IMG/VR virus record: IMGVR_UViG_3300022700_000098
Coordinates: 1-40,139 of that record
DNA length: 40,139 nt
Source: a virus
Direction: 5' to 3' (one strand)
Under the pieces are notes generated by a model. It ran no database searches, was not told where the DNA came from, and was given only the letters and a program-made list of their open reading frames with translations. The position numbers and the translations under genes were made by a program. Numbering within the stretch: position 1 is the stretch's first letter; every line of letters begins with the position of its first letter. This document shows, one piece after another, positions 1 through 40,139 of this stretch.

Positions 1-1875
1 AACGAAAATTCAAAGGACATTCGATATCTCAACCGCGACTTTGATTCAATCAAAGACGGTTTAATCGAGTTTACCAAGACGTACTTTCCGGAGACGTACC
101 AAGACTTCTCCGAAGAAAGCATCGGAAACGTCTTCATCGAACTTTCTTCGTATGTTGGCGATGTTCTTTCCTACTACACCGACCAACAGTTCCGCGAAAA
201 TCTAATACAATACGCCGAAGAAGAAGAAAACGTTCGAGACTTAGCGCAAGTCCTTGGGTACACCCCAAAGCAAAACAGACCCGCACAAACAGAAATTGAG
301 GTCTTTGTCGTTTCCCCGGTTCGAACAAGCAGCCAAACCGGAGAACTTGAGCCGGACTTTTCTGTGGTTCCCACAATTGAGCAGGGAATGACAGTTACAA
401 GTTCAAGCAACCCCGACGTTACGTTTCGAACAACTAGAGAGGTTGACTTTACGATTGATCGGTTTGACGACCCGTTGAATGTTGAGATTTTCAACCGAGA
501 CGTTTCTGGAGAACCGACCCAATATCTTCTTTCGAAGACGGTTCCGGCTGTTGCGGGAGAAATTCGTACTCGAACGTTTGATTTCGGGTCCCCGGAAGCT
601 TACCAGAGAATTTTCATTCGAGACGATGAATTCATTGACATTTTAGAAGTTACCGATTCAGACGGAAACCGTTGGTTTGAAGTTCCGTATTTAGCGCAAG
701 AAACAACGTTTCAAGAGTTTAAGAACACAAACGTTACCGACCCCAACTTCACAGACGACGTTGACGTTCGTTCTCTTCTAAAGCTTCAAAGAACACCCCG
801 AAGATTCATTCAAAGGGTAGATCGAAGCGGAGACGTGTTTCTCCAATTTGGTTCCGGGGCGTCAGACAAACCAAATGAAGAAATCGTCCCCAACCCACAG
901 AACATCGGAAACCCGGTTCTCACGCCCGAGCAACAGCTTCAAGAGCCGCTTGACCCTTCAAACTTTCTTCAAACAGACACCTACGGGCAGGTTCCATATA
1001 ACACGACCCTCACGGTTCAATATTCTTCTGGGGGTGGAACGTCTTCGAACGTTCCGAAAAGCGATTTGACAGTTGTTGATCAAGTAGATTTTGACGTTCA
1101 AGACTTTGAGGCGTTGTCTCCCACAAGACAACAACAGGTCCAAGACGTTCAAGACAGCCTAAGTGTTCAAAACCCTGTTCCGGCAACGGGAGGCAGAGGC
1201 CCTGAATCTATTCAAGAAATCAAAAACAACGCACGGGCTTTCTTCTCTGCACAGGACCGTGCGGTAACAAAGGAAGACTATGTTGTTCGAAGTTTAAACA
1301 TGCCAAGCAGATATGGGTCCGTTGCAAAAGCGTATGTTACAAACGACGAAGTTCAAACCGGGTCAACAAACCGGACGGAAGAAAACCCGCTTGCAATCAA
1401 CCTTTATGTTCTGGGCTACGACGAAAATAAAAAGCTCACGTCTATAAACGACGCCACGAAACAGAACCTAAAAAACTATCTCCGTCAGTTCCGAATGCTT
1501 ACCGATGCTGTAAACATTAAAGACGGATTTGTGGTTAACATTGGCATAGAGTTTGAAGTTCTTGTGTTTTCTACATACAACAAGAACCAAGTTCTTGCCC
1601 GGTGCCTAAGCAGACTTCGAGAACTATTCGACATAGACAACCAAGGGTTTGCACAGCCAATCATTATCGGCCAAGTTGTTCGTGAACTTAATGAAATCGA
1701 CGGAGTTCAAAACGTTTCTAAGTTTGAAATTACAAATAAGACCGGAGACGACTACTCCGATAATATTTACGATATAGAATCAGCGACTCAAGACAACATC
1801 ATTTATCCGTCTTTGGACCCGTCCGTGTTTGAAATCAAGTTTCCAGATCGGGATATAAGAGGGAGTGCAAAATAA
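1..1875 (+). CDS. 6: Baseplate wedge protein gp6-like (5' partial)
   Basis: The reading frame is open from the first base of the window and ends with TAA at 1873-1875, giving 624 visible residues. T4 gp6 has 660, so probably only a few N-terminal residues are missing. The visible N-terminus reads IRYLNRDFDSIKDGLIEF and is followed by TYFPETYQDFSEESIGN and SYVGDVLSYYTDQQF. This arrangement is highly characteristic of T4-type gp6, which forms the inner ring of the baseplate wedge and holds the wedges together before sheath contraction. The frame has internal ATGs, for example at 364, but the conserved N-terminal block lies upstream of them, so they are not the start. In T4, gene 6 precedes genes 7 and 8, and here further structural genes follow as well. 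The family identification is confident; the exact start lies outside the window. Confidence 0.93.
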   Translation, partial: NENSKDIRYLNRDFDSIKDGLIEFTKTYFPETYQDFSEESIGNVFIELSSYVGDVLSYYTDQQFRENLIQYAEEEENVRDLAQVLGYTPKQNRPAQTEIEVFVVSPVRTSSQTGELEPDFSVVPTIEQGMTVTSSSNPDVTFRTTREVDFTIDRFDDPLNVEIFNRDVSGEPTQYLLSKTVPAVAGEIRTRTFDFGSPEAYQRIFIRDDEFIDILEVTDSDGNRWFEVPYLAQETTFQEFKNTNVTDPNFTDDVDVRSLLKLQRTPRRFIQRVDRSGDVFLQFGSGASDKPNEEIVPNPQNIGNPVLTPEQQLQEPLDPSNFLQTDTYGQVPYNTTLTVQYSSGGGTSSNVPKSDLTVVDQVDFDVQDFEALSPTRQQQVQDVQDSLSVQNPVPATGGRGPESIQEIKNNARAFFSAQDRAVTKEDYVVRSLNMPSRYGSVAKAYVTNDEVQTGSTNRTEENPLAINLYVLGYDENKKLTSINDATKQNLKNYLRQFRMLTDAVNIKDGFVVNIGIEFEVLVFSTYNKNQVLARCLSRLRELFDIDNQGFAQPIIIGQVVRELNEIDGVQNVSKFEITNKTGDDYSDNIYDIESATQDNIIYPSLDPSVFEIKFPDRDIRGSAK

Positions 1876-1921
1876 GAAGACACGCAAACCAATTATTCAA
1901 TTAACATAAAGTTTAAACGCT

Positions 1922-2101
1922 ATGTATCTTTCAAAAGACAAGTTAGAGAAGGTTATTCGTGAAGAGGTCCAAAAGTTTTTGTCCGAACAATACGAGTATC
2001 CGGACGCTGGAGCAGAAGCCCCTGAAGAGGTCCAAGAGGCCATTGAGCGGTTTAAAAACATGGACCCGGATGAAAGAAGCACTAATATGAAAGTATACTA
2101 A
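1922..2101 (+). CDS. Small protein with IIREE-type N-terminus, probably truncated by endonuclease insertion
   Basis: This is a 59-codon gene starting at ATG 1922 after an A-rich leader (TTTAAACGCT) with no Shine-Dalgarno. The N-terminus MYLSKDKLEKVIREEVQKFL runs into S-E-Q and belongs to the repeated IIREE/(I/L)xE family described in the findings. Residues after about 32 (APEEVQEAIERFKN) resemble the segment HPGVKEAIEDWKEN of the 131-aa gene at 3056. Here the similarity stops after about 59 residues at an abrupt TAA, five bases before the homing endonuclease gene. I infer that this is the resident 5' portion of a gene whose 3' portion was lost or displaced when the endonuclease cassette arrived. 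It could still be expressed as a short protein. Confidence 0.7.
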   Translation: MYLSKDKLEKVIREEVQKFLSEQYEYPDAGAEAPEEVQEAIERFKNMDPDERSTNMKVY

Positions 2102-2105
2102 AGAT

Positions 2106-3059
2106 ATGAAATGTCCTTCGAATGGTTGTAACTATGAGACTGAAAGTAAAGTTGGTTTGTCAATACATTGGGGGCGGTCAGACGACAATAGCCATCCCGG
2201 TAAACTAAAAGAAAATTATGACATAGATACATCTAGATCTGAAGAATTTAAAGATAAAGTGTCTTCTGGTCAAAAACAAAGATGGAAAAACACACCAGCA
2301 GAAGAAAAAGATAGGATCATAGAAAAAGTAGCCCAAAAAAATAGAGGTAGATCTTTAACTAAAAGTCACAAAGAAAAACTTTCTCAGGCTCTCTCTGGAG
2401 AGGACAATCCGATGTACGGAAAAGAAATGCCAGAGTCTACAAAAGAAAAAATTTCTAAGTCACTTAAATCTTGGTTTTCGAAAAATGGAACTGATCATTG
2501 TTCTGTGAATTTTGATGAAGAAACGCGACAGAAAATTTCTAACTCCGTTAAAAAACATTGGAACTCTCTTTCAAAAAATAAGAAGAAAAGTATTTGCGAT
2601 AAACGTGCAGATTCGATGAAAAAAACATGGAGTTCAAGGTCAGAGAAAGAAAGAAAAGAATGGGGGAAAAGAGTATCTGAGGGTATGATAAAAGCTGGCG
2701 TGGGTGGTTCCGAATATAATACATATGAAGTTGACGGTTTAAATCATGTAGTAAGGTCAAGTTGGGAGAAGAGAATTGCATTTATTTTACAGGACATTGG
2801 AATAAACTATGAATATGAACCTAAGTACAAGTTAAAAAACCAATATTATAAACCCGACTTTGAAACCGAAGACGGTGTTGTTATTGAAGTAAAAGGGTTT
2901 GGTGGTGAAAAAAGTGTAAATAAGGCAAAAGAGTTTATGGCGACATATAAAGATAAAAAGTATATTGTAATCGGTGACGATATACCTTCCCATTCCAGAA
3001 TTGAATACTCTAGTACCAAACAAATCAAAGAGTTCTTAATGAAAGAGATAAAATCATGA
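2106..3059 (+). CDS. Homing endonuclease with NUMOD3 motifs and PD-(D/E)xK nuclease domain
   Basis: This 317-aa protein is probably a free-standing homing endonuclease. It begins with a possible zinc-binding segment (C3, C8, H21, H30). The middle is lysine-rich with NUMOD3-type DNA-binding repeats, seen as GEDNPMYGKEMPESTKEKIS around residues 98-117 and further degenerate copies. The C-terminus carries a PD-(D/E)xK nuclease signature: P250-D251, then E261-V-K263, preceded by an RSSWEKR segment like those of phage endonucleases with this fold. Base composition is visibly more AT-rich than the flanking gp6 gene (many AAA, ATA and AAT codons), which suits recent arrival. Its stop overlaps the ATG of the next gene (ATGA at 3056). 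It sits between a truncated gene and a divergent full-length relative of that gene. The nuclease family is well supported; activity is not shown. Confidence 0.82.
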   Translation: MKCPSNGCNYETESKVGLSIHWGRSDDNSHPGKLKENYDIDTSRSEEFKDKVSSGQKQRWKNTPAEEKDRIIEKVAQKNRGRSLTKSHKEKLSQALSGEDNPMYGKEMPESTKEKISKSLKSWFSKNGTDHCSVNFDEETRQKISNSVKKHWNSLSKNKKKSICDKRADSMKKTWSSRSEKERKEWGKRVSEGMIKAGVGGSEYNTYEVDGLNHVVRSSWEKRIAFILQDIGINYEYEPKYKLKNQYYKPDFETEDGVVIEVKGFGGEKSVNKAKEFMATYKDKKYIVIGDDIPSHSRIEYSSTKQIKEFLMKEIKS

Positions 3060-3451
3060 GTGAAAAAAAACTTAGAAACATTATACGTCAAGAAGCCTTT
3101 AAAATAGTGAAAGAAGATCAAGAATTACCTGTTAGCTATTCAGATGTTCCAGTAGAAGATCTTCATCCGGGCGTTAAAGAGGCAATAGAAGATTGGAAAG
3201 AAAATACAAGTGATAGTTATAAAAAAAGAGTGCCGCTTTTGTATCATTTGCTTAAATCTGGAACTCCACCATATAAAATGTCAAAAGAAGACTCCGAATA
3301 TGTAGACCAAGCCAGCGGAGAGCAAAAATGTTCAAACTGTGAATATCTCTACCAAGAGGTAGCAACAGGAGATTACATTTGTTCTCAAATCCGGGGCAAA
3401 GTTGAACCGGAGGGGTGGTGCAACCAATGGCATGAAGTTGAAGACGAATAA
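3056..3451 (+). CDS. IIREE-type N-terminus fused to a HiPIP-like iron-sulfur domain
   Basis: This 131-aa protein starts in an ATGA overlap with the endonuclease stop. Residues 1-22 (MSEKKLRNIIRQEAFKIVKE) match the repeated N-terminal module of this phage. The C-terminal third has four cysteines in the order C-x2-C-x13-C-x12-C, ending in G-W-C-N-Q-W. High-potential iron-sulfur proteins bind one 4Fe-4S cluster with about C-x2-C-x14-C-x13-C and a conserved GWC-x2-W end, so the match in order, spacing and terminal motif is good. Before it lies SGTPPYKMSKEDSEYV, a linker-like region. I infer a small 4Fe-4S or zinc-binding domain; electron transfer is not demonstrated. Composition is AT-rich like the endonuclease, suggesting both arrived together. 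It is related to the truncated gene at 1922. Confidence 0.75.
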   Translation: MSEKKLRNIIRQEAFKIVKEDQELPVSYSDVPVEDLHPGVKEAIEDWKENTSDSYKKRVPLLYHLLKSGTPPYKMSKEDSEYVDQASGEQKCSNCEYLYQEVATGDYICSQIRGKVEPEGWCNQWHEVEDE

Positions 3452-3465
3452 CAGACAGGTTAAAA

Positions 3466-3933
3466 ATGATTAGACTCAACGACATATTAAAAGAAATCGG
3501 TGGCGGTTCTTCTGGAGTCTACCCGTATAGCTTAGATAAAGAAAACGTGGATGTTGGTCCTTCAAACAGGAAGACGTACGCGGCTTATAGTTTTAAATCC
3601 GATGAAAATGAATATGAAGTCCTCCTTAGAGATGACGGGGTTGATGGAATTGGTGTAGGATTTAAGATAAAAGGTGGAATGTATAGAGACTTGACCGGAG
3701 AAGGCAAGCCTCTTAAAATTATCAATACCGTCGTAAACGTTGTGAAGGACTTTTACGAGAGAAACAAAGAAATATTTACAGATGGCCCGTATGAAGTGTT
3801 TACCATTAGTGCTTCTGGAAAGACAGACGACGCTAAAAAACGAGAACGTCTTTACAAAACTTTCATAAAGAGGCAATTCCCACGTGCTAAAATAAATTCA
3901 GAACCCGAATTAATAACTGTAAAGGTAAGTTAA
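3466..3933 (+). CDS. Phage protein, paralogue of the gene at 4962
   Basis: This 155-aa protein starts MIRLNDILKEIGGG, a short N-terminal module containing L-K-E, close to the (I/L)xE prohead-protease type motif. The body shares a clear pattern with the 136-aa protein at 4962: YxFxSxENxYE, a glycine-rich turn, then DLTGEGxPxKII, a helical stretch leading to DF, and a C-terminal basic segment with a tyrosine (RLYKTFIKRQF here, RIYKRYFNRIF there). The pair flanks the 339-aa structural gene and probably arose by duplication. I do not recognise a function. The leader TTAAAA has no Shine-Dalgarno. The N-terminal motif suggests a virion-internal or processed protein, which is inference only. Confidence 0.75.
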   Translation: MIRLNDILKEIGGGSSGVYPYSLDKENVDVGPSNRKTYAAYSFKSDENEYEVLLRDDGVDGIGVGFKIKGGMYRDLTGEGKPLKIINTVVNVVKDFYERNKEIFTDGPYEVFTISASGKTDDAKKRERLYKTFIKRQFPRAKINSEPELITVKVS

Positions 3934-3945
3934 ACAGAAACGACG

Positions 3946-4965
3946 ATGTATCATTTTTTAAACCCACTTAAAGATTCTACCCTTTATGAAGACAGGCCAA
4001 ATCAAAATGTTGGCGTTAACGAAATCTTAGAGCTTGGAAGAGAGAACGGTTTTGAGCGCCGAATCGTATCGAAGTTTGACTTGGAGCGAGTTAAAAAGTA
4101 TGTCGGAAGCGGAATTTCAGGTCAAATGTTTGAAGCAGATCTTCGCCTTTATACAGTAGAGGCTTCAAATGTCCCGGCAGAGTACGACATTGAGGTAAAT
4201 CCTCTGGAAAGCGAGTTTGAAAGGGGGCGTGGAAGAAAATTCAACGAGCCACAAACGAGCGAAGGCGTTTCTTGGAACAGCAGAGGACCAGAAGATTGGG
4301 ATTCTCCCGGTGGAGACTTTCTTTCTTCGTTTGGCAACTTCAAAACGTTTGATGAATTTCAAGAAACAGACGTTGTTTTAGACGTTACAACTGTTGTTTT
4401 TGCGTGGATCGAAAACGCAGTTGAAAACCACGGCTTTCTTATTCGGTCAGAGCCAAGGTTTAGTGAAACCGATTATGAACTAAAATACTTCGGGAATAAG
4501 ACGCATACGATTTACGTCCCAGAGCTTGTCGTAAAGTATGACGACTCTTTCGTTGATGAATCCGTGGGTATGTCTATCGGAATCGGGGCAAATCCGACAA
4601 TCCAGATCAAAAATATCGAGTCTACATACAGACCTAACGGAATTAAGAGGTTTCGGTTGAACGTTAAAGAGAAGTACATAAAGCAACAGTTTGTAGAAGA
4701 CTTTCAAAGAGACAAAGATCCGGTGCGAATCGAAGATGGAGACCTAAAGTACCAAATCAAAGACCTTCGGAATGGAAGAAGAATTATCCCGTTCAGCGAA
4801 CAGTCAAAATGCAGTTTTGATGAAAACGGGTATTTTTTCGACTTGGACTTAAAAAACGTTCAACCGGAGCGGTTTTACTCCATTGAATTTCAATTCGAGC
4901 ATATAGACGGGCGCACCGTAGACTTTAGCCCAACCACAAACAGATTCAAAGTTTCTTCACGATGA
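3946..4965 (+). CDS. Virion structural protein, DNRLRE-like fold suspected
   Basis: This 339-aa protein lies between the paralogous genes at 3466 and 4962, in the interval where T4-like phages keep baseplate genes. Its N-terminus, FLNPLKDSTLYEDRPNQNVG followed by a short helix and LELGR, resembles the start of DNRLRE-type beta-sandwich domains: a D-x-T-x-Y segment, an N-x-G segment, then a strand with LxLG. Residues about 100-150 form a low-complexity stretch rich in G, S and W. The last 130 residues are beta-rich with alternating hydrophobic and charged residues. There are no membrane segments. T4 gp8 has a similar length (334 aa), but I see no sequence feature that proves equivalence. A baseplate or tail structural role is inferred from position and composition. 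Confidence 0.72.
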   Translation: MYHFLNPLKDSTLYEDRPNQNVGVNEILELGRENGFERRIVSKFDLERVKKYVGSGISGQMFEADLRLYTVEASNVPAEYDIEVNPLESEFERGRGRKFNEPQTSEGVSWNSRGPEDWDSPGGDFLSSFGNFKTFDEFQETDVVLDVTTVVFAWIENAVENHGFLIRSEPRFSETDYELKYFGNKTHTIYVPELVVKYDDSFVDESVGMSIGIGANPTIQIKNIESTYRPNGIKRFRLNVKEKYIKQQFVEDFQRDKDPVRIEDGDLKYQIKDLRNGRRIIPFSEQSKCSFDENGYFFDLDLKNVQPERFYSIEFQFEHIDGRTVDFSPTTNRFKVSSR

Positions 4966-5372
4966 TACGCTTAAACACCCTCTTAGCTGAGGCGGTTTTG
5001 AAAAACACATATCCGTATGAAAAGGTCCGAAGCGGGTGGCCCACCGTATTTTCCTTTGAGAGCGGCGAGAATAGCTACGAAACGATATTTAAAGACATGA
5101 AGGGGGGATACGTAGACTGGAGCTTCAAAACCAAAGACGGGGGATTTAACGACCTTACGGGTGAAGGGAACCCGATGAAAATCATTCGAACGAATATGAA
5201 AATCATTCGAGATTTCCTTCAAGACTCAAATAAAATCGGAGTCAAGTACCGGGCAGAACCGAGAAGAAACCGAATATACAAGCGGTATTTTAACAGAATA
5301 TTTGAAGACCCGGAAATTGAACAGGATAAAAAAACAACAACGGTGACAATCAATGGCGGTACCAACAGATGA
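4962..5372 (+). CDS. Phage protein, paralogue of the gene at 3466
   Basis: This 136-aa protein starts at an ATGA overlap with the preceding stop, suggesting translational coupling. Residues 1-10 are MIRLNTLLAE followed by A. The L-A-E/A junction matches the T4 gp21 cleavage rule (I/L-x-E before A or G) better than any other protein here. The body repeats the pattern of the 155-aa paralogue: FSFESGENSYE, DLTGEGNPMKII, then a helix and a basic C-terminal segment RIYKRYFNRIF. Function is unknown. Its 3' end overlaps the next gene by 20 bases in another frame. Confidence 0.75.
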   Translation: MIRLNTLLAEAVLKNTYPYEKVRSGWPTVFSFESGENSYETIFKDMKGGYVDWSFKTKDGGFNDLTGEGNPMKIIRTNMKIIRDFLQDSNKIGVKYRAEPRRNRIYKRYFNRIFEDPEIEQDKKTTTVTINGGTNR

Positions 5373-5607
5373 TCCCCGACTTGAAGACGTAATCATCCAA
5401 ACTGAAGACACACCCATATCGGGATACGAGAGAAATCCAAGAGGTGAGGTAAAGTACGACGGAGGGCAGGCCCCGACCGAAAGGCTTCAAGTAGATCTTC
5501 TTCGGCAAACTTACGACTACGGGGAACTTCGAAAAACTATTAATACCGAAATCACCGAACTTGCAGAAGATTCCGAAGACGAAATCCAAACGCGAGAAAT
5601 TTCTTAA
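5353..5607 (+). CDS. Small acidic hypothetical protein
   Basis: This 84-aa protein is rich in E, D and Q, with no hydrophobic segment and no recognised motif. It starts at ATG 5353, 20 bases before the end of the preceding gene, and stops four bases before the ATG of the 1306-aa baseplate gene, so it is probably co-translated with it. It contains a proline/glycine-rich segment (ISGYERNPRGEVKYDGG) followed by a likely helix. The codon pattern (CTT, CGA) matches the surrounding structural genes. It may be a small chaperone or wedge component made with the large protein that follows; this is guesswork from position. Confidence 0.6.
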   Translation: MAVPTDDPRLEDVIIQTEDTPISGYERNPRGEVKYDGGQAPTERLQVDLLRQTYDYGELRKTINTEITELAEDSEDEIQTREIS

Positions 5608-5610
5608 CAG

Positions 5611-8600
5611 ATGCTTCAAAATATAGAAAACATTTCTCAAGTAGAGCAAAACCCATTTGACCCATTCAAAGGGAGAATCGTATCTCAACGAGATTTGAAG
5701 AAGTTTGGGAGAGGAAAAGAAACTGCCTTTTTCGGGGACACTACATCTGACTTTCTTGAAATTTCTGTCTTTAACCAGCAGAGACAGCTTGTTGACTGGA
5801 AAAGCATCGATTCCTTCAAGATTGACGAAGAAGGAAAACTTCTTCTCCCCACCTACAGCCATTTAGATGATCTTGACCTTCTAAATGAAACAAGCTATAT
5901 TTTGAAGTATGAATTTCTAAGAAAGGTATTTTACCCGAGCCTTCCACAAGACTTTTCAAACGTTCGAGGCCCAAGAAGAAGACAGCTTCTCCGAAAAAAC
6001 TTGGGGTCGGAAGTGGGAATGAAGCTTGTCGTTGATGAAGTTTCTCAGACGCGGCAAGAGATCCGGGTTCGTCCAAAGCTTATTGGCTCTGAGGCGTACG
6101 ACATTCCGTTTCAAGAGACGTTCGTTTCCTTCTTTAACCAACCCGCAAACGGGAAAGAACTTCGCTTTGTGTTGAATTTCGGAAACGACACGGCGTTTCA
6201 CGCCGTGAACTGGACAATTGATCGGCAGGCGTTCCCGGAATACCCAAATTCTGTTGTATTGAAGACATATGAAACCATTCCACCGGGCATTGAACAAGGA
6301 GACGAGTGCTGGATCAACGAAGAAGTGTTTCCAGCGTATGTAGACAGAGTGCGGTTCGTTCAAAAAAGAGAAGAAGAGCCAAATACCGTTCTTCGTGGAC
6401 CGGACTTTTCTGTGGACGTAGATGGCACAGACCTTAGAGACACAGGCGTTCAAACGTGGGAGTCTCTTCTTGACAGCCAAGAAGAAACAAGCGGAGAAAC
6501 GATTGAACAGATATTTGAGAATGAAAATTCTGTTGACCTAAATGTGAACTATTCAGAGTTTGAAAATTTTGTCAAGTTTTCAAGTGCTAAAGAGAGGGTC
6601 TTGAACTTCGAATACAAGCTTGGTCTTATTGAAAAGATCAACCAAGACATAGATGAGATTTTAGTGTCTTCCGGTTCGGTTGCCAATCCAAGCAACCCAA
6701 TCGAACAAAACAAACTTCAGCGGCTTCGAGATCGGAAGTCAACACTTATCGAAGGGTTAGACGGGTTTGAAACATTTCTTTTTGAATCGGAAGAGATCCG
6801 CGATAGCAGTGGAAATCTTCTTCCAACAACGGACATAGCCGTTCAAAATTTTCTTGAAGAATACAAAAGGGAAGCTGACCTATACGACAGAAACAACGAT
6901 TCAAGCCTTCAAACGAATCTTCCGGAGTATATTAAGACCGATGACCGAAACGAGAACTTCGAGCTTTTCATTTCAATGATCGGTCACTATTTTGATATTA
7001 TTTACACATACATCAAACATGTGCAGTACATCAAAGACCGCTCCGAAGATATAGAAGAAGTTGAAAGTCTTTCAAAAGACCTAACTCAATTTGTCACAAA
7101 CAGTTTTGGGTTTGAAGTCTACAATGGATTTAGTGAACAAGATCTTCAAAAAGTTTTAATCGGTGGAGAGAACGAAGCCGAAGACGTACAGAAACAGATT
7201 TGGAGGCGGGTGCTCAACAACGTTCCATACATCGGAAAGACAAAAGGAACCCGCCGTTCTGTTCAAGCCCTTCTTTCAATGTATGGCGTGCCAAAAATCG
7301 GTCTTACCGTTCGAGAGTATGGTGGTGGAAGTTCCGAGGCCGATCCGGGGTTCTTCGAATACGAAGACGAAACTTCGGCCTTGGAGTTTATGGGTTCGCA
7401 AAACGTTGAAGTTGAGTGGGACTTCCCGGATGATAAAATTGAAAGCATTGAAGCCCGATTTCGAAGCGAGTATAAAGGATCATCGGATCTTCGAATTTTA
7501 CGTCTTGAATCTTCTGGTGGGGACGTTTTAACTGTTGATTTGAAAAAGTTTCTTTCCCCGTCTGTAAAAGAAGAGTTTGGGTATGTTGAAATGAACGTTA
7601 ACGGAAACACGCTTTCTGTGGGGGCAGGTGCGGACAAAGTGCCTATTTTTGATGGAAACTTCAACTCCTTGAACGTCAACTACAACCCCAATGAAAACTC
7701 TATTTCGCTACGACTTGGGAAAGTTGGAGAGCTTGGGCCATATGAGTTTGACAGCCCAAAGACTGCTTCCGAAAGTGTTACTTGGTATTTTGAAGACTCC
7801 GCGTTTGATCCCGGTTTTGACCTATCATCCGGAGAAACCCTATTTGTGGGGGAGTCTTTCCGTGGGGAGGTTGATAACGTAAAAGTATGGAGGGGACAAC
7901 TTGATGAATCAAAGTTTAAGGAACACGTTTTAGCCCCATATAAGTACGACTACGATAACAAAGAGTCTATTCTTGGACCGGAAAGAAAAGACCTTGACAT
8001 TGGCTTAAATCGTTTTCTGTACATAAACTTAGACTTCTCTGAAAATGATCTTCAAAACGAAAGCCCAAACCAAACGAATCCGTATACAGGTACGATATCT
8101 GAAAACGGGTACATGAACGTAAGTGAAGACTTCGTAAACTACAACAGGCTAAACTACGTAACTCCTTTAAAAATTGGTAGCCTTTCAAACTCTTCAACAA
8201 AAATTCGAATTGAAGAATCAAATCTTCTTGGGTCTCTTAGCCCAACGGAAAAAAGAGAGCGTGGAGAGTTTGACCTAAACAGAAAAGACAGCAACAAAAT
8301 AGGTGTATACTTCTCCCCCAACGAAGCGGTAAACAGAGACATAAATGCACTTGTCGGTTACGACGATTTGAATGATCTTCTTGCAGACCCGGAGAATCTT
8401 CGGCGGGAGAGGTACAAAGAACTTGAATCTCTAAATAAGAAATATTGGAAGAAGTATCCTGACGATATTGACTGGAACGCGTACTTTCGATACATTGACC
8501 AGTTTAACCGGGCGTTCTTTAAACAGCTTCAAAACATCATCCCCGCCAGAAGTAGCCTAACATACGGATCGCTTCTTGAGCCTCATTTCTTGGAAAGATA

Positions 8601-9531
8601 CCGGGCAAAGAATACAGGGGTCACAAAAGAAGACCTTCAAAGCGAAACCGACATTGATGTTACAGACAACGTTGCACTTCCGGATTCAAATTACTTAACG
8701 GAAGAGACGTTTTCAAGCGTTGTTGAAGAAATTAAAGCTACAGGGTTTTACCCAACATATACGAAAGGGGAGAGTGGGCGAGTCTTAAAGAAGTCTCAAC
8801 GAGACTATAGATTTGCAGGAACTCTTCTTGATTCAACGAAGGGAAGAACAAGGCAAGATGAAAGCCTTTACACCGAAGAAGAGTTCTGGGAGATTCCACC
8901 GGAGGAAAATGTAACGCTTCGAATCCAAAACGGCGACGTACTTCGAGATGGAGAGGTTTTTGGGACATATAACACCGTGGATGCAAATACGGTAGAAATA
9001 TTTCCTAATAGCGATGTGCCAAGCTTCGAGACAAGCTATAACCTTTCTGACCTAATATCAAACGGGTTTGACGACGTTGTAACAGACATTCCCGGCTATA
9101 GAAATTGGAAGTCTCTAAAAAGGTTTCGTCGGGTTCCATTCAAGCAAACGATACAATTTATCAACCCAATTACGAACCCGTTTGAATACTCGCATTTAAA
9201 CTACTTTCAAGTCTTTGGATTCGGGTTTGCATATGGAGATCAACGTTCTATATACGGGTCTGCCGTTTACAGCACAGTCAACCAACAAAACCTTGTTCAA
9301 ACTCCGTTTGGAGAAATTCAACCCCCTGTAAGACCGTATAAACTCTATAGACACTACATATTCAATAGAGAGTTTCGTACGTCTACAAAACGAATGAAAT
9401 ACGAAGGCGTCAAGTGGAACGCAGAGGTTGACGGGCCAGCCGTTGAAGTTACAGAAACGACAAGCGATAGGCTTATTGTTTCACCAAGTGATAGAGAAGG
9501 AGGTGAAGGCCCGGTTCTTGACGTTGAATAG
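5611..9531 (+). CDS. Large baseplate wedge protein, gp7-like, with LamG-like domain
   Basis: At 1306 aa this is the largest gene in the window, lying downstream of gene 6 where T4 has gene 7 (1032 aa). A helical block at about residues 440-580 has a segment that reads SMIGHYFDIIYTYIKH, then a long acidic helix, then a conserved-looking run ending YIGKTKGTRRSVQALLSMYG. I associate such helical segments with large baseplate/tail proteins of T4-like marine phages. Residues about 590-770 are beta-rich, with a WYF segment and GEVDNVKVWRG near the end, the pattern of a LamG/concanavalin-type jelly roll that often binds glycans. The C-terminal 500 residues are mixed and aromatic-rich. The structural role is fairly safe; the exact gp7 equivalence is inference from position and size. 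Confidence 0.78.
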   Translation: MLQNIENISQVEQNPFDPFKGRIVSQRDLKKFGRGKETAFFGDTTSDFLEISVFNQQRQLVDWKSIDSFKIDEEGKLLLPTYSHLDDLDLLNETSYILKYEFLRKVFYPSLPQDFSNVRGPRRRQLLRKNLGSEVGMKLVVDEVSQTRQEIRVRPKLIGSEAYDIPFQETFVSFFNQPANGKELRFVLNFGNDTAFHAVNWTIDRQAFPEYPNSVVLKTYETIPPGIEQGDECWINEEVFPAYVDRVRFVQKREEEPNTVLRGPDFSVDVDGTDLRDTGVQTWESLLDSQEETSGETIEQIFENENSVDLNVNYSEFENFVKFSSAKERVLNFEYKLGLIEKINQDIDEILVSSGSVANPSNPIEQNKLQRLRDRKSTLIEGLDGFETFLFESEEIRDSSGNLLPTTDIAVQNFLEEYKREADLYDRNNDSSLQTNLPEYIKTDDRNENFELFISMIGHYFDIIYTYIKHVQYIKDRSEDIEEVESLSKDLTQFVTNSFGFEVYNGFSEQDLQKVLIGGENEAEDVQKQIWRRVLNNVPYIGKTKGTRRSVQALLSMYGVPKIGLTVREYGGGSSEADPGFFEYEDETSALEFMGSQNVEVEWDFPDDKIESIEARFRSEYKGSSDLRILRLESSGGDVLTVDLKKFLSPSVKEEFGYVEMNVNGNTLSVGAGADKVPIFDGNFNSLNVNYNPNENSISLRLGKVGELGPYEFDSPKTASESVTWYFEDSAFDPGFDLSSGETLFVGESFRGEVDNVKVWRGQLDESKFKEHVLAPYKYDYDNKESILGPERKDLDIGLNRFLYINLDFSENDLQNESPNQTNPYTGTISENGYMNVSEDFVNYNRLNYVTPLKIGSLSNSSTKIRIEESNLLGSLSPTEKRERGEFDLNRKDSNKIGVYFSPNEAVNRDINALVGYDDLNDLLADPENLRRERYKELESLNKKYWKKYPDDIDWNAYFRYIDQFNRAFFKQLQNIIPARSSLTYGSLLEPHFLERYRAKNTGVTKEDLQSETDIDVTDNVALPDSNYLTEETFSSVVEEIKATGFYPTYTKGESGRVLKKSQRDYRFAGTLLDSTKGRTRQDESLYTEEEFWEIPPEENVTLRIQNGDVLRDGEVFGTYNTVDANTVEIFPNSDVPSFETSYNLSDLISNGFDDVVTDIPGYRNWKSLKRFRRVPFKQTIQFINPITNPFEYSHLNYFQVFGFGFAYGDQRSIYGSAVYSTVNQQNLVQTPFGEIQPPVRPYKLYRHYIFNREFRTSTKRMKYEGVKWNAEVDGPAVEVTETTSDRLIVSPSDREGGEGPVLDVE

Positions 9532-9543
9532 TAGCCAACCTCC

Positions 9544-9560
9544 TATATATTAATTGAAGA
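9544..9560 (+). promoter_or_regulatory. Candidate late promoter element
   Basis: TATATATTAATTGAAGA lies 32 bases before the ATG at 9593. It matches the recurring TATATATAAAGTGAAGA-like element found upstream of several genes in this window. T4 late promoters have a TATAAATA -10 element, so a phage late promoter is the likely reading. Confidence 0.45.
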
Positions 9561-9592
9561 TAAAAACAAAGCATTTTAAAAACTAACGAAAT

Positions 9593-10228
9593 ATGGGATA
9601 CCTAAATTCAGAAGAAGTAACCGTAGAGGCTGTGCTTACATCTAGAGGAAGAGAAAAGCTAGCTAACGGGGAGAGTCTTGGAATTACCAAGTTTGCGCTT
9701 TCAGACGACGAAGTAGATTATAGCCTATGGGAAAGCTCACACCCCGCAGGAAGCGAGTTTTCTGGCAACGTGATTGCGAATATTCCAATGTTTGAAGCAT
9801 TCACAGAAGAAAGCCAGTCACTTCGCTATAAGCTTATTACACTTCCAAGAGGCACGGTGCGTGTTCCAATTGTGTCTGTTCCAAGTGAAAGCTCTACGCT
9901 TCAACCGGGACAGCAAGACGAAATTGTTCCGTTTACAAGAAACGGTTCAAACGATACCCTTGGGTACACGGCGGTTGTTCAAGACAACAGCGTTGTAACG
10001 ATTGGAGTAGCAGCAGGTGGTCAGGTGTCTACAAATACAGGCACAGTACCAAACTTCTTGTCCGATAACGACGATCTTCGAACCCAAACGGCTGTTGGCC
10101 GAAAGTTTCTGGTTACAGCCCAAACCGTAAGACCGGGAAGAACGCGCTCAACGACGATTACAATCATTGGAAATGAAACAGGCGGGTCCGCTACGGTTGA
10201 AGTTACGGTTGAAGGCCCCGACGAATAA
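9593..10228 (+). CDS. Conserved virion structural protein
   Basis: This 211-aa protein starts after an A-rich leader (ACTAACGAAAT) without Shine-Dalgarno. The first 60 residues have a segment VTVEAVLTSRGREKLANG, then ITKFALSDDEVDYSLW. I recognise this pattern as a conserved N-terminus in structural proteins of marine and Bacteroidota myophages. The C-terminal half (from about residue 105) is beta-rich and threonine-rich, resembling an immunoglobulin-like or carbohydrate-exposed domain ending in TITIIGNETGGSATVEVTV. No catalytic motif is seen. It probably belongs to the tail or baseplate periphery next to the receptor-binding genes. Confidence in a virion role is moderate; the exact position in the particle is unknown. 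Confidence 0.72.
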   Translation: MGYLNSEEVTVEAVLTSRGREKLANGESLGITKFALSDDEVDYSLWESSHPAGSEFSGNVIANIPMFEAFTEESQSLRYKLITLPRGTVRVPIVSVPSESSTLQPGQQDEIVPFTRNGSNDTLGYTAVVQDNSVVTIGVAAGGQVSTNTGTVPNFLSDNDDLRTQTAVGRKFLVTAQTVRPGRTRSTTITIIGNETGGSATVEVTVEGPDE

Positions 10229-10281
10229 TCAAATTTTCAAAGTTATAAAACACATCATATAATACGATACGTAAAATAAAT

Positions 10282-11844
10282 ATGCTATCTGAAGATCTTC
10301 GCGCCCAACTTCTGCAGCAAATTCAAAACGAGGAAGACCTAACCGAAGAAGAAATTGTTGCGCTTCTCAACTCCGATAACGGGGAGGACGACTTTGTTCG
10401 CCGCTCTACGCTTGACGTGGAGGAAAGCGTTACAAGTTTCTTTCAACGGTTTGACCGAAACGATATTGTTCGAAACAGGCGGCAAATCGTAACTCAGGGT
10501 CTTTGGTCGGAAGGAGTGGGTCGTCTCGACTACGATTCGATGTTTACCCTTCAAGGCCAAAGAGACTCTGAAAACGGAAAATACTTTTTTGAAGTTTATG
10601 ATAAAGACCCGAATATCGATTTAGAAGCGGCTCGAATTCAGTTTGCCGTGGCATATGGGAATGAAGACGGTGGGGGAAGTGAAGAAATCGACACCGGAAA
10701 CGTTGAAGCCTTAGAGTCTACCGCAGGCGTTTATGCACAACACAAAAACGTTCTGTTTGACGTAAATGAAACAAGAGATAGCTTCTTTGATTCCGAAGGC
10801 GGTACCTTGGATTCCGGGGGGAGCGGTGCCGTTGAATTTACAAAAAGCGAAGACCTCTACGTTATTAACATATCAAGAGCACAGTACAAACAAAAGGTTG
10901 ATCCGGGGAATTGGGAACTTCGACTTCTTTTTTCTGACGGTACGCCTTCCGGATTTGATGGACCTGACGGTAGAGATTACCCAGAATTTTCTTCAAACTC
11001 TCAATACTCTGTCCTTACGCTTGTTGACGAAACTGCAGATACAGACTTCAATAACCAACAGCTAAACGCCGGAAATATTGGAAACCGCTATGAAGTATAT
11101 CAAGGATCTTTGAACTTGGATAACCCACAAACTTCAAACCCCGACGTTATTCAACCGGAAGACTATGCAGAACTCTCTGAATACCTTCCAGCAAAACCAT
11201 ACGGAGAGTTTTACCCGGACCTTGGAATCATTGTGTTGGACCCTAATATACTTCAAAGACACGCGGCGGTGTTTGGGGGGCAAGGCCCGGACAGAAACTT
11301 TAACTCGTCTACAGGGCAATACGAAGGCTTCACAAACCTTGTAACCTTTAGCGACGACTCCACAAATTACAACATCATTACCGGGCCAAGCGATATTAGT
11401 GGAGCAACAAGTGGAGAGATTCAAGACATTGAATCAATCGTTGACAGCATTCGTCCGGTAACAGACAAAGACGACAACTACAAAAACCAAGAGAAGCTGT
11501 TTAACGCCGTGAAAAACGGTGGATACTTTGTTGGAAGATCTGCCGAAGAAATTGTGTCTACTAATTACTTTGTGCGGGTCCGAAACACAGACTTCAACTT
11601 TTCAAACAACCCAACATTTACAAACGAAGACGGGACGCTTGCGATTGAAGAGTTTGAAGGAGATCCGAAGACGTTCATCACGACTGTTGGGCTTTACGAC
11701 GATGATAACAACTTGGTTGCAACGGCGAAGCTTTCAAATCCGGTTCAAAAAGACTTTCAATCGGAGCAGCTAATCAAAATCAAGCTTGATTACGTTCTTG
11801 TGATGTTTATCGCAAAGTGGGTAATGTTTGCATTAATGCTATAA
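10282..11844 (+). CDS. Virion structural protein with foreign C-terminal extension caused by endonuclease insertion
   Basis: This 520-aa protein is a paralogue of the 300-aa protein at 13878. The two share the segment around ISRAQYKQKVDPG (KVSPKEYGRKIVPG in the other) and especially the C-terminus (TTVGLYDDDNNLVATAKLSNPVQK, against TTVGLYDDFLNLIAVGKLSQPVQK). The natural end should be about KIKLDY, corresponding to IVVRFDT in the paralogue. Here, after KIKLDY at 11793, reading continues for 17 more codons, encoding a hydrophobic run (VLVMFIAKWVMFALML) that looks like read-through of inserted DNA. The family is probably a tail/baseplate protein carrying receptor-binding proteins, since each copy precedes an MPxYxRENG gene. 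The N-terminal 40 residues are helical and acidic. Confidence 0.8.
   Translation: MLSEDLRAQLLQQIQNEEDLTEEEIVALLNSDNGEDDFVRRSTLDVEESVTSFFQRFDRNDIVRNRRQIVTQGLWSEGVGRLDYDSMFTLQGQRDSENGKYFFEVYDKDPNIDLEAARIQFAVAYGNEDGGGSEEIDTGNVEALESTAGVYAQHKNVLFDVNETRDSFFDSEGGTLDSGGSGAVEFTKSEDLYVINISRAQYKQKVDPGNWELRLLFSDGTPSGFDGPDGRDYPEFSSNSQYSVLTLVDETADTDFNNQQLNAGNIGNRYEVYQGSLNLDNPQTSNPDVIQPEDYAELSEYLPAKPYGEFYPDLGIIVLDPNILQRHAAVFGGQGPDRNFNSSTGQYEGFTNLVTFSDDSTNYNIITGPSDISGATSGEIQDIESIVDSIRPVTDKDDNYKNQEKLFNAVKNGGYFVGRSAEEIVSTNYFVRVRNTDFNFSNNPTFTNEDGTLAIEEFEGDPKTFITTVGLYDDDNNLVATAKLSNPVQKDFQSEQLIKIKLDYVLVMFIAKWVMFALML
11776..11793 (+). repeat. 5' copy of 18-bp repeat bracketing endonuclease cassette
   Basis: AAAATCAAGCTTGATTAC is matched at 16 of 18 positions by the segment at 12648-12665. 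Both copies read I-K-L-D-Y in the frame used, and the two differences are synonymous (AAG/AAA, CTT/CTC). The segment marks the 5' edge of inserted DNA; joining the two copies would restore the 3' end of the structural gene including its TAA. Confidence 0.85.
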
Positions 11845-11846
11845 AT

Positions 11847-12668
11847 ATGAAAAATTTAATGAGTATTGAGTGTCAGATATGCAACCAAATCTTTTCAGGA
11901 ATGAAAGGGTTTGCTGCTCATATAAGGTCTCATGAAATCAATTATTACGATTATGTAAAAAAATACGTTAACCATGTTCCTAATTATGAAAGGTGTGAAA
12001 TTTGTGACAAAGTAACAAAAGTGCGCGGAAATTCTTTTGTCACATGTTCAAATCAGTGTAAAAATGAGTGGAAATCTCAAAATTGGCGAGGTAAAAACCA
12101 TCCCATGTATGGAAGATCACACACAAAAGAAACTAAGCGTAAAATTTCTGAAAAGGCCAAAGATCGCCTGAAAGATCCCCAAAACCATCACATGTATGGG
12201 AAATCACACTCAGATGAGACAAAACGAAAAATAAGCAATTCACACAAAAAGCTTTATGAAAATGGCTACGTGAATCCAATGAAAGGAAATACCCATTCTA
12301 AGAATACTATAAAAAAGATTTTTTCTAGTTGGGAAGATTCTTCAGCAGAAAAATGTGTTATGAATGTTTTAAATAGTCACGAAATAAACTACACACACCA
12401 GTTTTTCCTTCAGACTGACGATGGAGATACTAAGTCCTACGATTTTTATATTCCTAAATACAACACCTTATTAGAAGTAGATGGAGACTATTGGCACGGT
12501 GGCCCTAAATATAACAAACATTTCAAAGGTGTAAAAAAAGTTAAAGAAAACGATAGATTAAAAGATAACCTTGCAAAAGAAAGTGGTTATAACATCGTGC
12601 GAGTTTGGGAAAGTGAAATTGAAAAGAAAAAAGATATAGTTGTAGAAAAAATCAAACTCGATTACTAA
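11847..12668 (+). CDS. Homing endonuclease, Vsr-like/EDxHD type with NUMOD3 motifs
   Basis: This 273-aa protein starts at ATG 11847, just after the 520-aa gene stops; an in-frame GTG at 11817 would overlap that gene and is less likely. It begins with a C2H2 zinc finger (C9, C12, H25, H29), then a second CxxC...CxxxC zinc-ribbon-like segment. Three NUMOD3-like repeats follow (NHPMYGRSHTKETKRKISEK and similar). The C-terminal nuclease domain resembles very-short-patch-repair/EDxHD homing enzymes such as I-Bth0305I. It has YDFYIPKYNTLLEVDGDYWHG with D199, E210, D212 and H217, then a K-E-N-D-x3-K segment and VRVWESEI. Composition is AT-rich compared with its neighbours. Its last residues, KIKLDY, duplicate the natural end of the host gene, so the enzyme uses the host gene's stop codon. 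Confidence 0.87.
   Translation: MKNLMSIECQICNQIFSGMKGFAAHIRSHEINYYDYVKKYVNHVPNYERCEICDKVTKVRGNSFVTCSNQCKNEWKSQNWRGKNHPMYGRSHTKETKRKISEKAKDRLKDPQNHHMYGKSHSDETKRKISNSHKKLYENGYVNPMKGNTHSKNTIKKIFSSWEDSSAEKCVMNVLNSHEINYTHQFFLQTDDGDTKSYDFYIPKYNTLLEVDGDYWHGGPKYNKHFKGVKKVKENDRLKDNLAKESGYNIVRVWESEIEKKKDIVVEKIKLDY
12648..12665 (+). repeat. 3' copy of 18-bp repeat bracketing endonuclease cassette
   Basis: AAAATCAAACTCGATTAC, followed directly by TAA, is the partner of 11776-11793. It forms the last codons of the endonuclease gene and probably represents the original 3' end of the 520-aa structural gene, or that of a related donor phage. Confidence 0.85.
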
Positions 12669-12708
12669 ACAGGTTACGTCCGATATCTAAATCTAAAACT
12701 CAACTAAC

Positions 12709-13515
12709 ATGCCAAAATACGTAAGAGAAAACGGAGGAATCCGAGTTATACCAGACGATCAAACCACCGAAAACGGTGAAATTGATCTTTCCCCGCGTCG
12801 AAAAATCGTTGATGAAGGAAATGTCGTTATTGAAGGGCGTGATGATGGTTCAACCGTTATCCGTGAGAAGCGTGTTTCAGATCATCAATTTCTTTCAAAC
12901 CCCCGGTCAGTAGAGTCAGAAATTGCCTCTTTTTTTACCGAAAGATGTTTTTATGACTCTAACGAAGATTTATATGGATTTCATGGTAATGACCTTTCCA
13001 GCATAGACTTCGTAGATCCTTCAAATAATTTTTCAAGTTATAGCGTTTCTTTGTCCGGTCAAACTAGATCAGTGTTACCACTTCCGAGCTTAAATAAAAT
13101 TTTGGTAGCAACTTCGAATGAAGAAGTAGAAATTTTAACTATAAACGCTTCTACTGGAAAATATGAAAGTAGTTCGTTTATAGATATTTCGGGAAATATT
13201 CCAATCGTTTTAATACCATTTTTACCTTTTAATAAAGTAATAATAGGATGCGAGAACTCAACAGTATTTATAGATCCTGTAGATGAAAGTGTTAATTCAA
13301 CTACAAGTTCTGGTGGGATTGATTCTTTTTCTCCGACGTTTACCGATGTATCCGGATATACTCGTTCAGATAGAATAGTGTTTATTCATGTTTTTTCAAA
13401 TGGAAATGTTTATGATGTTTCCAATGAATCTGTTAGCTCTTTAGGTGATTCTATTGGAAACCAAATTGGATCGGTGTATTTAGAAAGTGTAGATAAATCT
13501 TTTACCAAGACGTAG
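12709..13515 (+). CDS. Receptor-binding-type protein, MPxYxRENG module, N-terminal part of a frameshifted gene
   Basis: This 268-aa reading frame has an N-terminal 62 residues (MPKYVRENGGIRVIP, through LSPRRKI, to VIREKRVSDHQFL) nearly identical to the short gene at 15959. The first 16 residues are shared with the gene at 14866. The remainder is beta-strand-rich with repeated patterns such as SLNKILVATSNEEVEILTI and NKVIIGCENSTVFIDP, as in beta-propeller proteins. The frame ends at TAG 13513-13515, but the next frame is open from 13497 and continues the same kind of sequence to 13844. One extra T in the TTTT run at 13500-13503 would fuse them. The gene is therefore probably one protein of about 378 aa broken by a single-base change. 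The role is inferred as a tail-tip or fibre protein contacting the host. Confidence 0.75.
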   Translation: MPKYVRENGGIRVIPDDQTTENGEIDLSPRRKIVDEGNVVIEGRDDGSTVIREKRVSDHQFLSNPRSVESEIASFFTERCFYDSNEDLYGFHGNDLSSIDFVDPSNNFSSYSVSLSGQTRSVLPLPSLNKILVATSNEEVEILTINASTGKYESSSFIDISGNIPIVLIPFLPFNKVIIGCENSTVFIDPVDESVNSTTSSGGIDSFSPTFTDVSGYTRSDRIVFIHVFSNGNVYDVSNESVSSLGDSIGNQIGSVYLESVDKSFTKT

Positions 13516-13535
13516 ATACATCTGAATTTGTTGTT

Positions 13536-13844
13536 TTGTCCGGGGACACACTTTCTGAAGTGGCAAGAAGCGATAAGGCTTATACAGATAATAGGTTTGC
13601 TGGTCCTGTTTCGATTGAGAGTAGGTTTGTTTTCATCCCTTCCAGTGAAAATGAAGGTGATGTATTTTTAATAGACGGAAAAACCGCAGAAGAGCTTGAA
13701 GTTGTAACATTTGAACAATTCTCTGACATGGAATCTTTGAATGCCGAAAAAGCTTCTTTCGATTCTAAAAGAAACCAAATTTTCTTTTCACCTGAAAGTG
13801 CAAGTGATATAGGTATCGTAGACTATAACCCGTTCTACCAATAA
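13536..13844 (+). pseudogene. C-terminal part of the frameshifted receptor-binding-type gene
   Basis: The frame is open from 13497 (first codons F-Y-Q-D-V-D-T-S-E-F-V-V-L) and contains a TTG at 13536, but I see no start-like leader. It encodes beta-strand-type sequence (SRFVFIPSSENEGDVFLIDG, FDSKRNQIFFSPESASDIGIVDY) that continues the propeller-like pattern of the upstream frame. It most likely belongs to the gene starting at 12709 and is separated by a one-base deletion in a T-run, whether real or a sequence error. If real, it is a broken receptor-binding gene; if an error, the full protein ends at 13844. Confidence 0.65.
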
Positions 13845-13877
13845 AAAATAAATGTATTGCAAGCATAACGTTTACAA

Positions 13878-14780
13878 ATGGCCTTTAAAAACCTAAGACC
13901 GGACGACTATTCTGTAACACCGTATACAGTTAGCAAAACCATATCTATAGACTATGATCGGTCCAGTCCAGAATCAACACCGGAGATCGATTTTGTTGAA
14001 GGCGTTCGGGCGCAAAGACCAACGCTTGAATCCTATTATGAAAACCCCTCAAACGTAAATCCAAACGGAACGTTCAAAAAGCACGTTTTTGATCTGGTCA
14101 ACCATTTTTATTACAAACAAGACGACCCGTACGACAAACACGGGATTGAAAACTATTCGGAGGTTAACCTTTCAACGTTCGGTGAAGATCAAAACCGAAT
14201 TTGGGCCGTGAAAGTGTCTCCAAAAGAGTACGGGAGAAAAATTGTCCCCGGATCTGTCAAGTTCACTTTTGAAGGTGGGTCGGGGTCAACGAGCCTTCTT
14301 GAAGGAGAGTTTGTTGTTGTAGACGATGGAAATGGAAACCTGTTTGCGGAAAACGGGGTTCAGGTTGGAAACGTGTTCTACGCAAATGGTCTTATCGTAT
14401 TTACAAAGAGAGTAGCAAACGCAAACGAGTCAAGCGTCTATACATTCTTTCCACATTACGCCGACTTTTCAGAAGAGAGTTTTAGCTTTCGAAGTTTTCG
14501 TGAATTTACAATGGAGTTTGACAACACCGTTGACCTTTACGAGCACGAAATTCGGTGTGTAATTGAGCAACATGAATTCAATGGAGTAAGCAACCCGTCA
14601 GTTCGAGACGGAAACGGCGGGTTCATTGACTATTTTGAAAGCGAAGATTTTCAGCCGTTTATCACGACGGTGGGGCTTTATGACGACTTTTTGAACCTTA
14701 TTGCAGTGGGCAAGCTCTCACAACCTGTTCAAAAACCTAAGAACAGCCCGTTCACAATTGTTGTTCGGTTTGATACGTAA
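13878..14780 (+). CDS. Virion structural protein, paralogue of the 520-aa gene
   Basis: This 300-aa protein starts at ATG 13878 after an A-rich leader (CGTTTACAA). Residues about 110-200 read VSPKEYGRKIVPGSVKFTFEG, then VVVDDGNGNLFAENGVQVGNVFYANGLIVFTK. I recognise this as a family of structural proteins in T4-like phages, in which a short-peptide loop (DDGxGNLY/F), a VGNxFY strand and a GLIVxT strand recur. The C-terminal 40 residues align closely with the 520-aa protein at 10282 before its foreign extension, and so show what the natural end of that gene should look like. It is followed by an MPxYxRENG receptor-binding-type gene, repeating the structural-plus-binding gene pair. Confidence 0.78.
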   Translation: MAFKNLRPDDYSVTPYTVSKTISIDYDRSSPESTPEIDFVEGVRAQRPTLESYYENPSNVNPNGTFKKHVFDLVNHFYYKQDDPYDKHGIENYSEVNLSTFGEDQNRIWAVKVSPKEYGRKIVPGSVKFTFEGGSGSTSLLEGEFVVVDDGNGNLFAENGVQVGNVFYANGLIVFTKRVANANESSVYTFFPHYADFSEESFSFRSFREFTMEFDNTVDLYEHEIRCVIEQHEFNGVSNPSVRDGNGGFIDYFESEDFQPFITTVGLYDDFLNLIAVGKLSQPVQKPKNSPFTIVVRFDT

Positions 14781-14822
14781 AAGCGTTATTTTATGGTAAT
14801 TATCTTTTATACTCATAGACCA

Positions 14823-14842
14823 TATATATTTATAAAGTAATC
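14823..14842 (+). promoter_or_regulatory. Candidate late promoter element
   Basis: TATATATTTATAAAGTAATC lies 23 bases before the ATG at 14866, in an 85-base gap rich in A and T. It is one of the best matches to the recurring TATATATAAAGTGAAGA-like element. Confidence 0.5.
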
Positions 14843-14865
14843 ACAAACATATACTTAAAGACATC

Positions 14866-15933
14866 ATGCCACAATACATAAGAGAAAATGGGGGAATCCG
14901 AGTTATACCGGATGAAAACCGTGGATTAGACATTCAAGATGCATTAGATCCATCTAAAAAACGGGTTATATACCAAGCAGAAGGTAAGTTAGGTGGGTTC
15001 ACCTATTTTGAGACTCAAGGCGAATTTGCGTTTGGAGTTAATGAAAATAGAGACGCTATAAAAGTTGTAGACATATCAAATCCACTTCAACCTGAACTTG
15101 TTAGTACATTTACAAATGAAGGGTTTGAAAACATTTACGGGTTTGATATTTCCGGAAATTATGCATACGTTATAGACCGAGATACAAACCAATTTAGTGT
15201 GGTTGACCTCTCAAACCCTAAAGGTCTTTCCGTGGCTGGAACATATAACGAAAACACATCCATTGACAGCGATTTGACAAATGAGGAAATAAAAGACCTT
15301 GCACATATTAAAGATACGGTCTATGTCATTGCGGGAAACTTTTTGTTCGAAATTGATGTTTCTAATCCTGTATCACCCAACAAAAGTAATTCAACTTCTT
15401 TTGGTGTAGACACAGGTTTTGAGATAGTAACCGATAAATCCTCATTTTCAGATGGAAGATATGTTACAACATTTATTACTGGTTTTGGAGTTACTCCTAT
15501 ATTTAAAGACCGTCAAGATTTAAATACCGATCTTAATTCCGTGAACATAGAATTTGAATCCTTTCCAGCTAATGATGCAGAATTACATGGGAACTATGCC
15601 TACGTAGTCGGATATAGTGATGATGATAATTCACCAATTTTTTATGTGATAGATGGAACAGAAATTATTTCTAACGGAAATGCTGAAGGTCTGAAACAAA
15701 CGAAAATATTAGAACCTGAAGCTATTCCTAAAACCCTTTCTCTTCATGGAGATTTCGCATACGCTGTTTCAGATAATTATATCACAACAGTCAACATCGA
15801 AGACGGTTATGGCCCGAAGATTGTAAGCGAAACAAAAATGTTAAATGTAACCGGAGTCACCGATAGCGACATGGTTGGTGACATTCTTTTCGTTTCAGAT
15901 GAAGGTGAAAACGGACTAAGTGTTATAATTTAA
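14866..15933 (+). CDS. LVIVD-repeat beta-propeller, receptor-binding-type protein with MPxYxRENG module
   Basis: This 355-aa protein opens with MPQYIRENGGIRVIPD, shared with the genes at 12709 and 15959. From residue 38 onward it carries repeated LVIVD-type units of about 40-45 residues: FAFGVNENRDAIKVVDISNP, YAYVIDRDTNQFSVVDLSNP, VYVIAGNFLFEIDVSNP, YAYVVGYSDDDNSPIFYVIDG and FAYAVSDNYITTVNIEDG. Such repeats fold as beta-propellers and are common in surface-binding proteins. There is no signal peptide, consistent with a virion rather than a secreted protein. The part from about 15380 to 15770 is more AT-rich than the 5' end, which suggests that the variable domain was exchanged behind a constant N-terminal module. 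I infer a tail-tip/fibre adhesin; the ligand is unknown. Confidence 0.8.
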   Translation: MPQYIRENGGIRVIPDENRGLDIQDALDPSKKRVIYQAEGKLGGFTYFETQGEFAFGVNENRDAIKVVDISNPLQPELVSTFTNEGFENIYGFDISGNYAYVIDRDTNQFSVVDLSNPKGLSVAGTYNENTSIDSDLTNEEIKDLAHIKDTVYVIAGNFLFEIDVSNPVSPNKSNSTSFGVDTGFEIVTDKSSFSDGRYVTTFITGFGVTPIFKDRQDLNTDLNSVNIEFESFPANDAELHGNYAYVVGYSDDDNSPIFYVIDGTEIISNGNAEGLKQTKILEPEAIPKTLSLHGDFAYAVSDNYITTVNIEDGYGPKIVSETKMLNVTGVTDSDMVGDILFVSDEGENGLSVII

Positions 15934-15958
15934 ATAATTTGAACTTTCATATATTAAC

Positions 15959-16141
15959 ATGCCACAATATGTAAGAGAAAACGGAGCATTGAAAGTTATA
16001 CCAGACAGCGAAGCTACTGAAGACGGTGAAATTAGTCTTTCACCGAGAAGAAAAATTCTTGATGAGGGGAATGTCGTTATCGAAGGACGCGACGATGGTT
16101 CAACCGTTATCCGTGAGAAACGTGTTTCGGACCATACATTT
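15959..16141 (+). repeat. Repeated N-terminal receptor-binding module (copy of 12709-12891)
   Basis: The DNA here closely matches 12709-12891, with differences mostly at third codon positions. The two copies are in direct orientation about 3.2 kb apart and flank the 300-aa gene and the propeller gene, so homologous recombination between them could delete or swap that interval. Confidence 0.7.
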
Positions 16142-16165
16142 TTACAGCTTCACACCTACTTATAG
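15959..16165 (+). CDS. Short MPxYxRENG module gene, likely remnant
   Basis: The 68 codons consist almost entirely of the N-terminal module found in the gene at 12709. The first 62 residues match with only conservative changes, and the DNA is nearly identical across GATGGTTCAACCGTTATCCG. After SDHTFL it runs LQLHTYL and stops, with no binding domain. It is either a remnant left when the variable domain was deleted or a donor module for recombination. A TATATTAA sequence lies just upstream (15948-15955), so it may still be transcribed. Confidence 0.6.
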   Translation: MPQYVRENGALKVIPDSEATEDGEISLSPRRKILDEGNVVIEGRDDGSTVIREKRVSDHTFLQLHTYL

Positions 16166-16196
16166 ATGAATTCAGTTTACACAAAAGAGGTGAAAA

Positions 16197-16748
16197 ATGA
16201 AAAAAGTTGCAGGACTTGACCTTTCAACAACCGTGGCCGGATTTGCAATTATGTCCGAAGACGGGGAACTTATATCTTACGACTGGCACAAATTCAAAAA
16301 AGACAGCGATTACGATCTCATTGATCTTGTCGAGCAGTTTGATGAAAACGTGTGGCCGGAAATCAAAGACGCCGACGCCGTTGTTTTGGAAGACGCTTTG
16401 AAAAACTACGGGGGCATGACCACAACTACCTCAATTAGCGTTCTTCTCCAGTTCAACGCGATCATCGAGTATGAACTAATAAAACGTCTTGGCAAAGACG
16501 CCGTTGAAAAAATCCATCCGTCTACGGCAAAGAAAAATAGCTTCCTTGACCGGGGACGGGTTCCATCTTCGTATTCTAGCCCGTGGTCTACGTATAAAGA
16601 CTCAAAGGGATGGATCATCGAAGAGGTGTCGAACCATTACGGCATTGAGTGGGAACTAACAAGATCTGGAAATCCAAGGCCGGGGTCAGACGACGCCGCA
16701 GACGCTGTGATACTGGCAAGCTCTTACGTTCAAGAGAACTTTACATAA
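16197..16748 (+). CDS. RuvC-like Holliday-junction resolvase
   Basis: This 183-aa protein has an RNase H/RuvC fold. Acidic catalytic residues appear in the expected places: D8 in KVAGLDLSTT (first strand), E65 in AVVLEDAL (fourth strand), and D165/D166/D169 in GSDDAADAVILA (last helix). RuvC-type resolvases cut four-way DNA junctions. In a phage this debranches replicated DNA before packaging, the task done in T4 by the unrelated endonuclease VII (gp49). It is the only gene here with a good Shine-Dalgarno-like sequence (AGAGGTG, six bases before ATG). It heads a three-gene DNA-metabolism group but is separated from the other two by a strong hairpin terminator. Confidence 0.85.
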   Translation: MKKVAGLDLSTTVAGFAIMSEDGELISYDWHKFKKDSDYDLIDLVEQFDENVWPEIKDADAVVLEDALKNYGGMTTTTSISVLLQFNAIIEYELIKRLGKDAVEKIHPSTAKKNSFLDRGRVPSSYSSPWSTYKDSKGWIIEEVSNHYGIEWELTRSGNPRPGSDDAADAVILASSYVQENFT

Positions 16749-16782
16749 GCTTCCTCTCGCCTTTACATACGACTCAAAAAGA

Positions 16783-16818
16783 GCCTCTACCTATAATCGA
16801 ACGTGGGTAGAGGCTTTT
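16783..16818 (+). terminator. Rho-independent terminator
   Basis: GCCTCTACC (16783-16791) pairs perfectly with GGTAGAGGC (16806-16814) across a 14-base loop and is followed by TTTTCT. An A-run precedes the stem, so it could also work in the other direction. It lies between the resolvase and primase genes and is the clearest intrinsic terminator in the window. Confidence 0.85.
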
Positions 16819-16865
16819 CTATTTCCACGCAGAAAAGACATTAACTAAGTTACATATCAACTTTT

Positions 16866-17810
16866 ATGGACAAGAAGAAAAAGGTCTTAGACGTTCTCAC
16901 AACGGTTTTAGGAAGCGACTACCGGGAAGTAAACAAAGGAGAACACCTGTTTCACTGCAGGTTCTGTGGTCATCACAAAAAGAAGTTGTCGGTGAATCTA
17001 GACCCGTCGAAGCAGGAGTTTGGGTTTTACAAGTGTTGGGTATGCAAGGAGAGCGGGAAGAGTTTGTTTACGCTTTTGAAAAAGCTCAACGCTTCTTCAC
17101 ATCTTTTCAAGAAGCTTTCAAAGGCTTTAGACAGGCCATCGTACGGAGGCAAACGGGACAAGCCATCTTCTAGCGTTGACGTTCTCTCGCTTCCAGAAGA
17201 GTATAAGCCAATGTGGGAAGAGCATCCGGGCTATGAGTGGAACTATGCTTATAACTACCTTCAAAAGCGGGGAATTACTCGTGGAGACATGATAAAGTAT
17301 AAGATTGGTTGGTGCAAAGAGGGAAAATACCAGCACCGAATCGTTATCCCAAGCTACGATGAAGACGGGGATCTAAACTACTTTACCGGAAGAGATTTCT
17401 TTGGCAGTTCGTCTTTGAAATACTTAAACCCCAAGACTTCAAGGAACGTCATTATATTTGACAACCTCATTGACTGGTCGGAACCTCTTACGATTGTGGA
17501 AGGGGTGTTTGACGCTATGGCTTGTAGACGAAACGCTACCTGTCTTATGAGCAAAAAGATTCACTCTAGACTCTTTAACAAAATCTTAATCACAAATCCT
17601 CCACACATCAATTTGATGCTTGACGGAGACGCCTTTGAAGCGGGGGTTGAAATCTCTGAAAAGCTGTTGAACCAAGGGCAGGACGTTCGGCTTGTTAAAC
17701 TTGAAGACAAAGACCCCGCAGACCTTGGATTTTCCGGAAGCTGGAAACGGATGAAAAACGAACCTCAACTCGACTTTGAAGAGTTAATTAAACACAAGGT
17801 TTCACTTTAG
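16866..17810 (+). CDS. DnaG-type DNA primase (T4 gp61-like role)
   Basis: This 314-aa protein starts with a CHC2-type zinc finger using C31, C34, C57 and C60 (CRFCGHHKKKLSVN ... YKCWVC), which in primases reads the template. A central region (YLQKRGITRGDMIKYKIGW, then YFTGRDF) matches the DnaG core. The Toprim domain follows with E212 in TIVEGVFDAMAC and D253-x-D255 in NLMLDGDAFEAG, the metal-binding residues for RNA-primer synthesis. Length is close to T4 gp61 (342 aa). No helicase domain is fused, so a separate helicase must be supplied elsewhere. It follows the terminator at 16783, so it is probably transcribed from its own start. Confidence 0.9.
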   Translation: MDKKKKVLDVLTTVLGSDYREVNKGEHLFHCRFCGHHKKKLSVNLDPSKQEFGFYKCWVCKESGKSLFTLLKKLNASSHLFKKLSKALDRPSYGGKRDKPSSSVDVLSLPEEYKPMWEEHPGYEWNYAYNYLQKRGITRGDMIKYKIGWCKEGKYQHRIVIPSYDEDGDLNYFTGRDFFGSSSLKYLNPKTSRNVIIFDNLIDWSEPLTIVEGVFDAMACRRNATCLMSKKIHSRLFNKILITNPPHINLMLDGDAFEAGVEISEKLLNQGQDVRLVKLEDKDPADLGFSGSWKRMKNEPQLDFEELIKHKVSL

Positions 17811-17872
17811 CTTCACCCTTGCTCTGGTATCTATAGCTTGAAGACATTCACCACAAAAGCCTTATTTGCACA

Positions 17873-20800
17873 ATGAAAACGGTTGACATTGGAGTTGAAA
17901 ATGTAACAGAGATATTTCAGATTGCAGACGTTCATATCCGAACGCTAAAAAGACACGACGAATACAAAGAAGTGTTTGAAAACCTGTATGAAGAAATAGA
18001 AAATCGAAAAACAGAGGGAAGCGTTATTGCCCTTTTGGGGGATATCGTTCATGCTAAAACCGACCTCACGCCGGAACTTGTGGACGTGGCTTCAAACTTT
18101 TTGAAGCGTCTATCTTCTGTTGCTCCGGTTATTTTGATTCCGGGAAACCACGATGAAAATTTGGTTAGCCCTGACCGAATGGACAGCCTTACGCCGATTG
18201 TAAGAAATATCGACACGTCACGGATCTACTATAGCAGAGAGACGGAAGTATTTGACGTAGGTGGGGTGGCGTTTATCCACATGAGCCAGCTTGACAAGCC
18301 AAAAAACTACCCGAAAGCAAACTCTATTCCCGATTCGAAACCAAAGGTTGCCTTGTATCACGGCGTTGTAAACGGTGCGGTGACGGACACCGGATGGACA
18401 TTAAGTTCCGAAGAGGTGAACGCTGGAATGTTTGAAGGGTACGATATAACCCTTTTGGGTGATATTCACAAGCGACAGTTTTTAGATTCAAATGAGAGGG
18501 TTCTGTACTCTGGAAGCCTAGTTCAGCAAAATCACGGAGAACCTGTTTCCGGGCATGGGGTGAATTTCTGGGATGTTGGAAACAAGGAAGTGGAGTTTAT
18601 TCCGGTAGAAAACGACTACGGGTTCTACACCTTGGATGTAGAAAACGGGGCATACCCGGTTCCGGAAGACGTTCCAAAGAAGCCAAGACTTCGCCTTCGA
18701 GTAAAAAATACAGATCCGGTAGAAACGAAACGTATTGTAGCGGACCTTCGGAAGATGTATGACGTGCAAGAAGTTTCTGTGAACAGGTCTGGAATCGGGG
18801 GGTCTGTTCAAAACCAAAATGGAGAGTCTTCTCTTGAAATCGGAAACGTACAAGACACAGAGCGCCAAAACGAACTTATCGAAACGTATTTGACCGATTC
18901 TCAAAACGTTAGCGAAGAGGTTCTTCAAAACATCCGGTCTATCAACAGAGACTTAAATTCAGAGGTTAAGAAGTGGGAAAACCGGAGCCTAAGTTGGAAG
19001 TTGAAAAGATTTGAATTTTCAAACATGTTCTCTTATGGGGAGGACAACACAATCGACTTCACACAGGCAAACGGGATCATTGGAATCTTTGCGGATAACG
19101 CAAGCGGAAAGTCCTCCATTCTTGACGCGGTTAGCTACTGCCTTTTTGACAGATGCTCTAGAACCCGAAAGTCAAAGAAGGTTCTAAACAACGACTCCGA
19201 CTGGTTTTCTTCAAAAGCGGTTCTTGAAATCAACGGAAAGGAATATGTGATCGAACGAAGCGGGGAGAAAAAAGGGCACCAAGGCCGGGTCCCTGTGGAC
19301 GTAAACTTTTACGTCAAAGAAGAAACGGGAAGCACAACGTCTTTGAATGGAAAGAGAAGGCGGGACACAAATCGAATCATTCGAGAGTATATCGGTGAAT
19401 ACGAAGACTTTGTAACGACTGCCCTTTCCACGCAGACGGACGGAACTGTGTTTGTTGAAAAGACACAAGCGGAAAGGAAGGATATGCTTTCCCGATTTAT
19501 TGGAATCGACGTGTTTGACCGTCTCCACGACAAGGCCAAAGAACGACGTAGAGAGGCTACAACGCTTCTTAAAGAGTATGAGGGGGACAGCCTATCCGAA
19601 GACATAGCATCGGCAGAGAAGCGGTATGAGAGGGCTTTAGACGCCTATCAAAAGTTTTCAAAGAAAGAAGAAGACCTTGAAGACAAGATTGAATCTAAAA
19701 ATAAGCGTCTTGTCTCGCTAAACCAAAAGTTAAGAGACGTTCCCGGCGAAGACGTAGACATTTCTTCACTCAAAGAGAGAAAAAGTCAGCTTGAAAACGA
19801 AAAAGAGTCTGTAAAAGACAAGGTTGAGCACTTCCAAATCAAGAAAAGAGAGAAGCAACAGCCGCTTGAAGGGTACAAAGAACTTCTTGAAAATTCGTTT
19901 GATGTAAAAGAGGTAGAGCGTCGGTATAAGCGTTGGAAAGAGAAGAAAGAACAGCTTGCAGAAAACAAAACCCGCGCCAAAAACCTAAAAGACAGAAGAA
20001 GCCAGCTTAAAGATTCAATCGAACACATCGAGTCTCATTCCGAGTTTGATCCCGACTGCAAGTACTGTGTTCGAAGAAACGAAAAAGACGCGAAAAAACT
20101 CGAAGAATACAAGCAAGATCTTCAATCGGTTGAATCGAAATTTCAAACCATTATTTCCAAGTCTAAGAAGCTAAAAGAAAAGGTAAACGACGAAAGCGCA
20201 AAAGAAGATTACGAGCGAGTAAACGAAATTCAAGGCAAGATTGAGTCCATAAAGACCAAAGTGAACGGGTTTCAATCCAAGGCCAACGAGAAAGAGGTTG
20301 AACTTTCCAAGGTAGAAAGCAAGCTTTCAAACGTCCAGTCTCAAATTGAGGGTTACGAGAAGAGAAAAGAGGACATAAAACACAATCGCAAGGTTCAAGG
20401 CAAGATTGACCCGTTGAAAGACGAAATTTTCGAGCTTGAAGAGGAAAAGAAAGAGGCTTCAAGCATGGCCCGTGAAAAGCACTCTGAAATGAAGGTTGCC
20501 GAAAGAGACAAAGAAGAGGCCACCCAGAAGTTGAACAAGTACCGGAAGCTAAAGAAGGAAAATCGGGCATACGAATATTATCTTGAAGCCACAAAAAGAG
20601 ACGGGGTGCCATACGAACTTATTGGGAGAGCAATGCCAACGATTGAAAGCGAAGTCAACTCAATTCTTTCAAGTATGGTTGAATTTACCGTTTCAATGGA
20701 GCTTGACGGAAAAAACGTAGACGCCTTTATAAATTATGGCGAGGACACGTGGCCTTTAGAAATTGCTTCAAACTTTGAGCGGTTTATTTCAAGCCTTGCG

Positions 20801-21043
20801 ATCCGAATTGCTCTTATTAACGTTGCAAACCTTCCAAGCCCGAACTTTCTTGCAATCGATGAAGGGTTTTCGTCCGCAGACCGGACAAACCTAAACAACA
20901 TGGGTCTTTTGTTTGACTACCTGAAGACTCAATTCCAATTTGCGGTCGTGATCTCGCACGTGGATATGATGAGAGACATGGTTGACGACCTAATGGAGAT
21001 CCGGTCTTCGGGAAAGGAAAAAAGCAAAGTAACCTATATATAA
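17873..21043 (+). CDS. 47-46: Fused recombination nuclease/ATPase (gp47-gp46, Mre11-Rad50, SbcD-SbcC in one chain)
   Basis: This 1056-aa protein joins two proteins that are normally separate. Residues 1-about 375 are the calcineurin-like nuclease: D19-x-H21, G56-D57 with H60, G91-N92-H93-D94, then LYHGVV and LLGDIHKRQ, completing the two-metal site. Residues about 380-1056 are the SMC-like ATPase. They show a Walker A (GIFADNASGKSS, 404-415), long coiled coils at about 580-720 and 740-930, a zinc hook C729-K-Y-C732 at the tip, and a Walker B (FLAIDEG, D996-E997). In T4, gp46 and gp47 resect DNA ends for recombination-dependent replication. The single continuous frame has no internal stop, and a linker (RSLSWKLKRFEFSNM) joins the parts. 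Start at ATG 17873 after an A-rich leader. Confidence 0.93.
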   Translation: MKTVDIGVENVTEIFQIADVHIRTLKRHDEYKEVFENLYEEIENRKTEGSVIALLGDIVHAKTDLTPELVDVASNFLKRLSSVAPVILIPGNHDENLVSPDRMDSLTPIVRNIDTSRIYYSRETEVFDVGGVAFIHMSQLDKPKNYPKANSIPDSKPKVALYHGVVNGAVTDTGWTLSSEEVNAGMFEGYDITLLGDIHKRQFLDSNERVLYSGSLVQQNHGEPVSGHGVNFWDVGNKEVEFIPVENDYGFYTLDVENGAYPVPEDVPKKPRLRLRVKNTDPVETKRIVADLRKMYDVQEVSVNRSGIGGSVQNQNGESSLEIGNVQDTERQNELIETYLTDSQNVSEEVLQNIRSINRDLNSEVKKWENRSLSWKLKRFEFSNMFSYGEDNTIDFTQANGIIGIFADNASGKSSILDAVSYCLFDRCSRTRKSKKVLNNDSDWFSSKAVLEINGKEYVIERSGEKKGHQGRVPVDVNFYVKEETGSTTSLNGKRRRDTNRIIREYIGEYEDFVTTALSTQTDGTVFVEKTQAERKDMLSRFIGIDVFDRLHDKAKERRREATTLLKEYEGDSLSEDIASAEKRYERALDAYQKFSKKEEDLEDKIESKNKRLVSLNQKLRDVPGEDVDISSLKERKSQLENEKESVKDKVEHFQIKKREKQQPLEGYKELLENSFDVKEVERRYKRWKEKKEQLAENKTRAKNLKDRRSQLKDSIEHIESHSEFDPDCKYCVRRNEKDAKKLEEYKQDLQSVESKFQTIISKSKKLKEKVNDESAKEDYERVNEIQGKIESIKTKVNGFQSKANEKEVELSKVESKLSNVQSQIEGYEKRKEDIKHNRKVQGKIDPLKDEIFELEEEKKEASSMAREKHSEMKVAERDKEEATQKLNKYRKLKKENRAYEYYLEATKRDGVPYELIGRAMPTIESEVNSILSSMVEFTVSMELDGKNVDAFINYGEDTWPLEIASNFERFISSLAIRIALINVANLPSPNFLAIDEGFSSADRTNLNNMGLLFDYLKTQFQFAVVISHVDMMRDMVDDLMEIRSSGKEKSKVTYI

Positions 21044-21050
21044 ACAGTCA
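21035..21050 (+). promoter_or_regulatory. Candidate late promoter element
   Basis: TATATATAAACAGTCA overlaps the last codons of the recombination gene and lies 18 bases before the ATG at 21069. It marks the switch from DNA-metabolism genes back to tail-fibre genes. Confidence 0.45.
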
Positions 21051-21068
21051 CTTTAACAGAAAAATTAT

Positions 21069-22124
21069 ATGCCTTTTGGACTTAATTTATCGGAAGTAGA
21101 AACCGGAAAGACAATTGAAGCGGACCACGTTTTTCGTCTTTATGAAATCTTGACGGGGCAGCGCGTACCGGAAAGCACTTTTGAAGTTAATATTGACGGG
21201 TCAATTCAAATAGAAGATGAAACCCGCTCTACTACTTTTGAGATTCCAAGTTATACCGGGGACCCCAACAATCACGTAGGTTCAGAGTTTAGACAGGCAA
21301 TTGAAGCAATTGCCGGAACCGTAAGTAGCGGGTTCTCCGGTGCTGAAGGAAACGGTATCTCTTTTTCAGGCTCAAACCCCACAACTATATCCGTAGATCA
21401 AGGGTTTGGTCTTTCTTTTGACGGAAGTGATCAGCTTCAAGTTGATATAGGTTCTGTAGGGTCTTCTCTTGCAAGTGGCTCCGACACGATCAATTGGAAT
21501 GGGTCAGAACTAGCTGTTGATGAAAACGGATTAAACATTCCAGATCAAGTCACCGTTTCTGCCGGGGGAAATAGCATTAGCGTGTCTCAAAACGGAAGCG
21601 ACTATACGGTTTCTTTGGCAAATAACATTTCCGTATCAAATGCAACTGTTGGAAGTCAACTATCTACAGACCAGATTACTCCACAGTCAACGAATAATGT
21701 CGAAATCAAAAATGGTAATGAAATAATGACCACCTTCAACTCCGGAAACGAAGAAGTAATTGTTGGTGAAATCGGATCTACGGCTTACGACTTGAAGGTT
21801 ACTGGAAACATTATTGCAAACCCGTCTTCGGACATTCGAATGAAGGAGAATATCACCCGGATAAAAGACACCGAAGGCATCCTTTCTGGAATTTCCGGGT
21901 ATCACTTCAAGTGGAAAGATGAAGGACAGACCCTTTCCGAAAATGGTTACGACTATGGAGTTGTGGCACAAGAGGTCGAAAAAGTTATGCCGGATGCAGT
22001 TACAGAAAGACCAAACGGAGAAAAAGCGGTCTCTTATAATGCGCTCATCCCCGTTCTCATTGAAGAGGTTAAGTCACAAAGAAGAGAGATTCAAGAACTA
22101 AAAACTGAGGTAAGGGACAAGTAA
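21069..22124 (+). CDS. Tail fibre protein with C-terminal S74 intramolecular chaperone
   Basis: This 351-aa protein has a short N-terminal attachment region and a middle rich in S, G, N and D with beta-helical character (about residues 80-250), typical of fibre shafts. The end is a Peptidase_S74 domain (about 250-351). S254-D-x-R-x-K259 gives the predicted Ser/Lys catalytic pair, followed by NITRIKDTEGILSGISGYHF, YGVVAQEVEKVMPDAV and YNALIPVLIEEVKSQ. In this family the chaperone drives trimer assembly and then cuts itself off just before the serine. The N-terminal piece (MPFGLNLSEVETGK) differs from the other fibre genes. The next gene starts directly after the stop, suggesting coupled expression. 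Confidence 0.87.
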   Translation: MPFGLNLSEVETGKTIEADHVFRLYEILTGQRVPESTFEVNIDGSIQIEDETRSTTFEIPSYTGDPNNHVGSEFRQAIEAIAGTVSSGFSGAEGNGISFSGSNPTTISVDQGFGLSFDGSDQLQVDIGSVGSSLASGSDTINWNGSELAVDENGLNIPDQVTVSAGGNSISVSQNGSDYTVSLANNISVSNATVGSQLSTDQITPQSTNNVEIKNGNEIMTTFNSGNEEVIVGEIGSTAYDLKVTGNIIANPSSDIRMKENITRIKDTEGILSGISGYHFKWKDEGQTLSENGYDYGVVAQEVEKVMPDAVTERPNGEKAVSYNALIPVLIEEVKSQRREIQELKTEVRDK

Positions 22125-23087
22125 ATGGCAAACGGTGAAGACTTAGACATTGAAACACTTTTGGACTACGTATACGGAACACCGAATCCTAGCGAGCAAG
22201 ATATTCGTTTTCGAGAAGACGTAGCTAATGGGCTTGAAGGCCAAACCCCTTCAACTAGATCATTTGAAGATTACGACATGTCCGATGGCTCAATTTCCCT
22301 TTCAGGGCCGGATGTTATCCTTTTTGAAATAGACATAGACGGAAATACACCAAACCTCAACATTTCTGGAAATGATGGCACCGTCGTGGAATCTCAACTT
22401 TTTGGCACTACTCAGAGGGTTAATTTTAGCAAATCTGCAGTAGAGGGTATGAAGTTTGCTGATGGGTTTCCTGAAAGGGACAGTAACTTTGAATGGGATG
22501 TAGGATCTCTAGACCACACACAAGCTAATTTTGGATCAGATCCACAAGATGCAGGCAAGAGTTTCAATCCCGAACCTAACTCTAGATCAGAAGGCAATCT
22601 TTCTGTAGAATATAGTGATGGGTTCGGAGTAAAAGATACAAACCCAATATCAGCATCTAAACCTATAACTTTTGGTTCTGTTAGTGCTTCCGCAAATAGC
22701 TCACCTAATGAAATTGCTGATCCCGGTTTTGGTGATGACGATGATGATATAGGCGATCCAGCGGCACCTGTAAGCGCAGACTTTAATTGTACACTAAGTG
22801 TGCTTTGGAACTTTAACGATATATTAGTTGGGTCGGATACGGCTTTTGTAGACGAAGCTTCTGTTACTGCCACGGTAGAAGATGTTAACAATGCAAATAG
22901 TGGGGCCGTTCCCGCTTCTTTTCCAATTGGCGGTAACGTATCCGGTGGGAACGATAGTCTTACCACAACAATAACTGTTAGTTACGCCGAAGGGAACCAG
23001 CCTTCTTACTCAAATATAACATCATTCACTTTTGAAGCCGATATTAAGTCTTCTTTTGGGGGAGGAAGCATTTCATTCAGTCTTTAA
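22125..23087 (+). CDS. Probable tail fibre or tail-associated structural protein
   Basis: This 320-aa acidic protein is rich in D, N, S and G, with no catalytic motif. ATG 22125 directly follows the TAA of the S74 fibre gene. The N-terminal helix (LDIETLLDYVYGTPNPSEQDIRFREDV) may be an attachment segment; it resembles in style, though not in clear sequence, the helix of the preceding fibre. There is a poly-aspartate stretch (GFGDDDDDIGDP) at about residues 203-214, between a disordered middle and a beta-rich end (NCTLSVLWNFND, then TTTITVSYAEG), which could be an immunoglobulin-like fold. Base composition is more AT-rich than in neighbouring genes, hinting at exchange. A virion-exposed role is inferred from the neighbourhood. 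Confidence 0.65.
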   Translation: MANGEDLDIETLLDYVYGTPNPSEQDIRFREDVANGLEGQTPSTRSFEDYDMSDGSISLSGPDVILFEIDIDGNTPNLNISGNDGTVVESQLFGTTQRVNFSKSAVEGMKFADGFPERDSNFEWDVGSLDHTQANFGSDPQDAGKSFNPEPNSRSEGNLSVEYSDGFGVKDTNPISASKPITFGSVSASANSSPNEIADPGFGDDDDDIGDPAAPVSADFNCTLSVLWNFNDILVGSDTAFVDEASVTATVEDVNNANSGAVPASFPIGGNVSGGNDSLTTTITVSYAEGNQPSYSNITSFTFEADIKSSFGGGSISFSL

Positions 23088-23101
23088 AAAATTTAAAGAA
23101 T

Positions 23102-24634
23102 ATGGCAATTGTACCGCAAATATCAAGCGTTCAACCCAATACAGAGGTTCGGTCTGTAAGCCGAAGTATTCAATCTCCGCTTGGCGTAAACGCTTCTTTA
23201 TCTGACATTCAAACGTTTATAGATGAAACGTCTCTTGGTGGACAAACGCAGGTTACGTTTCAACAAGGGACGTATACGGCAAGCGGCGAAATTGAAATTC
23301 CGTCAAACACATATGTGATATTAATGAACGGGGCGTTTCTTCCCGACGTTGATTTCGTTGACGACCAAGGAGACCCTTCAGAAAACGTTATCGATCTTAA
23401 TATTCTGGCAAGCGGGGCCGGGGGTGGAGCAGGAGTCGTATTCAACATTGAGTCGGACGAAACAGTTGCTCTTGGTTCTTCGTTTTCACTTCTTTCTCCG
23501 GCGTCTTTCATTTCGGGCATAGCAAAAGTGGGTGTTGCCCTTGACGGAAACCAAAACGAAGTTCTTCTAAACAACAGCACCGGATCTGATGGGTCTAGAG
23601 ATTTTGATGGAATCGAAGTTGACCAAAACTCTATTTTAGCAAGAACCGGGTCGGATCTGGATTCATTTAGCGTCCCTTCAAACTCTCTTTTGGTTCGAGA
23701 AGGATCAGACTTAACAACATTTTCATTCGGCTCAAATAAAGTTCTTTCCACAGACGGTTCAAATAATCTTCAAGACGTTTCTGTAGATCAAAATAGTCTT
23801 GTTCTTCGAGAGGGGGCAAGCAGTATATCCGGTTTTCAAGTTGGAACAAACTCTGTTCTTATTCGAGACGGTGGAGATCTAAAGTCTGAGAAAATCACAA
23901 ACGGCCAGTTTCTTGCAAATACAGGTGGTGGGCTTGAAGCCACGAATTTAAATGCGGTGTCAAGTGATCTTGATCTTGACGCTTCCGATATTGCCTCCGG
24001 AACGTTTGCGTCAACAGGTGGTGGAGTAACGTACGAGTTCAACAGTAACTTGACTGTCACGGATGTTGGGACGTTCAAAGCGGGTGCAGGATTAAAAATT
24101 AAAGAAGATTCGGATGGGATCGGACTTTCTTTTGATTTGATTGAATCTACAACTACAACACCAAAAATAAGACTAAAAGCCTCTAATAGCGAAGTAGATA
24201 TTCAAGGCTCTTCTGTTGACATCGCAGTAAAATACCCTTCTAACCCAAATATTCCCAACGTAGGTGTTAACATTGGGGATGGGGGAGATATTGAAATTTC
24301 ATACGATGGAACCACGGCTTATGAAATTAGCGAACGTTATATTCAAGCAAACACTATTTCAGTTCAGTATGATTCAAGCAACAACGGAAATCCCGACACA
24401 AATGCTTATCAAGAAAACGTTCCTCACTATGTACAGATTTCTAGAACGGGAGTAGTTGCAATGCCTGTGTTTAAAAACGAAGCTATTGAAAGCAACGAGC
24501 CGGGAACTACAGATCAAAAGATTGACGATGGAGGGCTTCAACCCCCCGATGGACACGCTTCTCTTGTATTTCAGGATGATGGTGGTCTTATTCTCTCTGC
24601 GGTTGACGACCAAGGAAACGAGAATGGCGTGTAA
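23102..24634 (+). CDS. Tail fibre protein with 18-19-residue repeats
   Basis: This 510-aa protein has an N-terminal region that includes a pectate-lyase-like start (ASLSDIQTFIDE, then TQVTFQQGTYTASGEIEIPSNTYVIL), as in beta-helical fibres. From about residue 175 to 285 there are six tandem repeats of 18-19 residues with the pattern V-x-x-N-S-h-L-x-R-x-G-S-D-L-x-x-F-S, typical of triple-stranded fibre shafts. The C-terminal 150 residues form a beta-rich tip domain. No S74 chaperone is present, so folding may depend on another protein. It belongs with the two preceding fibre genes. Confidence 0.78.
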   Translation: MAIVPQISSVQPNTEVRSVSRSIQSPLGVNASLSDIQTFIDETSLGGQTQVTFQQGTYTASGEIEIPSNTYVILMNGAFLPDVDFVDDQGDPSENVIDLNILASGAGGGAGVVFNIESDETVALGSSFSLLSPASFISGIAKVGVALDGNQNEVLLNNSTGSDGSRDFDGIEVDQNSILARTGSDLDSFSVPSNSLLVREGSDLTTFSFGSNKVLSTDGSNNLQDVSVDQNSLVLREGASSISGFQVGTNSVLIRDGGDLKSEKITNGQFLANTGGGLEATNLNAVSSDLDLDASDIASGTFASTGGGVTYEFNSNLTVTDVGTFKAGAGLKIKEDSDGIGLSFDLIESTTTTPKIRLKASNSEVDIQGSSVDIAVKYPSNPNIPNVGVNIGDGGDIEISYDGTTAYEISERYIQANTISVQYDSSNNGNPDTNAYQENVPHYVQISRTGVVAMPVFKNEAIESNEPGTTDQKIDDGGLQPPDGHASLVFQDDGGLILSAVDDQGNENGV

Positions 24635-24681
24635 CGCGGTAATAAGAAATAATTACACACAAATTATTAGTTGTTCTTGTT

Positions 24682-26493
24682 ATGCCAAAGATCAAAAAGT
24701 CCAGACAAAAAAGAGATCTTGCTTCACGCAGGACCTTTATCGAAGACGAATCAAACAACTCCCCCTTCTATTTCAACGTAACAAAGATCGGGGAAGAGTT
24801 CAACTTGGGAAAAAACGGCTTCATTATCAACGGAAGCCAAAACTTAGCCTCTGGCGCGGAAGTTCAGATTGAGATCACCGATTCTAGAGGCGATGTTATC
24901 TACCATGAAATTCGTCCATACACCGAAGGCGTGTCCCGTGTTGTTGGCGTGTATGTATACGAAGACACTCCGGTGGGCCAAGGGCAGATAACAATCCTAT
25001 CCGAAGCTATTCGGCAAAAGAACGGGAATCCTGTTCCGGAAGACCAGAGAGGAAAGCTTAATCTAAAGTGGACGAAAGACATAAACGTTAATCCAAACGA
25101 GTTTAATACCGACGTTATACGTTTTGTTCGTCCTCCGGAGATTATCGTAAACGATGAAGAGTACGTAAAGAAAAATCCAAACTTCGCGTCCCCAGAAGCA
25201 GCAACCGAGCGTCTTGGAAATACAGAGTATATTCCAGAAGACGTTGAGTTTGACCCGGAGTTCGAAGATAACACTACGTTTCCGCTTCTTATTGCCGACG
25301 ATGTAGATGTTCCCTCTGTGAGTTTCAAGTATTACCCACCGCAGTGGTCCTACGACTACTACAACTTAGTTGCCAATGGTTTTGATTGGGAAACAACAAT
25401 GGAAGGGGAAGAGTTCTACATTTCTAAAGACGGAATCAAGTCTATAGACGAAAATACCGGAGAGGTCACGTTAGAACGCCAACTTCCAAAAGACGAAGAC
25501 CTTGTTCTTCGAATTGAAGAGGTCATAAACAACACCTTGGCTAGAGTTAGCGTTGTAAGTGACGCGTATGAAGAATTTCAGACGAAGTTTGAAGTGGATA
25601 CCCGAAGATACTTTATGCTCTACCAAAGAGAAGCGCAGTTTTTTGAAGAGACGAAGCGGGCATATTTCAAAAACCTTCAGCTTGGGTTCATCCAGACGCT
25701 TACAGGTGCAGCATATAGGGCCAAGGTCTATAACAGACTTCGCGGAGAAAACGAAAGCTACTCGTTTGTTGGAGACTTTGAAGTTGAGCCCATTGAGCTT
25801 TTAAGCGATTCAAGAGAAGATCGGTTGAAACTTGTTGAGCCTGTTGGAATACTTGATTCTAGATTTGAGCTTGACGAATTTTTTGATTCCGGCCCGAATT
25901 CAACGGTTTCTTTCGATGAAGACGAACTTAAAAACTCTTTGAAAATAAGCCCTCAATCTTCGTCTTCAAGCGAGTATGAAGTGTTTGTTGACTTTTCAAA
26001 TCCCAACCTTCAACAGTTTCAATTTTTCAACTACTCTGAATATACACTTTCATTTCAAACTCAATTCAAGTCCGACTCACCTAAAGATACAAAGCTAAAA
26101 ACGGTGCTTTCAGGTGCCGCTTTTGAAAATACAGAGAGGGAAATTGGTTCAATCGACCTGAAAAACGAAACGTATCACTACGAAGAAGTAAGTACAAACT
26201 TCTTCCCTCTTAGAAGCGCAAACGTACGGCAGCCCCCCGATTCGGTAAACGAAGACAAGAGTTTTCGGATTACGTTTAAGGTCGAAGATACAGAGGGTCT
26301 AGACTGGAATTGGTTTTTGAGAGATATTCGGCTCCAACCAGCACAGGAAGCCGGGTTTAGCCCGGATTACACAATCTTGAAGGTGGAGGTAGACACAGAT
26401 AAATATAATCTTCGTGAAATCGACAACCTTCAATACAAGGTTGACCTGTTTGATATTGACGGGAACAAGGCCGGGGTGTTTCTTGAAAGTTAA
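24682..26493 (+). CDS. Large virion structural protein (tail/baseplate)
   Basis: This 603-aa protein has a basic N-terminus (MPKIKKSRQKRDLASRRTFI) followed by a beta-rich domain (KNGFIINGSQNLASGAEVQIEI, VYVYEDTPVGQGQITIL) resembling an adhesin or Ig-like module. The middle has an acidic linker and YYPPQWSYDYYN; the C-terminal 200 residues contain a jelly-roll-like carbohydrate-binding pattern (EYTLSFQTQFKS, then FRITFKVEDTEG, then WFLRDIRLQP). I do not recognise a named T4 gene. The stop overlaps the 3' end of the minus-strand DUF1289 gene by four bases, so transcription converges here. Confidence 0.7.
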   Translation: MPKIKKSRQKRDLASRRTFIEDESNNSPFYFNVTKIGEEFNLGKNGFIINGSQNLASGAEVQIEITDSRGDVIYHEIRPYTEGVSRVVGVYVYEDTPVGQGQITILSEAIRQKNGNPVPEDQRGKLNLKWTKDINVNPNEFNTDVIRFVRPPEIIVNDEEYVKKNPNFASPEAATERLGNTEYIPEDVEFDPEFEDNTTFPLLIADDVDVPSVSFKYYPPQWSYDYYNLVANGFDWETTMEGEEFYISKDGIKSIDENTGEVTLERQLPKDEDLVLRIEEVINNTLARVSVVSDAYEEFQTKFEVDTRRYFMLYQREAQFFEETKRAYFKNLQLGFIQTLTGAAYRAKVYNRLRGENESYSFVGDFEVEPIELLSDSREDRLKLVEPVGILDSRFELDEFFDSGPNSTVSFDEDELKNSLKISPQSSSSSEYEVFVDFSNPNLQQFQFFNYSEYTLSFQTQFKSDSPKDTKLKTVLSGAAFENTEREIGSIDLKNETYHYEEVSTNFFPLRSANVRQPPDSVNEDKSFRITFKVEDTEGLDWNWFLRDIRLQPAQEAGFSPDYTILKVEVDTDKYNLREIDNLQYKVDLFDIDGNKAGVFLES

Positions 26494-26642
26494 TTTTGGT
26501 CTTCGAGCCGTTTCATTATCTCTTCTCTCTTTTCTTCACTTAGATTTGACCAATTAGTTATTTCCTCAATGGTTCTACCGCATCCTCTACAGGTTGCGGT
26601 TTTTTTATTTATGTCACATACATTTATGCAAGGAGACTTCAT
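26490..26642 (-). CDS. DUF1289 family small cysteine protein
   Basis: This 50-aa protein on the minus strand runs from ATG at 26642 to TAA at 26490. It matches the DUF1289 pattern closely: SPCINVCDIN near the start, C-R-G-C-G-R-T-I-E-E-I, then W and an acidic helix. Four cysteines (C5, C9, C18, C21) probably bind a metal. DUF1289 proteins are common in bacteria, where their function is unknown. It is the only well-supported gene on this strand. It converges with the 603-aa structural gene (four-base overlap) and is divergent from the ParB-like gene, with both starts close to the AT-rich element at 26648-26678. It looks like an added (moron-type) gene. Confidence 0.82.
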   Translation of the reverse strand: MKSPCINVCDINKKTATCRGCGRTIEEITNWSNLSEEKREEIMKRLEDQN

Positions 26643-26647
26643 AATAG

Positions 26648-26678
26648 CTTCAACTTCTATATATTTATAGGTGTAAGG
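26648..26678. promoter_or_regulatory. Candidate divergent promoter element
   Basis: The + strand reads TATATATTTATAGGTGTAAGG (26658-26678), similar to the element at 14823. The minus strand reads TATATAGAAGTTGAAG (26663 to 26648), similar to the TATATATAAAGTGAAG element. The partly palindromic TATATATTTATA core could serve the DUF1289 gene on one side and the ParB-like gene on the other. Confidence 0.4.
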
Positions 26679-26688
26679 CGAGTTTACA

Positions 26689-28647
26689 TTGAATAAATAC
26701 CAAACACAAAGGAAAAGTATAGTGAGCTTAGAAGATTTTTCAAAAAAGATTGCGGCCCAAGTTTTAAGTGAGATTAAACGAGAGGATATGCCTCAAGTTG
26801 ACGACGGTAAAACCCAAGACGTTGTAAGCGTCTTGGAAAACAACGGCGTCTTGGTTACAAGGGAAAAGATTTCCCCAACCGAACTTGAAAGTTTCCAAGA
26901 CGATTATAGTTCTGAAAAGGTTGACTCGTTGAAAGAAAAAATCAAAAAGGAGGGTAAAGTTCGCACGGTTTTTGTGTCCGAAGACTACAAGGTAGTGGAC
27001 GGGCACCACCGGGCAATCGCCGCTACACAAATTTCCGAAGAAAACGGAGGGAACGTGCGTCTTCCGATTGTGCGCGTTCACCTTTCCGGAGAAAGTGCGG
27101 TTGAACAGGTTCGAGACGCTGTAAATAAGGTGAATGAAAATACCGACGAGTTAGATCACGTCGTTGTATACTCAGGAGTTTTTCAGCCGTTTCACAAAGG
27201 GCACTACAACATCTATGAAAACCTTGTTGAGAAATTTGGAGTCCACAATGTATATCTCGCTACAAGCGACAGAACAAACGAGTCAAACCCCCTTTCCTTT
27301 AGCGATAAGAGAAAAGTAATCACCCGGATGTACCCGATCCCAGAGCAACAGATCCATGAGGTTGAAAACAGTTGGAACCCAACAGAGGTTTTAGAAGGGC
27401 ACGACGAAGAAGGTACCGTATTTGTTGCCGCTCTTGGAGAAAGCGACGTTAAGAAGCTAAAGGAGTCCGAAGACGTTTCCGACCTATTTGAAGAGTATGA
27501 TTCTTCGGACCTAAAACCATACAAGGAGCAATCCTATTACTACGAAGTAGAAGACGCAAACTTGACAATCCAAGAAACGTCTGTAGAGGATTCTAAGATT
27601 TCGAAGATATTTTCAAGCTCTGACGTTGAAGACAAGACGAAGAAAGAGGTGTTCAAAGAGCTATTTGGTTCTTTTGATGAAACGGTGTTTTCTCTTATGA
27701 ACGACCGCTTTGACTCAAAAATTGTTCAAGATCAAGTCTTTGAGAAGTTCCTAAAAGAGACGAAGGGAAACATCGGGGGCGTGGTTCAAAAGACAAAGAA
27801 GATGCTTTCTGAAGCCTCTACAACGTCTCTCGTACCCGTTGACGACGGACCTACAACTTGGTGGGGAGAACAAGACCTGTACGACGAATATCATGAAGAG
27901 TTTGCAAATAAGATCGGTTGGGAGTTTTTGACCGACATCGGAAGAGCAGACGAAGATCAAGAGCTAAAAACCGATGGTCTTCCGTTTGACTCCTTTTACC
28001 CAACAGGAGCAAGCGGTTCTACGCCTGTTGAGAACCCCGAGACAATTTATTACCCATTTGTGAACGCTTTGGCAAGCGGATTGGGATATGAAATTATCGA
28101 TTACTTAGGGAGCGAAGTTGCTCCCAATTACGAACCGTCCACGGACCCTAGAGATAACGTCGAAGTAGAAAGCGGAAGACTTGCACAGCTTAAATCGCAA
28201 GCCGGATCTGTTGAACAGGTAAATTCTCCGTCTGATTATACAAAAACAATCCGCTGGCACGGAGAGAGCGATACAGAAGTGGCAAACGTTCTTGGAGAAT
28301 CCATTCGCCGTGGACACATGAAAAAGGTTGCAACCGGAAGAGAGGTTGCAATCTACCCGATTTCTAGTCACGGCCCGACGATGAAAGAAAAAATCATTCA
28401 AGAGGCCCTTTGTGAAAAGTTTGGGAGAAAAAATGTGTATCTCGTTGAAAGACAAAACGTTAAGGCCAAGGTTCAAAGAATCCTTGAACGACAAGATCTT
28501 GACAGGGATTCGGTCGTGTACGTGACCGATGAAAGTGGGGAGCAAAAGCTAAACCAGAAGAAGGCGTTTGCACCGTATAAATCCAAGGGGGTTAAGGAGC
28601 CAATTTCAGAGAAAAGATATGTCCTCAACGAAAACGACTTGATTTAA
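26689..28647 (+). CDS. ParB-like plus nucleotidyltransferase multidomain protein
   Basis: This 652-aa protein has several domains. Residues 1-40 are helical with AAQVLSEIKRE, an L-S-E motif like the repeated N-terminal module of the small proteins. Residues about 45-140 look like a ParB/sulfiredoxin-type domain (LKEKIKKEGKVRTVFVSEDYKVV, then D104-G-H-H-R108). Residues about 155-290 form a cytidylyltransferase/NMN-adenylyltransferase-like domain with GVFQPFH169-K-G-H172 (HxGH, nucleotide binding) and LSFSDKRKVITRM. The C-terminal 270 residues include WWGEQDLYDEYHEEF and a second alpha/beta region (EVAIYPISSHGPTMKEK, KKFGRKNVYLVER-like) that I cannot name. The start is TTG 26689; a GTG 11 codons further on is possible. 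The role may be nucleotide/NAD metabolism or DNA-linked catalysis; substrates are not visible. Confidence 0.75.
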   Translation: MNKYQTQRKSIVSLEDFSKKIAAQVLSEIKREDMPQVDDGKTQDVVSVLENNGVLVTREKISPTELESFQDDYSSEKVDSLKEKIKKEGKVRTVFVSEDYKVVDGHHRAIAATQISEENGGNVRLPIVRVHLSGESAVEQVRDAVNKVNENTDELDHVVVYSGVFQPFHKGHYNIYENLVEKFGVHNVYLATSDRTNESNPLSFSDKRKVITRMYPIPEQQIHEVENSWNPTEVLEGHDEEGTVFVAALGESDVKKLKESEDVSDLFEEYDSSDLKPYKEQSYYYEVEDANLTIQETSVEDSKISKIFSSSDVEDKTKKEVFKELFGSFDETVFSLMNDRFDSKIVQDQVFEKFLKETKGNIGGVVQKTKKMLSEASTTSLVPVDDGPTTWWGEQDLYDEYHEEFANKIGWEFLTDIGRADEDQELKTDGLPFDSFYPTGASGSTPVENPETIYYPFVNALASGLGYEIIDYLGSEVAPNYEPSTDPRDNVEVESGRLAQLKSQAGSVEQVNSPSDYTKTIRWHGESDTEVANVLGESIRRGHMKKVATGREVAIYPISSHGPTMKEKIIQEALCEKFGRKNVYLVERQNVKAKVQRILERQDLDRDSVVYVTDESGEQKLNQKKAFAPYKSKGVKEPISEKRYVLNENDLI

Positions 28648-28676
28648 CCTAAATCACACTCGAATGGTCTTTTCAC

Positions 28677-28693
28677 TATTTATAAAGTGAAGA
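28677..28693 (+). promoter_or_regulatory. Candidate late promoter element
   Basis: TATTTATAAAGTGAAGA lies 22 bases before the ATG at 28716 and matches the element at 37692 at 16 of 17 positions. An inverted repeat (TTCACT ... AGTGAA) surrounds its core, so a small hairpin is also possible. Confidence 0.55.
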
Positions 28694-28715
28694 TGAATTT
28701 AAAAACACAAACGTT

Positions 28716-29363
28716 ATGCCAGATAAAAAAGACATGATTACGACCCCGCAAGAGCGGGATGCACTTTACGAAATCCTCAAAGGAGAAAACCCCGCAGACG
28801 AAGAGCTTCAAATTGGGTTTGATGAAAATTCGTCCACAAACGTGAGGGTCAAAGAAATTGTTCCCGAAGGCGTTGAACCCGGCGACACGTGGAGAGACGA
28901 CAAGGGAGATCTTTGGGAACGAAAAGAAGGATACTCAATCCGTCACGGAAAATCAACCGAGTCTCTTGGTACTCCGCTCTTTTGTCCGGAATGTGGTTCG
29001 ATCATGAACCACAGAAACGACAAAAAGGCATACAAAATCCACGGGCATTGCTTTGACTGCCAGATTGAGTTTGAATCTACACTTCGAGCACGGGGTGAGT
29101 ATGAGCTTTATCACAAAAAGCGTACTATCAAAAACATAGAGTCTTGGCTTGAAGACCAGAAAAAAGAGTTCCAAGAGTTCTTGGAAAGTCAAAAAGGAGA
29201 CGACGAATACGTACAGAACCCGCAAGGACGAATGGAGGTCTGGTCCGGAGGGCCGGATGTAGATCAGCTTCGAGAGGACTTTGAAGAGTTTGTGTCTCTA
29301 TACGAAGAGAAGATCGAGAACTTAAAAGAAGAGGTTGCACAACTTGAAGAAGAAAAGCAGTAG
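28716..29363 (+). CDS. Zinc-ribbon and coiled-coil phage protein
   Basis: This 215-aa protein has a central zinc-ribbon pattern: CPECGS at about residue 90, then IHGHCFDC about 22 residues later, giving two CxxC pairs. An amphipathic, E/K-rich region follows (about 140-215), ending in a coiled coil (EEKIENLKEEVAQLEEEKQ). The segment FCPECGSIMNHRNDKKAYKIHGHCFDCQI resembles a conserved phage protein I have seen in marine T4-like genomes, but I cannot assign a function. The start ATG 28716 has no Shine-Dalgarno (ACAAACGTT). A regulatory or assembly role is possible. Confidence 0.7.
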   Translation: MPDKKDMITTPQERDALYEILKGENPADEELQIGFDENSSTNVRVKEIVPEGVEPGDTWRDDKGDLWERKEGYSIRHGKSTESLGTPLFCPECGSIMNHRNDKKAYKIHGHCFDCQIEFESTLRARGEYELYHKKRTIKNIESWLEDQKKEFQEFLESQKGDDEYVQNPQGRMEVWSGGPDVDQLREDFEEFVSLYEEKIENLKEEVAQLEEEKQ

Positions 29364-29432
29364 TTGGTGATTTGTCAAAACCAACGTCTTCGCTGGTTAC
29401 TTTAAAATTTCAAAGAAACGCGGAACTATACG

Positions 29433-29660
29433 ATGGAAATTTCCATCCTTTTGGAAATTCTAAAATTAGGAACAGGACCAGCGGTTGCGGCTGTCGTGGC
29501 TTATTGGCTAAAGAAGACAATGGACCGCAGAGACTACTGGAGGGACAAGTATCTCTCTTTGCGAGACCAAAGAGACAAAGAAAGCAGAGAACGCAAAATC
29601 GAGCAAGAAAATACGATTGAGGTCTTACAAAAGCTTCTTGAAGAAGCCAATAAAGATTAG
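29433..29660 (+). CDS. Small single-span membrane protein with coiled coil
   Basis: This 75-aa protein has an N-terminal hydrophobic stretch (ILLEILKLGTGPAVAAVVAYWL, about residues 5-26), long enough to span a membrane. A basic and then highly charged helix follows (RRDYWRDKYLSLRDQRDKESRE), probably cytoplasmic or coiled-coil. The architecture fits small phage membrane proteins such as holin-like or spanin-related proteins. The neighbouring genes at 30700 and 31043 are also membrane-anchored coiled-coil proteins, so a lysis-related role is plausible but unproved. Confidence 0.62.
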   Translation: MEISILLEILKLGTGPAVAAVVAYWLKKTMDRRDYWRDKYLSLRDQRDKESRERKIEQENTIEVLQKLLEEANKD

Positions 29661-29737
29661 TAAGTAACACAAGTAACGAAGACCAAAATCGAAAACATAG
29701 AAAAAGGCATATGGAGGCAAGCACTTTAAACATAAAC

Positions 29738-29750
29738 TATATGTAAAGAC
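29738..29750 (+). promoter_or_regulatory. Weak candidate promoter element
   Basis: TATATGTAAAGAC lies 26 bases before the ATG at 29777 in a 116-base gap that otherwise shows no gene. It is a shorter, weaker match to the recurring element. Confidence 0.3.
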
Positions 29751-29776
29751 AATATTCAATAACAAGAGACAGTATT

Positions 29777-30193
29777 ATGAACGAAATGCACCAAAAAATA
29801 CTCAAATTGCAATCAAAAATTTCTACCCGTCTTGAAAAGAAATACAACGACGGTTACGTGAATAATATCCCGTATACAAGTGAATCCATAGAAGTTCAAG
29901 ATGGGTGGAAAGTGCGACCTGTTATTGAGCAAGAAGATATCGACGGGTGGGTTGAAGAAGTAAAGCCAAATAGTAGCCTTCCTGTCCACCTACACCCGGA
30001 TAAGTCCGAGCTTGCAATTGTGGTCTCCGGAAGTGTTGAGTACACAGTAAAAGAGACAAGCAAAGTTCTTTCTTCTGGAGAGAGTATTTATATTCCTTGT
30101 AACGTTGAACACTCTGTTGAAAACGTCTCCGAAAAACAGTCCAAAATATTTGTTATCTATGAGCCGCCAATAGGTATAGAAAAGGATTCGTAA
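29777..30193 (+). CDS. Cupin-domain protein
   Basis: This 138-aa protein has a single cupin fold. The first conserved motif is LPVHLHPDKSELAIVVSGSVEY (about residues 73-94; H75 and H77, with E82 as candidate metal ligands). The second is GESIYIPCNVEHSVENVSE, with H112 as the usual second-motif histidine. Cupins bind a metal and are found in enzymes such as dioxygenases and isomerases or in sugar binding. Nothing in the sequence fixes the substrate. The 50-residue N-terminal region before the barrel is helical and basic. There is no signal peptide. It may modify a host small molecule or protein, as other phage auxiliary enzymes do. Confidence 0.78.
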   Translation: MNEMHQKILKLQSKISTRLEKKYNDGYVNNIPYTSESIEVQDGWKVRPVIEQEDIDGWVEEVKPNSSLPVHLHPDKSELAIVVSGSVEYTVKETSKVLSSGESIYIPCNVEHSVENVSEKQSKIFVIYEPPIGIEKDS

Positions 30194-30259
30194 GATTTGT
30201 TATTCATCATTTACTTACATCAATTTACCAGATAAAGTAAGCTAAAACCAACGAACATT

Positions 30260-30640
30260 ATGAAAAAACAGGAAATCAGAAATCTCATCCGAGAAGAAAT
30301 TTCAAGCATCTTAAATGAAGAGACCGAATACCAGAAGTATTTTCAGCAGATGATGGACGTATTCGGGATCGATTCCCCACAAGACCTTAGCGACAAACGA
30401 AAGAAGAAGTTTTTCGACTTTGTAAGTCTGGGGTGGGACGAAGAAACAGACACGACCGACCAAGAAGCTATCGAACAAGCTAAAGACTACGTTCAAGGCG
30501 AAGACGGGCTTAACGAGTCTTCATCAAGAAAGCTTGAATCCTTCAAACGAGCGGTTCGCCAGCTTATGAGTAAAAAGGGTCTAAGTAAACAAAAAGCAGT
30601 TCAAGAGGTCGTCAAAAAAGCTAAAAGACTTAAACGCTAG
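30260..30640 (+). CDS. Small protein with IIREE-type N-terminus and basic C-terminus
   Basis: This 126-aa protein begins MKKQEIRNLIREEISSILNE, the clearest example of the repeated N-terminal module, ending in L-N-E. A middle segment, YFQQMMDVFGIDSPQDLSD followed by KRKKKFFDFVSLGW, is a pattern I associate with small phage proteins that pair a short helix with a F-F-D-x-V element. The C-terminal third is basic (LMSKKGLSKQKAVQEVVKKAKRLKR) and could bind DNA. If the first 19 residues are a capsid-targeting segment, the mature part would be an internal DNA-binding protein; that is inference. Confidence 0.75.
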   Translation: MKKQEIRNLIREEISSILNEETEYQKYFQQMMDVFGIDSPQDLSDKRKKKFFDFVSLGWDEETDTTDQEAIEQAKDYVQGEDGLNESSSRKLESFKRAVRQLMSKKGLSKQKAVQEVVKKAKRLKR

Positions 30641-30699
30641 CTTCCTCCCATCAAGCGTCAAACGGGGGCGGCAACGAAAAACCAATACGGTGAAAAATT

Positions 30700-31062
30700 A
30701 TGACCGAAGCAATCAGACGTATAGGAAAAGTTATTATATCGTTCTTGAAGAAATCTTGGGAGTACATAGCCTTGGGATTGAGTATAATCTTAGGGTACAT
30801 GCTGTTTTTTGATGACTCCGCGAAAGAGAAGATTGAAAAGAGCCTTAGAAGGCAAAAAAGACTTGAAGATCAAGACGAAAACCTTCAAGATCAAGAAAAA
30901 AGTGTTGAATCTCAAAGACAAGACCTTGAAACCGATTTAAAAGATCTTGAAGAAGAAGAAAAAGAGATTCGAAAAGAGCTTCAAGAAAAACCGGAAGAGA
31001 AGAAAAATGAAGAAGACGTAAAGAAGTGGCTTCAAAAAAATTATGGCGAAAACAATGGTTAG
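30700..31062 (+). CDS. Membrane-anchored coiled-coil protein, candidate i-spanin
   Basis: This 120-aa protein has an N-terminal transmembrane segment at about residues 21-37 (YIALGLSIILGYMLFF), then about 65 residues of coiled coil rich in E, K, Q and D (QDENLQDQEKSVESQRQDLE). This is the topology of inner-membrane spanins (Rz type). The following gene overlaps it by 20 bases in another frame and encodes a secreted, membrane-tethered coiled-coil protein, as in overlapping spanin pairs. No lysozyme or amidase is in the window. Assignment rests on topology and gene arrangement, not sequence similarity. Confidence 0.62.
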   Translation: MTEAIRRIGKVIISFLKKSWEYIALGLSIILGYMLFFDDSAKEKIEKSLRRQKRLEDQDENLQDQEKSVESQRQDLETDLKDLEEEEKEIRKELQEKPEEKKNEEDVKKWLQKNYGENNG

Positions 31063-31477
31063 ACAAGGAATTTCTGTTTTGGCTTTTCTTCTGCTCTTTG
31101 TTCCTTTAACGTCTATGGGGCAAACGTCACCGTCTTCTACGGACAAAGATACTGTCTGTGTCCCGGTAGAGCAACTTGAACGGGTAAGGGACGATGTTCA
31201 AGAGCAGCAAAAGAAGATAGAAGACTTGAACAGACTAAAACGAAACCTAGAATCTCAGGTTCAAACCCTTAAAGCACTTCGAACCAAAGACAGCCTGCTC
31301 ATTGATATCAAAGACCGCAGAATCAAAAATCGAAATGAACTTCTTGAAGAGAAGCAAATTGAGATCCAAGGGTTAAGAGAGCAGGTAGAGTCTGCAAACA
31401 GAAGAAAGTGGCTCTACTTCGTTGGAGGGGCCGCCGCCGTTATCGGTTCTGCATATGTGGTCGGGCAGACAAATTGA
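31043..31477 (+). CDS. Secreted coiled-coil protein with C-terminal membrane segment, candidate spanin partner
   Basis: This 144-aa protein has an N-terminal signal-peptide-like segment (VLAFLLLFVPLTSMGQ, about residues 12-27) but no lipobox cysteine at the cut site. A coiled coil follows (about 45-120), and a C-terminal hydrophobic segment at about 126-141 (LYFVGGAAAVIGSAYVV). A single cysteine (C39, in DTVCVPVEQLE) precedes the coil; similar segments occur in Bacteroidota phage proteins. It overlaps the candidate i-spanin gene. A unimolecular spanin would have a lipoprotein signal and a C-terminal membrane anchor; this protein has only the second feature clearly. Confidence 0.6.
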   Translation: MAKTMVRQGISVLAFLLLFVPLTSMGQTSPSSTDKDTVCVPVEQLERVRDDVQEQQKKIEDLNRLKRNLESQVQTLKALRTKDSLLIDIKDRRIKNRNELLEEKQIEIQGLREQVESANRRKWLYFVGGAAAVIGSAYVVGQTN

Positions 31478-31549
31478 AACAAATAGTAATTGTATACAAA
31501 CGGTGTTACAACCAAGATACAAATTCACAACACAAAACAAAAAAGTAAT

Positions 31550-31879
31550 ATGAGAATCAACAGACGAAAAATTCGTAAACTTGTAGAACGAGAGGTTCGA
31601 AATCAAAAGCGGCGGTCTTCAAAAAGACAAATTGACGAGGCCGTGGGTGGAATGGTTGGGCTTCAACCGATTCACGACATGAGTTCTCCTTCAAGACAAG
31701 ACGACTTCACGTATAGAGGTCTTGAAGACATGAAACGGGGACAAATTGATATTGTTGCCGAGAGCATTGATGAAACAGTTTCTCTTCTCAAAGAAGCCGC
31801 AGACGGTTCGAACAACGATAAGATTTCAAGAATTGTGAAGCGACTTGGAGAGATTCGAGACGACATTGAAAATCTTTAA
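31550..31879 (+). CDS. Small protein with IIREE-like N-terminus and IDE/A cleavage-like site
   Basis: This 109-aa protein starts at ATG 31550 after an AAAGTAAT leader; an upstream in-frame ATG at 31490 would add 20 residues that look like untranslated leader. Residues 1-16, MRINRRKIRKLVEREV, are a basic variant of the repeated N-terminal module. Residues 27-32 read RQIDEAVGG, with I-D-E before A-V-G-G, which closely matches R-L-D-E before A-A-G-G in the protease at 39854 and fits the gp21 cleavage rule. The rest is helical and acidic. An internal head protein is plausible. Confidence 0.7.
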   Translation: MRINRRKIRKLVEREVRNQKRRSSKRQIDEAVGGMVGLQPIHDMSSPSRQDDFTYRGLEDMKRGQIDIVAESIDETVSLLKEAADGSNNDKISRIVKRLGEIRDDIENL

Positions 31880-31901
31880 AAAACAAACCAGATAAAGCGT
31901 C

Positions 31902-32144
31902 ATGTTTGGAAATATAGAGAAAGACCAACGGACTCAAAAAGAGAAAGAGCTATACAAAAGACTTGACGTAAACGGTGGTGGGATTGTCGTAAGTGGCGGC
32001 CCGTCCACCGCATTTGATCCGGATAAAGACACGTCAATGAAGAAGAAAAAAGCTGACCCCAATAACCCGCTTGAAAAAGACGAAGGTGAATCGTTTTGGG
32101 GAAGCACGATTAGAGAAAGTGAAAGGAAAATTCTTCACGGGTAA
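31902..32144 (+). CDS. Small hypothetical protein upstream of terminase
   Basis: This 80-aa protein is rich in K, D, G and P and probably largely disordered. It has no recognised motif except a glycine-rich segment (NGGGIVVSGGPSTAFDPDKD). It lies directly upstream of the large terminase gene, where T4 keeps the small terminase subunit (gene 16, about 164 aa), but it is half that size and lacks the expected helical content. I would not call it the small terminase on this evidence. Confidence 0.55.
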   Translation: MFGNIEKDQRTQKEKELYKRLDVNGGGIVVSGGPSTAFDPDKDTSMKKKKADPNNPLEKDEGESFWGSTIRESERKILHG

Positions 32145-32161
32145 AAAAAGAATTATCACTA

Positions 32162-33817
32162 ATGGCAGATAAGAACAACAAACGGAAAGAGATACTTCAA
32201 AACCAGAGAGAAGAATATCTAAAGTGCGCTACCAACCCGGAGTACTTTATGCGGAAGTACTGCATGATTCAAGACCAGCAGAAAGGTAAGATTCCGTTTG
32301 ACCTTTACCCGTTTCAAGAAAGAACGCTTGAAGAGATTGAAGATAACAGGTTCAACGTGATCTTGAAAGCCCGTCAAATGGGTATATCCACGCTTATGGC
32401 GGCGTACGCTCTTTGGCTTATGGTGTTCAACACCGACAAAAATATTTTGGTTGTGGCCCTAAAACAAAGCGTTGCCGCCAACTTGGTTAAGAAGACAAAA
32501 ATCATGCACGACAACCTTCCGTCTTTTTTGCGGCAGAAGAAGGTGCGTGACAACAGGCTTTCAATGGAACTTGATAACCAAAGCCAGATATCCGCAGAGA
32601 CAACAACGGAAAACGCCGGAAGGTCCGAGTCCCTTTCTCTTTTGATTATTGACGAGGCAGCCTTTATCGACGGTGCCCGTGACCTTTGGGCAAGTGTCCA
32701 AGCTACGCTTTCGCAGTCCGGGGGACGCTCTGTTGTGCTTTCTACCCCGGAAAATATCGGCTCTTGGTTTCATGAAGTTTGGCAAAAAGCCATTAGTGGA
32801 GCAGAAAAGATAGACGATACTCCCGACAAAGAAAAATGGATTGGAACGGGGGAAAACGATTTTCACCCGATCAAGCTTCATTGGAGTCTTCACCCCAACC
32901 GAGACGCGGAGTGGAGAAGAAAACAGGGCAAAAAACTTCCGGAGAAGGAAGCAAAACGAGAGTTTGACTGTGACTTCTCCAGTTCCGGTACGACTGTGAT
33001 TGAAATGGACCGGATTGAATCAATGGAGAAAAATACGGTATCAAAACCAAAATACAAAGTTCCTATACTAGCCGGAACAAGCCTTTGGGTATGGGAAGAG
33101 CCACAGCCAAATACCAACTACATCATATCTGCAGACGTTGCAAGAGGCGACGATGAAGGAGACTTCTCCACCTTTCAGGTGTTCACAACCAAACAGGTAG
33201 AGCAAGTTGCAGAGTATAGAGCAAGAATCGCTCCAGACCAGCTTGGGGAACAGATATACAAGGTTGGGAACATCTACAACCAAGCACTAGCAGTTGTAGA
33301 GAGAAACAATTACGGGTTCACAACTCTCCAACGTCTTATTGACATGGAGTATAAAAACCTTCTTTACACGTCAAGTGACTTTAAGATTGTTGAGGTCAAC
33401 GCTTCCTCAAACAAAAAGAAGGTCTACCCCGGATTAAAGACAACAAGAAAGACAAGGCCGCTTCTTGTGTCAAAACTTGAAGAATTTCTTCGCAAAGAAT
33501 ATGCCACGATCCGTTCTTCTAGACTTGCTGAAGAGCTTAAAACTTTCGTGTGGAAAACGTCAAAACGGGCAGAGCACCTTGACGGTTTTTACGACGACTT
33601 AATTTTCGCTACAATGTTTGCCTTCTGGAGCCGGGACACGGCGATTCGAGTGTTCGGAAACGAACGAGAAATGAACAAAGGCATGGTGAGAGGAATCAAA
33701 AACAAAAATTCACCGAGCAAACAAATCCCAAGTTCCGGAATTTCGTCCGGAAAGAACAGAGGAAATCCGCACCGAGATCCTTCAAGTGGAGAAGATATTT
33801 CTTGGCTTTTCGATTAA
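32162..33817 (+). CDS. 17: Terminase large subunit (gp17-like)
   Basis: This 551-aa protein is the packaging motor and nuclease. The ATPase half has a Walker-A-like segment VILKARQMGISTLMAAYALW (R71-QMGIST77), in which GIST replaces the usual GKS/T, and a Walker B LLIIDEAAFI (D164-E165). The C-terminal RNase H-like nuclease begins at IISADVARGDDEGDFSTF (D325 catalytic) and ends with HLDGFYDDLIFATMFAFW, giving further acidic ligands. The family's T4 member has 610 aa. It cuts concatemeric DNA and translocates it into proheads through the portal, which is encoded downstream. The leader is TTATCACTA with no Shine-Dalgarno. Assignment is strong. Confidence 0.94.
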   Translation: MADKNNKRKEILQNQREEYLKCATNPEYFMRKYCMIQDQQKGKIPFDLYPFQERTLEEIEDNRFNVILKARQMGISTLMAAYALWLMVFNTDKNILVVALKQSVAANLVKKTKIMHDNLPSFLRQKKVRDNRLSMELDNQSQISAETTTENAGRSESLSLLIIDEAAFIDGARDLWASVQATLSQSGGRSVVLSTPENIGSWFHEVWQKAISGAEKIDDTPDKEKWIGTGENDFHPIKLHWSLHPNRDAEWRRKQGKKLPEKEAKREFDCDFSSSGTTVIEMDRIESMEKNTVSKPKYKVPILAGTSLWVWEEPQPNTNYIISADVARGDDEGDFSTFQVFTTKQVEQVAEYRARIAPDQLGEQIYKVGNIYNQALAVVERNNYGFTTLQRLIDMEYKNLLYTSSDFKIVEVNASSNKKKVYPGLKTTRKTRPLLVSKLEEFLRKEYATIRSSRLAEELKTFVWKTSKRAEHLDGFYDDLIFATMFAFWSRDTAIRVFGNEREMNKGMVRGIKNKNSPSKQIPSSGISSGKNRGNPHRDPSSGEDISWLFD

Positions 33818-33843
33818 TCAAATTTACATCTCACGTAAACGCT

Positions 33844-34053
33844 ATGAAGTACAGAAAGCACAGAAACAGTCTTCAAGAGAAAGTAACAAAGGGCGATTTG
33901 TATTGCGACTTAAATGATATTCTATCTCACATGAAGGGGGTGAGAACGTCTACAAAACTTATTCAAAAGCTTGCCGACCGAATGAACAAGGACCCGGCAG
34001 AAGTGGAGTTACTTTTAGATGAACTTATAGAAGAACTTATGATGATAATATGA
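33844..34053 (+). CDS. Small helical hypothetical protein
   Basis: This 69-aa protein starts at ATG 33844 (leader GTAAACGCT), which avoids the overlap that an upstream TTG start would create with the terminase gene. It has a basic first third (KYRKHRNSLQEKV), a KLIQKLADRMNKDPAEVELL segment that could be a helix-turn-helix-like fold, and an acidic hydrophobic tail. Its stop overlaps the next start (ATGA). Function is unknown. Confidence 0.62.
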   Translation: MKYRKHRNSLQEKVTKGDLYCDLNDILSHMKGVRTSTKLIQKLADRMNKDPAEVELLLDELIEELMMII

Positions 34054-34316
34054 AAAAACTAACAAGGGGGAAGTTGCGAAGACTTATTCGAAAGGAGTTG
34101 TCCGAGGCAAAATACAAGACCGTCTATAGGAATGGGAAGAAAGTTCGTAAACTTGACTGTCCCAAGGGCAAAAAAGCGAAAGACGGAAAGTGTGTTCGAA
34201 TGTCGAGTAAAGAAAAAAGACGAAGATCAAAAGCGGCAAAGAAGGGCCATAAAAAGAAAAGTAGCTACAAGAAGGGGTCCAAAAAAAGAAAGAAAACAAA
34301 TAGAAAGAGATCATGA
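34050..34316 (+). CDS. Extremely basic protein with IIREE-type N-terminus, candidate internal DNA-condensing protein
   Basis: This 88-aa protein starts in an ATGA overlap. Residues 1-19 (MKKLTRGKLRRLIRKELSE) form the repeated N-terminal module, ending L-S-E before A, a good gp21-type cleavage site. The rest is almost entirely K, R, G and S: one segment, LDCPKGKKAKDGKCVRMSSK, contains two cysteines, and the tail (KRRRSKAAKKGHKKKSSYKKGSKKRKK) resembles histone-H1-like or protamine-like tails. In a phage whose other proteins are acidic, such a protein stands out. Its position between terminase and portal/protease fits a head-internal DNA-binding role. It could also be a prohead core protein like T4 gp67, but that one is not so basic. 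Confidence 0.75.
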   Translation: MKKLTRGKLRRLIRKELSEAKYKTVYRNGKKVRKLDCPKGKKAKDGKCVRMSSKEKRRRSKAAKKGHKKKSSYKKGSKKRKKTNRKRS

Positions 34317-34708
34317 AATTAAACGACATGCTTGAAGAGCTTACAAAAAGGATTGCCGAGCGTTCAATTGGTAACTTTTTGGAAAGCGTTACAATTGAGG
34401 TCAACGTTGACCTGTCAAAGCACGCAGACGAGAGAAGATTCCGGCACGGACAAGGCGATGAGATTGACGAAGAAGAAATTATCGCTACCGCCGAAGAAGC
34501 GTCTGATAAGATCCTCCAGTACCTAATCAATAATCGAATGGACGTTGGGGACGAGTTCGTTATTCGAGACAACACATATGACTTAAATCTTGTCGGTGTT
34601 TTAGAACGAACAAGAGACCCTTCGGTTCTTTCCCTGACGGTCATTACCGTTATGCGGAAAGAAAACTTTAAACCGAAGTCCGGAGATATTGTTATCGACA
34701 TTTACTAG
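34313..34708 (+). CDS. Phage protein with possible processed N-terminus
   Basis: This 131-aa protein starts in an ATGA overlap, MKLNDMLEELTKRIAERS, with L-E-E near the start, similar to MIRLNDILKE at 3466. The body contains SKHADERRFRHGQGDEI, then EEASDKILQYLINNRMDVGDEFVIRD, then LVGVLERTRD and LSLTVITVMRKENF. This order of a basic ADERRxR segment, helix and beta strands resembles small DUF4258/RelE-like folds found in phages, although I cannot confirm it. It is the third of a run of overlapping small genes between terminase and portal. Confidence 0.65.
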   Translation: MKLNDMLEELTKRIAERSIGNFLESVTIEVNVDLSKHADERRFRHGQGDEIDEEEIIATAEEASDKILQYLINNRMDVGDEFVIRDNTYDLNLVGVLERTRDPSVLSLTVITVMRKENFKPKSGDIVIDIY

Positions 34709-34725
34709 GAAGCAACGTAAAAGAC

Positions 34726-35688
34726 ATGATCACAAAGCAAAAGATTTCTCAAATATTGACCGAGGATGAAGATGAAGACCTTACAATGGACGATCTTCCC
34801 GACTACGATACCCCCGAGCTTCCAGACCAAGAAGATGTGGAGTATGACGGGCGAGAGGTAACGCTTTACGACCCGTTTCGGATTGAAGATGACGAAAAGA
34901 AGTTTGCCGTTTATGTTCGCAACCCGGATTCCGGAAACGTGAACAAAGTGAAATTCGGCTCCGATACGATGGAAATCAAAAGAGACGATCCGGGGAGGCT
35001 CAAATCCTTTAGATCCAGATTTAGCTGTGATGAACTTGACCAGTCTGACAAGCACACGGCGAAATTTTGGAGTTGTGTATTCTGGAGGAAGGACAAGTCC
35101 GTATCCGATCTTTTAAGTGAAGATAAAGAGTGGAAGATCGAAGAATATATGCGTTCTGCAGTTCAAAGCCACATTTTAGAAAAGGCAAGCGAAGAGTATT
35201 GCAAGAACACCGACCCAGAAGACATGGGTTTCACTCAAAAAGCAAGCTGTAAAGCCCAAGGGTACATTGAAAGAGCAGATGGTGAAAAAAAGAAATCAGA
35301 CAAATATAAAGAATCAACCAATATGAGAAGAATTGACACAAAAGAGGGAAAACGGCAAATATTCGTTGAAGAGCTTCGCCTTCTCGAAGAAGAGGAAGAC
35401 AGAGAAGAGACGACTGTTGGGGAAGTTATTGACGACCCGGACATGATTTTGGTTCACCCACGAAGCCCACAATACAGCGAACTTGTTCGCCAGATCCGAA
35501 GTGAACTTGGAACGAGTTCATTCAACCCCTCTTCATATGAATTTTACATCGTGAACCAAGCCGAATACGACTCTCAAACCGGACACGGAGAGGTGTATGG
35601 CGGCTACGTGGGAAGAAATTATGTGTCTGATTGGGGGAGAGGGTATGACCAAATAAGCGACGAGAACAAGATTGTAAGGCTTATATGA
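34726..35688 (+). CDS. Two-part conserved phage protein with IxE-type N-terminus
   Basis: This 320-aa protein begins MITKQKISQILTEDEDEDL, a version of the module ending L-T-E before D. The first part (to about residue 195) has conserved-looking motifs: FAVYVRNPDSGNVNKVKFG, DDPGRLKSFRSRFSCDELD, FWSCVFW and MGFTQKASCKAQGYI with cysteines C100, C117, C165 and C176, which could form a metal site. I have seen this motif set in marine phages without a known role. A second part starts near residue 198 (MRRIDTKEGKRQIFVEELRLLEEEE) and ends in a tyrosine-rich domain; it may be a fused second gene. No T4 equivalent is evident. Confidence 0.7.
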   Translation: MITKQKISQILTEDEDEDLTMDDLPDYDTPELPDQEDVEYDGREVTLYDPFRIEDDEKKFAVYVRNPDSGNVNKVKFGSDTMEIKRDDPGRLKSFRSRFSCDELDQSDKHTAKFWSCVFWRKDKSVSDLLSEDKEWKIEEYMRSAVQSHILEKASEEYCKNTDPEDMGFTQKASCKAQGYIERADGEKKKSDKYKESTNMRRIDTKEGKRQIFVEELRLLEEEEDREETTVGEVIDDPDMILVHPRSPQYSELVRQIRSELGTSSFNPSSYEFYIVNQAEYDSQTGHGEVYGGYVGRNYVSDWGRGYDQISDENKIVRLI

Positions 35689-35696
35689 CTCAAAGC

Positions 35697-35712
35697 TATA
35701 TATTGTTGAATA
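35697..35712 (+). promoter_or_regulatory. Candidate late promoter element
   Basis: TATATATTGTTGAATA lies 39 bases before the portal ATG at 35752, in the 63-base gap after the preceding stop. It is a weaker match to the recurring element. Confidence 0.4.
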
Positions 35713-35751
35713 GAAACGAAGAAGTTATGAATATAAAAACCAACTCATAGA

Positions 35752-37656
35752 ATGGCAAAAGAGTCAACAGGAAGCATTAGAAATGCTCTTTCGCGTCTTT
35801 TCTCTAGCGAAGTCATTGTTCGATCTAGCGACGGAGAAGACGTTACAACGGCAGATCTACGCAACAGCCAATCTATATCCCAAGACCTTGCAGACGGTCG
35901 CTTTAAAAAGCTATACGGTTCCGGTCAAAGTCATTATTCTTCAAGCGGATATTCTTCTTCACAAGCCCTTCACGCAAACAGATTTGAGCTTTTCCAGACG
36001 TATGAAGACATGGATCAAGACCCGATCATTGCGTCTGCGCTTGACATTTATGCCAACGAAGTTTCAACTAAAGACGCATACGGGCAAATTTTAGATGTAG
36101 AATGTGAAAATGGAGAAATAAAGTCCGTTCTTGAAAACTTGGTGTTCAACATACTGGACGTTAATTTTAATGCCCGGTGGTGGGCGCGTTCGATTGCAAA
36201 GTATGGAGACCTCTTTCTTCATATGACAGTTAACGAAGACGTTGGGGTAACAAAGGTTACTCCGCTTTCCCCATATGAGATCGTAAGACAAGAAGACACC
36301 CACGGAGACGAAATTAAATTCGTCTACCAAGGAAACGCTCACGGGTCTGCGTACACAACGAGCACCCAAGGGCAAATTGCGTTTGAAGAATGGGAAGTTG
36401 CACACTTTCGGTTCATCAATGACGGAAACTTCTTTCCGTACGGAAAAAGCATTATCGAAAACGGAAGAAAGATATGGCAACAGCTTTCGTTGATGGAAGA
36501 GGCGATGCTTATTCACCGGATTATGAGAGCACCGGAAAAGCGGGTTTTCAAAATTGACGTTGGGAATATTGAACCTGACGCGATTGAAAGCTATATGAAC
36601 GACGTTATGGCCGATATTCAACAAACTCCGCTTGTTGACCCGGAGACCGGACAATACAACTTAGAGTTCAACATGCAGAACATGTTGGAAGACTTCTTTC
36701 TTCCGGTTCGTGGAAACCAATCCGGCACAGAGATCAACAGCCTTCAAGGTCTTCAATATCAAGCAATGGAAGACGTTGAATATCTTCGAAAGAAACTTAT
36801 GTCGGCTCTAAAAATTCCGAACGCTTTCTTGGGATACGAACAGGAGATTCAAGGAAAGGCGACTCTTGCCCAAGAGTCCATTAAGTTTTCAAACGCCGTT
36901 GAAAATCTTCAACGCTCTATTGCTAGGGAGCTTAAAAAGATTGCTGTTGTTCACCTTTATGTCCGGGGATACAGAGGGAGCGACCTTATTGACTTTAACT
37001 TCTCGTTTACAAACCCAAGCATTGTTGCCGAACAAGAAAGAATTGAGTTCCTTAGCCGAAAGGTAAGTCTTGCCCGTGACATGCGAGAAATGCCATTTCT
37101 TTCCGATGAAAAGATTGCGAAAGAGGTGTTCAACATGTCCGAAGACGAAATCGATGAAGAGTATAAAGAGAAAGTTCGGGATTGGAAGCGCAACTTCCGT
37201 AAAGATCAAATTGAGCGCGAAGGTAACGATCCTGTGAAGACGGGGATGAGCTATGGAACCCCAAGCGACTTGGCAATGAGCGGAAGTTCCCAAATTCAAA
37301 ACCTTGACATTGACGACACCGAAGACCAGCTAAACGACTTAGACAAAGAAGAGGGCGAAAATGATCTTGGAAGCGGAGACGATGACGTATCCGGCATGAA
37401 AGACCTTTCAAACCAGATTAGAAACAAGTCTTCGGACGTAACCCACAACTACCAAGGGGGAAGTCCAATGGCCCTTTCTTCAAGCTTAGAAAAGCATTTC
37501 AACAGAAAGAAGCGTCTTATTCAGGAAACGTACATGGAAAGTGACGATGAAGAGGAAAAAAGAAACGAAGAACATATGAAAGATACATATATGGATGAGT
37601 CAACCCTTGAAGAAAAAAGTGATCGACTCAAAGAAATACTAGATAAAACCTTGTAG
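35752..37656 (+). CDS. 20: Portal protein (gp20-like)
   Basis: This 634-aa protein is the dodecameric portal through which DNA enters and leaves the head. Typical gp20 segments are visible: RFELFQTYEDMDQDPIIASALDIYANE at about residues 77-103, ARWWARSIAKYGDLFLHM at 143-160, then IRQ-type MRAPEKRVFKIDVGNIEPD, and a long helical C-terminal part with YLRKKLMSALKIPNAFLGYEQ followed by RSIARELKKIAVVHLY. T4 gp20 has 524 aa; the extra length is a low-complexity acidic tail (about residues 520-634, rich in D, E, S and N). It begins after a candidate late promoter and is followed by genes of the head-morphogenesis group. Confidence 0.93.
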   Translation: MAKESTGSIRNALSRLFSSEVIVRSSDGEDVTTADLRNSQSISQDLADGRFKKLYGSGQSHYSSSGYSSSQALHANRFELFQTYEDMDQDPIIASALDIYANEVSTKDAYGQILDVECENGEIKSVLENLVFNILDVNFNARWWARSIAKYGDLFLHMTVNEDVGVTKVTPLSPYEIVRQEDTHGDEIKFVYQGNAHGSAYTTSTQGQIAFEEWEVAHFRFINDGNFFPYGKSIIENGRKIWQQLSLMEEAMLIHRIMRAPEKRVFKIDVGNIEPDAIESYMNDVMADIQQTPLVDPETGQYNLEFNMQNMLEDFFLPVRGNQSGTEINSLQGLQYQAMEDVEYLRKKLMSALKIPNAFLGYEQEIQGKATLAQESIKFSNAVENLQRSIARELKKIAVVHLYVRGYRGSDLIDFNFSFTNPSIVAEQERIEFLSRKVSLARDMREMPFLSDEKIAKEVFNMSEDEIDEEYKEKVRDWKRNFRKDQIEREGNDPVKTGMSYGTPSDLAMSGSSQIQNLDIDDTEDQLNDLDKEEGENDLGSGDDDVSGMKDLSNQIRNKSSDVTHNYQGGSPMALSSSLEKHFNRKKRLIQETYMESDDEEEKRNEEHMKDTYMDESTLEEKSDRLKEILDKTL

Positions 37657-37691
37657 TAACACTCGTTTTATAAAGGAGCACGTAATTTTTC

Positions 37692-37708
37692 TATATATAA
37701 AGTGAAGA
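37692..37708 (+). promoter_or_regulatory. Candidate late promoter element
   Basis: TATATATAAAGTGAAGA lies 20 bases before the ATG at 37729. It is the best example of the recurring element and near-identical to the one at 28677. Confidence 0.55.
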
Positions 37709-37728
37709 AGATTTAACAAAAACCTAAG

Positions 37729-38619
37729 ATGAAAAAGATAAAACACTCGAAGTACAAAAATACTGGCTTGATTTTTGAAATGCTGGTGCGTCAAATTACT
37801 GTTGATGCACTAAATGGAGAAACGAAAAGCGAGGCGGCTCGAATAATTCGAGAGTATTACAAGGACACCGAGCTTGCCAAAGAGTACTCTTTGTATAACG
37901 TCTTAATGAGTGAAGATTTCTCTAACGCAAGCAAAGCAAAAGACCTTATAAACCGGGTCGTTGAAACGCGAAAGAAGCTTGACGACCAGAAGCTGTATAA
38001 CCAGAGATATGACTTGATTGGAGAGATCAAAGAGCACTACCCGCTTGAAGAGTTCTTCAAGTCAAGAGTAGACAACTACAAAGAGTATGCGAGCATCTAC
38101 AAGGTTTTTGAAGCCGAAAAAGACGATAAAGAGATTTACAACCCCGCCGACGTTGTTCGGTCTGAAGACACGCTTGTAGAACACATCACAAGCGACACGT
38201 CCGAACCTACCAAGGAGGAAAAACTAAAAGAGGCCCGGTCAAAAGAGATAGAAGAATACAAAAGCCAGAGCAAAGACCTTCGCCTCTATGCACAGAAACT
38301 TATGATTGAGCGGTTTAACGACCGATACAACGGGTTGAACGGGAAACAGAAAAAGCTTCTTCGAAAATACATCAACAACATTTCAAATACAAACAATCTT
38401 CGAGAATACGTGGATTCGGAGGCTGAAGAATTAAGAGAAACACTTTCCTCACTTCAAGACGAAATCGAAGACACGGTTACAAAAACAAAAGTCAAAGAAG
38501 CTTCCGAACTTATCGGCAACGTTAAAAACGGTCAACACGTCACCGAAGATCAAGTAACGAAGCTTCTTATGTATTACCAGCTTCAAGAAAAAATCGAAAA
38601 CCAGCTTAAAAGTCAATGA
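37729..38619 (+). CDS. Head-morphogenesis region helical protein
   Basis: This 296-aa protein, between portal and protease genes, is nearly all helical and highly charged. The N-terminus MKKIKHSKYKNTGLIFEMLVRQIT is followed by LNGETKSEAARIIREYYKDTELAKEYSLYNVL, then acidic coiled-coil-like segments (LRETLSSLQDEIEDTVTKTKVKEASEL). In T4 the genes between 20 and 21 encode prohead core proteins (gp67, gp68), so a scaffold or core function is plausible, but those are much smaller. I recognise the N-terminal style from marine T4-like phages without a proven role. The next gene overlaps by ATGA. Confidence 0.68.
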   Translation: MKKIKHSKYKNTGLIFEMLVRQITVDALNGETKSEAARIIREYYKDTELAKEYSLYNVLMSEDFSNASKAKDLINRVVETRKKLDDQKLYNQRYDLIGEIKEHYPLEEFFKSRVDNYKEYASIYKVFEAEKDDKEIYNPADVVRSEDTLVEHITSDTSEPTKEEKLKEARSKEIEEYKSQSKDLRLYAQKLMIERFNDRYNGLNGKQKKLLRKYINNISNTNNLREYVDSEAEELRETLSSLQDEIEDTVTKTKVKEASELIGNVKNGQHVTEDQVTKLLMYYQLQEKIENQLKSQ

Positions 38620-38993
38620 GAAGAAGAATTAGCGAAGATTGTGGTTGCAACGGAGGTTCTTCCTTAAAGTATCCTAAAAGCAAGCTTAAAGAGTACATCA
38701 AGACGATAATAGCTGACAGCGAAGATGATGACGAAGAAAAGGAAACAACCGACGAAGCAACAACAACGTTGAACGTTCCGGGGTATGACACGCCGTATGC
38801 GTTTTCGGGGGATAGCGAAGAAGATGAAGAGAAGAGAAAAAAGAAGCTAAAAAAGATCAACAAGCAATACGGTTATACGCTTGTTCAAGACGTTACAAGC
38901 CCGGAAGCGATCCAAGACTTTCTTGCATTCTTTGGCCCAATGGCTGATAAAGACGAGCGTATTCGAAAAGAGGTCAAGAAGCTAATAACCTAA
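38616..38993 (+). CDS. Acidic protein with ISE-type N-terminus
   Basis: This 125-aa protein starts in an ATGA overlap with MRRRISEDCGCNGGSS: I-S-E at positions 5-7, then a C-G-C pair. A second module-like helix follows (KLKEYIKTIIADSED). The middle is strongly acidic with the motif LNVPGYDTPYAFSGD, a pattern that recurs in phage proteins. The C-terminal helical part (LKKINKQYGYTLVQDVTSPEAIQ) is not recognised. The basic-then-acidic arrangement and its position next to the protease fit a prohead core or internal protein. Confidence 0.68.
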   Translation: MRRRISEDCGCNGGSSLKYPKSKLKEYIKTIIADSEDDDEEKETTDEATTTLNVPGYDTPYAFSGDSEEDEEKRKKKLKKINKQYGYTLVQDVTSPEAIQDFLAFFGPMADKDERIRKEVKKLIT

Positions 38994-39042
38994 AATTTTC
39001 AAGAGTCACTAAAAGTTTACGTGTATTTCAAGATTCATTCAC

Positions 39043-39060
39043 TTTATATAACTAAAATAG
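39043..39060 (+). promoter_or_regulatory. Weak candidate promoter element
   Basis: TTTATATAACTAAAATAG lies directly before the ATG at 39067, with six intervening bases. It has a TATA core but lacks the AAGTGAAGA part. Confidence 0.3.
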
Positions 39061-39066
39061 CACACA

Positions 39067-39288
39067 ATGGGAAATCTTATTAACGGACAAAAGAAGTCAC
39101 GATTCAAAGAGCTTGCAGGACTAAACGAAAACAAGCAATCTCAACGGCAACGGCTCAATGAACAGGCAGACAAGATGAGGCAACTTATGGGAGAGGTTTC
39201 CTTTACCCAAGCCCTTCTTGAAAGCCTAAGTAATGACGAGCTTGAAGAGAAGCTTTCATACATCAACGAAAATTACCGAGTACAGTAA
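39067..39288 (+). CDS. Small helical hypothetical protein
   Basis: This 73-aa protein is rich in Q, E, L and K. Its first part, KKSRFKELAGLNENKQSQRQ, contains a L-N-E motif, and a helix follows (RLNEQADKMRQLMGEVSF) with amphipathic spacing. It sits in the run of short genes just before the protease. There is no known family match. The L-N-E might be a processing site as in neighbouring proteins, but the IIREE helix is missing, so I would not count it as a clear member. Confidence 0.58.
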   Translation: MGNLINGQKKSRFKELAGLNENKQSQRQRLNEQADKMRQLMGEVSFTQALLESLSNDELEEKLSYINENYRVQ

Positions 39289-39313
39289 ATATACTTCTGT
39301 ACACCTTGTTAAT

Positions 39314-39493
39314 ATGATGAGAGGAAGAAAAGATAAGACGTTGCGGCGCATTATTCGAGAAGAGGTGTGCCGCACGCTTATCGAAGAAGAGTTTTCCAAA
39401 GACGAAGAAGAAGAGATCCGGCAAATTATTCGTTCGGAGATTTCAGAAGTCTTTTATGACCTGTTTAGAAGGCGATCCTTTTGGATTGATTAG
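39314..39493 (+). CDS. IIREE-module protein consisting largely of two module helices
   Basis: This 59-aa protein starts at ATG 39314 (AATATGATG; the second ATG is at 39317), which does not overlap the preceding gene as an upstream start would. Residues 3-25 read RGRKDKTLRRIIREEVCRTL then I-E-E-E, and residues 34-46 repeat the theme (IRQIIRSEISEVF). It is almost the bare module, duplicated, with a short aromatic tail (FYDLFRRRSFWID). It may be the simplest form of the targeting segment or a competitor for it. Confidence 0.68.
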   Translation: MMRGRKDKTLRRIIREEVCRTLIEEEFSKDEEEEIRQIIRSEISEVFYDLFRRRSFWID

Positions 39494-39532
39494 ATAGCAA
39501 CACAGTAACAGATAAAAACATTTAGATACATC

Positions 39533-39832
39533 ATGTCCCCACAACGGCTTAAACGAATCATCCGAGAAGAGGTTTCAAATCTTATTTCCGAGTCCCACCT
39601 GTCTTCAGGTGAGGTGGTTGGAAAAGGAGTAGGACCAATCGAAATCCGAGAAACAATCGGAACGTTTCGAACAATGGGTGGAGACATTGAAATCTACGCC
39701 GTTGAAGACCAGCGGACGATGGACGTTGGCGTGTATATCGTTGAGTACGGCGAAACAAACGGAATTATCATTGGAGCAGAAGACGCAGATAAAGTTGCTC
39801 GAATGATTTCAAGCGTTACAGAACTGTATTAA
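39533..39832 (+). CDS. Small protein with IIREE-type N-terminus
   Basis: This 99-aa protein begins MSPQRLKRIIREEVSNLISE, one of the closest matches to the module, with I-S-E before S. A glycine-rich segment follows, then a beta-strand-rich domain (GDIEIYAVED, MDVGVYIVEYGETNGIIIGAEDADKVARMI). It directly precedes the prohead protease gene, with 21 bases between. I do not recognise the C-terminal domain. By the proposed logic it would be packaged or used in prohead assembly. Confidence 0.7.
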   Translation: MSPQRLKRIIREEVSNLISESHLSSGEVVGKGVGPIEIRETIGTFRTMGGDIEIYAVEDQRTMDVGVYIVEYGETNGIIIGAEDADKVARMISSVTELY

Positions 39833-39853
39833 TTTTCAAATATAGCTTCCATA

Positions 39854-40139
39854 ATGGCAGACGTAGAAACAAAACAACACCTTGACACAAAACCGGAAAA
39901 AGAAAAGGCCGATATTGTTGATATCCGGCCTTTCAAATATGAAAAAAAGAAAACCCGGCTTGATGAAGCTGCAGGGGGGTCGGATGAACCGCTTGTTGTC
40001 AAAGGCATTCTTCAACGCGCAAACGCCCAGAATCAAAATGGTCGGGTGTACCCAAAGAAGGTTCTTAAACGAGAGGTCAAGGACTACAAAAAACTTATCA
40101 ACGAACGTAGAGCATTAGGAGAACTTGACCATCCGGACT
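39854..40139 (+). CDS. 21: Prohead core protease gp21-like (3' partial)
   Basis: The frame starts at ATG 39854 and runs to the window end, giving 95 visible residues. A charged N-terminal part includes R35-L-D-E38 then A-A-G-G, which matches the (I/L)xE cleavage rule of this protease family and could be a self-processing site. The enzyme core follows: GILQRANAQNQNGRVYPKKVL, then YKKLINERRALGELDHP with the catalytic histidine H93. This NxNGRxYP to ALGELDHP layout is diagnostic for T4 gp21-type serine proteases; the catalytic serine lies beyond the window. In T4 the enzyme degrades the scaffold and trims head and internal proteins after prohead assembly. Confidence 0.92.
   Translation, partial: MADVETKQHLDTKPEKEKADIVDIRPFKYEKKKTRLDEAAGGSDEPLVVKGILQRANAQNQNGRVYPKKVLKREVKDYKKLINERRALGELDHPD

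Follow-up and report, generated by a model that had tools for sequence, protein, structure and literature searches.

Modular N-terminal tags resembling T4 capsid-targeting sequences on many small genes of an uncultured T4-like virus and its relatives

The internal proteins IPI-III and Alt of phage T4 carry a short N-terminal capsid-targeting sequence (CTS) on otherwise unrelated cargo. This peptide of about 10 residues is hydrophobic at positions 4 and 7, has (I/L)xE at positions 8-10 as its boundary, and goes together with the S77 protease gp21; residues 4 and 7 serve targeting, and residues 8 and 10 serve processing. An (L/V)-x-E-type site is the cleavage signature of T4 gp21. Related T-even phages have at least ten internal proteins with a common packaging signal (PMC12373910), and a review proposes that the CTS is an evolutionary route for varied proteins into T4-like capsids (PMC9026906). 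Many inner-head ejection proteins of phiKZ and SPN3US also have N-terminal propeptides that are removed by the prohead protease (PMC5694885), but several of these exceed 100 residues and there is no single common short module. In P1, no more than 30 N-terminal residues of DarB suffice for packaging a foreign protein in the head (PMC9024508), although the Dar proteins share no consensus and are not an S77/T4 system.

Here we analyzed a stretch of 40,139 nucleotides (hereafter the window) from an uncultured T4-like virus of bacteria; all window features described below are on the plus strand. It encodes a large terminase subunit (32162..33817; 51-31% identical to annotated T4-like terminases by tblastn), a gp20-like portal protein (35752..37656; relatives 95-47% identical in IMG/VR contigs), whose place in Flavobacterium phage immuto (NC_055915) is taken by a gene annotated gp20, and a gp21-like prohead core protease (39854..40139). 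An earlier note on this DNA had placed a gp21 gene at 39854, and matches to Peptidase_S77 (PF03420, 4.3e-11) and phrog_207 (6e-16) bear this out, but the gene is only partial because the contig ends within it. The protease has a candidate site of its own, RLDE/AAGG (here and below, a slash within a sequence marks the boundary). We consider it probable that a set of small genes in this virus bears T4-type capsid-targeting sequences removed by gp21, with a larger cargo set than in T4 and a second tag type; the docking, cleavage, packaging and injection of the tagged proteins are inferred.

The earlier note had listed about a dozen small genes with a shared N-terminal segment, all of which are genuine open frames at the starts it gave. 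We scored the N-termini of the 45 window genes with a profile built from the tags of a distant relative, LR756508. The six genes reported to have very similar N-termini (1922, 3056, 30260, 34050, 39314, and 39533) all scored at least 17.8 and were joined by 31550, leaving a wide gap down to the next gene (4.9). At a threshold of 10, the profile picked these 7 of the 45 genes, against a mean of ~0.02-0.03 (max 1) for shuffled N-termini and 0/242 internal windows. This result is partly circular, since the LR756508 tags in the profile were first found with a profile of the window, but nearly all of them sit on genes without a window ortholog.

These tags, which we call class A, are helices of ~20 residues with the consensus KLR-x-II-REE-V-xx-hL-x-E. 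The highest score (31.7) was that of gene 3056-3451, where the tag (3056..3115; MSEKKLRNIIRQEAFKIVKE/D) precedes a HiPIP-like cargo (Pfam HIPIP 2e-5, above cut-off). It was followed by gene 30260-30640 (30260..30319; MKKQEIRNLIREEISSILNE/E; 31.1), whose cargo also occurs in LR756508 (140212), by gene 39533-39832 (39533..39592; MSPQRLKRIIREEVSNLISE/S; 29.9), and by gene 1922-2101 (1922..1987; MYLSKDKLEKVIREEVQKFLSE/Q; 27.1), whose tag ends in LSE and whose ortholog in phage G001 (66728) has the N-terminus MYLSKKKLRSVVEEEVKKLLSE. The cargo of gene 39314-39493 (39314..39385; ...KTLRRIIREEVCRTLIE/E; 24.5) is likewise found in LR756508 (154514). Gene 31550-31879 (31550..31639; 20.5) has RQIDE/A at residue 30, and gene 34050-34316 (34050..34106; MKKLTRGKLRRLIRKELSE/A; 17.8) has a Lys-rich cargo with a weak match to the head scaffolding family phrog_3503 (E=0.0011).

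Three further genes have a different, shorter tag (class B) with the T4 propeptide pattern M-x-x-h-x-x-h-h-x-E, of which MIRLNTLLAE/A and MIRFNDLLRE/A are examples. The tag of gene 3466-3933 (3466..3495; MIRLNDILKE/I) fits the T4 IP/gp24 propeptides, and its cargo bears an A-like tag in G001_5066. Gene 4962-5372 (4962..4991; MIRLNTLLAE/A) has an ortholog in G001 (65289) starting with MIRFNDLLAE/A. The class B-like tag of gene 34313-34708 (34313..34339; MKLNDMLEE/L) is one residue shorter than the T4-type pattern, and its homolog in LR756508 (151955) has a different N-terminus, MPDITRSDLFNIVKNQLKE. Among the divergent variants proposed earlier, 31550 belongs to class A and these three have the short tag, but 34726-35688 is merely intermediate (34726..34764; MITKQKISQILTE/D) and 38616-38993 has only a weak candidate region (38616..38726; MRRRISE/D and a later helix, KLKEYIKTIIADSE; score 0.4), the LR756508 homolog of the latter (153401) having a clear class A tag, MNKEKLKDVIRKEVKSALNE. 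Gene 39067-39288 contains a class C candidate, SRFKELAGLNE, near its N-terminus (39067..39129); in G001, the gp22-like scaffold terminates in the same RFxxLAG[LI]-type motif.

Class B fits the T4 CTS at positions 4, 7, 8, and 10 and is matched by propeptides of T4 itself (IPIII MKTYQEFIAE/A and gp24 MAKINELLRE/S, both in NC_000866, and Alt MELITELFDE; IPII also fits). The peptide pattern of the T4 CTS is met by 3466, 4962, and 34313 but not by class A, which has a longer body of different sequence and the same boundary motif. Given its helix of about 20 residues (KLRxIIREEVxxhLxE), we regard class A as a functional analogue and not as the T4 CTS itself. We saw no homology between the tagged cargoes and the T4 internal proteins.

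We then searched related phages, as the earlier note had proposed, calling their genes with our own simple gene caller, and found tags in both LR756508 and G001. With the window-derived profile, 30 N-terminal tags were identified among the 680 genes of LR756508 (shuffle mean 0.26, max 2), against 7/3378 matching internal windows (Fisher 1e-17), and 14 in G001. In total, LR756508 has about 58 candidates (about 30 in class A and about 28 in class B), far above the numbers of T4 IPI-III/Alt; related viruses use the tags even more than the source virus, a single phage having some 60 candidates. About 20 paralogs in LR756508, most of them with class B tags, form an expanded family. One match in G001 (216998; profile 16.2) was rejected, as it is apparently a chance match to another protein family. 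Beside gp25/gp6-like genes, G001 69406 and LR756508 103649 may be basic helices and not tags. The S77 protease (PF03420) is encoded by the window, G001, LR756508, immuto, Mel-JY01, the Pelagibacter phage HTVC008M, and T4, and the presence of a cognate gp21, as in the T4 CTS system, is thus met.

The earlier note had taken an (I/L)xE motif as the end of the tag. Protein by protein this is weak evidence, since Glu-rich helices partly favour the motif, but as a fixed-position feature across relatives it is strong: (L/V)xE lies at one fixed position beyond the profile in 26/57 of their tags (null 2.07+-1.42, max 8), and class A conservation ends directly after it. The motif is at the fixed place in only about half of the class A tags. 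When proteins were selected only on an M[IVM][KRTSN][LFYIM] start, L/I at positions 7 and 8 and E at position 10 were strongly enriched, the unselected Glu at position 10 being present in 60% vs 11% in the background.

The cargoes had been described as unrelated, and mostly they are: the 34 class A proteins of LR756508 fall into 33 cargo clusters. The exceptions are gene 1922, whose cargo is homologous to the HiPIP-like one in 3056 but shortened, being broken off beside a NUMOD3 homing-endonuclease gene, and genes 3466 and 4962, which, judging from weak matches of both to phrog_16075 and DUF6934, probably have a common cargo. Classes A and B also exchange on one and the same cargo. Together with the 33 clusters, these swaps reproduce the T4 feature of a tag on unrelated cargo. 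If the T4-type reading is right, it also suggests independent evolution of tags and cargoes as exchangeable modules. Phages that lack gp21 (S77) have the cargo domain of gene 34726 (residues 37-120) without a tag; in S77 phages it bears an extension ending in (L/V/I)xE, followed by A or G, exactly at the start of the untagged protein. At this boundary the window has QED/V and not xE/A. Two single proteins had sub-cut-off ADP-ribosyltransferase-like matches (Tox-ART-HYD1 8e-4, PTS_2-RNA 6e-5); for the ADP-ribosyltransferase-like class B protein G001_3464, the single-sequence AlphaFold model had a pLDDT of only 33. In the PDB, the profile of the A1 alignment of the LR756508 paralogs had no matches other than helical designed proteins and coiled coils. 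For these reasons, we do not claim this activity for the paralog family. PADLOC gave no match. As far as sequence comparison can show, a modular tag with a fixed boundary motif, linked to S77-bearing phages and their prohead core, survives the controls and out-of-sample tests.

Could most tagged proteins be prohead core or scaffold components like T4 gp67/gp68, incorporated by means of the helix and then degraded by gp21 instead of delivered? In T4, gp67, gp68, and gp22 are small, acidic or lysine-rich proteins encoded between the portal and gp21/gp22, and gp22 itself begins with MLKEQLIAE/A. The corresponding interval of the window holds 38616, 39067, 39314, and 39533, i.e., more genes than in T4, without detectable sequence homology; no gp67/68 family matches were found for these four in PHROGs or Pfam. 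Besides their position, the weak scaffold match of 34050 and the conservation of 30260, 38616, and 39314 in distant phages favour such a role. However, the roughly 30 class A genes of LR756508 have nearly all different cargoes, and many of these genes are clustered at 187-195 and 218-221 kb, away from gp21; the HiPIP-like and sub-threshold ADP-ribosyltransferase-like candidates do not resemble scaffold. We thus find this reading unlikely for most tagged proteins. In the portal-gp21 interval, the tagged genes probably encode core proteins of the gp67/gp68 kind, the others being candidate packaged cargo; for some genes of the interval, a prohead-core protein is as likely as injected cargo, injection being inferred.

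A destination elsewhere in the virion, e.g., the baseplate, is suggested by 1922, 3056, 3466, and 4962, which sit among baseplate-type genes beside a gp6-like gene. Yet class B is a T4 head propeptide, gp21 acts in the prohead, and in LR756508 the homolog of 3056 is located elsewhere, with RuvC-like and primase genes on its two sides, so that a given cargo is not tied to one gene position; we give this possibility very little weight.

The tags are Lys/Arg/Glu-rich helices, and charge-rich small phage proteins might be alike by composition or common ancestry. A scan of IMG/VR gave 28 matches for the class A pattern vs 0 for a scrambled pattern, and at least 120 stretches for the class B pattern with ATG vs 7 with GAT in its place. 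Among the class A matches, 13/28 belong to a single protein family, whose contigs (the longest 79 kb) had no detectable S77 or T4 portal; hence, the helix alone is not diagnostic. Among class B contigs of at least 40 kb, 12/24 carry S77, and the other 12 may be fragments. A tag used as a short tblastn query against the phage collection gave no match. Of the large relatives, G001 is the closest; there, 13/73 structural-block genes have strong class A tags vs 0/300 genes elsewhere (p=2.5e-10). Tag use inside and outside the block is thus not equal, and half of a crAss-like phage had 0/66 tagged genes. Despite the family in phages without detected S77, the shuffled, internal, scrambled-pattern, and GAT controls, the cargo diversity, and the absence of strong tags outside the G001 block and of tags in half of the crAss-like phage leave generic helices barely tenable, and we rejected them, like simple gene duplication, on the controls.

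We therefore retain T4-type capsid targeting. During prohead assembly, the amphipathic-helix tag would dock a protein onto the scaffold or core beneath the growing shell; gp21 would then cut after the tag-terminal (L/I/V)-x-E, releasing the cargo inside the head, and part of it would probably be ejected along with the DNA. Two interchangeable classes would serve this end, the short B (the pattern of T4 IPII/IPIII, gp24, and Alt) and the longer A. We found no virion proteomics. The principle is already known from T4, but a second type of tag and use on such a scale appear undescribed. More tentatively, with the chances slightly against it, this may be a general loading code of environmental T4-like and huge phages, in which two or more interchangeable N-terminal tags bring dozens of proteins into one virion and deliver a large arsenal of injected effectors. 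Possession of the tag would then serve, on sequence evidence only, to predict injected phage proteins throughout viral metagenomes. If the capsid-targeting reading is right, a signature of ten to twenty residues would reveal, from sequence alone, which small phage genes are packaged in the head and possibly injected, and it would reach thousands of unknown small genes in marine, freshwater, and huge phages.

The 40,139 bases of the window make up the entire IMG/VR virus record, and the virus is a T4-like myovirus of which this is a genome fragment. Its terminase is 51% identical to that of LR756508 (an uncultured phage of 484 kb), 41% to that of Flavobacterium phage immuto, and 40% to that of Microcystis phage Mel-JY01. 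The window ends within a gp21-type prohead protease gene (Peptidase_S77, hereafter S77). In a near relative of 223 kb whose portal is 95% identical (IMGVR_UViG_3300037725_000018, hereafter G001), the matching point is followed by gp21, a gp22-like acidic scaffold, and a gp23-like capsid protein. Hardly any window gene start has a clear Shine-Dalgarno-like sequence, the upstream regions being A-rich as in Bacteroidota-type translation starts. A DUF1289 protein of 50 aa (26490-26642, minus strand, E=5e-20) is apparently the sole minus-strand gene there. The 1056-aa protein at 17873-21043 joins metallophosphoesterase and AAA/SMC domains in a natural fusion of the gp47-gp46 (SbcD-SbcC) type; the corresponding region of LR756508 looks split around an inserted gene.

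The earlier note had proposed that one targeting tag with an (I/L)xE cleavage motif was spread over about a dozen small genes. All these genes are present where it had placed them, but they do not share a single tag. Seven carry what we call class A, an N-terminal helix of about 20 residues (KLR-x-II-REE-V-xx-hL-x-E), while 3466, 4962, and 34313 carry a short T4-type tag (class B), 34726 is intermediate, and 38616 is weak. A class A profile built from LR756508 tags picked out exactly seven window genes (3056, 30260, 39533, 1922, 39314, 31550, and 34050, with scores from 31.7 to 17.8), the next-best gene scoring 4.9. At thresholds of 10-12, only 0.02-0.03 window genes passed with shuffled N-termini, and none of 242 internal windows of window genes matched. 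There is some circularity here, because the LR756508 tags had themselves been found with the window profile. A NUMOD3 homing-endonuclease-type gene (2106-3059, E=8e-11) lies directly behind gene 1922-2101, itself a truncated version of what in G001 is the single full-length gene (66728-67111), and is followed by gene 3056, a homolog of full length that has a tag of its own. A second gene of this type (11817-12668, E=9e-20) overlaps the end of gene 10282-11844; none was called at the matching place in G001.

The profile of the seven window tags alone matched 14 N-termini in G001 and 30 among the 680 genes called in LR756508, where shuffling gave a mean of 0.26 (maximum 2) and internal windows 7 matches in 3378. 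The protein parts behind the tags (cargoes) of 34 tagged LR756508 proteins fall into 33 clusters. At one fixed position, outside the scoring profile, 26 of 57 out-of-sample tags have a residue of the ILVMA set with Glu two places on, against 2.07 ± 1.42 (maximum 8) over 2000 shuffles of downstream residues. Column conservation reaches background level within a few residues past this boundary Glu. Hence, the end of the tag coincides with the place at which gp21 of T4 would cleave. The relatives' genes were called by a simple purpose-written caller, many contigs are fragments, and E-values, Fisher tests, and shuffles take no account of relatedness.

A motif equally frequent in non-head genes would have refuted the proposal. 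This is not the case in G001, where strong class A tags occur in 13 of the 73 genes of the structural block and in none of the 300 elsewhere (p=2.5e-10). For both classes combined, the counts are 21/73 and 5/300. The block was delimited by gene position, without experiment.

Judging from its sequence, the class B tag is of the T4 propeptide type. In T4 (NC_000866), IPII and IPIII start with MKTYQEFIAE/A (the slash marks the boundary), gp24 with MAKINELLRE/S, and Alt with MELITELFDE, a pattern that also fits MIRLNTLLAE/A of the window and MIRFNDLLRE/A of G001. Within the IPIII tag, residues 4 and 7 have a role in targeting, and residues 8 and 10 in processing (PMC9026906). Proteins picked solely by an M[IVM][KRTSN][LFYIM] start have L/I at position 7 in 72% and at 8 in 65%, and Glu at 10 in 60%, compared with about 21%, 21%, and 11% among all proteins. 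About 20 LR756508 paralogs of 240-285 aa, at 177-183, 213, 221, 255-264, 297-299, 329-337, and 440 kb, are mostly class B-tagged, a striking expansion within a single huge phage. They share invariant R33, R78, and P103, a near-invariant E227, and an LYRG...RKDRxPRDT motif, and match phrog_11975 and phrog_12810, of unknown function. Three class B-tagged proteins, one in G001 (L093:3464-4198) and two in LR756508 (L155:43967-44401 and L156:3149-4411), bring T4 Alt to mind by ADP-ribosyltransferase-like signatures below the cut-off (Tox-ART-HYD1, 8e-4; PTS_2-RNA, 6e-5; the third by eye only). In immuto, a recurring N-terminal segment (FDLKKFLVENKLTxNSxxLKE; genes 3806, 17631, 18632, and 25241 of locus L143) is a possible fourth tag class (D).

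Blind DNA-pattern scans of 2.9 million viral contigs gave at least 120 stretches for class B with an ATG start and 7 with GAT in its place. Among the matches listed (89 in 80 loci), 87 open a frame of at least 40 aa, with an in-frame upstream stop at a median of 6 codons. S77 was found on 12 of the 24 class B contigs of at least 40 kb versus none of 3 control contigs. For class A, the core pattern gave 28 stretches, nearly all of them opening a reading frame, and its scrambled version none; S77 is present in 10 of these 28 records, and in 5/7 of those of at least 50 kb. As a caveat, a single protein family accounts for 13 of the 28, and neither S77 nor a T4 portal was detected on its contigs.

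Cargoes are also shared behind different tags: G001_30318 (B) with LR756508 189655 (A; 46% identical), 220078 (B) with 220730 (A) within LR756508 (41%), G001_71826 (B) with G001_5066 (A-like; 39%), and, on further contigs, G003_84927 (B) with G008_49694 (A; 67%). Modularity shows most clearly in a domain that spans residues 37-120 of the protein from window gene 34726. The protein starts at this domain in three phages where S77 was not detectable, Roseobacter phage CRP-3 and Pelagibacter phages HTVC026P and Kolga, with M-AKYQGRTVKLNKP or nearly so in the two Pelagibacter phages. Where S77 is present, an extension ends immediately ahead of the domain, at LTE/AEYQG (C48C1), LEE/AEFQG (HTVC008M), LDE/GEYRG (immuto), INE/AEYQG (contig G008), or VNE/AEYQG (contig G002), and at VFE/AEYQG or similar in terminase-related contigs. 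Cleavage at this junction would restore the N-terminus of the untagged protein. The window gene is a misfit at this point (QED/VEYDG), and its cleavage would have to follow its first tag, ILTE/D. In Roseobacter phage CRP-6 (374-1052 of locus L317), the domain looks, by eye only, to be joined to a start resembling that of a prohead protease, YGWASVVTEKGEPVIDRQGD, which hints at a link of the domain to the head.

T4-type capsid targeting most likely accounts for these tags, whose existence, boundary, swapping, and link to S77 phages are demonstrated at the sequence level. The tag would dock the protein on the prohead core and be cut off by gp21, and the cargo would remain in the head, part of it being ejected; docking, cutting, packaging, and injection of the tagged proteins are inferred. 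The main alternative is that many tagged proteins are core proteins destroyed during maturation. This probably holds for some of the genes that lie between portal and gp21, but fits poorly with the dozens of unrelated cargoes that LR756508 encodes in other regions, and capsid targeting remains our preferred reading.

Besides Alt, T4 has three internal proteins. In LR756508, class A tags are on about 30 genes and clear class B tags on about 28, the latter counted by eye from 34 regular-expression matches after excluding likely chance matches. At least ten internal proteins have been recognised in related T-even phages by a shared signal (PMC12373910). In giant phages of the SPN3US type, many proteins of the inner head are processed, but their propeptides are long and mostly different (PMC5694885), and DarB of P1 has an N-terminal signal of its own (PMC9024508). 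We found no prior description of these tag strings, or of tags in uncultivated phages, in the open-access literature that we searched, subscription journals being outside our scope. Within this literature, the apparently new elements are the class A tag, the wide distribution of class B among T4-like phages from the environment, the swapping of tags, and the gene numbers.

Follow-up and report, generated by a model that had tools for sequence, protein, structure and literature searches.

The locus and its genes

The window analysed here, 40,139 nucleotides of a viral record, carries one long gene that joins an Mre11/SbcD-type nuclease to a Rad50/SbcC-type ATPase (Table 1). The stop-to-stop frame spans 1068 codons, and its 1056-residue translation contains no stop, bearing out a sequence-only reading of this DNA that had placed both activities in one uninterrupted frame. 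The layout is that of a fusion, with the nuclease first, a short linker, and the ATPase following in the same frame. Pfam recognizes Metallophos at residues 14-200 (5e-9) and AAA_23 at 383-621 (9e-13), and the PHROGs match is to SbcC-like family 77 over residues 351-1044. The window also encodes a terminase and portal of T4 type.

Table 1. Features of the fused gene and of other genes in the window
Feature	Coordinates	Strand	Basis or remark
Fused Mre11/SbcD-Rad50/SbcC gene	17873..21043	+	Single open frame, 1056 aa
Nuclease core, residues 1-250	17873..18622	+	Calcineurin-like phosphoesterase; Pfam Metallophos, SbcD/Mre11 fold, conserved columns
Metal-site residues of the nuclease core	within 17873..18622	+	D19, H21, D57, N92, H93, H163, D197, H199
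GDIH metal-site motif, residues 196-199	18458..18469	+	Asp197; the position is His in split phage, T4 and E. coli nucleases
Capping domain, residues 251-306	18623..18790	+	Strand-helix-strand; models, aligned to SbcD capping domain
Mre11 Rad50-binding helix-loop-helix, residues 329-364	18857..18964	+	Two helices in both models; covered by 6s6v_A, 7yzo_B, 6s85_B
Linker, residues 365-374	18965..18994	+	Low pLDDT at 368-374; connects what were two proteins
Rad50/SbcC ATPase lobe I, residues 375-545	18995..19507	+	Pfam AAA_23; structural match to E. coli SbcC
Walker A, residues 404-415 (GIFADNASGKSS)	19082..19117	+	Sequence
Antiparallel coiled coil, residues 546-907	19508..20593	+	Predicted helices in model
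Zinc-hook motif CKYC, residues 729-732	20057..20068	+	Sequence
ATPase lobe II, residues 908-1056	20594..21040	+	Signature Ser966, Walker B D996-E997, D1003, H1029
DnaG-type primase, conserved partner upstream of the fusion	16866..17810	+	PHROG 47, 8e-50
RuvC-like Holliday-junction resolvase	16197..16748	+	PHROG 159, 2e-6
NUMOD3/HNH homing-endonuclease-like gene	11817-12668	+	At 3' end of gene 10282-11844
Second NUMOD3 endonuclease-like gene	2106-3059	+	Downstream of baseplate gene ending at 1875

The motifs named in the sequence-only reading all fall at the residues it assigned, both in the nuclease (D19-x-H21, G56-D57, G91-N92-H93-D94) and in the ATPase (Walker A G404-S415, hook C729-KY-C732, Walker B D996-E997). 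We add H163 and G196-D197-I-H199 to the former set, and Q521 (Q-loop), S966 (signature), D1003 (D-loop) and H1029 (H-loop) to the latter. The Mre11/SbcD metal-site set (DxH, GD, GNHD, H, GxxH) is present with Asp rather than His at one ligand position; all catalytic residues are kept, this one (Asp197) as a conservative change. The split ABC head of Rad50/SbcC is complete, with G412-K413, Q521, S966, D996-E997, D1003 and H1029 in place.

We built two AlphaFold models from the window protein and its contig relatives, one of the whole chain and one of residues 1-374. The shorter model (mean pLDDT 83, pTM 0.83) matches 7dog_A, the nuclease and capping domains of Staphylococcus aureus SbcD, with Z 24.5. 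The E. coli SbcD chains 7yzo_B and 6s85_B, taken from SbcCD head complexes, align over window residues 12-374, a span that takes in both the capping domain and the Rad50-binding helices. Residues 375-1056 of the whole-chain model (mean pLDDT 76) match E. coli SbcC 7yzo_D with Z 32.0, and the coiled coil bears its CxxC hook at the apex. The whole-chain pTM of 0.46 means that this model does not fix the placement of the two halves relative to each other. The fusion therefore unites two complete proteins, without loss at the junction.

Extent of the family and gene neighbourhood

The fused family is carried by hundreds of viral contigs. A plain-query search for related loci returned 34 viral loci and an alignment-based search at least 584, and nine further loci lie in bacterial genomes or metagenome-assembled genomes; the relatives are mostly on metagenomic contigs. 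A homologue of the upstream primase was found in 121 of 132 loci, and in the 60 nearest cases listed it lies directly upstream, touching or overlapping the fusion frame.

In seven of the nine records searched, no strong Rad50-like match was found besides the fused chain. A 223-kb sister contig, which may be incomplete, has no Rad50/SbcC-like match other than this chain, and it gives a weak RecA-type match. The 735-kb phage LR756501 encodes both a fused chain and, separately, an SbcC-like gene (670999-672753 and 278537-282124). The region of the separate SbcC-like match contains stop codons, one TAG and three TAA.

Phylogeny and a metal-site mark

With E. coli SbcCD as the root, the tree sets the split pairs of T4, Serratia phage BF and the Herelleviridae (support 0.98) apart from all fused proteins (0.94), and the window protein belongs to a clade whose 106 members are fused or insertion-interrupted (support 1.0). 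At the metal site, the GDIH position is Asp in all fused proteins examined and His in the six split references. This invariance is partly circular for the at least 584 viral and nine bacterial loci, which were searched with a GDIH pattern, and holds independently in the 34 plain-query viral loci and in phages Mel-JY01 and LR756508.

Two other motifs vary within the family. The DxH metal motif reads DxQ (His21 to Gln) in 20 fused relatives, among them L054, L063, L078, L124, L126, L039 and L042; judged by this substitution, the nuclease of these phages is possibly altered or inactive. In the alignment, L015, L016, L018, L128, L129 and L131 have no second Cys in the CxxC of the hook. In the first three of these, a PCGDxFPxCK motif, with two Cys six residues apart, occupies the hook position.

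A clade in which the chain was probably broken again

The less expected result of the analysis lies outside the window. A clade within the fused part of the tree has nuclease and ATPase as two genes again (L021-L031, plus 68 retrieved loci), and its sampled members, seven of which were placed in the tree, are nested among fused forms. The re-split nuclease ends at window residue 262, in the middle of the capping domain. In 67 of the 68 loci the nuclease piece lies upstream of the ATPase, with the break at the same place and roughly 190-2150 bases between the two.

What the nuclease has lost, the ATPase carries. Residues 7-124 of the re-split ATPase align by BLASTP to residues 266-377 of the LR756501 fused protein (E 4e-8), and hhalign matches this N-terminus with probability 100 to the fused profile, starting shortly ahead of the helix pair; hmmsearch with the same N-terminus, unlike these two methods, gave no match. 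The re-split "Rad50" carries the second half of the Mre11 capping domain together with the Rad50-binding helices. A topology that unites all fused proteins to the exclusion of the re-split group is rejected (AU p = 0.004, 25 taxa); support for the sister of that group differs by half, 0.99 for the nuclease and 0.75 for the ATPase. The simplest reading is that this architecture arose through fusion and then a second break at a new point. The phage fusion is probably an old, stable state, marked by the His-to-Asp change in the metal site, that was later re-broken within the capping domain in one clade.

Insertions at conserved sites

Insertions recur at two sites in these genes. The ATPase of some re-split phages is interrupted precisely at Walker A by an intein-like sequence (GGK/C...HN/TT, slashes marking the breaks). 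Seven loci (L168, L171, L180, L185, L186, L188, L194) have the gene split there, as by a putative split intein, following a short N-part of roughly 30 residues and with 31-1503 bases in between; in L186 this interval contains an endonuclease-like gene. In L172 and L178 the intein-like copies at Walker A are in frame. Pfam gave only a sub-threshold intein match for this sequence.

The second site closely follows the catalytic GDIH loop of the nuclease, with insertions in L020 (5675-6555), L035 (4708-5614), L030, L165, L167, L172, L187, L199 and L200. The inserts of L020, L035 and L187 contain endonuclease-like genes, with weak Vsr-, TnsA- or PvuRts1-like Pfam matches. Self-splicing introns were considered for these insertions, and no meaningful Rfam match was found in L020, L035 or L030.

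The window itself holds two endonuclease-like genes of the NUMOD3 type. The insert at 11817-12668 ends in a near copy of the tail of its host gene (AAAATCAAGCTTGATTAC versus AAAATCAAACTCGATTAC, then TAA), and the upstream gene accordingly continues for 16 codons into the insert.

One chain, and what it may do

Other fused homologues, for which the sequence-only reading had proposed a search, exist in number: both halves lie in a single frame in 104 loci, a few of them the same contig repeated. The linker from helix pair to ATPase is 10-13 residues long in all 111 aligned sequences and 11 in 96 of them. Comparison with an 86%-identical sister gene (L002) gives dN 0.083 and dS 1.443 (dN/dS ~0.06) for the whole gene and pN 0.04 and pS 0.94 for the ten linker codons, and at the codon level the gene, linker included, is under purifying selection that is continuous across the junction. 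Because 104 loci share the same single frame and selection runs through the linker, a hidden stop or frameshift between the halves is indirectly excluded as judged from sequence, and the 104 homologous frames and dN/dS rule out a frameshift or assembly artefact for the family. The annotated Mel-JY01, pT24 and PTm1 records are fused as well, and it is scarcely credible that two ordinary genes were artificially joined here by a sequencing or assembly error hiding a stop and start at residues 360-385. A genuine fusion might nevertheless yield two working proteins, either because translation also starts internally near codon 377 or because the linker is cleaved by a protease. The linker is predicted to be flexible. 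Among candidate internal starts only TTG codon 377 is preceded by anything resembling a Shine-Dalgarno sequence, a weak GGAG at a distance of 13 bases, and translation from it would yield a Rad50 beginning near its canonical N-terminus. In the 86%-identical sister, however, this codon reads TTA, and 72 of 111 homologues have proline there; the lack of conservation speaks against a start at this position, and initiation at the next Met (385) would remove the first ATPase strand. The linker also shows no overlapping signal, its synonymous sites being nearly saturated over only ten codons, and we regard a two-protein product as very unlikely.

Another job for the single chain, with changed nuclease chemistry, we consider unlikely, be it host-DNA attack, counter-defence or an SMC-like structural role. 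This idea draws on the His-to-Asp change in GDIH across the fused lineage, on the DxQ motif of the 20 relatives, and on the separate SbcC-like gene that LR756501 has in addition to its fused copy. The remaining catalytic residues are nevertheless nearly invariant, the primase neighbourhood is conserved, and in most of the records searched the fused chain is the sole strong Rad50-like match. Because Asp197 replaces a His ligand and the 20 relatives replace His21 by Gln, nuclease specificity may still differ from that of Mre11.

Very probably, then, the gene encodes a single-chain Mre11-Rad50 (SbcCD, gp47-gp46) enzyme. The fused gene is real, intact and common in environmental phages, and forms an old, selected phage gene family adjoining a primase gene. 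SbcCD and gp46/gp47 carry out ATP-gated end processing and tethering for recombination-dependent replication, T4 gp46/gp47 supplying 3' ends for this replication and for end repair. By analogy, the fused enzyme most likely takes part in ATP-gated DNA-end processing and tethering for recombination-dependent replication. Two fused copies would pair through their nuclease domains and ATP-bound heads into the usual 2+2 complex, each Rad50-binding helix pair clamping a coiled-coil base, either its own (cis) or its partner's (trans). ATP-driven opening would expose DNA ends to the nuclease, and the phage recombinase would then use the resected or unblocked 3' end in recombination-dependent replication and end repair, as with T4 gp46/gp47.

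The sequence-only reading had described a natural single-chain version of the complex, and a gp47/SbcD/Mre11 nuclease fused ahead of a gp46/SbcC/Rad50 ATPase is what we find. Its further point, that fusion fixes 1:1 stoichiometry, is a fair inference that adds little, as separate Mre11 and Rad50 already assemble 2:2; fusion may mainly secure co-synthesis and assembly rather than a new activity. The result is an abundant, intact, roughly 120-kDa single-chain Mre11-Rad50 family suited to structural and single-molecule work on the ATP-gated nuclease, and convenient for studies of the gating because the chain cannot come apart.

Comparison with known systems

The sequence-only reading was wrong to hold that nuclease and ATPase are always separate elsewhere. 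Yoshida, Claverie and Ogata described thirteen Mre11/Rad50 fusions in 2011 (PMC3175470), in Mimivirus (R555), Bacillus phage 0305phi8-36, bacterial plasmids (Deferribacter, Clostridium kluyveri) and chromosomes, and eukaryotes, and further phage cases stand in sequence records. They made the case that genes like R555 abound among aquatic viruses, found ocean-survey relatives of R555 on scaffolds with phage genes such as primases, and inferred aquatic phages as the carriers (PMC3175470). The phage Mre11-Rad50 fusion is thus a kind known since 2011, to which the window gene adds a well-supported example without being a new type of enzyme; new here is how extensive, complete and conserved the fused family of phages is. 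Beyond PMC3175470 we found no later papers on phage Mre11/Rad50 fusions in the open-licence literature, and a jumbo-phage review mentions SbcC and SbcD but no fusions.

Like the 2011 fusions, the window protein has the nuclease first and the ATPase second and keeps the capping and helix-loop-helix region. Its linker length fits the 9-12 residues estimated from a gap of ~28 angstrom in T. maritima Mre11-Rad50 (PMC3175470). Its Asp197 corresponds to the Asp that R555, compared by its published text, has where P. furiosus Mre11 has His206 (PMC3175470). R555 is longer, at 1351 aa against 1056 aa, and the Bacillus phage 0305phi8-36 fusion reportedly lacks the capping/HLH stretch and one ATPase segment, both of which the window protein has (PMC3175470).

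Further relatives come from phages. Microcystis phage Mel-JY01 encodes a full-length homologue (WWT39521.1, 1066 aa, 36% identity) with a primase-like gene annotated upstream. Uncultured phage LR756508 has another, at 40% identity and also with an upstream primase homologue, but with an endonuclease-like gene inserted in the nuclease part. The proteins of Tenacibaculum phages pT24 and PTm1, annotated "metallo-phosphoesterase" (1310-1318 aa), are fused as well, yet they are distant, carry DxQ rather than DxH, and lie near the re-split group in the tree.

T4 gp47/gp46, the SbcD/SbcC-like pairs of the Herelleviridae and E. coli SbcCD share the domains, their order and the motifs of the window protein and likely serve the same pathway. 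They differ in being two genes, in having His in the GDIH motif and in occupying a separate tree branch; T4 genes 47 and 46 stand apart, whereas the window gene is one frame. Among the relatives, phages encode the same enzyme by two genes, by a single gene, or as a chain broken anew elsewhere, so that nature has in effect run a domain-boundary experiment on which contacts need a covalent link and which can do without.
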